64,000 bases of DNA, taken from the NCBI RefSeq assembly GCF_016808335.1, contig NC_053138.1:10657900-10721899 (forward strand). The letters run 5' to 3'. Source of the DNA: Panicum virgatum. Taxonomy: Eukaryota; Streptophyta; Magnoliopsida; Poales; Poaceae. The notes beneath the pieces are model-generated. The model did no database searches and was not told where the DNA came from. It saw only the letters and a list, made by a program, of their open reading frames with translations. A program made the translations under genes and the position numbers. Of this stretch, positions 1-64,000 are shown piece by piece. Every line of letters starts with the position of its first letter. Position 1 is the first letter of the stretch.

Positions 1-2
1 CG

Positions 3-101
3 AAACAATGGGGTACCCTGGCTTTCGTCCTCCTGGAGATAGTCTTTTGGTGCCTGGCCGCTGGCTTCCTCCACATGAAAGGTGTCTACTTAAAGCTGTA
101 G
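3..101 (+). CDS. Possible last exon of a membrane protein, C-terminus only
   Basis: Reading from base 3, the frame is open from the window edge for 32 codons and stops at TAG 99-101. The peptide is strongly hydrophobic (it includes TLAFVLLEIVFWCLAAGF) and ends in a short basic tail, as expected of a C-terminal membrane segment. Roughly 490 bases follow that look like a 3' untranslated region, with A-rich poly(A)-signal-like sequence at 585-600. A second frame (8-220) is also open and begins with ATG, but its peptide is not recognisable. I cannot name the family. With only 32 codons visible this could be chance. Confidence 0.3.
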   Translation, partial: KQWGTLAFVLLEIVFWCLAAGFLHMKGVYLKL

Positions 102-690
102 AACCAATCATGGACACATATAACTGCGGTATCCACCTCCCTGTAAATATCGGGCGCAGAACTACGGCTGCCTGGCTACATTGTTTCATCTGTAAATGTT
201 GTGTGGGTTGGGACCCATGATTGTTGCGGTTGATTTCGGGACTGGCCCATTATCTATCACATGCTCCTCCAAATAGAGAAAATGGAAGTTGTAAATACTG
301 CTGCTGTGAGGTTTTTTGCTTACCAAAATTTGTGCTCCCATGCTCTATATCATGCTCTAATTTCTGAGCTTGCGTATGGCTGTCATGTGCTCCCTGGGAC
401 CCGGGCTGGACGCTGTAAGTAGTGTGCTTGCTGCTTCAGATGGTTGTCTGCGATGGAGTGCAGCCCGGCCCAAGGGCCAAGGCTGTGTCGTCTGTTGGTG
501 TGATGGAATGTAGTTTCGCTGCAACTTCTAGTGATTGTTGATCGCCCAGAATGGTCTAACTGTCCTCCTACCCTTTTCCAGGGCAAATAAATAAAAATGA
601 AAATATCAAAATCATGTCCTCTTACGCGTACTTTTATTGCGCATATCAACCTAGGAGATCTTAGCCAGGCATGGTGAAAGTTTAGCAGTA
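102..690 (+). other. Possible 3' untranslated region; no coding sequence seen
   Basis: AT-rich to neutral sequence with no convincing frame. An AATAAATAAAA stretch near 585-596 is a plausible poly(A) signal for the exon ending at 101. Nothing else is recognised. Confidence 0.3.
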
Positions 691-1071
691 GTGTGCTTGA
701 CTGAGGCTGCTATGGGCCTGAAAGGTATACCATCACCTTTCAACCAACCAAGCTGGAGTTGCAATATTGGTGATGTCCTATTTCCTAACTGTAGCGGTGG
801 CTACCTTGTCTGCTCGTTACCTTCGTTGCTACCTAACCATGAACGTCATGTGCTTGTACTTGTTGTAGCTTGCAAGGTTACTGCTCGCAGGGAAGCTATG
901 AAGGAGGCAGCCAGCAAGGCGAGGTCCAAGGACAACAGTGGCGACTTTACGAGTGCTGCGCACGCTGAAGACTCCGATGGCGACAGAAATAAGCAGTTTG
1001 ATTTTTCCAGAACGGGCGATCGAACCCGGAATTTCATTACCCGACGAGCAACGAAATTACAGTTTTGGTGA
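691..1071 (+). CDS. Unrecognised ORF whose end was altered by a retroposon insertion
   Basis: The frame opens upstream of 691. Its last 40-odd codons (about 883-1002) are charged and low-complexity (ARREAMKEAASKARSK, then an acidic stretch), which looks like a real hydrophilic C-terminus. A splice acceptor-like TGCAAG precedes 880. A retroposon starts at 1003. If the retroposon and one copy of its 15-bp duplication are removed, the frame runs through NKQFD into one further codon and a TAA at 2829-2831. The insertion therefore replaced a one-residue end with about 22 foreign residues. The family is unknown, and no expression evidence is available to show that this is a gene. Confidence 0.25.
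   Translation: MCLTEAAMGLKGIPSPFNQPSWSCNIGDVLFPNCSGGYLVCSLPSLLPNHERHVLVLVVACKVTARREAMKEAASKARSKDNSGDFTSAAHAEDSDGDRNKQFDFSRTGDRTRNFITRRATKLQFW
988..1002. repeat. Left target-site duplication of the 1003-2810 retroposon
   Basis: AATAAGCAGTTTGAT, identical to 2811-2825. Confidence 0.85.
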
Positions 1072-2810
1072 TCGTTTCAGTTTTGGGGTGCACTGCTAAA
1101 TGTGCTGCAGCAAAGTACAAAGCGACAGCACTCGGGGCTGCGAAAAAAAATACTCGAACGCATTGCAAGTTGTGCTAGCACAAAAAACAAGAAACAGATG
1201 ACGCTACTGGTAGCTAAACTGGACTTTGTGAACAGCAACCTGCCCACTTCGATTAGTATTGGATCAGGTTGTCTCTTCCTCCACCACGAGTGTAGACTTG
1301 CGAGTGGAACTCCAGAGCCGCCGTCTGGAGGATGAGGACCTCTGTTCCAGCTTCAAGAAGTACATGGTCGTCTCGGGGCTGGTGACTTTTTTTTCGAGAC
1401 CGTGCCTGAGCACGTTTTTCCTTAAGATGAGGAGAATTACACGACGCAACTACGAACCCTCGTAGCGCAGAAAACAACCACTAAGTTGGTGACAAGCGAC
1501 CTAAACTGAAACAGAAAAGCAAGAAAAGAAAGGAAACTCCTACAGCCCTGAAAACCTAACTAGACGACCAAGCACAACTGAGTCAATGAGATAGAAACCT
1601 CAACGCCATGACTACTACAGCCGCAACGGCAAAGCATCCGTCCGGAACATCTAGCAACATCTAGCAGCGACCACAACAAAAGCGGCAAAGCATCCGCTAG
1701 TGACAGAACACGACGGCGAAGCATCCGTCTAGACCAACCAACAACGACCATGACCACGACAATAGCAGCAAAGCATCCGCTAGAGCGGCAGAACACGACG
1801 GCTAAGTATCCGCCATAGACGACACAAAACAAAGGTGGCAAAACATCCACCAAGCCCCAATGGCGGCAAAGCATCCGCCAAACATGAATCCGCGGGAATC
1901 AAACAGAGCAGACCATGGCGCAGAAGAGGTCATGAAGCACACTTGGACGCAGAAGATCAATCCTCTCCAAACAGGGACCAGTAACGGCAGTTGACGACGC
2001 CTAGTGCCGGCACCAGCCGGAACATCGGCCACCGGTGCCCGGCGGCCCCGGAGCATCAGCAGCGAGGAACCGGCCACCGGGCGAGCACAGCCCAGGAGGC
2101 CATGCTTCCGACCAGAGGCCGGCGCCGCCAGCAACAGAGCAGCAAGCGAGCCACCCGCGGCCTGCGCTCCGCGCGGGGCCCAGGGACGACGCTGGCCTGC
2201 CTCGCGGCTGGACAGCGCCGCGCACGCGTGGGAAGGGTGGGGCCGTGGGACCGCGCCGGCGCCGCCACCGAAGCAACAGCGAGCGGGCCACCCGCGCGCC
2301 GGCGCCACCGCACGCTCGAGAGCCGTGAGAGGGGGCGGGGGGCCGCGCCAGTGCCGCCGGGGACGGAGAGGGTGACCCCATGCCGGCCGGGCGGAACACC
2401 GCACAGTGCAAGATCCGACCAAGGGAGGCATGGATCCGGCGAAGGAGCGAGCGGATCCGGACTCCGGCTGCCACCGGCGACCAAAACGGAGTTGGAGGAG
2501 GCGATTAGGGTTCGGGGCTGAGGGAGAGACGAGGGCTGAGGGGGAGAGGGGGGAGGGAGGGAGGGAGGCGGCTGGCCGACTTCGGCGCAACCACGGGCCG
2601 CCGCCGCCGCCGGTGGCCGGTCGGCCGGGTGGCGGCGGCGGCAACAGGGGCGGTTTTGCGGTGGGGAGAGGCAGTGACACAGGGAGGGCGTGCGGTGCTG
2701 GGTCGGCGGCGCCCAATTGGTCTCTGTCGCACAATTTGTATGAACTCGGGTCTGTAGACCTGCCCAGTAAGAAAGGAGCAAGCAAGACAGACCACTTCAG
2801 TCGGTGAACG
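1003..2810 (-). mobile_element. Non-LTR retroposon, 1.8 kb, with 15-bp target duplication
   Basis: Perfect 15-bp direct repeats (AATAAGCAGTTTGAT) flank this block at 988-1002 and 2811-2825. Read on the minus strand it starts with a GC-rich leader (2.0-2.75 kb), passes through a hairpin array (1625-1880) and ends in a short A-run at 1006-1003 directly before the duplication. This is what an RNA-copied insertion made by LINE machinery looks like. No reverse transcriptase is encoded, so it is either a non-autonomous retroposon or a retroposed copy of a structured or GC-rich host transcript. Long open frames on both strands in 1.8-2.8 kb reflect GC richness, not a recognisable protein. Confidence 0.75.
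1625..1880 (-). repeat. Array of seven small hairpins with a constant loop and covarying stems
   Basis: Seven 18-base units lie at 1625-1642, 1681-1698, 1712-1729, 1764-1781, 1797-1814, 1834-1851 and 1862-1879. Each has a 5-base stem around an 8-base loop, CAAAGCAT on the plus strand (ATGCTTTG on the minus strand) or a close variant. The stems differ but stay paired: AGCGG/CCGCT, GACGG/CCGTC, GGTGG/CCACC, GGCGG/CCGCC. Units 1, 4 and 5 have four of five pairs. The loop is nearly constant while the stems change in a compensated way, so selection or copying for RNA structure is a fair inference. Confidence 0.7.
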
Positions 2811-2825
2811 AATAAGCAGTTTGAT
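2811..2825. repeat. Right target-site duplication of the 1003-2810 retroposon
   Basis: AATAAGCAGTTTGAT, identical to 988-1002. Confidence 0.85.
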
Positions 2826-3905
2826 GATTAACCTGAACTTTTAGGGTTAAATTTAACGTAGAACACAGGAGGAGGCTCAGATTACAGAGGAATGACAATA
2901 TAGGTTGGTAAAGGACAGTAAAATTTAGTCTAAATAATCTAAAGGCCGGGCCTTAAAAGTGTCAAGTTTTAATCCTATATAATTTTGAGTTAAAAAAATA
3001 AATGGTCATATTGAGCTGTGAAATTACTACTAGAATCATGGCCCATTACCACTCCTAAAAACTGTCCCGCACCCCCACCGGCTATAAAATATAATTTGCT
3101 TTAATTCTGAATCCATAGGCTACCAAGCTATATTGGTACAGAATAATAAGAAGATAGTGAATAGAAAAACATAGATAACAGTGGCATGTAAGCACAGAGG
3201 TTGGAGAGTGGCCGTGAGTGAAGAGAGAACAGAGGAGGTATAGATGACTGGCAACGAGAATGAGAAACTACCTCTGCTGCGCACTTGGAAATAGGAGGCG
3301 TCTGGAACTATTTCTCCAGCACCTAGTGCTATGCTTGCGTGTGCAGAAGAACTAATCCTTGCCATGTTGGACTGGTGGATCTCAGCTACAATGCTACAGC
3401 CTACATTATTGCTCCTCATGGATGCCTCCTGCACGTAGCAGGTTGAGAGTTGCCAAATGGCCTTGCTCATTTAATTTCCTCTATGTGACTGCTAGGTGGA
3501 ACTTAGTTTAATAGGTGAAAAATCAGCTCTTTTTCTTTGTCTCCAGTTGGTTTACTGAATCAAGTGCAAGGTTGGGTGTGATTTCTGAATAATTACCGTG
3601 TCTCTATGAAACAATCATCACACACTAAAGAACTTGATCATGTATTCACTCACCCACTCGGCTCAACCATTAAAATCACCGGAAGTTATCTCTAGCAATA
3701 TTTCAAGACATGAGTATGCCCACTGAAATGCATGAAATTAAGTATGTTGGCACACTTCTTTTAATTTAATTTGTTTCCATTCGTTTATGTAAAACACCGG
3801 ACCTCCCATTCATACAATCTGTGGTAAGACGCCTTTTGGTTCTCAAATAAAGGGGGGGGGGGGTGTTTGGTTCCTTTCATCTAAGAGATGTGCGAATTAA
3901 TAACA
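2826..3905 (+). ncRNA. Candidate 21-PHAS non-coding unit 1
   Basis: No protein-coding frame is recognisable. The stretch holds a miR2118-like target site at 3286-3307 and a 12-base G run at 3852-3863. Transcript ends cannot be read from sequence. The call rests on the site and on its place at the left end of a series of such sites. Confidence 0.4.
3286..3307 (+). promoter_or_regulatory. miR2118-like target site 1
   Basis: Matches 17 of 22 bases of the perfect complement of the common grass miR2118 form. The core is GGAGGCGTCTGGAA. The slice point would lie between 3297 and 3298. Confidence 0.55.
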
Positions 3906-4101
3906 CTAGTCTATCAACCCGTGCTCCCGCACGGGCTAGTGAGAGACATCTAATAATTATCTATCTCACGCTCTCTTTAACTAATTAAATACTCTAATTT
4001 AGTACTGTAAAGATACATGTATATCATTATGTGATTGTAATAAATGTGATAGATTTAGTTATTACTAATAATTTTTTGTCACTTTGCATCACACCACCAT
4101 G

Positions 4102-5079
4102 CAGCGGCGGAACCAGAAATTTTGAATAAGGGGGGCCGAGCAGATACTTTATACTATACGTGAGAAACATATCAAGATATATATACGTGTTACTAATATT
4201 TTAGATAGAGAAAATGCTTTACATATGTTCTGTTTGCACTTTACAACTTCGCAGACGTATTGCGAATTTGTATTCTCTTTCTTTCATAAAATAATATCAA
4301 ATGTCTTCGTTTTTTTAGTTTGACCATGTTTTCTGAAAAAAATTATAACATACTCCCTCCGTCCCACAAAGAGTGTAGTTTTAGGAAATTTCAGACACAT
4401 TACTTATCTAAACAAATGACTTTGTTACCCCTAATTATTTCTACCAATTATGATTGAAAACCACATTATTTATTTGGTTTTCTAGAAATGTAGGGTATTC
4501 TAGAGTTTGAAATTTGTAGGGCATTCTAGAGTTTGAAATTTTTACTCAAATGTAAGGCATTATGAGTTGAGAGTGGACCCAATCATCTTAATTGTGCATT
4601 ATTTTCGGATCTTTTCTAATAAAAAGACATGCATGCAGCCATGCAGGGGAGGTGCACGTGGGGGAGGTGCATGAGAAATGTCATGCTACTTTAATTATTA
4701 GCACATATTTAGTTAACCAAATAGAGTCCCAATACTTAATAATTAGGGTAATTAGGGGTAGGAGAGTCTTTTATATAGCCATAATTTATTCTAAAAACTC
4801 CAGAATGCCTTATATTTGGTGACGGAGGGAGTAATATTGGAGTCTTCGGGTTGGATTTGACTAGTATTTAGCTAGCTGCCTAGGTAGATGTGTATACGTG
4901 CACCGTTCAATATGTGTTGTTGGGTATGTTAAGGACGATAGCCGAGGAACTTAAGTACAAAGCATCGTTGCATTGATTGACCTTTGTGTTGGGCTTTAGA
5001 ATATAGGTGGGGGTTAAAAATTTTCACTGATTTTAGGGGGGGCCGTGGCCCCTGCTCGCCCCCCCTGGTTCCGCCGTTG
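4102..5079. mobile_element. Non-autonomous hAT element nested in the Helitron
   Basis: Terminal inverted repeats CAGCGGCGGAACCAG at 4102 and CTGGTTCCGCCGTTG ending at 5079 are flanked by perfect 8-bp duplications CCACCATG (4094-4101 and 5080-5087). Copy B of the host Helitron lacks it, giving the empty site. An 8-bp duplication with CAG-type ends is diagnostic of hAT. No transposase is seen. Confidence 0.88.
4353..4831. mobile_element. Stowaway-like MITE nested in the hAT element
   Basis: Ends CTCCCTCCGTCCCA and GACGGAGGGAG are inverted repeats, flanked by TA at 4351-4352 and 4832-4833. This is the Tc1/mariner Stowaway signature. The order of events is Helitron, then hAT, then Stowaway. Confidence 0.85.
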
Positions 5080-6041
5080 CCACCATGTATGTTTGATATA
5101 TATTTAATTGAACACTTGAGCTATGTGAACAATATAAAAATTGATATTCTATCTCTTCTCTTATACATGAATATATGGTGACATACACATTATGGTTAGT
5201 ATTTTTATATAAATAATAACATAAATGATATATTAATAATTATAGAAATAGTAATTTAGAATTTTATATTGATGCATTTTAAGATTTTATTATAATAATA
5301 TAATTTTGATTCAAATTTGGGTTTGTTTTAACTTTTTATTATGTTATCATTGGATAATATATATATGAAAATTTAGGGGATTGTTTGATATTATTTTATA
5401 ATAGCATAAGTGGGTAATTTACATGAAGATTAGGGGGTTACTTCAGATTATTTTTGTAATGGCAGAGGTGGGTAATTTAGATACATATATATTTAGGGGG
5501 TTATTTTAGTCTATTTTCATAATGGCAAATGTGGATAATTTATTAGAAAATGATTAGAGTTGCCGAATTGATGGCCGGATGTTTCTAATTTTTGTGAGAA
5601 TTTGTAGGATTTCTTTATTTGTTTAGACTGTCCACCTAGGATCATAGGTGGCTTTATCTGGAGGCTTCAAAAGAAGCCTTCAATTAGTAATAGTAAGATG
5701 GCTTATCAGGGTACACAGCGATAGGATGTCGTCTGCCAGATCACTAACTTCTATCATATGGGCAAGTTAAATTGATGTGGTTGAACTGCACGGACTCACC
5801 CACCAACTTCCCACTACCGCAGGCTTGAAGCAGCATGGCCAGCTTCTGTATATATGCAGTCGGCCTCCTTCTTCTTATTAGCTATCTATGTGTGTACCTT
5901 TTATTCTATATCTCTTTAGCTCTTAGTACATATATAGCGTGCAAGGCGGTAGAATGAAAGTAGAAACAACAAAGAACTTTGCTGAGAAGAAATGACAGTG
6001 ATGAGGAAATATGTGATTGCAACAAGCAGGATACAACACAT

Positions 6042-6063
6042 TAGGAATATGAGGCATCTGGAA
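6042..6063 (+). promoter_or_regulatory. miR2118-like target site 2
   Basis: Matches 19 of 22 bases, one of the two best sites. It contains GAGGCATCTGGAA, and the differences are at positions 8, 9 and 18 from the 5' end. The predicted phase would start at 6054. Confidence 0.7.
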
Positions 6064-7598
6064 CTACAACACCCGTTCAATGGTTAATTCTCGTGTAAGG
6101 ATGATGAAGCCTGCAGGGTCGTTCAATGAGGTCGTGATTGCAACAGGGATTCTCGTGTTGCACTAGCATGGACGCCTCACTGCTTCGGCTGTCCAAAGCT
6201 TTATGTGATCTTCACGTATGGCGATCTCCCTTAACACCCGCTCCAGCAACAGAACCATCAGTGGAAAAAAGAATCTATTTTGGTAGCGAATAATAATCTT
6301 TCTGTAATAAATTCCATACCAACCAGGAGCCAGGAGTTGAAGTAGAATCACCGCACGGTGTCGTCACCCATGGGCGATCGAGCAGGTGCTCGATCACGCA
6401 CGGGTGCCGCCGCCGTGCGGTGGCATCCAAAGAATAAGTTCTAAAGAAGATAATCATAGAATTAGGCATGTTATGGAGTGGATATTGCGCCAAGACTAGA
6501 CAAGAGTCCTAGCTAAGAGTAGTATTAGTATTTGCGCCAAGGTTAGGTGGTCCAGTAGAACAACATTTTTTAAAATATTTTAGTGAATAAGTTAATCTTA
6601 TCTTATAAAGATGTAATTTCTTACCTTTTACCTTCTCAATTCAATTATAAATTGTTATATACAAGAAAATAATTAGTAGCTATTTTTCTGCTAGTAATAA
6701 ATAAGATTGCTTATGAAAAAATAAGAGGGTGAAGTTCTTTGAACCGAATCTTAGAGTAGGTTATGGCCCACCTAGCCCACCCCCTAGATCTGCCCCTAGG
6801 AACCATGCATGCCCATCATGTGGCTAGCGTAGGTGTCCAGCTCGTGAGCAGCGTTCTCTAGGAAGACCTCGGTATTGCATGATCACGTAAGAGTAGCGTT
6901 AGCGTATGTGAGATAATGAATCAAAGTACGGGAGATAATTCAAAGCAAAGAGAGATAATAGTTCAAGATAATATAACAAACAAATAGAATCGTTCACAAT
7001 GTGTTATATCCGACAATCATATCTAAGATTCGAGTTATGGTCAAGTATGGATCCGATACCAACTCATCGTGACTTTTAACAAAGGAAAGCACAACAGCTG
7101 TAACTGAAGTGCCAAAAAAGGAACTAAAGATACATTTCAGTGCCAAGTAAATGAGGTAAAATTTTCTAGTATCACAAAAGGAACCAGTTTTTTTTTATCA
7201 ATGCTCTATAGAAAAAAAATCATTAATTGTTTACCAGCTGAAAAATATCTGGACCTGTTCTTTCCCCGGTGACGGCACTGTAGATATTTCCTAACGAGTA
7301 TGTAGTTTAGTTACGCGCTCAATGCTGATCAGTGGTACGTTATGAAACGTGATTCCCATCCATGCACGCATATTTACTCGCACACTCTCGACTCTCAACC
7401 ATGTGCATGCATCAATGCGGAAGATATTGCACTGTACTACCACTTCGAGGCATGAGTATGCATGGCTATAATAAGAGGCACATTATGGCCTTACCCATGT
7501 GTACCATCTCATTGATCTCTCTTCTGCTTCATGATACCACCTTGCTCCTAATGCAGCTTCTCTCATACTAGATGAAGCTAGAAGCATGATAGCGATCC

Positions 7599-7620
7599 GG
7601 GGAATAGGAGGCATCAAGGG
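7599..7620 (+). promoter_or_regulatory. miR2118-like target site 3
   Basis: Matches 16 of 22 bases. AATAGGAGGCATCA is intact but the 3' end (AAGGG) is poor, so binding at the miRNA seed would be weakened. On its own this could be chance; its place in the series supports it. Confidence 0.4.
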
Positions 7621-8138
7621 CATCCTGTGCTCTATGCTCAGAGAAATCGTCAAGCAGCGGGCCAAGGTCTGATACAACTCGAGAAGTCACTGTCTGTCCA
7701 GTGAAGCTAGGTGGCGGTGGCTGTCCGGACTTGACGTACTCCTGTGATGGCTCGAGCAACCGATCCCAATTGCTGCACATGACGAAGATGCTTGTTGCCG
7801 TCGATGGCAACCAGCAGATGGGCTACCGCGACGGTTGACACACATGTTGTTGGTGCCGCTTGGATGTGTAGTGGAGAGGATTGTAGATGGTTTGATATTA
7901 GCTAGCTAGCTAGGCTTCGAGGAATCCGTGGTAGTCGGTGAACTGTTTATTTGCCTCGATCATATCTTGGCCGGTATTTGGAACGAAACCAGATGCATGG
8001 CCGCCTAAGGGTTATTAGGACTTCTTGTGCCCTTCTACTGTGGATGTTCAATAATGTTGGCTGACGCTAGAGCCCACACGATGACATGTTCCAATTCCTT
8101 GGCCATTGGATATACACCGAAATTATTGTGCCGTACTA

Positions 8139-8213
8139 TCTTACTATTACTAATTGGAGATTCTTTTTGAAGCCTTTAGGTAAAGCCACCTAGAATCCTA
8201 GGTGGACATCCAA
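8139..8213 (+). mobile_element. Helitron 5' end fragment, copy C
   Basis: Starts TCTTACTATTACTAATTGGA after an A and stays similar, in the opposite orientation, to the 5' ends of Helitrons A and B through the CCTAGGTGGAC segment. The similarity stops near 8213 and no matching 3' hairpin was found downstream, so this is a truncated copy. Confidence 0.6.
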
Positions 8214-8414
8214 ATAGCTGATATTGAGGGCATACAATACCAATTCCAAATTCTATGTCTTTCAACTCCTTCCCATAGTAACAATGTGTATCTTTCAGCA
8301 ACTCTCGAAATCAAACACACAACACACAGTCAATACAAAGAGAAATCAACAGAGCTTGATGAGAACCTACCAGCTGAAAAGGATCGGGAGCTTGAGCACG
8401 AAGAACAAACACGT

Positions 8415-8436
8415 TGGGAGCAAGAGGCATCAGGGA
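8415..8436 (+). promoter_or_regulatory. miR2118-like target site 4
   Basis: Matches 16 of 22, with a perfect run AGGCATCAGG. It is orthologous in position to sites 7 (29266) and 8 (36002) in duplicated units, which makes it more credible than the count alone. Confidence 0.65.
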
Positions 8437-9254
8437 CATCCATTGCACTGTTGCACAGGGAAGAGTCAGCAATGAACGGGCTGAGCTTGGGTCCATGTTG
8501 TTTTACAGCTAGAGAATCGTCTAGCAAGAGCAGGTGGGATTTGGCTCTCGTCCAACTCGGACTCAGCTGGCTCGACGCTCAGGCCTTTTAGTACATGCAG
8601 TATATGCTTCTCGACAGCAACGTCCCCAGTGAAGCTCTTCCGATCCTGCTCATCCTGTTCGCTGATAGTCATCATAGGCTAGTCTGTGATCCTGGGATGG
8701 CTATGCTTGACTGTACCTGACTGGGAGTGCCTGTTCAGTTCCGATCCCATGCATTCGTGTTCATCAGGGATCCCTTGCTGGGCGCGGCGTCCTGCATCTG
8801 ACCAAAAGATCGTCCTAGCAATTATTTCTAGACATGAATTACGGCCAAGTGTATGTTCCCGTCAAATTATGGCCGAGTGAAACACTTGAATTGTTAGCCA
8901 TGTTTAATTAGATCCTAATGAATGGAGTTGCAGCACAATATATGAGTACACGTACCACACAAGGACGTGTGTGTGCACTTATAGAAGCCTTGAAGCAGTA
9001 CCCAGCCATTTATTTTCCTAGCATAGGAAAGATGCATTGCCTTGCCTCTTGTTGCGATATAATCAGTTCTTCCTATGCGGCTATATATGACTACTCATCT
9101 ACTCCTATTCTACTCCCTTAAGATAGCTTGTAAAATACATACCGAAACCAAAACAAGAAAAAAATCATAACAATAGAAAGGATCAGTTCTGCAGAGAGGA
9201 AATGCCCATGAGCTAGCGAGATACTATACTGGTTTGGATCCCAGGCTAGTGCTA

Positions 9255-9276
9255 CGGAAATATGAGGGATCAGGAA
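9255..9276 (+). promoter_or_regulatory. miR2118-like target site 5, weak
   Basis: Matches 16 of 22; ATCAGGAA is intact but one core base differs (GAGGGATC). The paralogous block at 31.5 kb lacks about 39 bases that include this site. Confidence 0.35.
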
Positions 9277-9734
9277 TATCCGTTGTTGCTCTCGGCTAAG
9301 ATTTAGAAATATCATACAGCTAGTGTGGGGGAACAGAGCTACATCCCTTCATCCAGCGACGCATATAATTGTGCAGAAGTGAGCAAGATCTCGCTGTCCC
9401 GCATTGCCACACACTTTGTATCACATCAGGACTCACCGCATGTTAAATTCAGATTCGAGAGTGGTTGCAAAATTCTAGACACAAAATCATATCCCTTGAT
9501 CCAGCGCTGGGGCTGCACACATTCCATCAGCACTCGCCATTTGTCAAAGGGTCTGCTTAACAAGAGGTTAAATCCAGAATCGAGAATTATTACAAAATTA
9601 TATTCTAGACATTTGTAAATACTACCCTCAGGTTTTATCACTAGATAATTAGCTAGATAACACATCTTCTCTAGACATTTGTTCTCCTGCTTTAGGCATA
9701 TATGTAAGTACTCTTCTCTCCAATGAATGTATAG

Positions 9735-9750
9735 TTTTTTTTAGATAATG
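9735..9750 (-). mobile_element. 16-bp poly(A) micro-retroposon
   Basis: An insert of eight T then AGATAATG lies between perfect 15-bp repeats CCAATGAATGTATAG (9720-9734 and 9751-9765). The paralogous copy near 31780 has no insert. Confidence 0.65.
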
Positions 9751-9908
9751 CCAATGAATGTATAGTGTCTTTGATATATATAAACATTAATTACAGAGGC
9801 ATCTTAAAATGTTTTCTTGTATACTAATTGACTTGATCATCATAAGGAGGATATTTGAAGCATTGACCCAAAAGATTGATAACTTGTTAATGTAGCACTA
9901 CACTTCTA

Positions 9909-9925
9909 TTTTTTTTTTGATGGGA
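9909..9925 (-). mobile_element. 17-bp poly(A) micro-retroposon
   Basis: A T-run plus GATGGGA lies between 12-bp repeats ACTACACTTCTA (9897-9908 and 9926-9937). Confidence 0.6.
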
Positions 9926-9997
9926 ACTACACTTCTAAAATTGACTTGATCATAATGAGGAGAGGCCATTATTCAAAATGTTTGATTAAATACATTT

Positions 9998-10235
9998 TGT
10001 CGTGGTGCTGCAAACCACAGCCGGGTGGCGGAAGGCACCCGCCCTAGCCCAGAGGGTGTGTACTCGGGGGTTAGCTAGTCTTAGATCGATCTCCCTCAAG
10101 AACACGATGAACACCGCTAGATTTAGAGTGGTTCGGGCCGCCGGAGCGCAATACCCTACGTCCACTGTGTGTTGTATTGCCTTCCCACGAGAGTGTGAGA
10201 GTTGCGAGAACTTGTGTCTGTTTGGAGATGTCCTG
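9998..10235 (-). repeat. Tat element 3' LTR, first part (split by CRM insertion)
   Basis: Nearly identical to 26539-26775 of the other LTR. The LTR is interrupted after TCCTG at 10231-10235, which is the target duplication of the nested element, and resumes at 17830. Confidence 0.9.
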
Positions 10236-11162
10236 TGATGAGGACATCACTCCTACGGATACAAACGACACTCCTCAAGATGATATACAAGGTCCTATTA
10301 CTCGCGCACGTGCTCGACAATTGAACTTACAGGTGAGTTCGTTCCTAAGTAATGTTTATTGTGAATCTGAGAATAGATTGCTACCTAATGACTTAATTGT
10401 ACTTAGGAACAAAGGAGAGGACCAGCAAGGGTGTGGAGAAGGCCTTGGAGGCGTGGAGGACCAGCAAGGACGTCCGGATCAAGATGGAGGCCCAAACCGA
10501 TTCGACTTCGTTTCAGTTTCGGACTCCAGGAACAGGCCGCACTAAAACGGACGCCCAGGTTGCATACGGAGTCGGATTTGGGCGCACTTGATATGGATGG
10601 AAAGATAATTTCAAGACGCTTCCAATGGCTCTGGTTTCAGGCTCAAATTCATCCGGAGTCGACAGGAATCGTCTGTGGAAGTTGGCGTCCAGAATCTGTT
10701 CCGGTGCTGCGTCACTGTTTTTGGGCCGATGGCCCGTGTATCGTGTTGGAGCCCAATAGGGGCGCGTCCAGGGGGTTTTGCGCGACCTAAACCCTTATTA
10801 ATAGCCGCCGCCGCCATCGTGAGACTTGGGTTTTGCTTAGATTCATTCTGTCAAGAACAGTTGTCGCCGTTCATCGGTTTGTGAAACCCCAACTTGTGAG
10901 ATTAATCATTCATCTGCAGAGTCACTCTATTTGAGCTGCGTTTCTTTCGAGTTCTTGCTTGTGTTCTTCGTTGCGCTTGCAGGGATTAGCCTTCTTGGCG
11001 AGGTCAACCGGGTTGTGACACGGTTCATAACCAGAGGAGTTGTGGTGCTAAGATTGCTGGATTCGGGTCTTAGGATCTGAAGCCGGATCGGTGTGTTTCG
11101 CTCCGCCTACAACGAGAGTTATCCAGAACCTGACGGAAGATCGGGAACCCACGTCCCCATTA
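10236..11162 (+). repeat. CRM-like element 5' LTR
   Basis: Starts TGATGAGGACATCAC and ends GTCCCCATTA. It carries a copy of the pol C-terminal coding segment (to 10545), which is not translated as pol here because no pol frame enters it. Confidence 0.9.
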
Positions 11163-12263
11163 TTTGGTAATCAGAGACTCAGGTTTACTGTCAGGTTTTA
11201 CATCTATCTTAGTTCGAGTGTTTTTTTGTTGTCTTTCGTCCCATAGTCCACGAAAAAGCCAAAACAAAAAATTAGGGTTTAGTTTTCCCGTCCCATAGCC
11301 GTGTTTAGCCTTTTGCATAATTCTTTTTCAGAGTCCGTCGTGTTGAGTTTTGTGTCCTAGTTCATCGTCTTGTTGCTGGTTAGTTCGTGTTTTGGTCCAG
11401 TAGTGTTTTTCCATCCCCGCTGCCATCAGATCCACCATCGCTTACCACCCGATTTGGGTTTTGTTCTCCACAGAAACCCTAATCGGACCTCCGAACTTCA
11501 AACGGCCATAACTCTCGCATACGGATTCGGAATCAGGTGAAATTTAACTTTTCGGACAAGAGAAAAAAAATTTCGCATCCGTCTGTCCCCGGCCATGCCG
11601 GGTTGGGTGATTTCAGAATTGCAAAATTCGCATCAGAAAATTGTCTGTCGGAGCTCGGAAGTTTCTGCACGTTTTTTAAAGTTTTTGCAGAATTTCCATA
11701 GGCCACATCTTATAGCCGTTCGAGCTGAAATTTTGTGAGAAGCCTATTCTAGTGAGGCAGTTTGAGAAAAAAATATCAAAAAAATAAAAGAAAAAAAAAG
11801 AAAAGTTGATTTCTACTAGTGCCTCCACCTCACGACGAGCTCCGTTGAGCCCGATTCAGTGCTGTTTATCGTATCCATACTTGATCTTGATCCTGCTTGT
11901 TACCATTACTGTTCTAGGACACGTATAGGCCAGCAACTAGGACAAGTGTGCTTTTGGACCATTATTCAGCATTGCTATCTGATTTTGAATTGTGTTCCAC
12001 ATACTTATACTGTTGAGCCTCCCATAGCTACACATATTATCTTCAGATCATTACACCCAGAGGATCTTGCAATCTTGGTACCACTTCCTCACAGGTATCA
12101 TGAACCGGCCACCGGTTGTACCGTCCACTGCTCGTGTTGGTAAGAACCTTGTAAGGGCTTGGTAAGACGCTCTCTTTAGTAGTGACCTTGAGAGGCACCA
12201 CCACCTGAGTAGTCAGATTATTAGGGATAACCTTCACTGTTTGTTCCTGTTTTTGTGTCTACC
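11163..12263 (+). other. CRM-like element leader between 5' LTR and gag
   Basis: Holds the primer-binding site (TGGTAATCAGAGAC, from about 11165), an A-rich stretch near 11766-11806 and no conserved protein. It is probably the packaging and leader region. Confidence 0.75.
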
Positions 12264-13625
12264 ATGGCAGGTGATGATGGAAGTGGGGGTCATACTCCCA
12301 AGGACTTCAACGAGTGTGTTAGCCAAGAACAGCTGGAGGATGCCAAGAGAGAGATGCACGAGGTCGTCACCGAGGCGATCATAGGCCTCAAGCTTGGTGA
12401 AATCATATCCACGGTTACTGACAGGATCGATGCGTTGGAGACTCGTCAACAGCACAATCAAGATGAGGACATGGTGTATGATGACCAAGGTAATATAGAT
12501 GAAGCGGCCACACGGGAAGCACGGCTACGCCGTCGTCTTCGCCGCAACACACAAGGTATGGGTGGTACTCACAACCACAACCACAATCACCAGCAAGGTA
12601 ATCAGAATCGTGTACCCGATGATCCTTATGCTAAGGTTAAGTTTACAATACCTTCCTTTTCGGGATATTATGATGCTGACGGGTACCTTGATTGGGAGAT
12701 GACAGTAGAGCAGAAATTTAGTGCACACCTTGTACCTGAGCAACATAGAGTTAGACAAGCCACTAGTGAGTTTAAAGATTTTGCTATCGTTTGGTGGACC
12801 GGTCTAATTGCTGAGGATGCTGCACCTACTACTTGGAATGATCTTAAGTCTGCTATGCGTGATAGATTTGTTCCCCCATCGTACCATAGAGATTTGCGTA
12901 AGAAATTGATGCGCTTAGAACAGGGAGATAAAACCGTGCAGGATTATTATGGTGAACTTCAAAAGGGTTTGATGCGTTGTGCCATAGTTGAGGGAACTGA
13001 GGATGCTATATGTAGATTTTACTCGGGCTTGAGGCGTGACATTCAGGACATTGTTGATTACAAAGAATTTCACACTGTCAACCAGTTGTTTCAGTTTGCC
13101 ATGCTTGCAGAGAAGGAATTGCAGGGACGTGATTTGCAGAGCAGGAGCAAGGCCACCTACACCCCACGCTCGGCGCCATCTTCGGGGCTGACCAAGCCTG
13201 CCTCTTTTCGATCGCCCCCACCTGCGAGCAACAAGCGACCAGCAGCTTCGGAAGCTGCCACAACGCCAAAACCATCTCCTGCGCGTACTTCCGACTCAGG
13301 TAAAAAGTTTTTGCAGGAGCCAGCCAAGAGTTCGTCCTCCGTGTCCTCGACGGGAGGCACGACCGTTCAGTGCCACCACTGCCATGGATTTGGACATGTG
13401 CGGAAGGATTGCCCAAGTCAGCGGGCATACATTGCTACCGAAGACGGCTACATTAGTGCCTCCGACATTGAAGATGATGATGAAGAAGAACCAGAAGAGG
13501 CTGCGGAGGCCGGGCATGTTCTGGGTAGCGAGAACACAGCAGCCTTCAGGAGCATCATTGTGAAGCGAGTGCTCAGCGTAAAGGCACAACAACCAGAGAA
13601 GTTTCAGCGCCATAATTTGTTCTAG
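12264..13625 (+). CDS. CRM-like Gag, ended by an in-frame stop
   Basis: The ATG at 12264 sits in a good start context (ACCATGGC). An in-frame GTG nine bases upstream is not needed. The protein has an acidic N-terminal part, a basic RLRRRLRR patch, the retrotransposon gag domain (W in DWEMTVEQKF to about the ELQGRD segment), a serine-rich linker and a CCHC zinc knuckle (CHHCHGFGHVRKDC) near residues 370-385. Gag coats the element RNA and forms the particle. In related elements the frame continues straight into protease. Here TAG at 13623-13625 ends it, and the same frame is open again right after, so a single base change is the likely cause. Confidence 0.85.
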   Translation: MAGDDGSGGHTPKDFNECVSQEQLEDAKREMHEVVTEAIIGLKLGEIISTVTDRIDALETRQQHNQDEDMVYDDQGNIDEAATREARLRRRLRRNTQGMGGTHNHNHNHQQGNQNRVPDDPYAKVKFTIPSFSGYYDADGYLDWEMTVEQKFSAHLVPEQHRVRQATSEFKDFAIVWWTGLIAEDAAPTTWNDLKSAMRDRFVPPSYHRDLRKKLMRLEQGDKTVQDYYGELQKGLMRCAIVEGTEDAICRFYSGLRRDIQDIVDYKEFHTVNQLFQFAMLAEKELQGRDLQSRSKATYTPRSAPSSGLTKPASFRSPPPASNKRPAASEAATTPKPSPARTSDSGKKFLQEPAKSSSSVSSTGGTTVQCHHCHGFGHVRKDCPSQRAYIATEDGYISASDIEDDDEEEPEEAAEAGHVLGSENTAAFRSIIVKRVLSVKAQQPEKFQRHNLF

Positions 13626-14687
13626 ATTTTCTTCGTCATCAACAATCGCCGAGCGCGTGTCATCATTGATGGAGGTAGTTGCAATAATTTGGTGAGTTCA
13701 GATTTGGTCAAGAAGCTTGGCTTGGCCACACGTCCACACTCCCATCCATATTATATTCAGTGGTTTAATGATGCGGGGAAAGCTAAGGTAACACAATCTT
13801 GCAGAGTTTCTTTTTCCATTGGTTCATATGCTGATTCCGTAGATTGTGATGTTGTACCTATGGAGGCGTGTTCGCTTTTGTTGGGTCGACCTTGGGAATT
13901 TGATAATGATGCTTTACACCATGGTAGAAGTAATACTTACACCTTCATGCATAAGGGAAAGAAAATTACTTTACTTCCTATGACCCCTGCTGAAATTGTA
14001 CAAGCTGAAAAAGAACGAGATGCTACTTTGCATGAAACTAAATCTGAAAATCAGCAAGTTGCTAATTCTGTTTACCCACCTAAAAATGATAAGTCTGCAC
14101 CTATTTCCAAGACTGATGGGATTAAATTGAAGGGTGGAGTTTTACTTGCTAGAAAATGCGACCTTGCTGAAATCTCTGATGATGATGTTTGTTACACTTT
14201 GGTGTGCAAACAAACACTGTTTTCCCTTGATAATGATGTTAGCTCGATACCTCCTGTTGTCGCTAACCTTTTGCAGGAGTTTGAGGACATTTTTCCAGCT
14301 GACATACCTCCCGGGCTGCCACCTATGAGGGGAATTGAGCATCTGATCGACTTGATTCCGGGAGCAACTTTGCCTAACCGAGCTGCTTATCGAACCAACC
14401 CCGACGAGACTAAGGAAATTCAGCGCCAAGTCCAAGAGCTTTTGGACCGCGGGTATGTACGTAAAAGCCTTAGTCCTTGTGCCGTTCCTGTGCTTTTGGT
14501 TCCTAAGAAAGATGGTACTTGGCGTATGTGTGTTGATTGTAGAGCCATAAATAACATTACCATTCGATATCGCCATCCTATTCCTAGACTTGATGATATG
14601 CTTGATGAGTTGTGTGGCGCTATAATTTTTACAAAGATTGACTTGCGTAGTGGTTACCACCAAATTAGAATGAAACTTGGAGATTAA
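13626..14687 (+). pseudogene. CRM-like protease and N-terminal reverse transcriptase segment
   Basis: This segment is in frame with gag after its stop. The aspartic protease shows the active-site motif IIDGGSCNNL just after the stop (DGGS instead of the common DSG) and the later LLLGRPW segment. The first RT motifs follow: VPKKDGTWRMCVDCRAIN, then IPRLDDMLDELCGAIIFTKID and SGYHQIRM. A TAA at 14685-14687 ends the frame within RT, and it reopens at once in the same frame. With stops on both sides this part would only be made by readthrough. The residues around both stops look otherwise intact. Confidence 0.85.
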
Positions 14688-17207
14688 TGGAAAACAGCTT
14701 TTAAGACTAAATTCGGCTTGTATGAGTGGTTAGTAATGCCTTTTGGTTTGACTAATGCACCAAGTACTTTCATGCGATTAATGAATGAAGTTTTAAGAGC
14801 TTTTATTGGACGATTTGTGGTGGTTTACTTTGATGATATCTTGATTTACAGCAAGTCTTTGGATGAACATATGGATCACTTACGTGCTGTTTTTAATGCT
14901 TTACGTGATGCACGTTTATTTGGTAACCTTGACAAGTGCACCTTTTGCACGGATCGAGTCTCTTTTCTTGGCTATGTTGTTACTCCACAGGGAATTGAGG
15001 TGGATGAGACTAAAATTGACGCCATAAAGAGTTGGCCGGTTCCCCAGACTGTCACACAGGTGAGGAGTTTTCTTGGTCTTGCAGGATTTTATCGCCGCTT
15101 TGTCAAAGATTTCAGCACCATTGCTGCGCCACTGCATGAGTTGACAAAGAAGGGTGTGGTGTTCCGTCGGGGAAAGGCACATGAGGAGTCCTTTTGCACT
15201 TTGAAGGACAAGCTTACACATGCTCCTTTGCTGCAACTTCCAAATTTCGGTAAGACTTTTGAGCTTGAATGCGATGCTAGTGGAGTTGGCATTGGAGGTG
15301 TCTTGATGCAAGAAGGTAAACCCATTGCTTACTTTAGCGAGAAATTGCATGGCCCTGTTTTGAATTACTCTACGTATGATAAAGAATTGTATGCACTTGT
15401 ACGTTCTTTAGAGACGTGGCGTCATTATTTATGGCCTAAGGAATTTGTTATTCACTCCGATCATGAATCGCTTAAGTATCTTCGTTCTCAAAATAATCTG
15501 AATCGTAGACATGCTAAGTGGGTTGAATTCATTGAATTTTTTCCTTATATTATCAAACACAAGAAAGGGAAGGATAATGTGATTGCCGATGCTTTGTCTA
15601 GACGTTATACTATGCTGTCCCAACTTGATTGTCGGATTTTTGGGCTTGAATCGATTAAAGAACAATATGCGCTAGACCCTGATTTTAATGAGGTGTTGCT
15701 GAATTGTAAAGAGGGACGTACATGGAACAAGTTTGTGATAAATGATGGATTTGTGTTTAGAGCTAACCGCATATGCATTCCAGTTGGTTCTGTTCGTCTT
15801 TTGTTGATGCAGGAAGCGCATGGTGGAGGTTTGATGGGACATTTTGGTGCGAAGAAGACAGAGGATGTTCTGGCCACACACTTCTTTTGGCCAAGGATGA
15901 GGAGAGACGTTGAGCGGTTCGTGGCTCGCTGTAATACATGTCAAAAAGCTAAGTCGCGCTTGAACCCACATGGTTTGTATATGCCTCTTCCTATTCCTTC
16001 GGTTCCGTGGGCGGATATTTCTATGGACTTTGTTTTGGGATTGCCTCGGACGAAGAGGGGGAGTGATAGCGTTTTTGTTGTGGTCGATAGTTTTTCCAAG
16101 ATGGCACATTTTATACCTTGTCATAAAACAGATGATGCCATTCATATTGCTAACCTCTTTTTCAAAGAGATTGTTCGCTTGCACGGTATGCCTTCTACTA
16201 TTGTTTCAGATCGTGATGCAAAATTCTTGAGTCATTTTTGGCGCGCGCTATGGAACAAATTGGGGACAAAGTTGCTGTTTTCTACAACATGTCATCCCCA
16301 AACTGATGGACAAACAGAGGTGGTGAATAGAACATTGTCTACGATGCTGCGAGCAATATTAAAGCAAAATTTGAAGATGTGGGAAGAGTGTTTGCCGCAT
16401 GTGGAGTTTGCATATAATCGGGCGGAACACTCCACCACCAAGGTAAGTCCTTTTCAGGTAGTGTATGGTTTTAACCCTCGTGCTCCCATTGATCTTTTGC
16501 CTCTACCTACTACTGAGCGTGTACATAGTGATGCTAAAGAGCGTGCTGATTTTATTTTAAAATTACATGCTTCAACCAAAGAGAACATTGAAAAGATGAC
16601 TGAGAAATATAGAATTGCTGGTAGTCGCGGTAGAAAGGAAGTTAAACTTGAACCGGGTGATTTAGTTTGGTTGCATTTGAGAAAAGAAAGATTTCCAGAT
16701 TTGAGAAAGTCTAAATTGATGCCACGTGCTGCTGGACCATATAAAATTTTGGAAAAGATTAATGATAACGCATATAAACTTGAGTTGCCCCCGGAGTTTG
16801 GGGTTAGTCCCACTTTTAACATTTCAGATTTGAAGCCATATTTTGGAGAAGAAGATGAGCTTGAGTCGAGGACGACTCCAATTCAAGAGGGGGAGGATGA
16901 TGAGGACATCACTCCTACGGATACAAACGACACTCCTCAAGATGATATACAAGGTCCTATTACTCGCGCACGTGCTCGACAATTGAACTTACAGGTGAGT
17001 TCGTTCCTAAGTAATGTTTATTGTGAATCTGAGAATAGATTGCTACCTAATGACTTAATTGTACTTAGGAACAAAGGAGAGGACCAGCAAGGGTGTGGAG
17101 AAGGCCTTGGAGGCGTGGAGGACCAGCAAGGACGTCCGGATCAAGATGGAGGCCCAAACCGATTCGACTTCGTTTCAGTTTCGGACTCCAGGAACAGGCC
17201 GCACTAA
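14688..17207 (+). pseudogene. CRM-like reverse transcriptase, RNase H and integrase segment
   Basis: Open for about 840 codons in the same frame as gag. It shows the RT catalytic YFDD (about residue 37 counted from 14718), the thumb, RNase H ([11 protein letters not shown], then [12 protein letters not shown]), and an integrase with an H..H..C..C zinc-binding region (NTCQKAK end), catalytic segments starting WADISMDF and IVSDRDAKF, and a glutamate in [12 protein letters not shown]. After a GPY-type module ([17 protein letters not shown]) the tail [15 protein letters not shown] continues into the 3' LTR at 16898, adding about 103 codons with [11 protein letters not shown]. There is no classical chromodomain; the tail is the kind that CRM elements carry. 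The TAA at 14685 separates it from the RT N-terminus. Confidence 0.85.
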
Positions 17208-17824
17208 AACGGACGCCCAGGTTGCATACGGAGTCGGATTTGGGCGCACTTGATATGGATGGAAAGATAATTTCAAGACGCTTCCAATGGCTCTGGTTTC
17301 AGGCTCAAATTCATCCGGAGTCGACAGGAATCGTCTGTGGAAGTTGGCGTCCAGAATCTGTTCCGGTGCTGCGTCACTGTTTTTGGGCCGATGGCCCGTG
17401 TATCGTGTTGGAGCCCAATAGGGGCGCGTCCAGGGGGTTTTGCGCGACCTAAACCCTTATTAATAGCCGCCGCCGCCATCGTGAGACTTGGGTTTTGCTT
17501 AGATTCATTCTGTCAAGAACAGTTGTCGCCGTTCATCGGTTTGTGAAACCCCAACTTGTGAGATTAATCATTCATCTGCAGAGTCACTCTATTTGAGCTG
17601 CGTTTCTTTCGAGTTCTTGCTTGTGTTCTTCGTTGCGCTTGCAGGGATTAGCCTTCTTGGCGAGGTCAACCGGGTTGTGACACGGTTCATAACCAGAGGA
17701 GTTGTGGTGCTAAGATTGCTGGATTCGGGTCTTAGGATCTGAAGCCGGATCGGTGTGTTTCGCTCCGCCTACAACGAGAGTTATCCAGAACCTGACGGAA
17801 GATCGGGAACCCACGTCCCCATTA
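16898..17824 (+). repeat. CRM-like element 3' LTR
   Basis: Same 927-bp length and, by eye, the same sequence as 10236-11162. The pol C-terminus is encoded in its first 310 bases. Confidence 0.9.
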
Positions 17825-17829
17825 TCCTG

Positions 17830-18642
17830 TGCATAGCGAACGCCTCCCTTTTATATCTCAAGGGGGTGCGTACACAGCTGTTTGGTCCCCGACAGGTGGG
17901 TCCAACGATGTAGTATAAAATAACGTACTGTTCATACATTATGGCGTCGCAGGCAAAGGAGATCTCTCTCTGGGCTCCCTTGCCTGCTCCCGGAGCCCTT
18001 CGTCCATCATGTCCTGGTGCTGTCTTGTCGGGACGGAACCTGGCGTAGCTAGTGGCGCCGCCTGCCACATAGCTTAAGCGGGCTTCGTAGCTTGCGGCGT
18101 AGGCGGCATGATGGAAAAGTGCCGTGCCGTCGTATCCATTTAATGCGGCAGACGGGCTCTGCGCGGGCGTGGCACAGGTGGCTGCACTGTGCACCTTGGT
18201 AATACGCGGTGCACAGCGAGGCCTGACAAAAGCTGTCTCGCATACTGCGGCGGCAGAGCACGCCTTGTCCACCTGCATTAAATGCAGTGGGCGTGCGAGT
18301 CTTCCAGCGGAGGGCTCGCGCTCGAGCCCGTGCCTTCGGGCCACGTGGCATCCCCGGACCCCTATGCGGGAGAAGGGGGTTCCGGGCGGGCGCAGGAGGT
18401 CCCGGACCCCTATGGGGGTCCGAGGTCCCGGCCGTCAGCTCGGGTCTTCCCTTGCTTAGAGGCACGTGGCGTCTCCGGACCCATCCCCAGGCGGCGAGCG
18501 GGTCCGGGGCCGTTGGCCTAGTGAGGGAAGAGCCTGGTCTGTGAGGCCTGGCTACTCTGTCCCTTCCACGCAGTTACGGATAACTACGCAGGTTCTACCT
18601 TGCTGCAGTAAGAGTGGGTATCCCTGCTACATGGTACCGACA
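17830..18642 (-). repeat. Tat element 3' LTR, second part
   Basis: Continues the LTR interrupted at 10235. The two parts add up to 1051 bp against 1053 bp for the intact LTR. Confidence 0.88.
17846..17855 (-). promoter_or_regulatory. TATA-like box of the Tat LTR
   Basis: Minus strand TATAAAAGGG. The CRM-like element inserted about 20-30 bases downstream of it, near the expected start of transcription. The equivalent in the other LTR (about 26793-26802) reads AAATAAAAGG. Confidence 0.45.
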
Positions 18643-19261
18643 GTGGCCCCGGGCCCACCTTGGGGGAGGTGCGAACCCACAGGTGGGGCCACTTTTGCGA
18701 TTTGGCTCCATTCAGTTTCTGCGGGGGGCCTTGACTGGCTTTGACCACCTATCGGGTTGGTTGCTGCCTCATCACATCGCAACGGCTTACTGACCATGGG
18801 CCCCACGCACAGTGGTTCACCTAGTCGCGCGCGCGATGTTCGGCATTGTTGCGGCCGGAGTAAACGGATCATTTACCACCGGCGCAGTTCCCGAAAAGCC
18901 CGGCCACGCTAGCGCTTAATACGCGCACGTCAGCTCAGCTTCCGCCTCGCTCCCCGCGCGTGTGGGCGACGGTTCAGATCCTGTCTTTTCGCACCCTTGT
19001 TGGTTACCCGCTCACCCTGCCAGGTGGGCCTGGGCCCCCACGTCATGGACCGGGCGGTTAACTCCAGGCGCGGGCGTCGCTTGAGTTTCGGCGACGGTTC
19101 CGGGGCGCGCCGGTTGAGTCAGGCTTTATAACGGGGCGTATCGCATTCCGCGGTTGCTTTCCCGCATTCGTCTTCTTCCTCCAGCCTTTGCGCCCCTTTG
19201 CCTTCGAGCTTTCCTCGCCCTTCTCTCCCCTACACAGGCTCCCTTCTCACTCCACCAAGAG
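18643..19261 (+). promoter_or_regulatory. Probable promoter and leader of the antisense accessory gene
   Basis: GC-rich sequence between LTR and accessory gene, with a TATA-like TTTATAA at 19125-19131 about 130 bases before the ATG at 19262. No coding sequence recognised. Confidence 0.35.
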
Positions 19262-20952
19262 ATGGCATCCCTTGTTCATCCCCGCCGCTTCCAGACCGAG
19301 GGAGAGTTGAACACAGTGCCCCGCCTGCTTGGGTGGAGTGCTCAGGAGACCGGCTGGGGGTGCGAGTAGGCTCGGTTCCCCTTGGCAACCTCCGCGCCGG
19401 GGAGTTCGTGCTATTCACCTCTCACGTCTCCGCCGGCGTGGGACTGCCGATTTCTTCATTCCTGCTGCTGCTGCTGGAAGACTTCGGCCTCCAGCTTCAG
19501 CATCTGACGCCCCATTCCCTCCTCCTGACGTCCATCTTCGTGCACGCGAGATGTTCGTGGGAGTGCATCCCTGCGTCATCCTCTTCCGCTACTTCTTCAT
19601 CCTGGTGAGGTCCGGAAGGAGCAAGGACGAAGTGGGAGGGTACTACTTCCAGATAAGGAGCGACCTGCCGACTCCTTACATTCCCGGTCTTGCTGGCGGA
19701 AGGTGGGAGGAGTGGCACAGGGATTGGGTGATCGCCACCACCGAAGCCAACGAGCGCCTCGCCCTGCCGACTGAGGGGCCCGCCTCCAACAAAGCATCCT
19801 GGAGGGCCAAGCCGTCGTTGCAGCCGGAGTTCGACTCCGTGTTGGACAAGATCAGGTCGCTGGCGGAGAGCGGCCTCACCTCGTGGCACGTGCTCGGCGA
19901 CTTTGTGAAGCGCCGGATCGCCCCCCTGAAGCAGCGGCCGCGCCTTGCTTGGAGCTTCACTGGCCTCAACGACTGCAGCAGGACCCACTGCGGAGAGGGG
20001 AGCGATCTGTCCCAGGAGGCCTTGGAGGTCCTGGTGCGGAACGTGACGGGGGACACCTTCATTCCAGAGAACCTGATCCTCCCGCAGAGCATTGTCCCCC
20101 TCTGCGAGGACCCCGCGAGGGTGGCGGTGCTGGCTACCCTGCCAACTCTGGACGACGGGGGACTGGCCCCACGCCAGACCGGAGGCGACCCGAACCGTGG
20201 GCTCCGGATCCCTGGCGCGTCCGGGGATCAAGCTATGCTGAGCGCTGCGGGATCTGGCGCCACCACGAAGGGGAAGGAGGCCGCGGCTAGCAGCGCGGCC
20301 GCAGCTGGCTCCAGCCGGGCACAGGGCAGCTCCGGTGCCTCGTCGGGCGACGCAGGCCGGCGCAGGCTACTCCGGGGCGACGGGACCCTGGTCTCGGAGC
20401 CCGCCGCGAAGCGCCAGAGGTCTTCTGAGGGTGCAGGCCAGGGTAGCTCCCGGACTGCCGGCCCCCACAGGCCCTCTGGGGCGACTGGACCACCACCATC
20501 GCCGCCGAGGAATTCCTCCCGCCGGCAGCAAGAGCAGCAGCAGCAGCAGCCGCAAGAGCAGCGGCAGCAGGCATGCGGGCGGCAACAGCAGCAACAGGTG
20601 CGACCCCGGGTTGCGCCCATGCCGCAGCCACAGGGACAGCAGCAGCGGGAGCAAACCCGGGTTGCGCCTGCATCGCAGCTGCAAGGGCAGCAGCAGCAAC
20701 AGCAGCAGCCGCAAGAGAAGAGGCCCGGGCTCCGGGGACGCTGGGTACCCGGTGCTTCTGGGTTAGTGTCATCCTGCTCTCTTCCCTTGCGCCGATGCTC
20801 TGTCTTTTCTGTTTTTTTAAGGCTTCTCTGCTTTGTTACTAGGGCTCCTCGCCCCAGCGGTTCTTCTACCCTTGCCGGCACATCGGCAGGTGCCCTGGCG
20901 GCGGCGGCCTCGGCGTCGACAGCGACGGCGACAGCAGGTGCGGGACCCTCAG

Positions 20953-21016
20953 GTACGGCGTCCTGCTGCTAGCTCCGTGGCGCATGACGCGATGCTAACT
21001 GGCGTGTCATTTTTAG
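20953..21016 (+). other. Predicted 64-base intron in the accessory gene
   Basis: Donor CAG|GTACGG and acceptor TTTTTAG|ACTC. Removing it joins two different reading frames into one open frame across the junction. Confidence 0.5.
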
Positions 21017-21029
21017 ACTCTGCAGTGCA

Positions 21030-21515
21030 CAATGCGGCGGCGGCGGTGGCGCCGGTGCTGGGTGCAGCCGCGCCCGACGCGGCGACGGTGGAGGCGCCGA
21101 TACTGAATGCAGCCGCACCCGACACAACGGCGGCGGAAACGCCGGTGCTGGGTGCTGCCGCACCCGATGCCGCGGCGGCCGAAATGCCGGCTCTGGACGC
21201 CGCGGCCCCCGACGCTGCAGCGGCGGAGGCGCCAGTGCAGGGCACAGCCGCACCCGACACGGTGGTGGAGGTGCCGGTGCTGGGCGCAGCCGCACCTGAC
21301 GTATCGGCGGCAGGGGCGCCGGTACTAGGCACAGCCGCACCCGACGCAGCGGCCGCAACCGCGCCCGACGCGGCCGCAACCGCGCCCGACGCGGCCGCGT
21401 CCGCCACGGCGGCAGCGGGGGTGCCGGAGCTGGGCTCGGCCGCGCCCGACTCGGCGGCAGCGGGGGCACCGGAGCTGGGCACAGCCGCACCCGATGCGGT
21501 GGCAGTGGAGGCGCC
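21030..21515 (+). repeat. Coding tandem repeat, about 16 residues per unit
   Basis: Around ten imperfect units of the pattern VLGAAAPDAAAAEAP in the accessory gene, giving an Ala/Pro-rich linker before the coiled coil. Some units are shortened to TAPDAA. Confidence 0.75.
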
Positions 21516-22755
21516 GGAGACAAGTGCTGCAGTGGAAGCCCCTACCTCCAGCTCCGGTCCTGTTGCAGAGGAGGAGTTGGAGGTGGTCTTTGGCAGGCGG
21601 CTCCTGCAGCTCCAACTCCCGGAGGAGGATGCGACTCCGCTTCCTCAGGTGCTGTTGCAGGTTCGGCGGTCGATCGAGGAGGCAACCTCCTCCGCCGAGG
21701 TGGCCTTCCGGCGGGAGTGGTCTGCTCTGGAGAGCGAGCGCCAGCACCTCTCCGACTGGCACACCCGCCTGGAAGCGCACACGAAGGCTGAAGCCTCCCA
21801 CGCCGCGGAAACTCGGTCAAAGCTCAAGGCGGACCAAGAGGCCTACCGAGCCAACCTTAGGAAGGTGTTTGACCGAGAGTTCGCGGTGTCAAACCGAGAG
21901 AAATCCTTGGCGCAGCGGGAGCAGGACTTCACCCTGGAGGTTGTTGGCTTCGCTGCTCAGCGGTCCGACCTCGAGGCTCACCTCGCAGCCCAACAGTCCG
22001 AGCTGGAGACTCGCAGCGAGGACCTCGAGGTCCGGAGGCAGGAGCTCGACGTCTTCTCTGCGACTCTGCAGGGATGGCGTGAACAACTGCAGGAGAGAGC
22101 CCGCCAGCTGACTGCCGACGAGGCGGATTTGGAGGAGGGCCGGAAGTCCCTCGCCAAGCGGGAGGCCCACGCCACCGGCATAGAGAAGGAACTTGGGCGC
22201 CAGCGAGACTCGCTCAAGAAGCTGAAGGCATGGGTGGAGCAGAGGGAGACCAAGCTGGAGGAGAGGTCCCGTGAGCTCGAGGAGAGGTCCCGCGAGGTGG
22301 AGGTGGCCAAGGCGGCCCTGGACACCCGGGTGCAAGAGGCGGTCCGGGAGGCGGTCCGGAAGCATCAGGAAGACCAGCGCGTTGAGGCCCAGCGGATCGC
22401 TGACTGGGCAACCGAAGCGAGCCTTGCGCTGGTGCCACTTGGTCTGAGCCCGATCCAGGTGGCGGAGCCGCTAGCTTCGATAGCTGACGCCCTCCCGGTG
22501 CTGAGTTCTGCTTCGGATAGGCTCCAGCGCCTGGGGCCAGTCCTTGCTGGACAGCTTGAAACCGAGGGCCGCGAGCTGATCCGGCTGGTGGCGGAGCACA
22601 TCCTGACCTGCCTCCGGAGCCACGACCCGACCATCTCGCTGGCACCCGTGGTCGATGGCCCTGTAGCGGAGACGGAGGCCGCCGCTCGGGACAGCGTGCA
22701 GGAGGTCGTTGACTTCGTCGCCGCCTACTTCAAGCGAGAGCCTGCAGACCCTTGA

Positions 22756-24190
22756 GCTGGGCATTGTATCTTTTTCCTTTTGCATTATGTAACAAACTTT
22801 GTACTAGCTGAAATTTTTGAAGTAGAAAAAACTTCAACTTAGCTGTTTGTCAGTTGTTGATTTGCAGTATGCAGCACCCCGGCGCCCTGGCCCCCTGGCG
22901 GATAGGTTCAGTCGCTTGGACCTGTCTGCCATCTGAGCCGTAGAAGATACTCCGGACCTCCTTGGCATAGGGCTGCATAGCCTGTAAGACGAGCAAGCGC
23001 CTTGTTCCCTGTGTAGTATACAGGAGTACAGATAGAAAAATCAAGTTCGCTTATATAGTATCGTTTATCTTAGCTATTTGACGCATGCAGAATTCATTCA
23101 TGATGTCTGGGACAAAGCGGATGCCCCGGGCCCCCTGGGAGAGAGACTCAGTTGCTATGAGTCTGTCTACCATCTAGACTGGCTCGTATCCTGCATGAAA
23201 GCTTTGAAGCGGATACTCGGACCCCCTGGTAGGTAGGCTCAATGGCTTGAGACTGACTACCACTAACCAGGTTTTAACCTGTGTACCACTTCAAAGTTAT
23301 AGCTTAGTAGCAGACCCGCGGGGCTCATTCCTGACCAATCCCAGGCTGGTACCAGGTCCAGGGCTCTAGATGCGCAGGCCCAGGTAGTTCAGTGCTTGCT
23401 TCAGAGTGGTGGAGTGCGTAGGCTCAGGGTACGGAACCAGGCTAAGGCACTACATAGGGCTCCGGACCACTCCAGGAAATAGCACGATCTTTCCGGACCT
23501 GGCTTCAGCGTCCCAGACCTTGCGCAGCAGTGGGTGAGGTCGCTTTGTTGTACTCGATCCTTTGAGATATAAGGCTGGACATGCCGTATTGGATTTAGGA
23601 AGCCAATTGCTGAGCTGAAACGAGGTCCGGGCCCCTAATTACCCGGCTCCAGGTACTAGAGCACTTGTTACAGGGCGGTGGAGTGTGTAGGCTTTTGGGT
23701 ACGGAACCAGCTAAGCAGCTACACAGGACTCCGGACCACCCCCGGAAACAAGCTCCCGCTCTCCAGAGTAGGTCCTTAAGGGTCCGGACCCCTCTCCAGC
23801 AGCAAGAGGGTCCGGATCTGTACGGCAGTCCAGCAGCTCAATGCAGATCTTAGTTGTAGCAACAAGAGTAGAGGTCCCCGCGGGGGTTAGAAAAGCGAAG
23901 TTTCCGAGAATCGAAAAGTGTAATTTAACCTTGACACAAAGACAGAACTAGGAGGAAATCTTTCCTTTGCAATCTTGATGTACATGGCTTGCGCGATGGA
24001 TGCCAGAGGCCGGGTTTACGAGGTCGGACCTCTACCGCTCTGAGTCGCGCGTTAGCCGCCAGTGCGATGGATGCCAGAGGTCGGGTTTACGAGGGTGGCC
24101 CTCAACCGCTCTGGGCCGCTCGCTAACTCTATCTTATTACAAAGGAAAAGTTTATTTCCCTGCTCTGCCTAGGTGTAAAACTTACGCAGA
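22756..24190. other. Non-coding spacer of the Tat element with several diverged repeats
   Basis: Lies between the accessory gene and protease, where Tat elements normally carry RT and integrase; no trace of these is seen. It holds three diverged copies of a CCCCCTGG..TAGG.TCA unit (about 22875-22940, 23118-23182, 23205-23275), a long diverged pair (about 23375-23480 and 23640-23760, sharing GGTGGAGTG and GGTACGGAACCAG) and a 71-bp tandem pair at 23993-24126. Confidence 0.6.
23993..24126. repeat. 71-bp tandem duplication
   Basis: Two units starting GCGATGGATGCCAGAGG at 23993 and 24064. They share GGGTTTACGAGG and an ACCGCTCTG segment. Confidence 0.8.
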
Positions 24191-24194
24191 TGCT

Positions 24195-25316
24195 CTATGT
24201 TCCATGGGTTGGGCAGCGGCACTCCATCTTCAGAGCATGCAGTCTCTCAACTGCTGCGACGGCAGTGGTGCGGTCGCCCTGCACGGTGAGGACTCCGGCA
24301 GGGGATGGCATCTTCAAGACCAAATACCCGTAATGAGCAATGGCCATGAAGCGGTAGAGTGCTGGTCGGCCAATGATGGCGTTGAACGGAAGGTTCACCT
24401 CCGCAACATCGAACAGAACGCTCTCTGTGCGGAAGTTCTCCTCGGTTCCGAACGTGACCGGCAATGTGATGCTCCCCAGAGGGAACACCGGGTGTGGGCC
24501 CACTCCTGAGAACGGGCGAGAGGGAGTCAGCTTGGACTTCGGAATCTGCAGCTGCTTGAACGCTGCATAGCTGATGATATTGAGGCCAGCCCCACCGTCA
24601 ATCAGCACATGATAGAGCCTCACGTTGGATATGACAGGAGCGGTGACTAGAGGTAGTACACCAGCTCCAGCCATATTCTCCGGGCAGTCGGATGGCCCGA
24701 AAGAGATGGTGGTGTTCATCCACCTCTGGTGCGGCGCCGCCTTCGGGACCCCCGGTTTTACCAAAAGGACTCCCCGGCGAAGGGTCTTCACGTCCCGTCG
24801 GGAGACAAGCTCCCAGCTTCCGCCATACATTACGTACAGCTTCTTGCGGCGGTCGCCGTTGTCGGAATCGGAGTCGTCGTCGTGGTAGACGCCCTTTAAC
24901 TCTCGAGCGGGGGATTGGTACCCCAGCTCCTTCTCTCCGGCTGCAGCCCCGCTGTCGGAGGCCTTCTCCTTGCCGGCCCGCTGGCGAGGAGGGGGTGAAC
25001 CGTCCTTGGAGGACTGCTCACGCCGCCCACTGACCCGCTTTGCGAGCTTCTCGATCTCACGGCAGTCAGTGGCGCTATGGCGAGCGGTGGGATGCACTGG
25101 GCATGAACCTCCGCTCCCACCTTGCGGGCGAGGGCGTTTGCCGTGTGCATTCTGGCCCCCAGCTGCTGCCGCCGCAGCCGGTGTCGCCGCTGGCGCTGCC
25201 GCTGCAACGACTGGTCCGCCAGAATGCGGTCCCCCGCGACCCCGGTTCTTGTTCTTCTTCTTCTTGCCACCGCCCTGAGCGGTAGCACTGGAGCCACCAG
25301 CCTTGGCGTCTCCGTC
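24195..25316 (-). pseudogene. Tat-lineage nucleocapsid and aspartic protease segment
   Basis: In frame with gag after its stop at 25317-25319. It begins with a Lys-rich stretch (GGGKKKKNKNRGRGG), an Ala-rich run and a C..H...H....C zinc-knuckle-like motif (CPVHPTARHSATDC). The retropepsin follows, with active site VLIDGGAGLNIIS and the later FNAIIGRPALY segment. It ends at a stop at 24195-24197 shortly after protease; no RT follows. Protease would cut Gag during particle maturation. Without the gag stop, gag and protease would form one frame of roughly 760 codons. Confidence 0.8.
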
Positions 25317-26480
25317 TTAGGGGGCTGAGTGCCATGCACGGCCCTCAGCGGCCCTGGCACACTTGTCTGCCAGGGAGAAAAGCGTAGTGACGCTTTCCAC
25401 CTCGTGCGTCGCCAGCTTCTCGAGCATCTTCTCATCTCGTACCCCCTGGCGGAAAGCAGTGATAATAGATGCATCTGAGATACGAGGAATGGTACCCCGT
25501 ACCTTGGTGAAGCGCGAGATGAAGGCCCGGAGCGTTTCCCCGGGTTTTTGCCTCACGGCGTGAAGGTGTGCCTCCACACCATGCTGCTGGTATGCACTGG
25601 CGAAGTTCGCTGTGAACCTCGCACAGAGCTCTTCCCAGGACTGGATCGTCCCAGGTGTGAGGTTCATGAGCCAGGTCCGGGCTGGCCCAGACAAGGCTAC
25701 ATGAAAGTAGCTTGCCATAACGACGCCGTTACCACCAGCCGCTGTGATGGCGGTAACGTACACCTGCAGGAATTCCGACGGGTTAGTGGTACCGTCGTAC
25801 TTTTCCGGCAGGTGGGGGCAGAACTTGGGCGGCCATGCCATGGCGCGGAGGTGCTCCGCAAGTGCAGCACAGCCCACCCCAGCCACCGGTGCGCCTGACT
25901 GTATCCGGGCGTTCACCGGAGGCCTGGGTGCCAGCGCGTCCAGATCAGCATTGAGGTTGCGACCCTCAATGTTGGGACGGCGCTCTCGCGCCCTCTCGAC
26001 GGAGACGCGGGCATCCTCTCCTGCGCGCCGGCGGTTGAGCTCCGCCCGCAAGTCTTCTGTTAGTGCACCCCTCACGATAGGGGAGCGCACGGACGCCGAC
26101 GCCCCGCCTTGACGCTGGCGGTAAGGTACCACCGCGTTGCCGGGCGGAGGTCGTTGCCCAGTCCTTGCAGAACTGGAGGGGGCCTGAGCCAGGTGGAGGA
26201 GACGGTCAACGTCGTCCCGCCACTGCTTCAGGGCGTCTGGCGAGACTGCCTCAGCCAGAGGGTTGCGAAGCAACTCCCTAGCCGCTGCCAGCGCTCCGCC
26301 GCTCGCAGCCTGCGAGGGGGCCCTTGATGGGCGCCCTGACTCTTGCCGGCGAGCGGCGCGCGCCGCCGCCAGCGGTGGCTGCTCCACAGGCACAATTGCC
26401 CCTGGAGCAGGAACGCGAGAGGCATGTGGCGTGAAGGACGCCACACCCTCCGTCATCTCCACGTCGTCCACGCGAACCAT
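25317..26480 (-). CDS. Tat-lineage Gag
   Basis: ATG at 26480, about 60 bases inside the 5' LTR end and its primer site. The first 200 residues are Ala/Arg-rich. The gag (retrotrans_gag) domain then begins around WPPKFCPHLPEKYDG and continues through LSGPARTWLMNL, WEELCARFTANF and GETLRAFISRF. The frame ends at TAA 25317-25319, directly before the Lys-rich nucleocapsid part, which is open in the same frame. The stop may be a nonsense mutation or, less likely, a readthrough stop. Gag alone could make particles filled by a partner's RT. Confidence 0.8.
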   Translation of the reverse strand: MVRVDDVEMTEGVASFTPHASRVPAPGAIVPVEQPPLAAARAARRQESGRPSRAPSQAASGGALAAARELLRNPLAEAVSPDALKQWRDDVDRLLHLAQAPSSSARTGQRPPPGNAVVPYRQRQGGASASVRSPIVRGALTEDLRAELNRRRAGEDARVSVERARERRPNIEGRNLNADLDALAPRPPVNARIQSGAPVAGVGCAALAEHLRAMAWPPKFCPHLPEKYDGTTNPSEFLQVYVTAITAAGGNGVVMASYFHVALSGPARTWLMNLTPGTIQSWEELCARFTANFASAYQQHGVEAHLHAVRQKPGETLRAFISRFTKVRGTIPRISDASIITAFRQGVRDEKMLEKLATHEVESVTTLFSLADKCARAAEGRAWHSAP

Positions 26481-26519
26481 GGGGACGAAGAAGAGATGAA
26501 CTGCGACCAGCTAAAGCTC

Positions 26520-26538
26520 CCCTACCTGGCGCGCCAAA
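26520..26538 (-). other. Primer-binding site of the Tat element
   Basis: Minus strand TTTGGCGCGCCAGGTAGGG directly next to the 5' LTR. This TGGCGCGCCA type is common in grass Gypsy elements. It fixes the minus orientation of the element. Confidence 0.65.
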
Positions 26539-27591
26539 TGTCGTGGTGCTGCAAACCACAGCCGGGTGGCGGAAGGCACCCGCCCTAGCCCAGAGGGTGT
26601 GTACTCGGGGGGTTAGCTAGTCTTAGATCGATCTCCCTCGAGAACACGATGAACACCGCCAGATTTAGAGTGGTTCGGGCCGCCGGAGCGCAATACCCTA
26701 CGTCCACTGTGTGTTGTATTGCCTTCCCACGAGAGTGTGAGAGTTGCGAGAACTTGTGTCTGTTTGGAGATGTCCTGTGCACAGCGAACGCCTCCCTTTT
26801 ATTTCTCAAGGGGGTGCGTACACAGCTGTTGGGTCCCCGACAGGTGGGTCCAACGATGTAGTATAAAATAACGTACTGTTCATACATTATGGCGTCGCAG
26901 GCAAAGGAGATCTCTCTCTGGGCTCCCTTGCCTGGTCCCGGAGCCCTTCGTCCATCATGTCCTGGTGCTGTCTTGTCGGGACGGAACCTGGCGTAGCTAG
27001 TGGCGCCGCCTGCCACATAGCTTAAGCGGGCTTCGTAGCTTGCGGCGTAGGCGGCATGATGGAAAAGTGCCGTGCCGTCGTATCCATTTAATGCGGCAGA
27101 CGGGCTCTGCGCGGGCGTGGCACAGGCGGCTGCACTGTGCACCTTGGTAATACGCGGTGCACAGCGAGGCCTGACAAAAGTTGTCTCGCATACTGCGGCG
27201 GCAGAGCACGCCTTGTCCACCTGCATTAAATGCAGTGGGCGCGCGAGTCTTCCAGCGGAGGGCTCGCGCTCGAGCCCGTGCCTTCGGGCCACGTGGCATC
27301 CCCGGACCCCTATGCGGGAGAAGGGGGGGTCCGGGCGGGCGCAGGAGATCCCGGACCCCTATGGGGGTCTGAGGTCCCGGCCGTCAGCTCGGGTCTTCCC
27401 TTGTTTAGAGGCACGTGGCGTCTCCAGACCCATCCCCAGGCGGCGAGCGGGTCCGGGGCCGTTGGCTTAGTGAGGGAAGAGCCTGGCCTGTGAGGCCTGG
27501 CTACTCTGTCCCTTCCACGCAGTTACGGATAACTACGCAGGTCCTACCTTGCTGCAGTAAGAGTAAGTATCCCTGCTACAGGGTACCGACA
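26539..27591 (-). repeat. Tat element 5' LTR, intact
   Basis: 1053 bp, flanked on the right by the CATTT duplication (27592-27596). Differs from the split LTR at about 20 positions counted by eye. Confidence 0.9.
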
Positions 27592-27596
27592 CATTT

Positions 27597-28381
27597 AATA
27601 ACACAATTTATTTTCCACTTTGTGCTTGGGACATCAAGGCCATGTCGTTTTCTCCACGGTCCTCCTCGTGACCATATCACGCAACGCCGGCAACTAGCCG
27701 GGCCAAGCAACTGGTGAAATGGCATAAATGTCCTCATCGATCGATAATGAGAACTTGTACTGAATGAATTTTTTTATAAAACTCACACTGAGAATAATGA
27801 TCTAAAAGATTGTGCTAATTAAGAGAGCACAGCACATGTTGCAGCTACATGTATGCTGGTACTCAGGGCACCAAATCGCGTGCTTAGCCACACTGTACCT
27901 TCTCATGTTTGAACAACACGTGAAACAGATACCTCCAAAGCGATGAGGCCTAGTTGCGCTGTAAAGCCTAACCGGAGCACGAGATGTAGCCACACTCCCA
28001 ATTTTTGGCGAGGTGATACACGAGGAGAAATTACCGCATTGGACGTAGTTCCAGATGCCTCTAATTCCTAGCACAGTACTTGTCCGTGCTGTTTCTCGAA
28101 TTGGTCTTTCTGGCCCATACATCTAGCTACTTGCTTGTATGTATATTTTGTCCTACTTTGCTAGTTTGCAAGAGGATAGCTAGAACTAACGACATATATA
28201 CAGAGCATCAGGTCACAGGAACAGAGGATGAGTGGACGACCACCCTTCAATCTTTCAATAAAAGGGGTTGGGGGTTATTTAGTTTGTGGGTGAATGCACT
28301 ACTACACTTTGGTACTGGGTGAATCATTTTTTGTTTTTGAGAAACCGTGTGAGTCGATCGATGGTGAGTTCACAGGTACAC
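27597..28381 (-). ncRNA. Candidate 21-PHAS non-coding unit 6 (minus strand)
   Basis: About 27890-28330 aligns with 39040-39500, sharing GTTTGAACAACACGTGAAAC, TCCAGATGCCTCTAATTCC, GTCCGTGCTGTTTCTCGA and GAGTGGACGACCACCCTTCAA. Frames are not conserved. The miR2118-like site at 28049-28070 is on the minus strand, so the siRNA register would run towards 27.6 kb. Confidence 0.5.
28049..28070 (-). promoter_or_regulatory. miR2118-like target site 6
   Basis: On the minus strand 19 of 22 bases match, equal best in the window, with GAGGCATCTGGAA intact. The slice would fall between 28059 and 28058. Confidence 0.7.
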
Positions 28382-28567
28382 AACTACAAGATGGTCTGAT
28401 TATTGCATAATACTATTGTTGTTCCCATGGCATTCTCTTATATTAGATTTGGATCGTCATTCTTAGTATATAACTAAAAGATAGACTAAGAATGGTGATC
28501 CCAATCTTATATAGGATGCCATGAGAACAAGAATAATATTGTTCAATAATCAAACCATCTTGTAGTT
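28382..28567. repeat. Long foldback hairpin, 83-86 nt arms
   Basis: The left arm 28382-28467 and right arm 28485-28567 are inverted copies (roughly 80 percent by eye, one 3-base gap) around a 17-base loop. Shared blocks include AACTACAAGATGG, TGATTATTG, CATGGCAT and CATTCTTAGT. The paralogous unit near 39590-39620 has only the left arm, so the right arm arose by local inverted duplication. Such a foldback could be processed by Dicer-like enzymes. Confidence 0.7.
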
Positions 28568-29059
28568 AAGCACTGTATTCTGTCTCGCCGATGCCAAATC
28601 AAAAGCGCTGAAAACCGCGGTCACGTTGCGTGATATCTCGAAAGTGATATGTAACAACAGCCAACAGGATAATAAAACTTCTCTGAGTACCAATAACGAA
28701 GAAGTTTATTAACAAAAGCAATAAACTTCTATCTATCATGGAGAAATTAAGGGAAGACGAATTTTGCATTTTGGATAAAATATTCCTTGTTGCCTCCTAA
28801 TAACTCTCATATTCGTATATGTCATGGGGGATTCTAATTTATGGGGATCTTCCCACCATCTTTCTTTTTTTGTTTTTAGTATTTTTTGTGGTTTTCTGAC
28901 AACAATTTTCCAAAGAAAATTTTCAAACAAAATATTTTAGAGAGAGAAGGCGAAACTTTGATGAGAAATTTTTTTAAAAGAGAGTTTCAAGAAAAAATGA
29001 GAAAAAAATTGAAAGAGAACTTTTGCATCCAAATCAAAAATAAAAAAAAATTGGGAAAA
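28568..29059. other. AT-rich intergenic sequence
   Basis: No gene or element recognised. A-rich near 28960-29060. Confidence 0.4.
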
Positions 29060-29265
29060 AGTCACCTCCTCAATGCTTCCCATGGCCTGGTCACCTCCTC
29101 CTCAATGGCTTGGGTCTAAAGGAGCTACAACACACAACTCACAGCAGCCATCGAAACCAACACAACACAGAGTCAGTAGTCAGTACAAAAAGAAATCAAC
29201 GGAGTTGATGAGAACCTACGCACCAGCTGAAAAGGACGGAGCTAGAGCACGAAGAACAAACACGC

Positions 29266-29287
29266 TGGGAGTAGGAGGCATCAGGGA
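29266..29287 (+). promoter_or_regulatory. miR2118-like target site 7
   Basis: 18 of 22 bases match; GGAGGCATCAGG is intact. Same position in its unit as sites 4 and 8. Confidence 0.68.
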
Positions 29288-29357
29288 CATCATTTGCACT
29301 GTGGCACAGGGAAGAATCAGTAAGGAGCGGGCTGAGCTTGGTTCCAATCTATTAGAA

Positions 29358-30425
29358 ACTCCAGCAGAGATCCTACTTGAGTCACTATTTTTAAAATAGA
29401 GACTCAGAGTTCAAAAATCAAAAGAAAAAACAGAATCCTTACTCAGATTTAAAGTGGGGAGGCACCCAAATTTCTCCTCGTAACCCCAACTCCCACGGGC
29501 TCGGCCCCTACTTGGGCTCCTGTGCGCCGGTGCCGCCCATGCTCTGATGCTCCTACGCGCCGTCGCGGGCCAGGCCTGCAGCTCCGTCCGGCTCCTTCAC
29601 GCCGCCGCCGCCGTCTCCACTCCTCCGCGCCACGGACGCCAGCCGGGCTCGCCGCACCACCCTTCTCTGCGCCGCCGCCGGACCCGGGCCGCCCCTGCTC
29701 CTCTGTGCTGCCACCGGACCACCGCCGTCGAGTCGAATCCACCCTGCTCCTCCGCGCCGCCGCCGAACCAGCATCGCCCTGCTTCTCCGCGACGCTGCCG
29801 GACCAACGCCGTCGAGCCGAATCTGCCCCTGCTCCTCCACGACGCTGCCGGACCAGCGTCACCCCTGCTCCTGAGCGAGCTGCGCGGCCGCGGGAGGAAG
29901 GCGCCGCTGGCGCGTCGGGTTCTTGGGCTCGCCGCTGGGTTCTTGGGCTCGTCACTGCTGCTGGCACCCATGCTCGTCATGGCAGAGGACAGGCCCCTGT
30001 CCTTCCCTGCGGCAGGTATGCCGGCCATGGACACCGTGCTGGCCGCGGGCCGTCGGGCGGAGCAAGCATATGGGCAGCAGGAGGTGCAAGAGAGGACGCT
30101 TAGGAGGGGCAGCAACTTCTGGGCGCAGCTGCAGCAGCAACTCCACCACGGGGCTGGCACAAGAAGGATGGGTGCTCGGTGGTTGCGGGGAAGCATTGCG
30201 CCGCCGCCGCGACTGTTCCGGAGAGGATGGGGTGCGGAAAATAAAAATAGAAAAAAAGGGGGGGAAAGTAATGATAGATTGACATGTGGGTCCTAGGAAG
30301 TAGGGGCCCAGAAGTAAAGATTATTGCTGGAGTTGTAGGTAAATTTTGGAGCCTCTAAAAGTTGGAAGAGCTCCTACTTAGATAAGTAGGGACTTCAAGT
30401 AGAAGTTATTGCTGGAGATGCTATG
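29358..30425. mobile_element. GC-rich non-autonomous DNA transposon or Pack-type element inside PHAS unit 7
   Basis: Compared with the paralogues at 8.5 and 36.1 kb, this block is extra. Its ends are inverted and similar (CTCCAGCAGAGATCCTACTTGA at left, and the reverse of AAGTAGAAGTTATTGCTGGAG at right). The interior (29520-30200) is CG-rich with open frames on both strands but no recognisable protein, as in elements that captured gene fragments. The exact ends and target duplication could not be fixed. Confidence 0.45.
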
Positions 30426-30873
30426 ATATCTTACAAGAGAATCGTCTAGCAAGAGCATGTGGAATTTGGTTAGCGCCGTACTCAGATGTAAGCTGGCTCA
30501 ACAAGGCCATTTGGTACTTGCAGTGCATGCTCTTGCTAGACGAGTCCTGGCCTGGGTTCAAGTGATTCATGCTCACTGTGTTCGCTTGGAGTCATATAGG
30601 CCGTGATCGAAGACACGGTTGTGCTCGACTGTCCCTGATTGGGAGCGCCTGTACAGCAGGTCCGATCCCATGCGTACGTGTTCATGCAAGGGACCCGATC
30701 CCTTGCTGTTGCTGGACGCGGGGTCATGCATCTGACCGAACGATCGTCCTAGCGATTATTTTTAGACATGAGTTACGTCGAGTGAAACACTTGAACTATT
30801 TTTAGCTCTGTTTAGATCCTAATGAATGGAGCTGCAGCAGAGTAAGTACACATACCACACACAGACGGGTGCT

Positions 30874-30875
<2 letters not shown>

Positions 30876-30967
<92 letters not shown>
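30876..30967. repeat. TA dinucleotide microsatellite
   Basis: About 46 uninterrupted TA units. The paralogous unit near 8975 has no such run. Confidence 0.95.
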
Positions 30968-30970
<3 letters not shown>

Positions 30971-31431
30971 TAGAAGCCTCGAAGAAGATGGAAATATATT
31001 ACGTGCAAACCAACTTCTCTGTGTAAATCGTGCAAACTTCAATCTTGACCACCGGATCAACATCCAAGGGGCATGAGAAATTAGAGGATTTTATAATTAA
31101 CCGCTCGTCCTTCGATTGGATAATCACACTTTTATAAATTCCCCATCCTATTCCCCCGCGCCCCTCCTCTTGAATGTTGATTCAATGTCCCATATTAAAG
31201 TTTGCATGGTTTACACAGAATATTAGTTTGCACCTTATATGTTTCCTAAAAGATGCCCAGCATTTTCCTAGCATAGGAAAGACACATTGCCTTGCCTCTT
31301 GGTACGATAGAATCACTTCTTCCCATGGGGCTATGCCTACTCATCTACCCTATTCTACTCCTTTAAGATAACTTGCAAAATACATATCGAAACCAAGTCA
31401 AACAAAAATCATATAGCAATAGAAAGGATCA

Positions 31432-31451
31432 GCTTTTTTTTTTTGCGAAAG
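31432..31451 (-). mobile_element. 20-bp poly(A) micro-retroposon
   Basis: GC, a run of T, then GCGAAAG, between 13-bp repeats ATAGAAAGGATCA (31419-31431 and 31452-31464). The paralogue at about 9171-9184 is the empty site. Confidence 0.65.
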
Positions 31452-31803
31452 ATAGAAAGGATCAATTTTGCGGAGAGGAAATGCCAGTGAGAGAAACTGT
31501 TGTGGTTTGGATCCGTTGTAGCTCTTGGTTAACCTTTTGAACCATCATACACACAGTTTGTGAAACAGAGCTACATCACTTCATCCAGCAATGCATATAA
31601 CCGTGCAGAAGTGAGCAAGCTCTCACTGTTCTGCATTGCTACACGCTTTCAATCATATCATCAGTCACCGCTTGTTAAATTCAGATTTGAGGATTGTAAA
31701 ATTCTAGACACAAAATCATATCCCTTCGATCATCCAGGGATGCAAGACTGAGCAGAAGTGAGTACTCTTCTTCCGATGAATGAATATATAGTGTCTTTGA
31801 TAT

Positions 31804-34378
31804 TGTGACTGACCCGCCGAGTTAAAGCGCTTAATTAAGTATAACCGCCATCATTTGAACACATCAGGCGCATTAACTTAATTAAGTGTAACTTGACAGA
31901 CTGTTTCCAACCCACAGGCCGATCAAAACACACCAGAAGTCTCACACAAAGGCGAGTGCAGAAGGTACCAGCATGATAAAATCTTACAAAAATAGTAATT
32001 AAAACTAAGACTTTTACAAAATAGCTTTAAATTTAAAATTTATAAAAGAAATGACAGCACAGAAGAGAATCTAACTTACAGAGCATTTTTACTAGAGAAT
32101 AAATAAAACAAACTAAATAATTCGAGAACTACCGAGACGTAAAGATAAGGCGCCACATCGAGCCTACCGATATGACACCTAGTTAGCTTCTAAACCTGAA
32201 ATAGGGTAAACAACAAATCTGAGCAACTAATACTCAGCAAGACTTACCCGACCAGTGGGTATAAATTAGCACACATATCTAGACATGCAAGGCTTTCTGG
32301 CTGGTGGTTAATTTTGCAGAAAAAAAGCTTCTAAAATTAGTCCTTTTTCTATTTTTAGCTCTAAATTCTATATGCTAAAATCATCAACTAGTATTTGCAC
32401 CGGCTAAGCAATCGTAACAAACATAGAGTAATAATTCATGATAATCATTTCCAAACATCACTTAAATTCTATATAGCATGACTACGATGCGGTCCTGCGA
32501 TCAAGGTGCTCATATCCGAGAGCGACTGACGGCGAATCGATTCGATTTAACTTTGCAAGGTGAACCTAACCAACACGGCACGCGTATGCCCCGTCGGACC
32601 CAACGACATATGGTCAGCCGAGCTCAACGTGAGACCACCAAAAGTAAATATATGCATCCCCAATTCTCCGCGACTACTCGACCACCCCAGGAGTTGGGTG
32701 CGGGTTCCTGTACTTTCAAAGTAAGGCAGCACTCGGCTTATCGGTTTCGACTACCTCCTACTCCCGGCATGCGGCTAGTACAATTCAAACTCGATCACAG
32801 GGCCAGACAACGAACGGTCCTTAACCGACACAGACGGGGCTAGCCTTTCCCCGCCCGGTCTCCAATTTGTTTTCCTTCTCCAACCTATTCCAATATTCCA
32901 TATACTCGAAATAACGAGATATCCTATATCTCGCGAGTGACCAGAAATCACTCGACTTCTACCGAGATCTTATTAACCATAACACTTCTATCGTCCTATA
33001 CATACTAGTATAACTCCAGGGAACCTAGGGATCATGCAACTAGAGTTCCAAACAATTTCTAAACCTAATGCACAAGTAATAGAAATATATATATGTGTCA
33101 TAAATTTGAAATAATAGGGCATGCATCGAGGCTTTCCTGGGGGTAACGCTAAGTTAGTGTTAATTCTACCAAGGCCTTGGGCCCTTCCGACCTTGGGCCG
33201 GGTCTTCGGTTGCTTCAGCGGGTCCTTCCATCTTCTGGATATGTCCACCGACACCGTCTTGTGGTTCGGCCTCAACACCGCGTGCTGCACGTCCACACGT
33301 TGTATATCTAGCATACATAAATAAGGTGCAATGATGCATATGTATGAATGCAGGGACGATGCAGTAAAAAGTGCAACAACACAAGTATAAGTTCACTATT
33401 GCCTAAACATGAACAACTACATAAGCAGAGGTTAAGTAAATCTTGCATGAGTCTAAATAAAGTTAAGCCAAATTGCTTTATATTTTTACCATTTTTCTAG
33501 CTCCAATTATGCATTTACAAGCTATTAAAAGTATTTTATCTAGCATAATTAAAACTATATAGTAAAAGTTGTCAAATAATATATTTTATAGTTCTATCCT
33601 ACGGAGCACGAAAATATGAAGCTAACAAACTTAATTTTACATTTTTCCTATTTTTCTAACATTTCCTATGAAATTTACAAGTTTCAGCTGAAGTTGCGAA
33701 CCTAACAAAACCGGTGATACCGGATTACAAAACCGGTGGTACCGGTTTCAGGTACCGGTTTCGGCCAGCGGCGCATAGATTGGCGCCCAGCGCTCGGAAT
33801 GGAAGAAGGAAGGGCTCGAGAAAGTCGAGGGGGATGCCGTGATGCTTACCCGTTCTCAGTTTGTGCGAAGAAGGCCGGAGATGGGAGATCGACGTGTGAG
33901 GCAAATCTTCAAGCGGCCACGTCGATGGGGAAGCAATTTCGGCCGTGGAACGACTCAAATGAGCTCGGGGATGGGTGGAGGACGAGGCGAGGCAGGTGTG
34001 GGTGGAAGAAATCGACGCCCGGCGGTCAGAGATGGCCGGAGCGGCGGCGACGGCGGCTCAGCTCACTAGGGCACGGGAGGAGAGAGAGAAGGAGGAGGGG
34101 AAAGGAACAGGGCGCTAGGAGGGGATAAGTGAGGCGGGGATAAGGTGACATGGCGCATCCTCGGCGCAGCTCGCCGACGGCGACGCGTGGCACGCCAAGA
34201 TGCGTGCTCTGCCCCTGACCAGCGGAAAAAACCGGTGGCACTGGTTTCCAAAAACCGGTGGCAGCGGTTTTGGTCCGGTCAGATAGAAAAATTCTTAGCT
34301 AATGGTTTTGGTCGCGTAAATTTAACTAATGTCCGTGACTAAGTTTAATTATAGGTGATTAACACCAGTGATGTTACA
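31804..34378 (-). mobile_element. Solo LTR, 2575 bp
   Basis: On the minus strand it begins TGTAACATCACTGGTG and ends GCGGGTCAGTCACA (TG...CA), flanked by GATAT duplications at 31799-31803 and 34379-34383. No internal region or second LTR is present, so unequal recombination left one LTR. The paralogous unit (9771-9800) reads straight across the junction, which confirms the ends. The 33.7-34.3 kb part is GC-rich with ACCGGT repeats, probably promoter or leader. Family not named. Confidence 0.82.
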
Positions 34379-34383
34379 GATAT

Positions 34384-34600
34384 ACAACACTAATTACAAA
34401 GGTATCTTAAAATATTTTCTTGTATACTAATTAACTTATGAACAAAGGCAGACCGAACTCGGTCGGTGAGACTCCCATGATGGGAGCTCACCCGCCGAAC
34501 CCGGGGGCGTGCACGCCTATTAAACCTCCTGTGAGGAGGGGAGCAGTCGCGAGCTCAAAAAGAAAACATAAGGAGGATATTTGAAGCATTGGCCACCACT
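34384..34600 (+). other. Continuation of PHAS unit 7 with a ~130-bp insert
   Basis: 34384-34438 and 34568-34590 match 9790-9862 (CTTGTATACTAATT, then CATAAGGAGGATATTTGAAGC). Between them lies an insert (about 34439-34567) containing GGTGAGACTCCCATGATGG and ending A-rich. It may be a short retroposon; no clean target duplication was found. Confidence 0.5.
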
Positions 34601-35235
34601 ACTATATAAAAGATTTTTAGGGGGGATAAAAACATATTTCTAGAAGCGGGTGCGGTTCCGCCCTCAGTTCTCGCAGCTAAAAATATTATTTTTAGGGATG
34701 AGTAACACATCCGCCCCTAAAAATGATTTTTAGGGGCAGCCGGCGTTGCAGCCAAATAGGGCCAGATCCACAATGTACCCTATCGGATCCGGCACCCCCT
34801 CCCCGGTTTTCCCTCCTCTGCATCTTGGGCTCGCCGGCAGCCATGGCCTTGATGGCGCGTTGGATCTGTGTGTTCCCTCGCCCCGACAACTGTGAGGGCC
34901 ACAGAGCGCGGGCGCACGCACCCCAACCATGCGCGGATGTGGCACAGATCTTGCTCGGGCGCAGGGCTGCCATCAGGTTGCGACGTGCGGGGCTAAGGCT
35001 TCAAGACGCGGTACGTCCAGCTTGCAGGTGCAAGATGGCCACGTTTTCCATGGCCATCCCCGACTTAGATTGGCCATTGGGACTTTGGTGGCAGTCATAT
35101 GGGCTTGGTTGCTCGCAATGGTGATGATATTTTCATGCAGGAGTTTAAGGCGAAAGCTCTACCCGACGTTGTGTCGGGCTAACACCGGCGACGCTATCTA
35201 GGCATCATTTTTTTTCTTTGAGACGTTGTTGTGAT
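34597..35235 (+). mobile_element. Possible CACTA-like end with TTTTTAGGGG subterminal repeats
   Basis: Starts CACTACTATATAAAAG and has repeated TTTTTAGGGG and CCGCCCC motifs at 34610-34740 in both orientations, as in CACTA subterminal regions. No matching right end was identified, so the right border is a guess. Confidence 0.3.
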
Positions 35236-35859
35236 ACTTTCTGCAAATGTCAGTAGTTCTCCAAGTGAAAACCTACTCCGACTTGTCGGATGGGTGACAA
35301 CGGCGTTTACAATGTCGTGTTCTCCTTGGAGGTAAGGATGGCAATGAGTCGGGTGGAGTGTCTGGGCACTCGAAATCTAAACCCAAACTTAAAATCCGAA
35401 CCCATCCCGAACACCGATTCATGTGAAAATCCATCCCCAAAACCGAACCCGCGGATACCTGAAACCCTATTGGATACCCGAAACCCGATTGGTCCCTCAA
35501 CTATGAAAATATCTAATTTAGTCCATGAGCTATCCTAACCCGCAACTCCGATTGGTTGTAGACATTCACTTGTGAATGTTCAAGGTCAGAATTTTTGATA
35601 ACCTAAAAAAATAATAGAACAGAGAAACCATTCATGCGCGCTATGCTGCTTGAACCATCCTCAACCTCTGCCCCTCGTTTATTACCATCTGTCCTCTAGC
35701 TAATAAAAGTCCACATCACTGCCTCTTGTTAATATAAGTATCTCTCAGTACATCATCCAAGTGTTGCATCTCTATAGTAATTAATAAGAGGCCGGGTAGT
35801 CTCCTTCCCATATGGCCTGGTAAGCACCTCGCGCCTCTATATCTTCAAGTCTAATGAGC
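35236..35859. other. Intergenic repeat-like sequence
   Basis: Contains GGATGGCAATGAGTCGGGT followed by CCCGAACCC-type repeats (35335-35500), which look like the end of a common plant DNA element. No gene seen. Confidence 0.35.
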
Positions 35860-36001
35860 TATCAGAACTATGCGCATCCAGCAGCCGCTCTCAAAAATCA
35901 AACACAACACACAGTCAGCACAAAGAGAAATCAACGGAGTTTGATGAGAACCTACCAGCTGAAATGGAGCTGGATCGGAGCACGAAGAACAAACACGCTG
36001 C

Positions 36002-36023
36002 TGGGAGTAAGAGGCATCAGGGA
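36002..36023 (+). promoter_or_regulatory. miR2118-like target site 8
   Basis: 17 of 22 bases match; AGAGGCATCAGG is intact. Same position in the unit as sites 4 and 7. Confidence 0.68.
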
Positions 36024-36257
36024 CATCCTTTGCACTGTTGCGCAGGGAAGAATCAGCAATGAGCGGGCTGAGCTTGGCTCCACCGAGTTGGCATGCAAGG
36101 GAATCGTCTTGCAAGAGCAGACAGAATTTGGCTCTCGCTCGACGTGGATTCAGCTGGCTCGATGTGCATGGCCTTTCCGTACATACTGCAAATGTGCTGC
36201 ATAGTTTTGGCACGGGTTCATGTGTTTCCTGCTCACTGTGTTCGCTGAGAGGCACAG

Positions 36258-36280
36258 TTTTTTTTTTTTTTTGCGGGTGA
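36258..36280 (-). mobile_element. 23-bp poly(A) micro-retroposon
   Basis: Fifteen T followed by GCGGGTGA, between perfect 14-bp repeats GCTGAGAGGCACAG (36244-36257 and 36281-36294). Confidence 0.7.
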
Positions 36281-36423
36281 GCTGAGAGGCACAGTTGGCT
36301 AGTCTATGATCCAAGACATGACCGTGCTCGATTGTACCTGATTGTGGGAGCGCCTGTACAGGGGTCCGATCCCATCGTGTTCATTCAGGGATCCCTTGCT
36401 GGCCGCGGCGTACGTCCTGCATC

Positions 36424-36986
36424 CAGGGTTAACCGAACCGACCGGTCCGGTCAAACCGCCGCCCTCCAGTAGCGGTTTACCGGACCGGTTTGACCGGTAA
36501 CCGGTGGAAACCGGTTGAATTCAAATTCAAATTCAAATAAATTCAAAAAATCACGTGCAACCGGTTCCGACCGGTTTACCGGCCGGTTTGACCGGTTTAT
36601 CGGCCGGTTTTACCGGTTTACCGGTCGGTTTGACCGGTTTGAATTCAAATTCAAATTCAATAGCTCCCGTGCAACCGGTTTACCGGCCGGTTTGACCGGT
36701 GGGCTTTAATGGGCCGGACCATTTTTTCTTTTTTCTTTTTTGATTTAACTTTAAATCCCCGCAAACTATACTAAATGAATGAATTTTTGAGAAAATTTGA
36801 CACTATTAGATTCATTGCACCTTGAAGTATTTTTAGGATTTTTTTTGGAATTTTTCATTTTTTGAATTTAAATTTAAATTTTGAATTTTGGCCGGTTGGG
36901 TACCGGACCAAACCGGAACCGGGCCGGACCGATTTGACCGGTAACCGGTCAAACCGGACCGGTTCCCACCGGTTTGGTGAACCTTG
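36424..36986. mobile_element. hAT-like MITE rich in ACCGGTTT motifs
   Basis: Ends CAGGGTTAACCGAACCG and CCGGTTTGGTGAACCTTG are imperfect inverted repeats of the CA..GGTT type. The interior is built from many ACCGGTTT and GAATTCAAATTCAAATTC units in both orientations. The flanks do not give a clean 8-bp duplication, so the class is provisional. Confidence 0.5.
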
Positions 36987-37925
36987 GCTGAAGTTATACC
37001 CATTCCTGAAGAGATTTTGCAAATATACTTTATTTAGCCCGCCATGCGTGCAAGATTCTTTTTCTAGAATAGACTGACTTTCAAACCAAACAGGCCCAGT
37101 ATCCGCTCGAGTAATCAGCAGCGACGCCATAAGTCAAACAACCAAGGTCCAAATAGAATCAAAATCGACAAAACACATTGGCGGTGACAAAGAAGAAGAA
37201 CTATCGAGCCCTCCGAAGCAACGCACCGGCAATCGCTATCCTGTGTAGAACAGAGGGGTGATACGAGGGAGATGAAAGAGCAGAGAAGAGTAATCCAGTC
37301 CGTCAGTGCCACGTGAAAGAGAACCAATTTTTTAAGATAAGAAAGGAAGACAACTAATGCATGTGCTGTCAACAAACTTTGCAACGTATTAGCACACCCA
37401 TTACTACTACCAGAAATTAGCTGCTCAGATTCACGTTATGCGTAGTATAAAATCTTTTGTCATGAATTAAAAAAAAAACAGTGCAACAACCATTTCCTGG
37501 TTACTACCCCTGAACCTAAGCACGCTGCCATAAAATAGGAAGCCCCTCTGATCAGCAGCAGCAGATGCATTGAACATTAATAAAAAAAATATCCTAGCCT
37601 TCGGAAAGTACAAAATTTATACTACTTCTCTAACTATTTGTCTAATATAATCATTTTAGCCATCGAAACTGTCCACATTACTTACAATCTTCATTTCCTC
37701 ACTACTAATTTTCTTTGGTTGTGTGCAGGGGAAAATATTAGGAAAATACAATAACTAGGACCTACTACCTACTGACCTACAGATATACATAGCCACAAAT
37801 ACATAATATAGTTCAATTTGCAAAATGTAAGTTGTAGTTCGGCTGCATAATTGATTCATCTTCTGCCACAATCAGTTCACCGGAGTTCAAGATCAAGGAA
37901 GGGGGCCCTCAGGTGCGGCAATGCC

Positions 37926-37957
<32 letters not shown>

Positions 37958-38120
37958 TGAGAAGAAGAGAGTGCACATGTTTGGTCTGCAGAGCACAGAT
38001 GGCTCTTCCTTCACAAGGTGGAACAATATTTCTTTCAGAACAGCACATGAGAAGGTACAATATGAAATAAACGATACACAGAAAACTTGTTGGTGGTGTA
38101 AGTGTTCTTCACCTCTCATC
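36987..38120. other. AT-rich intergenic sequence with a TTA microsatellite
   Basis: TTA repeat at 37926-37957 (about 11 units). No gene, site or clear element seen. Confidence 0.4.
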
Positions 38121-38319
38121 TACCCTGAACTATTAGGATCGGCTCAATTTGGTCCCCTGAACTATGAAAACGTCCAATTTAGTCATTGAACTATCCTCGA
38201 TCTAATTTCGTCCTTGAATGTGATATGGCATGCCACATAGGCTACTCCAGTCACCACTCAATCAGCTTGGGTGTGGAATACCCTTTTTCTCTCCATCCAT
38301 AGAGCAGATTTAACACAGG

Positions 38320-38770
38320 CAGCTTCCAGCGTTAGTTTCTGGAATTTTATTGGCCTTGATGCAACCCCTTGAAAATGAACAGCTCTGGTTGGAGAATCCC
38401 CTTTAGGAATCAAACTCTAGGGTCAAAAGCACCGTTCTTTCATGCATTCTATATATGGAACGTATGGAAAAGAAATACGAAGGTTTTTCGCCATGAAGAT
38501 GAAACAAATTTAATGATATCTAAACGCTGCAATGAGGATCTGATAGTTTGGTCAAATAGCTGTTCCTCTCCTTCCGATAAGATGAAAGTGGATATTTGGA
38601 GTAATTTCTTCCCAACTTAGTTAGATAGCTTTAGTCTTGCTTAGCTTTTCTTTCTCTTTCAGCTAGCTTGCTAGCTCCTTTGTAATCTCTACACACTTGT
38701 ACATTGTTATTCTCTTTGTGCAATATAAAGTTCAGGCACCCTAAGGGGTGCCATAGTTACTTAAAAAAAA
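38320..38770 (+). pseudogene. 3' end of a LINE, truncated
   Basis: A short frame (38369-38620) has the FYIWNVWKRNTKVF pattern found near the C-terminus of plant LINE polyproteins. It is followed by an untranslated tail with the usual TTTGTAATCTCT and CTTGTACATTG words and ending in A8 at about 38763-38770. The 5' border is unclear. The fragment cannot move by itself. Confidence 0.55.
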
Positions 38771-39029
38771 TATTCGCATGAAAGTTTTTGTAATAATAAA
38801 TTTGGCATCACCTATGCTACATGTGCACCAGGTCCGCATGTCATCGACACATCAATTCATATCAAGCTCGAGAATTTTCCCATGGTAAATAAAGAAATAC
38901 AAAAAAAATTCCCCAAGGAAGGAGGCGGCAGATGGGAGATGAAGGAAGCATCTTTTGGGTTTATGTGCACGTGAAAAGAAAGGAAGAAATTAAGATAATC
39001 CTATTCTCACACATATGCCATAATCATCC

Positions 39030-39620
39030 TAGCTAGTTCAAGCTAAGCACCGTCCCCTCGTTTGAACAACACGTGAAACAAGCACCCCCAGAGCGATGAG
39101 GCCTAGCTGATGTTTGAAGCCTAACCGGGGCACGAGGCGTCGCCAAGCTTCGAATGGTTGATGACATGCTACATGAGGAGGCAATGCCGCATTGGATGAA
39201 GTTCCAGATGCCTCTAATTCCCAGCGCACTTGTCCGTGCTGTTTCTCGAGTTGGTCCTTCGGGCCCACACATCTAGCTACTTGTGTCTATATATGTATAA
39301 ATTTTGGCCTACTACTTACTAGTTTGCGAAAGGCCAGATAGCTAGAACTAACGACATATATAGAGAGCGTGAGGTCACATAAACAAGACTGGGAAGATGA
39401 TGTAATTAAGGACGAGTGGACGACCACCCTTCAACCTTTCAATAAAGAGGATTGGTGGTTATAATTTAGTTTGTGGGTGAATGCGGTACTGCACTCTGAA
39501 TTCTGAAACCGAGTGAATTAATTCTCTCTTTTTTTTGGAGAAAAATCAAGTGAATCAATTTGATGGTGATGAGCTCACTGGCACACAGCTACAAGATGGC
39601 CTGATTATTGCACGATATTA
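39030..39620 (-). ncRNA. Candidate 21-PHAS non-coding unit 9 (minus strand)
   Basis: Diverged copy of 27.9-28.4 kb, including the site, GTTTGAACAACACGTGAAAC and GAGTGGACGACCACCCTTCAA. It lacks the right arm of the foldback present in the other copy. Confidence 0.5.
39202..39223 (-). promoter_or_regulatory. miR2118-like target site 9
   Basis: On the minus strand 18 of 22 bases match. Same position as site 6 in the paralogous unit. Confidence 0.68.
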
Positions 39621-39752
39621 TTCTTATTCTAGGGTAACAGGAGTGGTGAAATGAGAGCAGATGGTCCTAAAAAGACCAATCTTTTCATGGAATACAAAAG
39701 TTGGCAGACTCATCAGAATCATGGCACGATGGCAAGATACACAAACACATAA

Positions 39753-39983
39753 CGTCCTGTTTAGTTGGTGAAAAATTGTTGGTTTTGGTACTGTACCACA
39801 TTCTGTTGTTACTTGACAAATAATATCCAATTATAGACTAATTAGGCTTAAAAGATTTATATCGTGCTAATCAGTTAGACTGTGTAATTAGTTATTTTTT
39901 CAACTGCATTTAATGCTCTATGCATGTGTCGAACATTTGATGTGACGGTTACTGCAGAAAATTTTTTGGAACTAAACATGGCC
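39753..39983. mobile_element. MITE with GTTTAGTT ends
   Basis: Left CCTGTTTAGTTGG and right GGAACTAAACATGGCC are inverted repeats of a type very common in panicoid grasses. The interior has AATTAGGCTTAAAAGATT. No clean target duplication. Confidence 0.5.
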
Positions 39984-40019
39984 TTAGAATGAGTTGCAGA
40001 TTACTGATATATAATGAGC

Positions 40020-40152
40020 TACGCGAGGCAGTGCACAAACTCCCACCGGCAGCCAGCTATGAGCTATATATCTCCCTCTGTTCCAAAATATAAGTCTGTT
40101 CACTTTCTTCCAAAGTCAATATTTTTAAAATTTGATCATCAAGTTTATAAAA
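40020..40152 (+). repeat. Left part of a duplicated block (paralogue of 57190-57305)
   Basis: Shares GTGCACAAACTC.CACCGGCA and ATCTCCCTC.GTTCCAAAATA with 57196-57255. The block continues after the MULE at 41301. Confidence 0.6.
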
Positions 40153-41291
40153 GGGAAAAGTCTATTTTTGGACCTTGAACTCGTCCGGTCATCTGAAATT
40201 GAACCCCGAACTACGAAACCGGGTAATCAAGGTCCTCGAACTATCAAAACCGTCAGAAATACAACCAAAAGTACTGTAGCAAGCGGTTTTGTGACGTGGC
40301 ATCATGGGGCCACATGGCAGTACACGTCATCACACCGTTCCACACTGCTAGGTGGGACCCACTCCCTCCTCCTTTCTGCCTGCCCCTCCGCCCGCTCCCT
40401 CCGCCGCCGCCCGCTCCGTCGCACCGCCGCCCGCTCCCTCCTCCGCCGCCGCTGCCGCTCGCTCCTACTGCCACCGCGGGCGGGAGGGAGAGGGCGCGGT
40501 CGAGGAACCCAGCTTGCAGAGCACCCGCGCCGCCCGCTCCTTGGCCGCCGCGCTCCCAGCGCCCGCGTCGAGGACGCGGACCACGGGCGCGATTACGCCG
40601 CCGACGGAGCGGGCGGCGGCGGCGGCGGAGGAAGCGGGTGGCGGTGGCGGCGGCGGGAGGTGGCTCCTTCCGCGTGGCGGCGCAACGCGCGGGAGGCGCG
40701 GCGGAGGGAGCGGGCAGTGGCGGTGGCGGAGGGAGCGGGCGGCGGCGGAGGTAGCGGGCGGCGGTGCGAGCGGGTGGCGGCGCAGCGATGCGATGGAGCG
40801 GGCGGCGGCGGAGGGAGCGGGTGGCTGTGCGAGCAGAGGGAGCGGGCGGCAGTGCGACGGAAGGAGCAGGCGTGAGGGAGACGAGGGAGGAGGCGGAGGC
40901 GGCGCGCGCGGGTGCCGCCGCTGGTGGAGAGGGAGAGGAGGCGACGGGCCCGCGTCGCTGGGGCGCGAGGTGCCGGGGCGAGGTGGCCGGGTGGGGCGGC
41001 GGGGTGAGCTCGGCCTACGCCTCCATGGCTGAGGAAGGGAGGGAGGAGGAGGTGGCAGTGGGACCCACTTGTCATTGAGAGGGAAGAAATGAGGGAGGTG
41101 CTGACGTGGACTGACTTGTGGGCCCCGCGTGCCACGTGTGCAAAACCACCTTCAAAACAGCTTGCTACAGTGCTCGAGGGGGTGATTCGGACGGTTTTGA
41201 CAGTTCGAGGGCCTAGGTTACCCGGTTTCGTAGTATGAGGTCGAAAAACGGACTTCTGGACTAGTTCAAGGTTGTAAAATAGACTTATCCC
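40153..41291. mobile_element. Mutator-like (Pack-MULE type) element
   Basis: Long terminal inverted repeats of about 130 bp (GGGAAAAGTCTATTTT at left against the reverse complement of AAAATAGACTTATCCC at right) with perfect 9-bp duplications TTTATAAAA (40144-40152 and 41292-41300). The related block at 57.3 kb is the empty site. The interior (40340-41080) is extremely GC-rich with simple GGCGGCGGA runs, which explains long open frames on both strands. It may be a captured gene fragment, but no protein is recognised and no transposase is present. Confidence 0.85.
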
Positions 41292-41300
41292 TTTATAAAA

Positions 41301-42060
41301 TACTGCCTGAGACAATATATGTGATGACATAGCTCTGCATTTGACAATGTTTGTAATGAGTGCTGCCTCCGCGATCTTTGATGAATGTGTTGTAGTACTA
41401 CTGCCTATGCAAACCATGTGAAACCATATTTGTCCAGTCCAATCTGTTTGATAGAAATATTTTGTTTTCCAGTAGTGGTAGTAATCCTGTTTACCATTGG
41501 CTGGTTGACAACCGAGTGTGCAACAATTGTGCCGATGGGTATCAAGGTCCATTCGCCATCCACTTGTACAAATAAATAGCCATTTCTACATACGGGAACC
41601 CATAGTCAACTCTGAATCTAGATATAGAAAGGGTAAACCGGTGGTACATTGGTATACATGTTGGTTTTGTGCTCCTGCTATGTATCTATCTCGTTAGTGT
41701 TAGCTCCCCTTGTTCAAGCTAGTAGGTAGAGCAAATTAAACACAATAGAGTTTCTGAAAAGAGTACAAATAGTCCAAAACCAACTCAACGCAACGAACGG
41801 GAGAGAAGCAGCAAGCAAAGGCAATGGAAAACTACACCCATGGGTGTCATCGGAAGGTGCTTATTACACAACTACACAAGCAGTCAGTGTGCTGGGAATT
41901 AGAGTCATCTGGAACTGTGTCCAATGCAGCGGAGCGTGACCCTGTGCATGCCCACACATTGGAACGAAGGAAGCGACGCGTGCTCCGGCCATGCTCCGTA
42001 GTGCAGCTCAGGATGCAGCTTTCGGTGGGTCAATCCAATGACCCAATACCCAAATTATAA
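41301..42060 (+). ncRNA. Candidate 21-PHAS non-coding unit 10
   Basis: Aligns with 57310-57965: shared GATGAATGTGTTGTAGTA, CTGGTTGACAACCGA, TACAAATAAATAGCCATTTC, CACAAGCAGTCAGTGTGCTG and then the site. About 600 bases upstream of each site are conserved, so promoter and leader were duplicated with it. Confidence 0.5.
41893..41914 (+). promoter_or_regulatory. miR2118-like target site 10
   Basis: 17 of 22 bases match. One core base differs (GAGTCATC), and the same change occurs in its duplicate, site 16. Confidence 0.6.
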
Positions 42061-42891
42061 AGTGTAGCGTAAATTTCAGTAGGTGATGGTCATCGCATCC
42101 CTAATGTTCTTATATGGGCCTAGGCTACCCGACCAGCAGCCAGGGGGCAACACTCTGTTTGGTTGATTACTAAACCGCGCCACAGCAGCTTCCACTTCTG
42201 GCCAAGCACGGCAAGCCTTGGTTGGCAATGCGACTTAGGCACGCTAGAAGGAAATAGGAGTTGTAATTTAGAAATGGGAGGAACCTGGAACCGCGTCACC
42301 TCAAAGGACTACACACGAGCCGCGCTTGGGCAGTAGATTTGTGCGAGATTTAATTTGTGCAATTGGGAGCTGTGTTGGGCAGTAGATTTGTGCGAGAAAG
42401 GACGCTGTCGCTGCGATGCCCATGGCGACGTTTTCTTCTCAGCTCCTGCAAAACTCTGCTCTATGCCTTGTAGAACATATTACAGATATGCTCAATGCTC
42501 TCACCTCTGTGAACAAGAAAAAAATTCTTTTCTTTTTTGCGTCTCCTGAGCTCTAGTCTTTGCCTATTTGTTCGCTGCTGGATCCTAGAGGTACGGAAAT
42601 GGGGCCTAGTTGATGACATCGCAATAGTGTGCGAGAGATCTTCAAAATCGTTGTCGTTGGTCACTCAACGAGCTAGCACACTGTTTTGTTAAGTCATTGC
42701 ATCTATGCAGAACTTTGGTACGGTGTTGCAGATCTTATGATTTGTATAGCAGAGATAAACCGTATGATGTTACAACAGAGAGAAGAGCAGTGGCAGACCC
42801 AACCACAAATGTTGATTTCACAGATGCATTTACAAATTGGTTTTCCAGAGTCACCCTTGTTGCTTTCCATTAACAATGTTTCATATAACTG
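42061..42891 (+). ncRNA. Candidate 21-PHAS non-coding unit 11
   Basis: No coding frame recognised. A miR2118-like site lies at 42269, only 376 bases after site 10 on the same strand. Confidence 0.4.
42269..42290 (+). promoter_or_regulatory. miR2118-like target site 11
   Basis: 18 of 22 bases match, including AAATGGGAGG, but two core bases differ (GGAACC instead of GGCATC). Confidence 0.5.
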
Positions 42892-42906
42892 AGATGACCG
42901 GGTACA

Positions 42907-43161
42907 ACCAAAGCTTCTCTAGTCTAGTTGGTTAGAGGAGCTGAGGTATGGTCGTCCCCACGAGGTCGCGAGCTCGAATCTCAGTTGGGACAAATTTCTG
43001 CCCGTGGGTAAAAAAATCCCCTCGCTGTGCTCGCCATAAGGCTTGGCCCTCACGGGCATGGGCCAGGGTTCGGGGATTTTTCCGCGACCGGGAGAAGCCG
43101 TGTTGCTTCCTCTTAATGAAAAACGGTGGGGTCCGTTCACCCCTCTGGCCGCGTTTTTTTT
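42907..43161 (+). mobile_element. tRNA-derived SINE, T-tailed
   Basis: Perfect 15-bp duplications AGATGACCGGGTACA (42892-42906 and 43162-43176) flank a 255-bp unit. Near its 5' end are an A-box-like TGGTTAGAGG and a B-box-like AGCTCGAATCT, as in RNA polymerase III promoters. It ends GCG followed by a T run, as Au-type grass SINEs do. Confidence 0.82.
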
Positions 43162-43176
43162 AGATGACCGGGTACA

Positions 43177-43728
43177 GAAAAAATCCTTGAATGGGACTGT
43201 GGAAGGGAGTAATGGAAAATCACATATTTCTGCATAGCTTTCACTTGAGGCTGGAAGAATGATGCTCTCACTGAATGCGTCCACTAGCAATAGGAGGTAT
43301 CTGGAACTACTTCCCCTCTTGCATTTCACTGTATCCCACAATGATCGCTAACCAATGACGGAAACCGGCCCTGATGGAGTGAAAAGAACTGCCGTAGTCC
43401 TCCAATGTGTCGCGTTCACAGTTTCTGAGAAAAGTTGGCAACGCCGCTTAGGACAGAAACGCTATTGCCACTACGTGCAGGAAAGCTTCTGCTGCCTCTG
43501 AGTTGTTGACATGAACAGAGCCGAAGAAGGAATAAGTAATTTTACCAGTGTTAAATAAAGGATTTTCTTTTTGTTCATCAGGTAGCTGGAGCCTACAAGG
43601 AGTGGTGTGGGGATTTTGGTTAAGGATATCGCGAGATATACACTTGTGCAGGGTTCACAGTACTTGCCATATATGCATCAGCATGGCCGACCGCTGTCAC
43701 ATATATCAATACACGATTATTGTAGAAA
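43177..43728 (+). ncRNA. Candidate 21-PHAS non-coding unit 12
   Basis: Non-coding sequence with a miR2118-like site at 43285. It ends at the second Helitron. Confidence 0.4.
43285..43306 (+). promoter_or_regulatory. miR2118-like target site 12
   Basis: 18 of 22 bases match; core AATAGGAGGTATCTGGAA. Confidence 0.62.
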
Positions 43729-44559
43729 CCAGTCTATCAACCCATACTCTCGTACGGGCTAGTTAGAAATATTTAATAATTATCTATCTCACACTCTCTT
43801 TAACCAATTAAATATTCTAATCTAATAATGCAAAGATACATATTTACCATTATGTAATTGTAATAAATGTGATAGATTTAGTTACTAACAATTTTTTCTC
43901 ACTTCGCATCACACCTCCATATATGTTTGATATGTGTTTAATTGAACACTCTGTTTGAGCTATGTGAACAACATGAAAATTGGTATTCTTATCTCTTCTC
44001 TTATACATGAATATATAGTGACAAACACATTATGGTCAGTATGTTTATATAAATAATAACAAAAATAATATACTAATAATGATAGGAATAGTAATATAGA
44101 ATTTTATATTGATGTGTTTTAAGATTTTATTATAATAACATAATTTTGATTCAGATTTGGGGTCATTTTAACTTTTTATTATGTTATCATTGGATAATAA
44201 ATATGAAAAATTAGGGGACTGTTTGATATTATTTTATAATGGCATAAGTGGGTAATTTATATGAAGATTAGGGGGTTACTTTAGATTATTTTTCATAATG
44301 GCAGAGGTTGGTAATTTAGATACATGTTTAGGGGTTACTTTAGTCTATTTTCATAATGGCAAAGGTGGGTAATTTATTAAAAAAAAAAGATAACAGATCC
44401 AATGGCTATTATGATTAGAATTGCCGAATTGATGGCCGGATGTTTCTGATTTTTGTGAGAATTTGTAGGTTTTCTCTATTTTTTAAAACTGTCCACCTAA
44501 GATCCTAGGTGGCTTCACCTGGAGACTTTAAAAGGAGCCTCCAATTAGTAATAGTAAGA
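43729..44559 (-). mobile_element. Non-autonomous Helitron, copy B
   Basis: Minus strand: begins TCTTACTATTACTAATTGGA (44559 downward) and ends with a hairpin (43741-43758, one mismatch), then CTGG (complement of 43729-43732). Flanked by A and T. Aligns with copy A along its length but lacks the hAT insertion. Confidence 0.8.
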
Positions 44560-45276
44560 TTTTGCACTTCCACCTCCAGCCAATGCCAGATATTTAAGTC
44601 ATTTTTTCTTAAATTTGATCACTGATAGCTAGAAATTATACTGATAGATTGACAATGAAGATAGATATTAATAGATTCATCATGCAACACTATCATAATA
44701 TATGATTCTGCTTTCCATTTAAAATAATAGTTTGTTTATCTAGATATTGTTTGCCAGAGCGTGCTACGTTGAAACTATGAGTCGGTGGAGCAAGCAGGGC
44801 ACATGTAGCAAGTGCAGAGGCAGCTACACTGCAGTCTATCTCCACCATTTCTCAAGACTTAAAAGTGATCATATATATATTGACACTACGTGAAAATCCA
44901 AAATAGATAACACGACATTGGTAACGGAAGCCTGCTACAAGCCATATCAACAGTAACGGATCTTGGTAACGGATCAACAGTAATGGAAAGCAAAGCAGCA
45001 GAGCACTAAGCCACTCACAAACCTCTGCTTGTTGATCGAGGGAGGGCTTAATAAAATGTGCATTGCCTTTTCTTATTTAGTATCTCTCATTCTCACAATG
45101 TCATCGATCCACCTGAATATATATGGGCGTAGATACCTAATAGACGAGATCCACCACAAGCACAAGTAGTGCATAACATCCAAGTTGTAGAGAGAACGAC
45201 ATAGCATGATAGCAACGGCAATGAGACTGATCATACCACATGGATGGAAGTTGAAAGCACATCATGCATAGTGCTT
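44560..45276. other. Intergenic, AT-rich
   Basis: No gene or element recognised. May be the leader of the unit with site 13. Confidence 0.35.
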
Positions 45277-45298
45277 TGGGAGTGAGAGACATCCGGAA
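45277..45298 (+). promoter_or_regulatory. miR2118-like target site 13, cut off by a Copia insertion
   Basis: 17 of 22 bases match, with GACATCCGGAA at the 3' side. The Copia element starts 15 bases beyond it, at 45313, so the natural downstream siRNA region now lies after 52675. Confidence 0.55.
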
Positions 45299-45312
45299 GA
45301 CTGGGAATAAAT

Positions 45313-45785
45313 TGTAGGGAAACGGGTAGGCTACGCTAGCATCACTACCGCATATACCCAAGATACTTGCGAGTAGAAGATCATAGATCGTTACCACTAG
45401 ACGCGCAGCGCAGCGGAAGAAGTCGCGCGTCGATGTAGAGGAAGTAGTCGATCACGTCCCACGAACCGAGCTCCTCGTACTTGATCCCAACAGCCGATCA
45501 GCGCAGCAGTCGCAGCAGCGCCTCCACGGAGTCCACACGTACGGGGATGAAACGCCGGGCGTCGGTGTGCTAGCACCGCACGCACGGCATGGGTGGCGGC
45601 CGAGAGAGAGGGAGGGGCGGCGGCTCACCGGGGTCTCGCCCCCAGCCCCTCCCTCGTATATATAGAGCGTACTAATGGGCTTCTATCTCATAGGCTCATT
45701 AGTAACCCTAATCCCTCTTGGATCAATATCCTCTTGGGCCTTTAAACCGTATTGTGATGATGGGCTCTTGGGCATATCACCAACA
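45313..45785 (-). repeat. Copia 3' LTR
   Basis: 473 bp. Lacks a 16-bp segment (TAGGAGGTGGCGCGGC) present in the 5' LTR. Confidence 0.9.
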
Positions 45786-46737
45786 ATCTCCCACTTGCAC
45801 TAGAGACAATCATACATGCAAGCTTTTCAACATTCCAAACCCCTTAAGTGTGTGACCCGTTAGGTTCATGTGTAGGTGGTCGTGATCAGAAATCATTTCC
45901 GAATCACAAGTCAATAGCGGCACCTAGCAGGGTATAGTGACTCACAAATACACATAAAGATCATATCGGCCGAACCTTAGATATACTCATACACCGATCC
46001 CTTTGCCACATGATACCAGTCAAGCTCAAAGCGAGATGCGTGCCACCTTTGTGATAGCTCGACCATTCTCTCGATCTAATAGTGGATTCCATTCATAACT
46101 AACCTTTAGTCATCATGATTAACTCTTTAATCACTTTGGCATGGCCATGCACTTTCAAATCCAACTATCTCGAGGGGCCTAGAGATATCTCTCATGTTAT
46201 CTAGGAGGGGCAAATTCCATTTTGATCCGCTCACATCCCATTCCATGTTTCATGACACACATGTAAGCTACTTTTGTAACTACCCAGTCACGGAGTAGCG
46301 TTTAGCAGCCCCAAGATGCACCACTACATACAGTGAGAAACAATGACGATCTCAGGTCTAAGGATCTAGTAGGTATAACACTCAAGAACAACTGATGGCA
46401 CATACAAAATAACAATCCCAACATTGTCTTGGAGTGGGTCAATCCAACACCATGTTCACCAACATGTGTCCACATCATTAATCCGATATCTCCATATCCA
46501 TGATCCGTGAAACATGATCATCAATTAATGCATGTGCTAGTCTCAACGTCGTTGTTGTCCCACACAACGACATAAACTAGGGATAATTTAGAATCATATC
46601 ATTGTCAACAAAGAGTTTCACGAACAAGTCACATACTTGATAATCAATGTAAAAAATAATCATCCATGGAACAAATAACAATTATTTATCATTACATAAA
46701 CATACTCGTGACACAAAATCTCCCACGCACATTAGAA
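45786..46737 (-). other. Copia 3' internal non-coding region
   Basis: Between the polyprotein stop and the 3' LTR. The purine tract abuts the LTR at 45786. No further coding sequence. Confidence 0.7.
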
Positions 46738-49700
46738 TCACTGATGTAAGTATCTAATACCCATAGATCTCATGTGCGCCTCATGCTTTGGTTGTGGGAG
46801 AGGCTTTGTCAACGGATCAGCAACGTTTGAATCCGTGTGCACCTTGCAAACCTTCACATCACCTCTCTCAACAAAGTTACGGATGAGGTGATACTTCCGC
46901 AGTATATGTCTGGACTTTTTAGTTGTTCTAGGCTCCTTTGCTAGTGCAACGGCACCACTATTATCACAATAGAGGTCCACTGGACTGGACGCACTAGGAA
47001 CAACACCCAAGTCAGAAACAAACTTTCTGATCCAAACAGCTTCTTTTGCAGCTTCGGAAGCTGCAATATACTCGGCCTCTGTCGTCGAATCAGCCACCGT
47101 ATCTTGCTTGAAACTTTTCCAGCTCACTGCCCCACCATTGAGGCAGAAAACAAAACCGGATTGTGATTTGGAGTCATCTTTGTCTGTTTGAAAACTAGCA
47201 TCGGTGTAACCCTTTACAAGGAGCTCATCTTCGCCTCCAAATATTAGGAACATATCCTTAGTTCTTCTCAAGTACTTAAGGATACTCTTTACAATTGTCC
47301 AGTGAGCTTCACCGAAATCTGACTGATACCTGCTCGTAACACTTAGAGCAAAGGAAACATCTGGGCGCGTGCAAAGCATAGCATACATGATCGACCCTAT
47401 GGCTGAAGCATAAGGAATCGTACTCATCCTCTTTTGCTCATCAGGTGTCGTAGCACACTGACTCTTGCTTAGAGTAATGTCATGTGACATTGGCAAGAAA
47501 CCTTTCTTGGAATCTTGCATGTTGAACCGATTCAATATCTTGTCAATGTACGTGTCTTGGCTTAATCCAATTAGCCTTTTTGATCTATCTCTATAGATCC
47601 TAATACCCAGAATATAAGCCGCCTCTCCTAAATCCTTCATCAAAAAACTCTTTTTTAATGAGGTTTTAACGGCTTCAAGCATTAGAATATTATTTCCGAT
47701 CAGTAATATGTCATCTACATATAGGACCAGAAACACAAGTGCGCTGCCACTAGCCTTTTTGTAAACACAAGGCTCATCTTCATTCTTGATGAAGCCAAAC
47801 CCTTTGACTACTTCATCAAAACGAATATTCCAACTCCGAGATGTTTGCTTGAATCCATAGATGGACCTCTGAAGTTTACATATCTTCCCAGCATTTTTAG
47901 GATTGACAAAACCTTCAGGCTGTGTCATATACACATCCTCACTTAGATGTCCATTAAGGAAAGCGGTTTTGACATCCATTTGCCATATCTCATAGTCATA
48001 ATATGCGGCAATTGCTAGGAGAATCCGAACAGACTTTAGCATTGCGACGGGTGAAAAGGTTTCCTCATAGTCAACACCTTGAATTTGTCGGAAACCTTTC
48101 GCCACCAATCGTGCCTTATAGATGTGAACATTTCCATCCATGTCTAATTTTTTCTTAAAAATCCACTTACAGTCGACAGGTCTCACACTGTCAATTTGAT
48201 CGACCAAGTTCCAAACTTGATTATCCTGCATGGATTTTAACTCGGATTCCATGGCTTCAAGCCATTTGTCGGAGTCGGGTCCCATCATTGCTTCTTTGTA
48301 GGTCAAGGGCTCATCATTTTCCATCAATAATACGTGGCGCTCCTCCGTAATCAGGAGGTTGAGCTTGTTAGTAGCGCGACGTGCCCTTATAGACCTTCGT
48401 GGGGCTGGTGCCTCAACTACGGGTTGTGCAACATCTTGCACATCTCGTGGATCTTCAGTGGGTGCTGAAACAGTTTCGGGTGTTTCCTGAATTTCTTCAA
48501 GTTGCACCTTGCTCCCACTAAATCCTTTTGAGAGAAACTCCTTTTCTAAGAAAACACCATTGCGAGCGACAAACATTTTACCTTCCGCCTTATTCTAAAA
48601 ATAATATCCTTTGGTTTCCCTAGGATACCCCACAAAGAAGCATTTGTCTGACTTTGGAGTGAGCTTATCTGACATCAAACGTTTGACATAAGCCTCACAC
48701 CCCCAAACTTTGAGAAAAGATAATCCGGGACACTTCCCAGTCCATATCTCATATGGTGTTTTCTCAACAGACTTACTTGGAACCCTATTCAGTGTGAACG
48801 CAGCAGTTTCAAGAGCATAACCCCAAAATGACAATAGAAGATCGGCTTGGCTCATCATGGACCTAACCATGTCCAACAAGATTCGGTTCCTCCGTTCGGA
48901 TACCCCATTCCATTGAGGCGTTCCGGGCGGAGTTAGCTGCGGAATAATTCCACATTACTTCAAATGATCACCAAATTCAAGGCTCAAATATTCTCCTCCA
49001 CGATCAGATCACAGAAATTTAATTGTCTTGCCTAATTGATTTTGTACTTCATTCTGAAATTCTTTGAACTTTTCAAATGATTCAGACTTGTGCCTCATTA
49101 AGTAGATATAGCCATATCTACTAAAGTCACCAGTGAAAGTAATGAAGTACTGAAAACCACCTCTGGCTATTGAGCTCATTGGTCCACATACATCGGTATG
49201 TACAAGTCCCAACAAGTCACTCGCCCTCTCACTATGACCAGTGAAAGGCGCTTTGGTCATCTTTGCAAGCAAACAAGACTCACATGTGTCAAATGATTCA
49301 AAATCAAATGAGCTTAACAATCCATCTTTATGGAGTTGTTCAATGCGCTTCTCATTTATATGACCTAAGCGACAATGCCAAATAAAAGTGGGATTCAAAT
49401 CATTTGGTCTAAGCCTCTTAGTATTAATGTTACAGACAGATTTATCATCAAGATCAAGAACATATAATCCATTCACCAATGGACAATGAGCATAAAAAAT
49501 ACCATTGCAAAAAATAGAACAACATTTGTTCTCTATTACAATCTTAAAATCATTAACTTCTTCCAAACATGAAGAAGAAATAATGTTTTTGCTCAAAGCA
49601 GGAAGGCAATAACAATTATTTAATTCCAAAACTAATCCGGAGGGTAGAGACAAGTGGTAGGTGCCGACCGCCAACACCGCAACCTTTGCGCCATGGCCGA

Positions 49701-50719
49701 CACGAACGTCCAACTCGCCTCTTGCAAATCTTCTAGTCTCACTTAGACCCTACAACAATTTGCAAGTGTGAATCATCAATCCAGTATCAAATACCCATGA
49801 TTCACTGGAAGATAATGCAATATTAATTTCTATAACATTTATACCTGAAGTGGAAGTCTCACTTCCCTTCTTCTTCTTCTTTTCTTCCAAGTACTTCTTG
49901 CAGTTCCTAGACCAATGTCCCTTTTCATGACAGTGAAAGCATTCATCCTCAGAAGTAGGGCCAGATTTGGCCTTAGGTGCTGGCTTTAGCTTAGAGCCCG
50001 AGGACTCACCACTGGAACTATTTTCCTTGCCTTTACCTTTGGGATTAGGAGGCGTCCAATGCTTCCTCCTTTTGTTCCCCTTCTGAATCATCATCACATG
50101 ATTGGGATTCTTCTTAATGCTCTCCTCTGCTGTCTTTAGCATTCCATGCAACTCACTCAATGTTTTATCCAAGCCATTCATCTGAAAGTTCATGATAAAA
50201 GGCTCATAACTCGCCGGGAGCGACTGGAGAATAACATCAGTAGCCAAGTCTTGGTGAAGTTCAAAACCAAGTCTGTCCAAAATCTCAATGTAACCAATCA
50301 TTTTGATCACATGAGGACTGACTGGGTTACCTTCTGGCAGCTTGCACGCAAACAAAGGACTTTGAGATATTGAACCTCTCAGTCCTGGCTTGGTTCTGAA
50401 ACATCCCACGCAGCCCCTCGATCATGGTGTGAGCATCCACATGCTCATACTGCTTCTGCAGATCAGGGGACATGGTGGCGAGCATCAGACAGCTGACATC
50501 AAGTGAGTCATTGCAGTGCTTCTCATAAGCTCTGCGATCAGCAGCAGTTGCATTGTCAGGGAGATCATTAGGATATGGCTGCTCAAGAACATACTCCTTT
50601 TTCTCTTGCCTGAGAACAATTCTCAGGTTGCGGTACCAATCAATAAAGTTTGTTCCATTCAAATTTTCTTTCTCAAGAATAGAACGCAAATTGAAAGCGG
50701 AATTGGTACTGGCAGACAT
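46738..50719 (-). pseudogene. Copia Gag-Pol polyprotein, broken
   Basis: Order on the minus strand: Gag (50719-49750) with a CCHC knuckle CFHCHEKGHWSRNC, protease region (VFDTGLMIHTCK; a Leu follows DTG where Ser is usual), integrase with H..H..C..C (CRLGH to CESCLL) and core starting HTDVCGP, then RT (LVLYVDDILLIG) and RNase H (GYTDASFQTD, TEAEYIAASEA), ending TGA 46738-46740. Breaks: a one-base frameshift near 50360, TAG near 49750, TGA and TAA at about 49006 and 48955, and TAG near 48595. The RT-RNase H part (46738-48576) is still open for 612 codons. It would normally copy and insert the element; this copy cannot. Confidence 0.88.
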
Positions 50720-52179
50720 GATCTACAACATTAAAGTAAAGCAAGATTTCAGCACTAAGTTTATGTAAAGACTTTCATTAACTGATTTAATAAAAGACAA
50801 CCTACTATATCAAAGTCATCTTCCCTCTAATGACATATAGTGGTTCAAGATCCATAATCACTAAAATCCTAGTGAGCTTTAGCATCACGGCTAGAAAAGT
50901 AGTGATACAGGTAAGCAACAAATTGCTAATCACATCTCTATGCGACTCTTGTTTGTTGGGTGGCATCCAAAGCCCCGGCCCCAACCCTATGCCTTAAAGC
51001 CCAAAAATGTTTTAATAGCTTTGCTGAGTAAATCAATACTATGCTTGTGAATGTCCGACATCCACCCTATACAAAAGTGATAGCTGAGGGTACTCTACTT
51101 TGGTAAACCTACCACACAACGATCAAAATTTATAGGTGCAGCTATTGGTAAAAGGCATCAAAAACTCAACCTTTTCTGAGGGAAGCTATTCTATCATGAT
51201 TAAAGCATCCACCATATGTAAAATCATGAAAGAATAGTATGACAGGAAAATAAACATCACAGGCATATAATTATATTATATTGTGAATAGTATGGCCTTT
51301 TGCATCACAATGGGCTCCATCGCCATGGCTCCAAGGTGACCTCCATTGCCATCCGTCCTGTCTTGTGGTGATCATCATCGCCATCATGATTGAAATCTCC
51401 ATGAAAAGATACTAAGCTACTACATCTAATAGCTAGTGAAATAATTACATGAGGATTCAAACATCACAAGTCGACACGCAGGTCGTTATACAATAATGGT
51501 GCAACCTCAACCCAGTTGTGTTAACTTGCGACACGCAGGCCGCACAAATCATCACATACATCATCACATGACATTGAGGCCATACCATTCACATCACACC
51601 CTGCAAAAACAAGTTAGGCGTACGACGTGTTCTACCAAAGTAGCGCTTAGGAAGCCGCTATAGCGAGAAAGCAACGACGGTCAGCGGGCGGGAGGTCGAG
51701 GGGGAGCCGCCCCCCGCGGGTCTCAGGGCAGCGCCCTGAAAACCTCACAGAATTACACAGATCGCATCTATGGAATCCCTATGAAAATCTCATCAGAGTG
51801 ATCGCATCACCTCAAATCCGAGCCATTCATAATGCCTCAATTTTCACTAGGTCAATCACATTGACCGTCAAACTTTGCACTTGAGAAGACTGCATCTACA
51901 CATAACCTCGATCTGTTGGTTCAATCTGCTGACTATGTACACAGTTAGTCCCGATGGTGATTCCAGCCGGTAGGGACATGTCGTATGCATAACAGAAAAA
52001 GAACACAAACTAATCTTTTGTCACATGCCGCACAATCAACTCGCTCCAGTTTTAACCCCTTATGACCAATTGATCTAATCAAACCGTGCAAAAGTAATAG
52101 ATCTAATCTACTACAACAACATATCACCTATATGCAAAAGATCCAGACCAAAGACTACGCAAGATGGCTCTGATACCAC
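50720..52179 (-). other. Copia leader between 5' LTR and gag
   Basis: Long untranslated leader with the primer site at its start (about 52161-52179). No conserved protein. Confidence 0.65.
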
Positions 52180-52669
52180 TGTAGGGAAACGGGTAGGCTA
52201 CGCTAGCATCACTACCGCATATACCCAAGATACTTGCGAGTAGAAGATCATAGATCGTTACCATTAGACGCGCAGCGCAGCGGAAGAAGTCGCGCGTCGA
52301 TGTAGAGGAAATAGTCGATCACGTCCCACGAACCGAGCTCCTCGTACTTGATCCCAGCAGCCGATCAGCGCAGCAATCGCAGCAGCGCCTCCACGGAGTC
52401 CACACGTACGGGGATGAAACGCCGGGTGTCGGTGTGCTAGCACCGCACGCACGGCATGGGCGGCGGCCGAGAGAGAGGGAGGGGCGGCGGCTAGGAGGTG
52501 GCGCGGCTCACCGGGGTCTCGCCCCCTAGCCCCTCCCTCGTATATATAGAGCGTACTAATGGGCTTCTATCTCATAGGCCCATTAGTAACCATAATCCCT
52601 CTTGGATCAATATCATTTTGGGCCTTTAAACCGTATTGTGATGATGGGCTCTTGGGCATATCACCAACA
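52180..52669 (-). repeat. Copia 5' LTR
   Basis: 490 bp, followed by the TAAAT duplication at 52670-52674. Confidence 0.9.
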
Positions 52670-52674
52670 TAAAT

Positions 52675-53983
52675 GTTCTACAAGTGCTACAGCAAGAACT
52701 AGTAGAACAATCATCAAGCTAAGAAATGCGGCCACATTTCACCTCCCTCAAGCGATGGGTTGACATGGAGAAGAATTTGACAATTCGGCTGAAGCTCAGC
52801 TACATCGTGTTCCCTAGCTCCTCCCGCTTCTGGCAGCACAACAGAAATGTTAGAAGGATCCACAAGCTGGTGGATCTTGCATTGGTGCGTGCGTGTCTGG
52901 ACTCTGGAGATGCGTCCTGCGAATATACCTCTGCATGTATGCAACGTGGACTGCATCACCGAGCAAATTGAACAGGTCCGATCCCCTACAAGCACTGGGT
53001 TCGACAGTTCTCTATTCTAGTCAATCATGTCAAAGGGATATATACAGTTACAATTCAGTAGACATTGAATACGATCATTTGACAGACATTTTTTCTAATT
53101 ACTATATAGCCAGTAAGGTTTATTTGTCTGCTCGATCGGTTTATACATTTGGTATTGTACACGTGGCTTGTATATTTTCGAATGAGTTTACTGAAATCTC
53201 ACGTACAAACATTATGAATTAGTTTATTTTGCCCAATGTTTAAGTTTTCATTTTGCAGCAGTTTAACTTTTGCATGCAGTTGTATTATGCAAATACCATC
53301 CCAAACAACCTTGGAGACCCATATATTATTAATCCACTTGCCATGGAAACTGGGGGCTAGCTTATTGAGACCTAACAGCCTGGGTGCAACTCAATCTGTG
53401 ATCGATGCTGCGCACTGTATGAACCATGAAGCTCCGAGCCTCTGATCGAGGAACTCATGGAACGAATCACACTGTTGATCGAGACAAATATTCATATCAT
53501 TTGAGGATACGAATACCAAATATCTTTAGCAGTACACATTTTTGCCGGATATAGATGGATCATCAAGGTTCAATTGATGGACTACAGGCACTGCAGCACC
53601 CCCAACAACCTCCCCCTTGTTTAAACCACCATGCACTGCATCCCTTCTTCTAAAGAAAACACCGCTTCAATTATTTCCTCCTTTCTTTTCACTTTCACTT
53701 TCACATCTCACCATATCATCCATCATTTAATGATTTAAATGCTACTATATGCCATAAGTACAGAGCCCGTGATGACTAGCTTGTTCCCGTGACTTTTCCT
53801 CCTATATATCCTCAGTTCCTGGCATGCGAAATGCGATGCGATCAAACTAGCAGCTAGTTACCCAACACCCCGTCAAAACCAAGGCGCACCAAGCCTGTCG
53901 GAACAAGGAAAAGAGAATGCAATGGCATGCAACACTAGAAAAGCTATACTGAGAATCTGAGATGAAAGAAGACATGGTACCAT
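52675..53983 (+). other. Non-coding, probable remainder of PHAS unit 13
   Basis: Sequence that was next to site 13 before the Copia insertion. A short frame at 52726-52971 is not recognisable. No other element seen. Confidence 0.35.
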
Positions 53984-54005
53984 TTGGAGTTGGAGGCATC
54001 CGGAA
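53984..54005 (+). promoter_or_regulatory. miR2118-like target site 14
   Basis: 18 of 22 bases match, with GGAGGCATCCGGAA intact apart from one base. Confidence 0.65.
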
Positions 54006-55185
54006 CGGTCCCAGAACCGGAAGTTATCACCGGCCGAAGAAACACTAAACAGCTAGGCGGAGCTCGACTTGCACTTCCCTATCTGACCAGAGCTGTCGAT
54101 TAGCAACTGCAATGTGGGTGGCTGCACGGCGACCCGTCCTGCAGGGCACCCATCTGCCAGCAAGCCTATTTTAACAAGTTTATCCCTGTAATTATGTTAC
54201 CACTGTTAGCAGCTAGATTCATCTCGCTCCCACTGCGGCAAGCAATGTTTCCCTTATTAAATTACAAATAAATAGATGATCGTCCCCTAACTACTGGTCA
54301 TATCTCATTACTGCTTGATCCATCAGCCAAGTAATGCATGTGCATATATGTAGCCCAACTGAAAGAGAGACCATGCATAAAGCTACCGCATCGAAGCATG
54401 ATGATGCAATGTTTGCATTTGTTAGGAATAATGTGAGGAATCTGGAACCACGTCCTTTCATGGTGCGAAGATCTCTTGAGTTTGTGGAGGGCAACAAGAA
54501 CAGGAAGCTTAAGCACGCTGAAGCAGATGGTGATGGCAAGTTCTCTGAAACTGAAGGTCCTGAAACTGATGGATTCAGAATAAAAATCTGACAAGTAAAG
54601 CAGCAGCGGGCCTGGATCGGGAGCCCCCAACGCATGCTTTACTATGGGCCGGAATAGGTGAACTAGCTGTAGGCCCAATAGTACCTAACCTGCATACTTA
54701 GGGAGCCCCCAACGCATGCTACTATGGACTCAATGCAGTCTAGGGCTGCTTTGAGACTAACGAGAGGAAGAAGACGCCCGGCGTGAGGCCGTGAGCGGCG
54801 CTACCGTGAAGCCGCGGCCGATCGAGGACAGGAGATCGGAATCCATTTTTTGCAAATGCACTTCTGGATTGGCTCCTGATTATTTATCGTGATCTGAATA
54901 TTTTTAAAATGTCCTCCATTTATTTATATATAGCCTCCTAATTTGGGTCGCTATTATTAATCGCGATCCAAATATTTGCAATTTACCCTCTATGTTTTTA
55001 CAATATATAACCCGACTCTCTTATTTGGATCGCGGTTACTAGTCATGATCCGAATATTTGCAAATTTCTTCATGCATGTTTCATATAGCTCCTAGGTCGT
55101 CTTCTCCTTCCGGGCTCCGGCTCCCACCCGCCCAGCGCTGCCTGCAGCCGCCACCACCGCCGTCCTCCGCCCCTGCCGGAAGTGC
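54006..55185 (+). ncRNA. Candidate 21-PHAS non-coding units 14 and 15
   Basis: No protein recognised; a small frame at 54334-54591 overlaps site 15. Two sites lie 442 bases apart on the same strand (53984 and 54426). A diverged pair of GATCGCGA-type AT-rich segments at 54880-55060 may be an old MITE. Confidence 0.4.
54426..54447 (+). promoter_or_regulatory. miR2118-like target site 15, weak
   Basis: 16 of 22 bases match; the 5' part is poor but GTGAGGAATCTGGAA is close to the core. Confidence 0.38.
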
Positions 55186-55189
55186 ATCT

Positions 55190-55906
55190 ATAAGAGCATC
55201 TTCAAGAGTGTCTAAAAATTGAAGTCCTAAAAAACTAGTTTTTAGACCTTGCCAAAAATTATTGGGATGAAAAAAGACCCTCTCTTCCAACAATTCCCAA
55301 AATTTACTTCCAAAATAATTTAGTTGCCGCCACATCATCCACTTATCTCCCACCCCTTCGTTCCTAGCAAGCCTCCAATGCCCCTCTCCTCAAGCTCAGT
55401 CGACCCCCCCCCCCCCCCCCCCCTCCCTTTTGTCTCTACCGAAGCACCCACTCGTCAGCTAGCACCCTTCATTCCTCATCCCAATCCGAGCTCCACAGCC
55501 ATCAAGGTCAAGCATGCCTGCTCCTCCTGCTTGCTCCCCATCGATCTCTGCTCCTCCATGCGCTACTTCCAAACCCAACATTCACTAGTCATTCCTCCAC
55601 CTGCAAGCTATGGCGGCCTGACTAGAGCTGCACGGCATCACCTATGGAGGTTATCCGTTGCGTATTGTGGGAGGACAGATGAGGCGGAGGAAAACTGGCG
55701 TCCAGGGAGAAGAAATCGTGCAGGATCTGCTCAACTTCAGCGATTGGGAGTGCAACCGAGTGGGGCAAAAATGGCTTCGATTTCCGTCAGGATTGGACGT
55801 GCGGGAATATTGGACATCAGTTTAAGGAACTGTTGGAGCTGATATTTTCGTGTTTATTTCCAAAACTACTTTTTGGGAGTGTATATTAGGCACTCTTAGA
55901 GATACT
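55190..55906. mobile_element. MITE-like element with AGAGCATCTT ends and a poly(C) run
   Basis: Extra relative to 59240-59245, where the flanking words CCCCTGCCG.AAGTGCA and CTAACCTGCC come close together. Ends AAGAGCATCTTCAAGAGTGT and the reverse complement of CACTCTTAGAGATACTCT are inverted. Contains 20 C at 55404-55423. Target duplication unclear. Confidence 0.5.
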
Positions 55907-56526
55907 CTAACCTGCCAACCACCGGTACACAAAACGAACCCTACTCATAGTCTCTCATGGCCATATCCGATCAGACATGCTCCAGGCGGACCGAGACGTG
56001 TTCGCAGAGATGCCACACTCGCTCAGCCTCTGGTATCTGCGCCGGCCTAGGGCCCGAGAAGGTAGAGGGCCTATCAGTAAAAAAGCACAAACTTGCCTGA
56101 CTTCCGCCCGCGTACGCCGCCCAGGGATCGGAACCATCGCACGAAGCTACGAACACGCCTGCCGCCTCCGACACCGTCTGGCCTCCCACACCGGCGGCGC
56201 TGCACTCCAGGTCTTCAGCAATCCGGCGTCCGTTGCCTCGGCAGTCGGCACCCTCGCTGGCCCCTGCCGCCTGCCGGTTGCCGCCTCTGCCGGACTGCCG
56301 ACTTGTTAAGTACTCCGAGTGCCAAGGCCGCGCGGCTGCCATGGCTCCGCAAGACGAAAGATCAACAGATCAAGTGACCAACAGGTAATCTTCTATTCTT
56401 CTCTAATCTAGATTCTGGGTGTCTAAATTTCTTTGTAAAAAACTGAAGAAGGACGAGTTTGGTTTTTATTTGAGGTAATCATAATTCATACCATTGTAAT
56501 ATTAGTTTAATTATCCAGTTCTCTTA

Positions 56527-56681
56527 GGGCGTCCGTAATGGTAACAGCTTTTCTCTCATAGATTCTTGAAATACGTGAAATAGATTAGTCATTTGCCCAT
56601 CGCTAGTGACTACTCTATCTTCTATTTTTCTATTGTCACATCAGATCTAGCTAGCTAAATAGCTAGTCATTGCGGACGCCC
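56527..56681. mobile_element. Tourist-like MITE (PIF/Harbinger), 155 bp
   Basis: Ends GGGCGTCCGTAATG and CATTGCGGACGCCC are inverted repeats, flanked by TTA at 56524-56526 and 56682-56684. Confidence 0.85.
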
Positions 56682-57090
56682 TTAGTTTGTAATATTCACA
56701 TTATTCTTTATGAAATATGCATATTATTAGAAATTTTTAACTCTTTATAATTACCGTCATAAATTAAAAATAGTTGACCTAAAGAGCTCATAGTCTCTCG
56801 TTCGCCCTAGGGCCTCTCAAAACATAGAGCCGGCCAGGCAAGAAGCTTTGTATGCGCAGCAATCCGTACTGCGATGGAGGCGGAGAACTCGGGCACGTCC
56901 GCTGGGCGCGGAGAAGAAAAAAAAAAGCATCGAGCGGACGAGCACGGGGCGTCCCTTCCGTCGTTGCCAGTCGCTTCCGGCGAGCGGTCAGCGGCGGCCG
57001 GCCGCCCCACTGCCTGGGTTACGAGTGGGCTGAGATAATTGGGCCGTCTCTCAGCCCACCCGTTTCGCACTTGGTTAGCTCCAGTTTAAC

Positions 57091-57106
57091 ATAATCTCAA
57101 AAAAAA
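57091..57106 (+). mobile_element. 16-bp poly(A) micro-retroposon
   Basis: ATAATCTC plus an A run between perfect 14-bp repeats AGCTCCAGTTTAAC (57077-57090 and 57107-57120). A diverged copy of the same event lies at 58720-58757; module copy 3 lacks it. Confidence 0.65.
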
Positions 57107-57185
57107 AGCTCCAGTTTAACAACCGTCCATTTTCGATTGGACGTCCAGGATGATCTCGACCCCGGACAGTAAATGGATTACCGTC

Positions 57186-57965
57186 TACCCCCGAGTAGTT
57201 GCACAAACTCTCACCGGCAACCATATATGAGCTATCTCCCTCGGTTCCAAAATACAATTTTGTTTAGTTTAGTCTAAATAAATATTTTAAAAAAACGATC
57301 AAGTTTATAGAGAAAATACTGTGTGAGATGATATTTTGTGATGACATAACATTGTATCTGATGATATTATATTTGTGATGAATGTTGCCTCCCATCTGTG
57401 ATGAATGTGTTGTAGTAATGTCCGCGCAAACCATGTGAAATCATATTTGTCCAGTCTGTTTGACTGTAGTAATACTGTTTGTACCATTTGGCTGGTTGAC
57501 AACCGAATGTGCAAATGGGTATCAAGGTCTATTTTTCACCTACCATCCACTTGTACAAATAAATAGCCATTTCTACATATACGGAAACCCATGGTCGACT
57601 TGGAATCTACATATAGAAAGGGTTCTAAACCGGCGGTACACATTGGTATGCTGGTTCTCTGCTAGTTCTATATATATCTCCTTAGTGTTAGCTATCCACA
57701 TGAAAACTACTAGGTACACCAAATTAACACATAGAGTTTCTCAAAAGAGTACAAAAAGCCCGAGAGAGAAATAGCAAGCAAAGGCAATGGGAAACTACAC
57801 CCACGAGTGCCATAGTAAAGGTACTTACACAAGCAGTCAGTGTGCTGGGAATGAGAGTCGTCTGGAACTATGTCGAATGCAGGGGTGCGTGTACATGTAC
57901 CAGATCATCACATAGTAGAACAAGTAGAACGAGGGGTGTGTCGCGTGGTCCGCCCATGCTTTGTA
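57186..57965 (+). ncRNA. Candidate 21-PHAS non-coding unit 16
   Basis: Paralogue of 40020-42000 without the MULE. The site at 57846 follows CACAAGCAGTCAGTGTGCTG, exactly as in unit 10. Confidence 0.5.
57846..57867 (+). promoter_or_regulatory. miR2118-like target site 16
   Basis: 17 of 22 bases match; shares the GAGTC core change with site 10. Confidence 0.6.
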
Positions 57966-58639
57966 CAACAGCCGAATGCCGTTGTCTCCGTGGTATTGCC
58001 TGCACGCGGTGTTCGTCGGAGGGATGACCGTCCTCAGTGCAACCCCATTCTGGACCCGGAGGTAATTTGAACACCGAAGCTGCGGTGCCATTCGGCTGCT
58101 CAGAGGGCAAAGCACAGTAAGAACAAGAATGGCTTCCACACCAAAGGAATGTGATTTGAGTTTACAGATCTTAATTTGAGAACCGGACATCAGGTGGAAC
58201 TTTGCTGCCTTGTAAACAAAGTACACGCACAAAAGATAGCTCCCTAGCTGGTGTTATGCCTTGTTCTAGGAATGTATTCCTGAATATTTTGGAACCCCAA
58301 ACTCTACAAAATGCTAGGAATGGATACCATTGCTTCATAATCACTATAGGCCTCCAGCCCTCCTGTACCAATGTATTTGCTAAAGAAGACCAAATTCAAA
58401 CAGACATCCAATTTCTGAAACCAGCATCTTCTGAATGTTGTTCGGCCATTTTGGCTGTTGAACTGAAAAAGCTCAGCATCGTTATCCAAGACCGATAAGG
58501 GACAGACACAGAGACCGAGCCTACATTTTCGAGCTCGCTTTCGCCGGCGGCGTCGCAGTCTCGCAGAGCTTGGGCTTCTCCTCCGGCGGCGGCGGCGGCA
58601 ACCCGGCGGCAACGGCATGTCGGCATCGAACGCGGCCAG
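57966..58639. other. Intergenic, possible 3' part of unit 16
   Basis: No protein recognised; frames on both strands differ from each other in no informative way. Confidence 0.3.
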
Positions 58640-58925
58640 CCCCAAGGCAGACGGGTTGCGAGTGGGCTGAGATAATTGGGCCGCCTCTCAGCCCACCCGT
58701 TTCGCACTTGGTTAGCTCCGGTCTAACACACACTCAAAAAAAAAACTCTGGTCTAACAGCCGTCCATTTTGGATTGGACGCTCAGGATGATCTCGACCCC
58801 GGACGGTAAATGGAATACCGTCCTCCCCCTGGACGGGGAGCGAAGCCCCGGCGCCATGGCCGTCGCGCTCGCGAGTTCTCCGTCCGGCTGGACGCCTGGG
58901 AGTTTGCATAAAGAATGCCCGGTCA
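58640..58925 (+). repeat. GC-rich duplicated module, copy 2 (part C)
   Basis: Shares GGGCTGAGATAATTGGGCC, GATTGGACG and GGACGGGGAGCGAAGCCCCG with copies 1 and 3. Confidence 0.6.
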
Positions 58926-59243
58926 TTCCGCCGCACGGATCGTTCCTCCTCGTCGGCGTACTACCGCGGCTGCTCTCCACCCCGGGCCTCGCCCTGCGGC
59001 GCGGAGATGGCGATGGTGGTCTCTCAAGGTTGAGGCCGGGCCGCGTCGCGTCGCGTTACCGGCGCGCACACTCCCTTGGGCCTCCTTCGCGCAACAGCTC
59101 CGGTCGTCTTCGTCGGGGATTGGGGCCACGGCCGCCGGGTTTTCTCCCTCCGGTGTGACGCGTGCGAGTCGCCTTTGATAGAATGCCAGGCCATCGCGCC
59201 ACCACCGCCGTCCTCCGCCCCTGCCGAAAGTGCAAAGGTTCAT

Positions 59244-60126
59244 CTAACCTGCCAACCACCGGTACACAAAACGATCCCTACTCATACTCTCTCGTGCCCA
59301 TATCCGATCAGACATGCTCCAAGCGGACCGAGACGTGTTCGCGGAGATGCCATGCCACACTCGATCGGCCTCTGGTGTCGCCTGGAGGCAAGAAGCTCTG
59401 AAGCTGCTCGGCGAGAGTCATGTATGTGCAGCAATCCGTACTGCGATGGAGGCGGAGAACTCGGGCACATCCGCCGGGCGCGGAGAAGAAGACCTCGCCG
59501 AGCGGACGAGCGCGGGGGCATCCCTTCCGTTCCGTCGTTGCCAGTCGCCGCCGGCGAGCGGCGGCCGGCCGCTCGTCCTCTCTCACTGCCTGGGTCACGA
59601 GTGGGCTGAGATAATTGGGCCGCCTCTCGGCCCACCTGTTTCGCACTTGGTTATTAGCTCCATTTTGGATTGGATGCCCAGGATCATCTCCACCCCAGAC
59701 GGTGAATGGAATACCGTCCACACTCCGGACGGTAATGCGAACACCGTCCTCCCCCGGACGGGGAGCGAAGCCCCGGCGCCATGGCCGCCGCGCTTTCTCC
59801 CTCCGGCTGGACGCATGGGAGTTTGCATAAAGATGCTTATGGCTGTCCGTTGCGTCGGTCCGCACGGAAGGCTTCTCCTCATCGACCGCGCGCAGCTAGC
59901 TTGGACCTCGCCCTCGCACGGTCGCACCGGCCGGTGCTCCCAGGTCGCTCGCCGGACGGCCGACGGCCTGGCCGCGTCGGCGCGGGCACCGCCTCCCGCG
60001 CCGCCTTTGTCACACGCTGCCGACGGCGCAGTGGCGCAGGCGGCCCCGGCCCGCCTGACGGTCGAGGGTTCTCTCTTCTGCGATACTGCGTACCATTTTG
60101 CGGTAATCCATCCCTCTCATGGTTAG
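59244..60126 (+). repeat. GC-rich duplicated module, copy 3 (parts A, B, C) with a long frame
   Basis: All three parts lie together. A frame of 270 codons (59314-60126) spans them but is interrupted in the other copies and resembles no family I know, so I do not call a gene. The 59665-59780 part repeats CCGGACGGTAA-type words. Confidence 0.5.
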
Positions 60127-60263
60127 CTGCCGAGCTCACATGGTGGAGAAGCTCTGAAACACAGACACCAATCCCATACTGAAAAACTGGGCAAGGGAAC
60201 GAACTGACTACTGCACTGCATCTCTGATTCTCTGCTCGGCCAATTGACACGGAGGATTTTCAC

Positions 60264-60280
60264 TTTTTTTTTTGAAGGGA
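60264..60280 (-). mobile_element. 17-bp poly(A) micro-retroposon
   Basis: Ten T then GAAGGGA between 11-bp repeats AGGATTTTCAC and AGGATTGTCAC (one mismatch). Confidence 0.5.
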
Positions 60281-60291
60281 AGGATTGTCAC

Positions 60292-62209
60292 ATATTACTG
60301 TACCTTAAGTGACTTTCCAAGATACATTCAACTATGTTGCTGTGTATCGAACAAAAATACATGCACAGGAATTGCAGCCGGGAAAAACAATGTACAGTAT
60401 AGGTTGCTCTTGCTGTGTACTAAAAAAAGGTGACTGACTCAGCAGGATGTTTTCACTCATCATCAAGACCCGGTATGTATAGTAAGTTGACGTCGAATAC
60501 AATTTATCAGAACTTGGATTTCAAATAAATCAACTTATGATATTCATTGGATCACTCACTCCAATTATTACACCACACTCCTGGACGATGCTATTAATCA
60601 AGTAGAGATTTGATGCCTTGTGAAAAGAAATACAGATAAAAGACATCCCTAGCTGAATGTTGGACATCGAATGTCCAAATCTCACCTGTCGAATATCTGC
60701 CCATTTGGCACCATAGCAACATGGTTTGCAGCAAACCTACGTGGCAACAAGCGAAATTATCTGTGAGTATGTGGCTAGTGCACGTATGGTACATGGATTA
60801 TGCATGGCAAAGACCCGTAGGGTTAGCCTGTCCCTTCTCGTGAAGCATATATATTTTGTCAGCATGTATCCGTTCCCGATGATCCCGTCAGACTCTAGCT
60901 TGGAGCCTTTGTTAATCTCGTCTAGTCGTCAAAATGATGGGCGGTGTTGGCGCGCTGCACAGCCTGCACTGCGATTCTCTTTGCTGTCTTGTCAGATTCA
61001 TGTTGATTTGATAATTTGCTTGGGCTACCTTACTACTTCCAGTTATAGGAGCCAGTTTTCCTTTCTTCTTTGGGAAAATTTTTGCAGGTAATCCTCTGCA
61101 TTTTCCCTGCATCCTGGGAGATCATTCGCCACGGTGGTACTTCTTCACCCGCTGTCCTTGAGTTCCTTAGCGTGAAATCTTTGGTTTTAGTGGCAACTGC
61201 TATAGACCTTTCCATTTTGATGTTTGTCTTTGGTCATCTCATCACAATTGTCTTCATGTGAGAGCTAGATGTGTGGTATCTTCCAGTGAGGACTAGAGCC
61301 GTATTTTTTTATATATATTGGTATTTTGGCATGAAGCCAGGGGCTCGATGAATCCAACATTAGGCTAGCCAATCAGAATACAGAACACACATCAGAAACA
61401 GAAGGGGGAGAAGGAAGGAATTTTGAAGCTTGCCAAATTTTGAGCACAATGTCCTAGTTTTGCAGCTAAAAAAAATGAACTTCAGGAGAATGCTGATTCT
61501 ATTTTCTTTTTCTCATATCATGTTTGGTATCGTTTAGGCAGCTTGAAAACTGAAAAGCTCGTAATAAGAGAACAGATGTGTGCACTTGCATTTGCAGAGG
61601 CGGGAGTTGCCACCATTTTTTAAGGAAGAAAAATCATGTTTGATTCCCTATTTCTACCTTATTTCACACATCCGACAGTTGAATACTGCTAGCAAGCAAA
61701 CAAGCTGCACTGTGGTGCCATCGGTTTGTGATCAGAAAGATATATAGTGGACAAAGTAGGGGTTCAAATAGACATCTAGCTTCCATTTCTCGGTGACCGC
61801 ATTATTTTGTTCTCATTTCTAAATGGGAAACTTTGAGGAGAAAACGAAAACAAAGCATATGGAACATGCAGAGCTTCAAGGAACAAATTCATCAACTCTG
61901 AATAGTCATGATCATTTTCTTTCTTTTTCAGTGTTCACGACCAGATCTGAACCTCCTAACATGTACACGAGGAATTGGTAGCTAAAACATATGTGATAGT
62001 CCACAGGACGAGAGATATTACATCACTAAACAACTCATCTTCCTTCTGAGCTAGACATCGTGTGAATTCATCAAAATCACGACCAATAAGCGACTGATAT
62101 AACATAGTCTTTTTCATTGGGACCATACCTCCAGCCCTGAGTACTTCTTGAGGGAGCTAAGAATCATGGCCATGGTATGATTCTGTACCAAAGAGCAACA
62201 GCTTAATTC
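60292..62209. other. Intergenic; may include the GRAS 3' untranslated region
   Basis: AT-rich with no recognisable gene. The last few hundred bases before 62209 would be the 3' UTR of the minus-strand GRAS gene. Confidence 0.4.
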
Positions 62210-64000
62210 CTAAGAGGCGTCTTCAGCTACCCATGCCGACTGGGCACAGAGGATGCGTCCCATCCACCCTTGCAGCAGCCATTGGCCATCTTCACAAAAC
62301 AAAAAGTCCTTGTGGTGGCACCTCATCGCCTTGTCCTTCAGTACATTAACAATGGCTGGTTTCAGTGGCAGCTGCCTCAGGCCCGCTCTCTGGTTTCTCG
62401 CCTGCCACTGTTTATACTTCTCAGGGCGCTCCATCAGGTCCGCGCCCTCACAGGCGATAATATTCAGTGCAAAACGTCCAAAAATATCCTGCTCCAGCAC
62501 CACTCGCGATTTACTCTCCCGCGGGATGATTGCATCAAATATGTCAAACATTGCCGTGTAATAGGACAATGCCTCCCGAAATCGTGACAAGTAGGAGGAA
62601 CCATATGAACTATTCAAAATGCTCTGGATGAAGACATCTGGCCTCATCTTCCTGATGTTCTGCAGAACGGTATCCTTGGGGCTTGGGTCATCAAAGAATA
62701 TGCTTTCGTCCATCAAGGTGTTGAAACTAAAGTGGTCATTCACGATGAGCACATCTTCCACATCTTTGTCCAAGTTCTCAATGCGAACTTCCTCCCACTT
62801 CTTTCTAATGGCATGGAAATTGAATGGCACACCAAACTCATGGGCACACTTGCTGAGACGGCGCCCTGTCTCCTCAATCTGCTCTATCGGACATGGCCTC
62901 AGATGCGGGTAGCCTATGGCGGTGATCTTCACCTTTGGTGGTCCACCTTCCCTTCTTGCCATCAAGCGGAGCAACTCTGCCCAATGGAACCCGCAATGCA
63001 TACCATAGTCAACAATATGTAGTCTTCTCTTACCCACCATGGCCTGCAAGATGGTCATTGTGGAAAAAAGGAGCATCACCTTGTTGAAGCTGCAGGCTGC
63101 CATGCAGAGGTTGTGTGCCTTGAGGATCTCTACAATTGAGAGGCGCTCTGCCATGCGCAGCTGCCAAACCTTGCTCCCCATGCCTACTAGCCGTGCCTCT
63201 AGCCCCTTGGCAAAACATTGAGCGAGCCGCTGTGTGGCATCCCCTGTTTCTGATGCATGTTTCTTGATCTGCTTCAGTAGCTCGCCCGCTCTCATGTGAT
63301 CGTTTGCTGCCACCGCCTGCGCACAATGGATCAAGATTGTGTGTATGTCCACCACATTCGCTACCACCTTTCTACTATCCTTCCTGCTGTTCTTCTCCAC
63401 CTTATTGGCCATGGCACTGCGCAGCTGCTCCATGCCTCTGACGATGTATGTCTCATAGCTATTTGACATAATATCATCCCACATCTCATATGCACAAATA
63501 TCCTTAGGCTCCTTGATCATCATCATAGGTTTGCTGGTCCTTCTTACCTCCTCTAGATGGTCATCGCTGGCATACCTCTTCTTGGCCCTAATATGGCTGT
63601 TGCTTTCCCTGACCATTTGATTCACCAGTTCACCCCTTCCGAAACCATTCCCTCTGGGCAGGAGCATATGGGCCTCTTTCACGCCCTCCAAGAACGCCCA
63701 AACTGCATGTGTACCCTTCGATAAGGCCTGGTTGAGTGTCCTTTCATCACCACCGCCATCTTGCAACAAATCCTTGCTGGCCTTCCCTGTGTCACCATTA
63801 TCGGAGCCAAAGCATGAGGAGGAGAGGATTTGAGCAAAGGGCTGCTGCACCTGGAGTAGCGCAGGGTGATCAGAGAGTGTATCGTCAATGTCATCCTCCA
63901 TGAGCATTTGCGAGATGTAATGGAGCATCATGTCACTAGGGACACAGTGATTGCCCTCAATTCTACCATCGGGCTTTGAAGAAAAACTATTAAGGAAGAC
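62210..64000 (-). CDS. GRAS transcription factor, SCL14/SCL33-like, N-terminus beyond the window
   Basis: Single open frame on the minus strand, stop TAG at 62210-62212. The ATG at 63931 is unlikely to be the start: the frame stays open for 23 more codons to the window edge, and MLHYISQMLMEDD is a motif that is internal in this subfamily. Counting from 63931, residues 1-190 are the variable acidic N-terminus. The GRAS domain runs from about 193 to the end: LHR I (VDIHTILIHCAQAV), VHIID-type LHIVDYG (304-310), PFYRE region around GVPFNFHAI (367-375) and SAW (WLLQGWMGRILCAQSAW, 551-567). No break is seen. GRAS proteins are nuclear co-regulators; this subfamily is linked to stress and detoxification responses. 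The specific role here is not known. Confidence 0.88.
   Translation of the reverse strand, partial: VFLNSFSSKPDGRIEGNHCVPSDMMLHYISQMLMEDDIDDTLSDHPALLQVQQPFAQILSSSCFGSDNGDTGKASKDLLQDGGGDERTLNQALSKGTHAVWAFLEGVKEAHMLLPRGNGFGRGELVNQMVRESNSHIRAKKRYASDDHLEEVRRTSKPMMMIKEPKDICAYEMWDDIMSNSYETYIVRGMEQLRSAMANKVEKNSRKDSRKVVANVVDIHTILIHCAQAVAANDHMRAGELLKQIKKHASETGDATQRLAQCFAKGLEARLVGMGSKVWQLRMAERLSIVEILKAHNLCMAACSFNKVMLLFSTMTILQAMVGKRRLHIVDYGMHCGFHWAELLRLMARREGGPPKVKITAIGYPHLRPCPIEQIEETGRRLSKCAHEFGVPFNFHAIRKKWEEVRIENLDKDVEDVLIVNDHFSFNTLMDESIFFDDPSPKDTVLQNIRKMRPDVFIQSILNSSYGSSYLSRFREALSYYTAMFDIFDAIIPRESKSRVVLEQDIFGRFALNIIACEGADLMERPEKYKQWQARNQRAGLRQLPLKPAIVNVLKDKAMRCHHKDFLFCEDGQWLLQGWMGRILCAQSAWVAEDAS

Follow-up and report, generated by a model that had tools for sequence, protein, structure and literature searches.

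The closest described counterparts of the DNA analysed here are the 21-PHAS loci of grasses, which operate through miR2118, RDR6, DCL4 and MEL1/AGO5c. Some 2000 loci of this kind are attributed to rice, and male sterility is seen in pathway mutants (PMC7562718). Rice anther phasiRNAs carry a 5'-C and, via the 2-nt overhang, a G at position 19 (PMC7305157). Even among grasses the sequences of PHAS loci diverge, which leaves the target of selection in them unclear (PMC7305157). A published table (PMC4457045) lists 898 loci for foxtail millet and only 14 for switchgrass, a Panicum, in a column that appears to count non-coding loci. The switchgrass number counts against the presence of a cluster in the present DNA; its difference from the foxtail millet number may be explained by the tissue sampled. 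Two related systems are the miR2275-triggered 24-PHAS loci, which belong to the same kind of pathway, and the miR482/miR2118-NLR phasiRNA loci of dicots and gymnosperms.

The window, meaning the whole stretch of 64,000 nucleotides that was analysed, resembles the grass 21-PHAS loci in having many apparently non-coding loci with complements of the 22-nt miR2118 within tens of kilobases, clustered as in rice. Sixteen miR2118-like sites had been proposed, 14 on the plus strand and two on the minus strand, and all of them were refound in place when the complements of four grass miR2118 forms were scored over 22 positions (Table 1). The lower end of the match range originally given (16/22) is borne out, and the upper end moves from 19/22 to 20/22 on rescoring. 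On both strands of the 64-kb window, 17 matches were observed at 16/22 or better, 13 at 17/22 or better and 11 at 18/22 or better, compared with means of 1.7, 0.2 and 0.025, respectively, in 40 dinucleotide-preserving shuffles of 2-kb blocks. The earlier expectation of about half a site at 16/22 or better was roughly threefold too low, perhaps because four miR2118 forms are scored here, and its conclusion that the sites exceed chance holds. The 17th match, at 5987 (+) with 16/22, has no GAGGCATC core and appears fortuitous; only four of the 16 sites carry GAGGCATC.GGAA in its exact form. A weight matrix covering positions −4 to +34, which was built from the same sites, gives them scores of 25-43 bits and detects no further convincing site in the window, the next-best score being 11.0 at 50040, inside the copia element, while the reversed sequence tops out at 9.9. 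The motif extends past the 22 nt, with C at +23, +26, and +29; this was considered as a sign of P-loop descent and is left unclaimed, its in-frame match being poor by eye. The spacing between sites 8415 and 9255 is 840 nt, or 40 × 21, and no claim is made on multiples of 21.

Table 1. miR2118-like sites and other features of the window. Match is out of 22 positions; register rank is the position of the miR2118 cleavage register among 21 registers at each locus.
Feature	Position	Strand	Family	Match	Register rank	Remarks
miR2118-like site	3286..3307	+	a	17	10	TATAAAA at 3083
miR2118-like site	6042..6063	+	b	19	2	TATATATG at 5849
miR2118-like site	7599..7620	+	c	16	16	mismatches opposite miRNA 5' end, possibly weak
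miR2118-like site	8415..8436	+	c	17	1	paralogue of 29266 and 36002
miR2118-like site	9255..9276	+	d	16	4	TATATATG at 9082; site-less paralogue at 31262-31731
miR2118-like site	28049..28070	-	e	20	1	best match; TATATATG from ~28200 (minus)
miR2118-like site	29266..29287	+	c	18	7	body broken ~82 bp downstream by ~1.1 kb relative to 8415
miR2118-like site	36002..36023	+	c	18	2	
miR2118-like site	39202..39223	-	e	19	1	paralogue of 28049; TATATATG from ~39362 (minus)
miR2118-like site	41893..41914	+	e	18	4	paralogue of 57846
miR2118-like site	42269..42290	+	f	18	2	overlaps 16/22 match to second miR2275 form (42268)
miR2118-like site	43285..43306	+	g	18	16	
miR2118-like site	45277..45298	+	j	18	17 (copia excised)	copia LTR starts 15 bp past last base; TATATAT at 45118
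miR2118-like site	53984..54005	+	h	18	12	TATATAT at 53803
miR2118-like site	54426..54447	+	i	16	2	
miR2118-like site	57846..57867	+	e	18	3	TATATAT at 57669
Site-less paralogue of 9255 locus	31262..31731	+				75.7% identity; 40 nt missing (= 9238-9277, whole miR2118 site); no TATATATG box
LTR retrotransposon	9998..27591	.				TSD CATTT; nested Gypsy in one LTR; lies between two parts of cluster
Nested Gypsy element	10236-17825					TSD TCCTG; 100% LTR identity over 928 bp
Copia retrotransposon	45313..52669	-				LTRs 94.5% alike; TSD TAAAT; inserted directly after site 45277

The original prediction that none of the sites lies in a recognisable protein stands: no ORF of at least 150 aa covers any of them, and the longest stop-free stretches across the sites reach 55-150 aa. 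Neither NB-ARC nor any other Pfam family was detected at E ≤ 1 in P-loop-frame translations from −150 to +600 at 12 of the 16 loci, a test of one frame that left out 29266, 39202, 45277, and 57846. The putative precursors are non-coding as judged from these reading frames. The same data bear on the idea that the sites are remnants of NLR genes, pseudogene pieces matching P-loop codons rather than PHAS genes. The window shares with the miR482/miR2118-NLR loci the trigger family and a P-loop-like site; translated in one frame, the sites come close to G-I-G/R-G-I, as does the NLR P-loop. Disease-resistance genes are miR2118 targets in dicots (PMC7305157). However, the flanks of the 12 loci examined are free of Pfam domains, in which they differ from the NLR loci, and the stop-free stretches over the sites are short, making an NLR origin very improbable.

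The sites could also be the miRNA* arms of hairpins in a cluster of MIR2118 genes. The star arm of miR2118 would resemble the complement as well. Such genes do form clusters in wheat (PMC7057497). Nevertheless, the site arms pair at only 6-18 of 22 positions, inside the range of 0-20 for 300 random 22-mers from the window, and Rfam gives no match at the gathering threshold; neither MIR2118 nor MIR482, families that Rfam may lack, is among the names of its nine matches up to E = 5. Hairpin genes are an extremely improbable source of the sites. Other triggers were rejected as well. A 24-PHAS assignment finds no complement of the main form of miR2275 at 16 or more matches in the window and no signal at period 24 (p = 0.29-0.30); a second form has three matches at 16/22, counted without a shuffle baseline, one of which overlaps site 42269. 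The best matches to miR390 and miR482 are 15/21 and 16/22, judged to be at chance level without a shuffle baseline.

The DNA downstream of the sites, read in the miR2118 cleavage register, is enriched in C at phase position 1 and in G at position 19, as measured in rice anther phasiRNAs (PMC7305157), with the difference that the bias is here read from genomic DNA alone. Given the 2-nt overhang, 19-G corresponds to a 5'-C on the opposite strand. The register tests were performed on 15 sites; 45277 was left out because the copia element lies directly downstream, and was re-entered with this element excised. Since the first phasiRNA overlaps the conserved site, most tests omitted it. The prediction of C and 19-G preceded the first look at the data but was recorded afterwards, and terms for T and A depletion were added after that look. 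With C+G alone, the miR2118 register ranks first of 21 with a family-level p of 0.0019. The score C-T+G-A, in which the T/A terms are post hoc, gives a family-level p of 1.4e-4 over cycles 2-11, which becomes 0.0014 when counting starts at cycle 3, and the best period among 15-30 is 21 from either starting cycle. For the 15 sites the miR2118 register (S0) is first of 21 at all seven depths, it is also first in all nine leave-one-family-out runs, and 400 sets of random pseudo-sites attain a maximum of 34.8, compared with 55.4 observed. When the two multi-member families are each reduced to a single member, all 16 possible choices give p = 0.0002-0.012 from cycle 2. Among individual loci, 10 of 15 place the register in the top four of 21, and the same test applied upstream is flat (p = 0.15-0.27). 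The composition at positions 1 and 19 expected of 5'-C/19-G phasiRNAs, which is typical of 21-PHAS loci and does not define them, is present in the DNA.

The register signal is modest. Periodic variance does not reach significance in an omnibus test (p = 0.13), and a test of dyad symmetry gives a weak result (p = 0.03, or 0.12 from cycle 3 onward). C+G alone gives p = 0.011 from cycle 3, one member per family gives p = 0.0045-0.066 across four sets from the same cycle, and p is 0.08 from cycle 4 at depth 15. A period of 19 has p = 0.0013 with cycle 2 and p = 0.29 once this cycle is dropped, and the register ranks 10 or worse at four of the 15 loci. The bias is not purely 5'-C, since at position 1 the enrichment of G (33%) equals that of C (32%) and a contrast of G+C against A+T at both duplex ends performs equally well (p = 0.0003). 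The depletion of T at position 1 differs from the U-rich anther-wall class of rice. The signal might be a statistical accident, or an artefact produced by common descent, at sites that are PHAS sites nonetheless: the omnibus variance and the weakening from cycle 3 favour this, the paralogues have common sequence, and the tests were run with several depths, skips, and weightings. The family-level result for C+G alone, the one-member choices from cycle 2, the unchanged first rank whichever family is omitted, and the flat upstream control argue in the other direction, and we regard an accident or artefact as rather unlikely, if of appreciable weight.

By flank similarity, the 16 sites fall into 10 families in our own grouping, with 7599 assigned to family c on a single weak 66-nt match; the sites are not all independent. 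In six of six paralogue comparisons, which share members and are non-independent, the site is 91-95% alike, above every 50-bp bin within 300 bp. A strict TATA pattern, chosen post hoc, lies in the −210 to −120 band at eight of the 16 loci and in six of the 10 families (p = 3e-4), at distances of 130-203 bp from the site; the best bands of its antisense and downstream controls hold three and two. A looser pattern, tried first, gave p = 0.085, and its antisense control reached the same seven loci.

The cluster appears to have been enlarged by local duplication, with retrotransposons and one indel breaking some of the copies. The 40-nt stretch missing at 31262-31731 has ATCC at both ends, and this paralogue is a probable dead or never-triggered copy. 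Some of the 16 sites are probably weak or dead, namely 45277 with its copia LTR, 29266 with an insert at about +82, and 7599 with its mismatches to the miRNA 5' end. These defects, together with the presence of three LTR retrotransposons in the window, would suit a cluster that is real by descent and mostly no longer transcribed or cut. Such general decay is improbable in view of the high register ranks at two thirds of the 15 loci, the conservation of the sites above their flanks, and the TATA boxes at half of the 16.

The 21-PHAS cluster put forward in the original prediction is the best reading of sites far in excess of chance, non-coding flanks, absence of hairpins, a grass host, and a register bias found only downstream. 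The window very probably holds a cluster of 21-PHAS loci of a Panicum-lineage grass, made up of putative Pol II units that are non-coding and each contain one miR2118 site, and this cluster is probably functional in part. According to the known pathway, the 22-nt miR2118 would slice each transcript between positions 12 and 13 of the site in pre-meiotic anthers, RDR6 would turn the 3' piece double-stranded, and DCL4 would dice it into 21-nt duplexes starting at the cut end. At the predicted duplex ends the downstream DNA is biased over about the first 11 cycles, toward C or G in position 1 and toward G in position 19, with few T or A, and many of the phasiRNAs would be suited to a MEL1/AGO5c-type Argonaute that prefers 5'-C.

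The cluster is a further example of the known grass 21-PHAS kind, and the visibility of its rhythm in DNA alone is unusual; in the literature searched, no report of a phase register in genomic DNA was found. Tentatively, the genomic DNA may hold an evolved 21-nt phase imprint, in which, for about ten cycles, both duplex ends have come to favour C/G over U/A, a possibility that we put forward with reserve. Such an imprint would imply that selection acts on individual phasiRNAs, either through their sorting into an Argonaute (MEL1/AGO5c with 5'-C, germ-cell type) or through their duplex ends, despite fast-diverging bodies. Natural comparisons are offered by 31262-31731, with neither trigger nor TATA box, against the 9255 locus, where both are present, and by the 45277 locus, cut by the copia element right behind its trigger. 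If the phase-locked end bias is true, every phasiRNA would have at least its end nucleotides maintained, which the grass genomes already sequenced would suffice to examine, and PHAS loci and their register could be readable from DNA without small-RNA data.

All 16 miR2118-like sites claimed by the original prediction are present; scored against the complements of four miR2118 forms, each matches its nearest one at 16-20 of 22 positions. At thresholds of at least 16, 17, and 18 of 22 matches, dinucleotide shuffles lead one to expect 1.7, 0.2, and 0.025 sites, compared to 17 (one of them chance-like), 13, and 11 found, respectively. A weight matrix derived from the 16 sites themselves scores them at 25-43 bits; the runner-up place reaches 11.0 bits and the reversed-sequence maximum is 9.9. 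Site positions 5, 10-12, 17, and 20 are invariant under family weighting, and C is conserved across families at +23, +26, and +29 from the site start, outside the miRNA-paired 22 nt.

Other origins of such sites were also considered. As for MIR2118 hairpins, the hairpin pairing of the sites lies inside the range of 300 random 22-mers; a search of Rfam gave nothing at the gathering threshold. Remnants of NLR genes were likewise rejected, as flanks translated in the P-loop frame, covering 12 of the 16 loci, had no Pfam match at E<=1. No site for the main form of miR2275 was found in the window, and a second form matches at 16/22 in three places, one of which overlaps site 42269 (sites are named by start coordinate). 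The window very probably holds a miR2118-triggered 21-PHAS cluster. Grass clusters of such loci are already well known, and rice superclusters were reportedly described by Johnson in 2009. The window itself is plant DNA containing LTR retrotransposons. Excerpts of the literature give 2173 loci yielding 21-nt phasiRNAs in rice (PMC7562718), and 898 in foxtail millet versus 14 in switchgrass in the presumed non-coding column of a table (PMC4457045).

With miR2118 expected to cut just after site position 12 and DCL4 to dice onward from the cut end, phasiRNAs of the top strand would begin at position 13+21k and those of the bottom strand at duplex position 19. According to partial texts, rice anther phasiRNAs carry 5'-C, hence also 19-G (PMC7305157), and 5'-C phasiRNAs are bound by MEL1 (PMC5219027, PMC10247740). 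The expectation of C at position 1 together with G at position 19 preceded the first composition table but was noted only afterwards, and the T and A penalties of the combined score (C-T at position 1 plus G-A at position 19) were added after that table. Register tests used 15 sites, 45277 being omitted because of a copia element, with offsets permuted per family (9 families). Over cycles 2-11, which leave out the first phasiRNA, the composition at position 1 is C 32%, G 33%, A 20%, and T 15%, and that at position 19 is G 35%, C 26%, T 23%, and A 16%, against a background of 24-26% each. By the combined score, the predicted register ranks first of 21 at all seven depths; it also ranks first in 9/9 leave-one-family-out sets. 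Permutation gives p=1.4e-4 for the combined score; C+G alone gives p=0.0019, or 0.0033 with the copia-excised 45277 added. The best period among 15-30 is 21, whether starting at cycle 2 or 3, and 400 sets of 15 random pseudo-sites reach at most 34.8, versus 55.4 for the real sites. Upstream of the sites, the predicted register is flat (p 0.15-0.27). Ten of the 15 single loci place it within the top 4 registers; it ranks 7 at 29266, 10 at 3286, 12 at 53984, and 16 at both 7599 and 43285.

From cycle 3 onward, the combined score gives p=0.0014 and C+G alone p=0.011; from cycle 4, p is 0.007 over 8 cycles and 0.08 over 15, and the per-cycle score decays beyond about cycle 11. Reducing both multi-member families to a single member each gives p 0.0002-0.012 from cycle 2 across all 16 possible choices, and 0.0045-0.066 from cycle 3 in four such sets. 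Periodic variance in an omnibus test falls short of significance (p=0.13). Dyad symmetry gives a weak p=0.03, rising to 0.12 when counted from cycle 3, and the copia-excised 45277 alone ranks 17/21. A period of 19 scored in one setting (p=0.0013), a signal that disappeared once cycle 2 was dropped. Moreover, scoring G+C versus A+T at both ends performs equally well (p=0.0003), so the bias could stem from duplex ends rather than 5'-C loading. We regard a 21-nt phase imprint in the genomic DNA as a tentative reading, somewhat short of probable; confidence in it and in the overall assignment is lowered by three points: G too is in excess at position 1, the tests weaken in later cycles, and few loci are counted in switchgrass. 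Separately, a post hoc and unforeseen excess of A was seen at phase position 3 on both strands together (z 3.9).

Window self-comparison led us to sort the 16 loci into 10 families. Loci 8415, 29266, and 36002 are paralogues, 7599 being added on one weak 66-nt match, as are the pairs 28049/39202 and 41893/57846; these last four loci have an island of 40 nt surrounding the site in common. In six overlapping comparisons, site identity among paralogues (91-95%) exceeds that of every 50-bp bin within 300 bp. Similarity extends about 120-600 bp upstream; downstream, it ends at about +164 in 28049/39202 and at +103 to +115 in 41893/57846, continues to about +400 in 8415/36002, and in 29266 breaks off at about +82, resuming after an interruption of some 1.1 kb. 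The paralogue of 9255 has TATGC and a 4-nt gap in place of TATATATGA, and lacks 40 nt containing the entire miR2118 site, with ATCC at both ends; without this segment and the TATATATG box, it is a natural triggerless comparison to 9255. The repeat pair, an unclassified repeat or an old duplication, is adjoined by 3905-4100 and 43728-43920.

Features of the window other than the miR2118-like sites
Feature	Position	Strand	Details
Repeat pair	5080-5699 and 43914-44560		86%; downstream of sites 3286 and 43285
LTR element, 17.6 kb	9998-27591		TSD CATTT; between 9255 and 28049
Gypsy retrotransposon	10236-17825		LTRs identical over 928 bp; TSD TCCTG
Imperfect palindrome, MITE-like	28382-28567		80% inverted repeat
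Paralogue of the 9255 locus	31262-31731		75.7% identity
GRAS gene (scarecrow-like)	62210-63931	minus	Pfam GRAS E=7e-91

A strict TATA motif (TATATAT or TATAAAA) lies 130-203 bp upstream of 8/16 sites in 6/10 families (p=3e-4 versus random places; best-band controls, 3 loci antisense and 2 downstream), which would fit transcript starts some 100-170 nt upstream of the site. An initial test of the less strict pattern TATAWA, against a different null, yielded p=0.085; the antisense control of that pattern reached the same 7 loci. The copia element starts 15 bp beyond the last base of site 45277 (target-site duplication TAAAT). The Gypsy element, nested inside an LTR of the older 17.6-kb element, is a very recent insertion given its identical LTRs. 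The palindrome has a below-threshold Rfam match to MIR2646 (49.8 bits; gathering 245). Among the best 120 of 916 matches to the GRAS gene, the closest named protein by identity is Panicum miliaceum scarecrow-like 33 (86%), and one further protein, without a name, is 89% alike; by bits, a Paspalum protein comes slightly higher, though with 63% identity, since it contains two copies of GRAS. The GRAS gene thus points to a grass of the Panicum lineage as host.

Our literature search, over partial texts, found no earlier report of a phase register read from genomic DNA. The register signal, if replicated, would argue for selection on phasiRNA ends. The T depletion at position 1 predicts that the cluster would feed the 5'-C germ-cell Argonaute, not the U-rich anther-wall class, a contrast drawn in excerpts of two papers (PMC7305157, PMC10247740).
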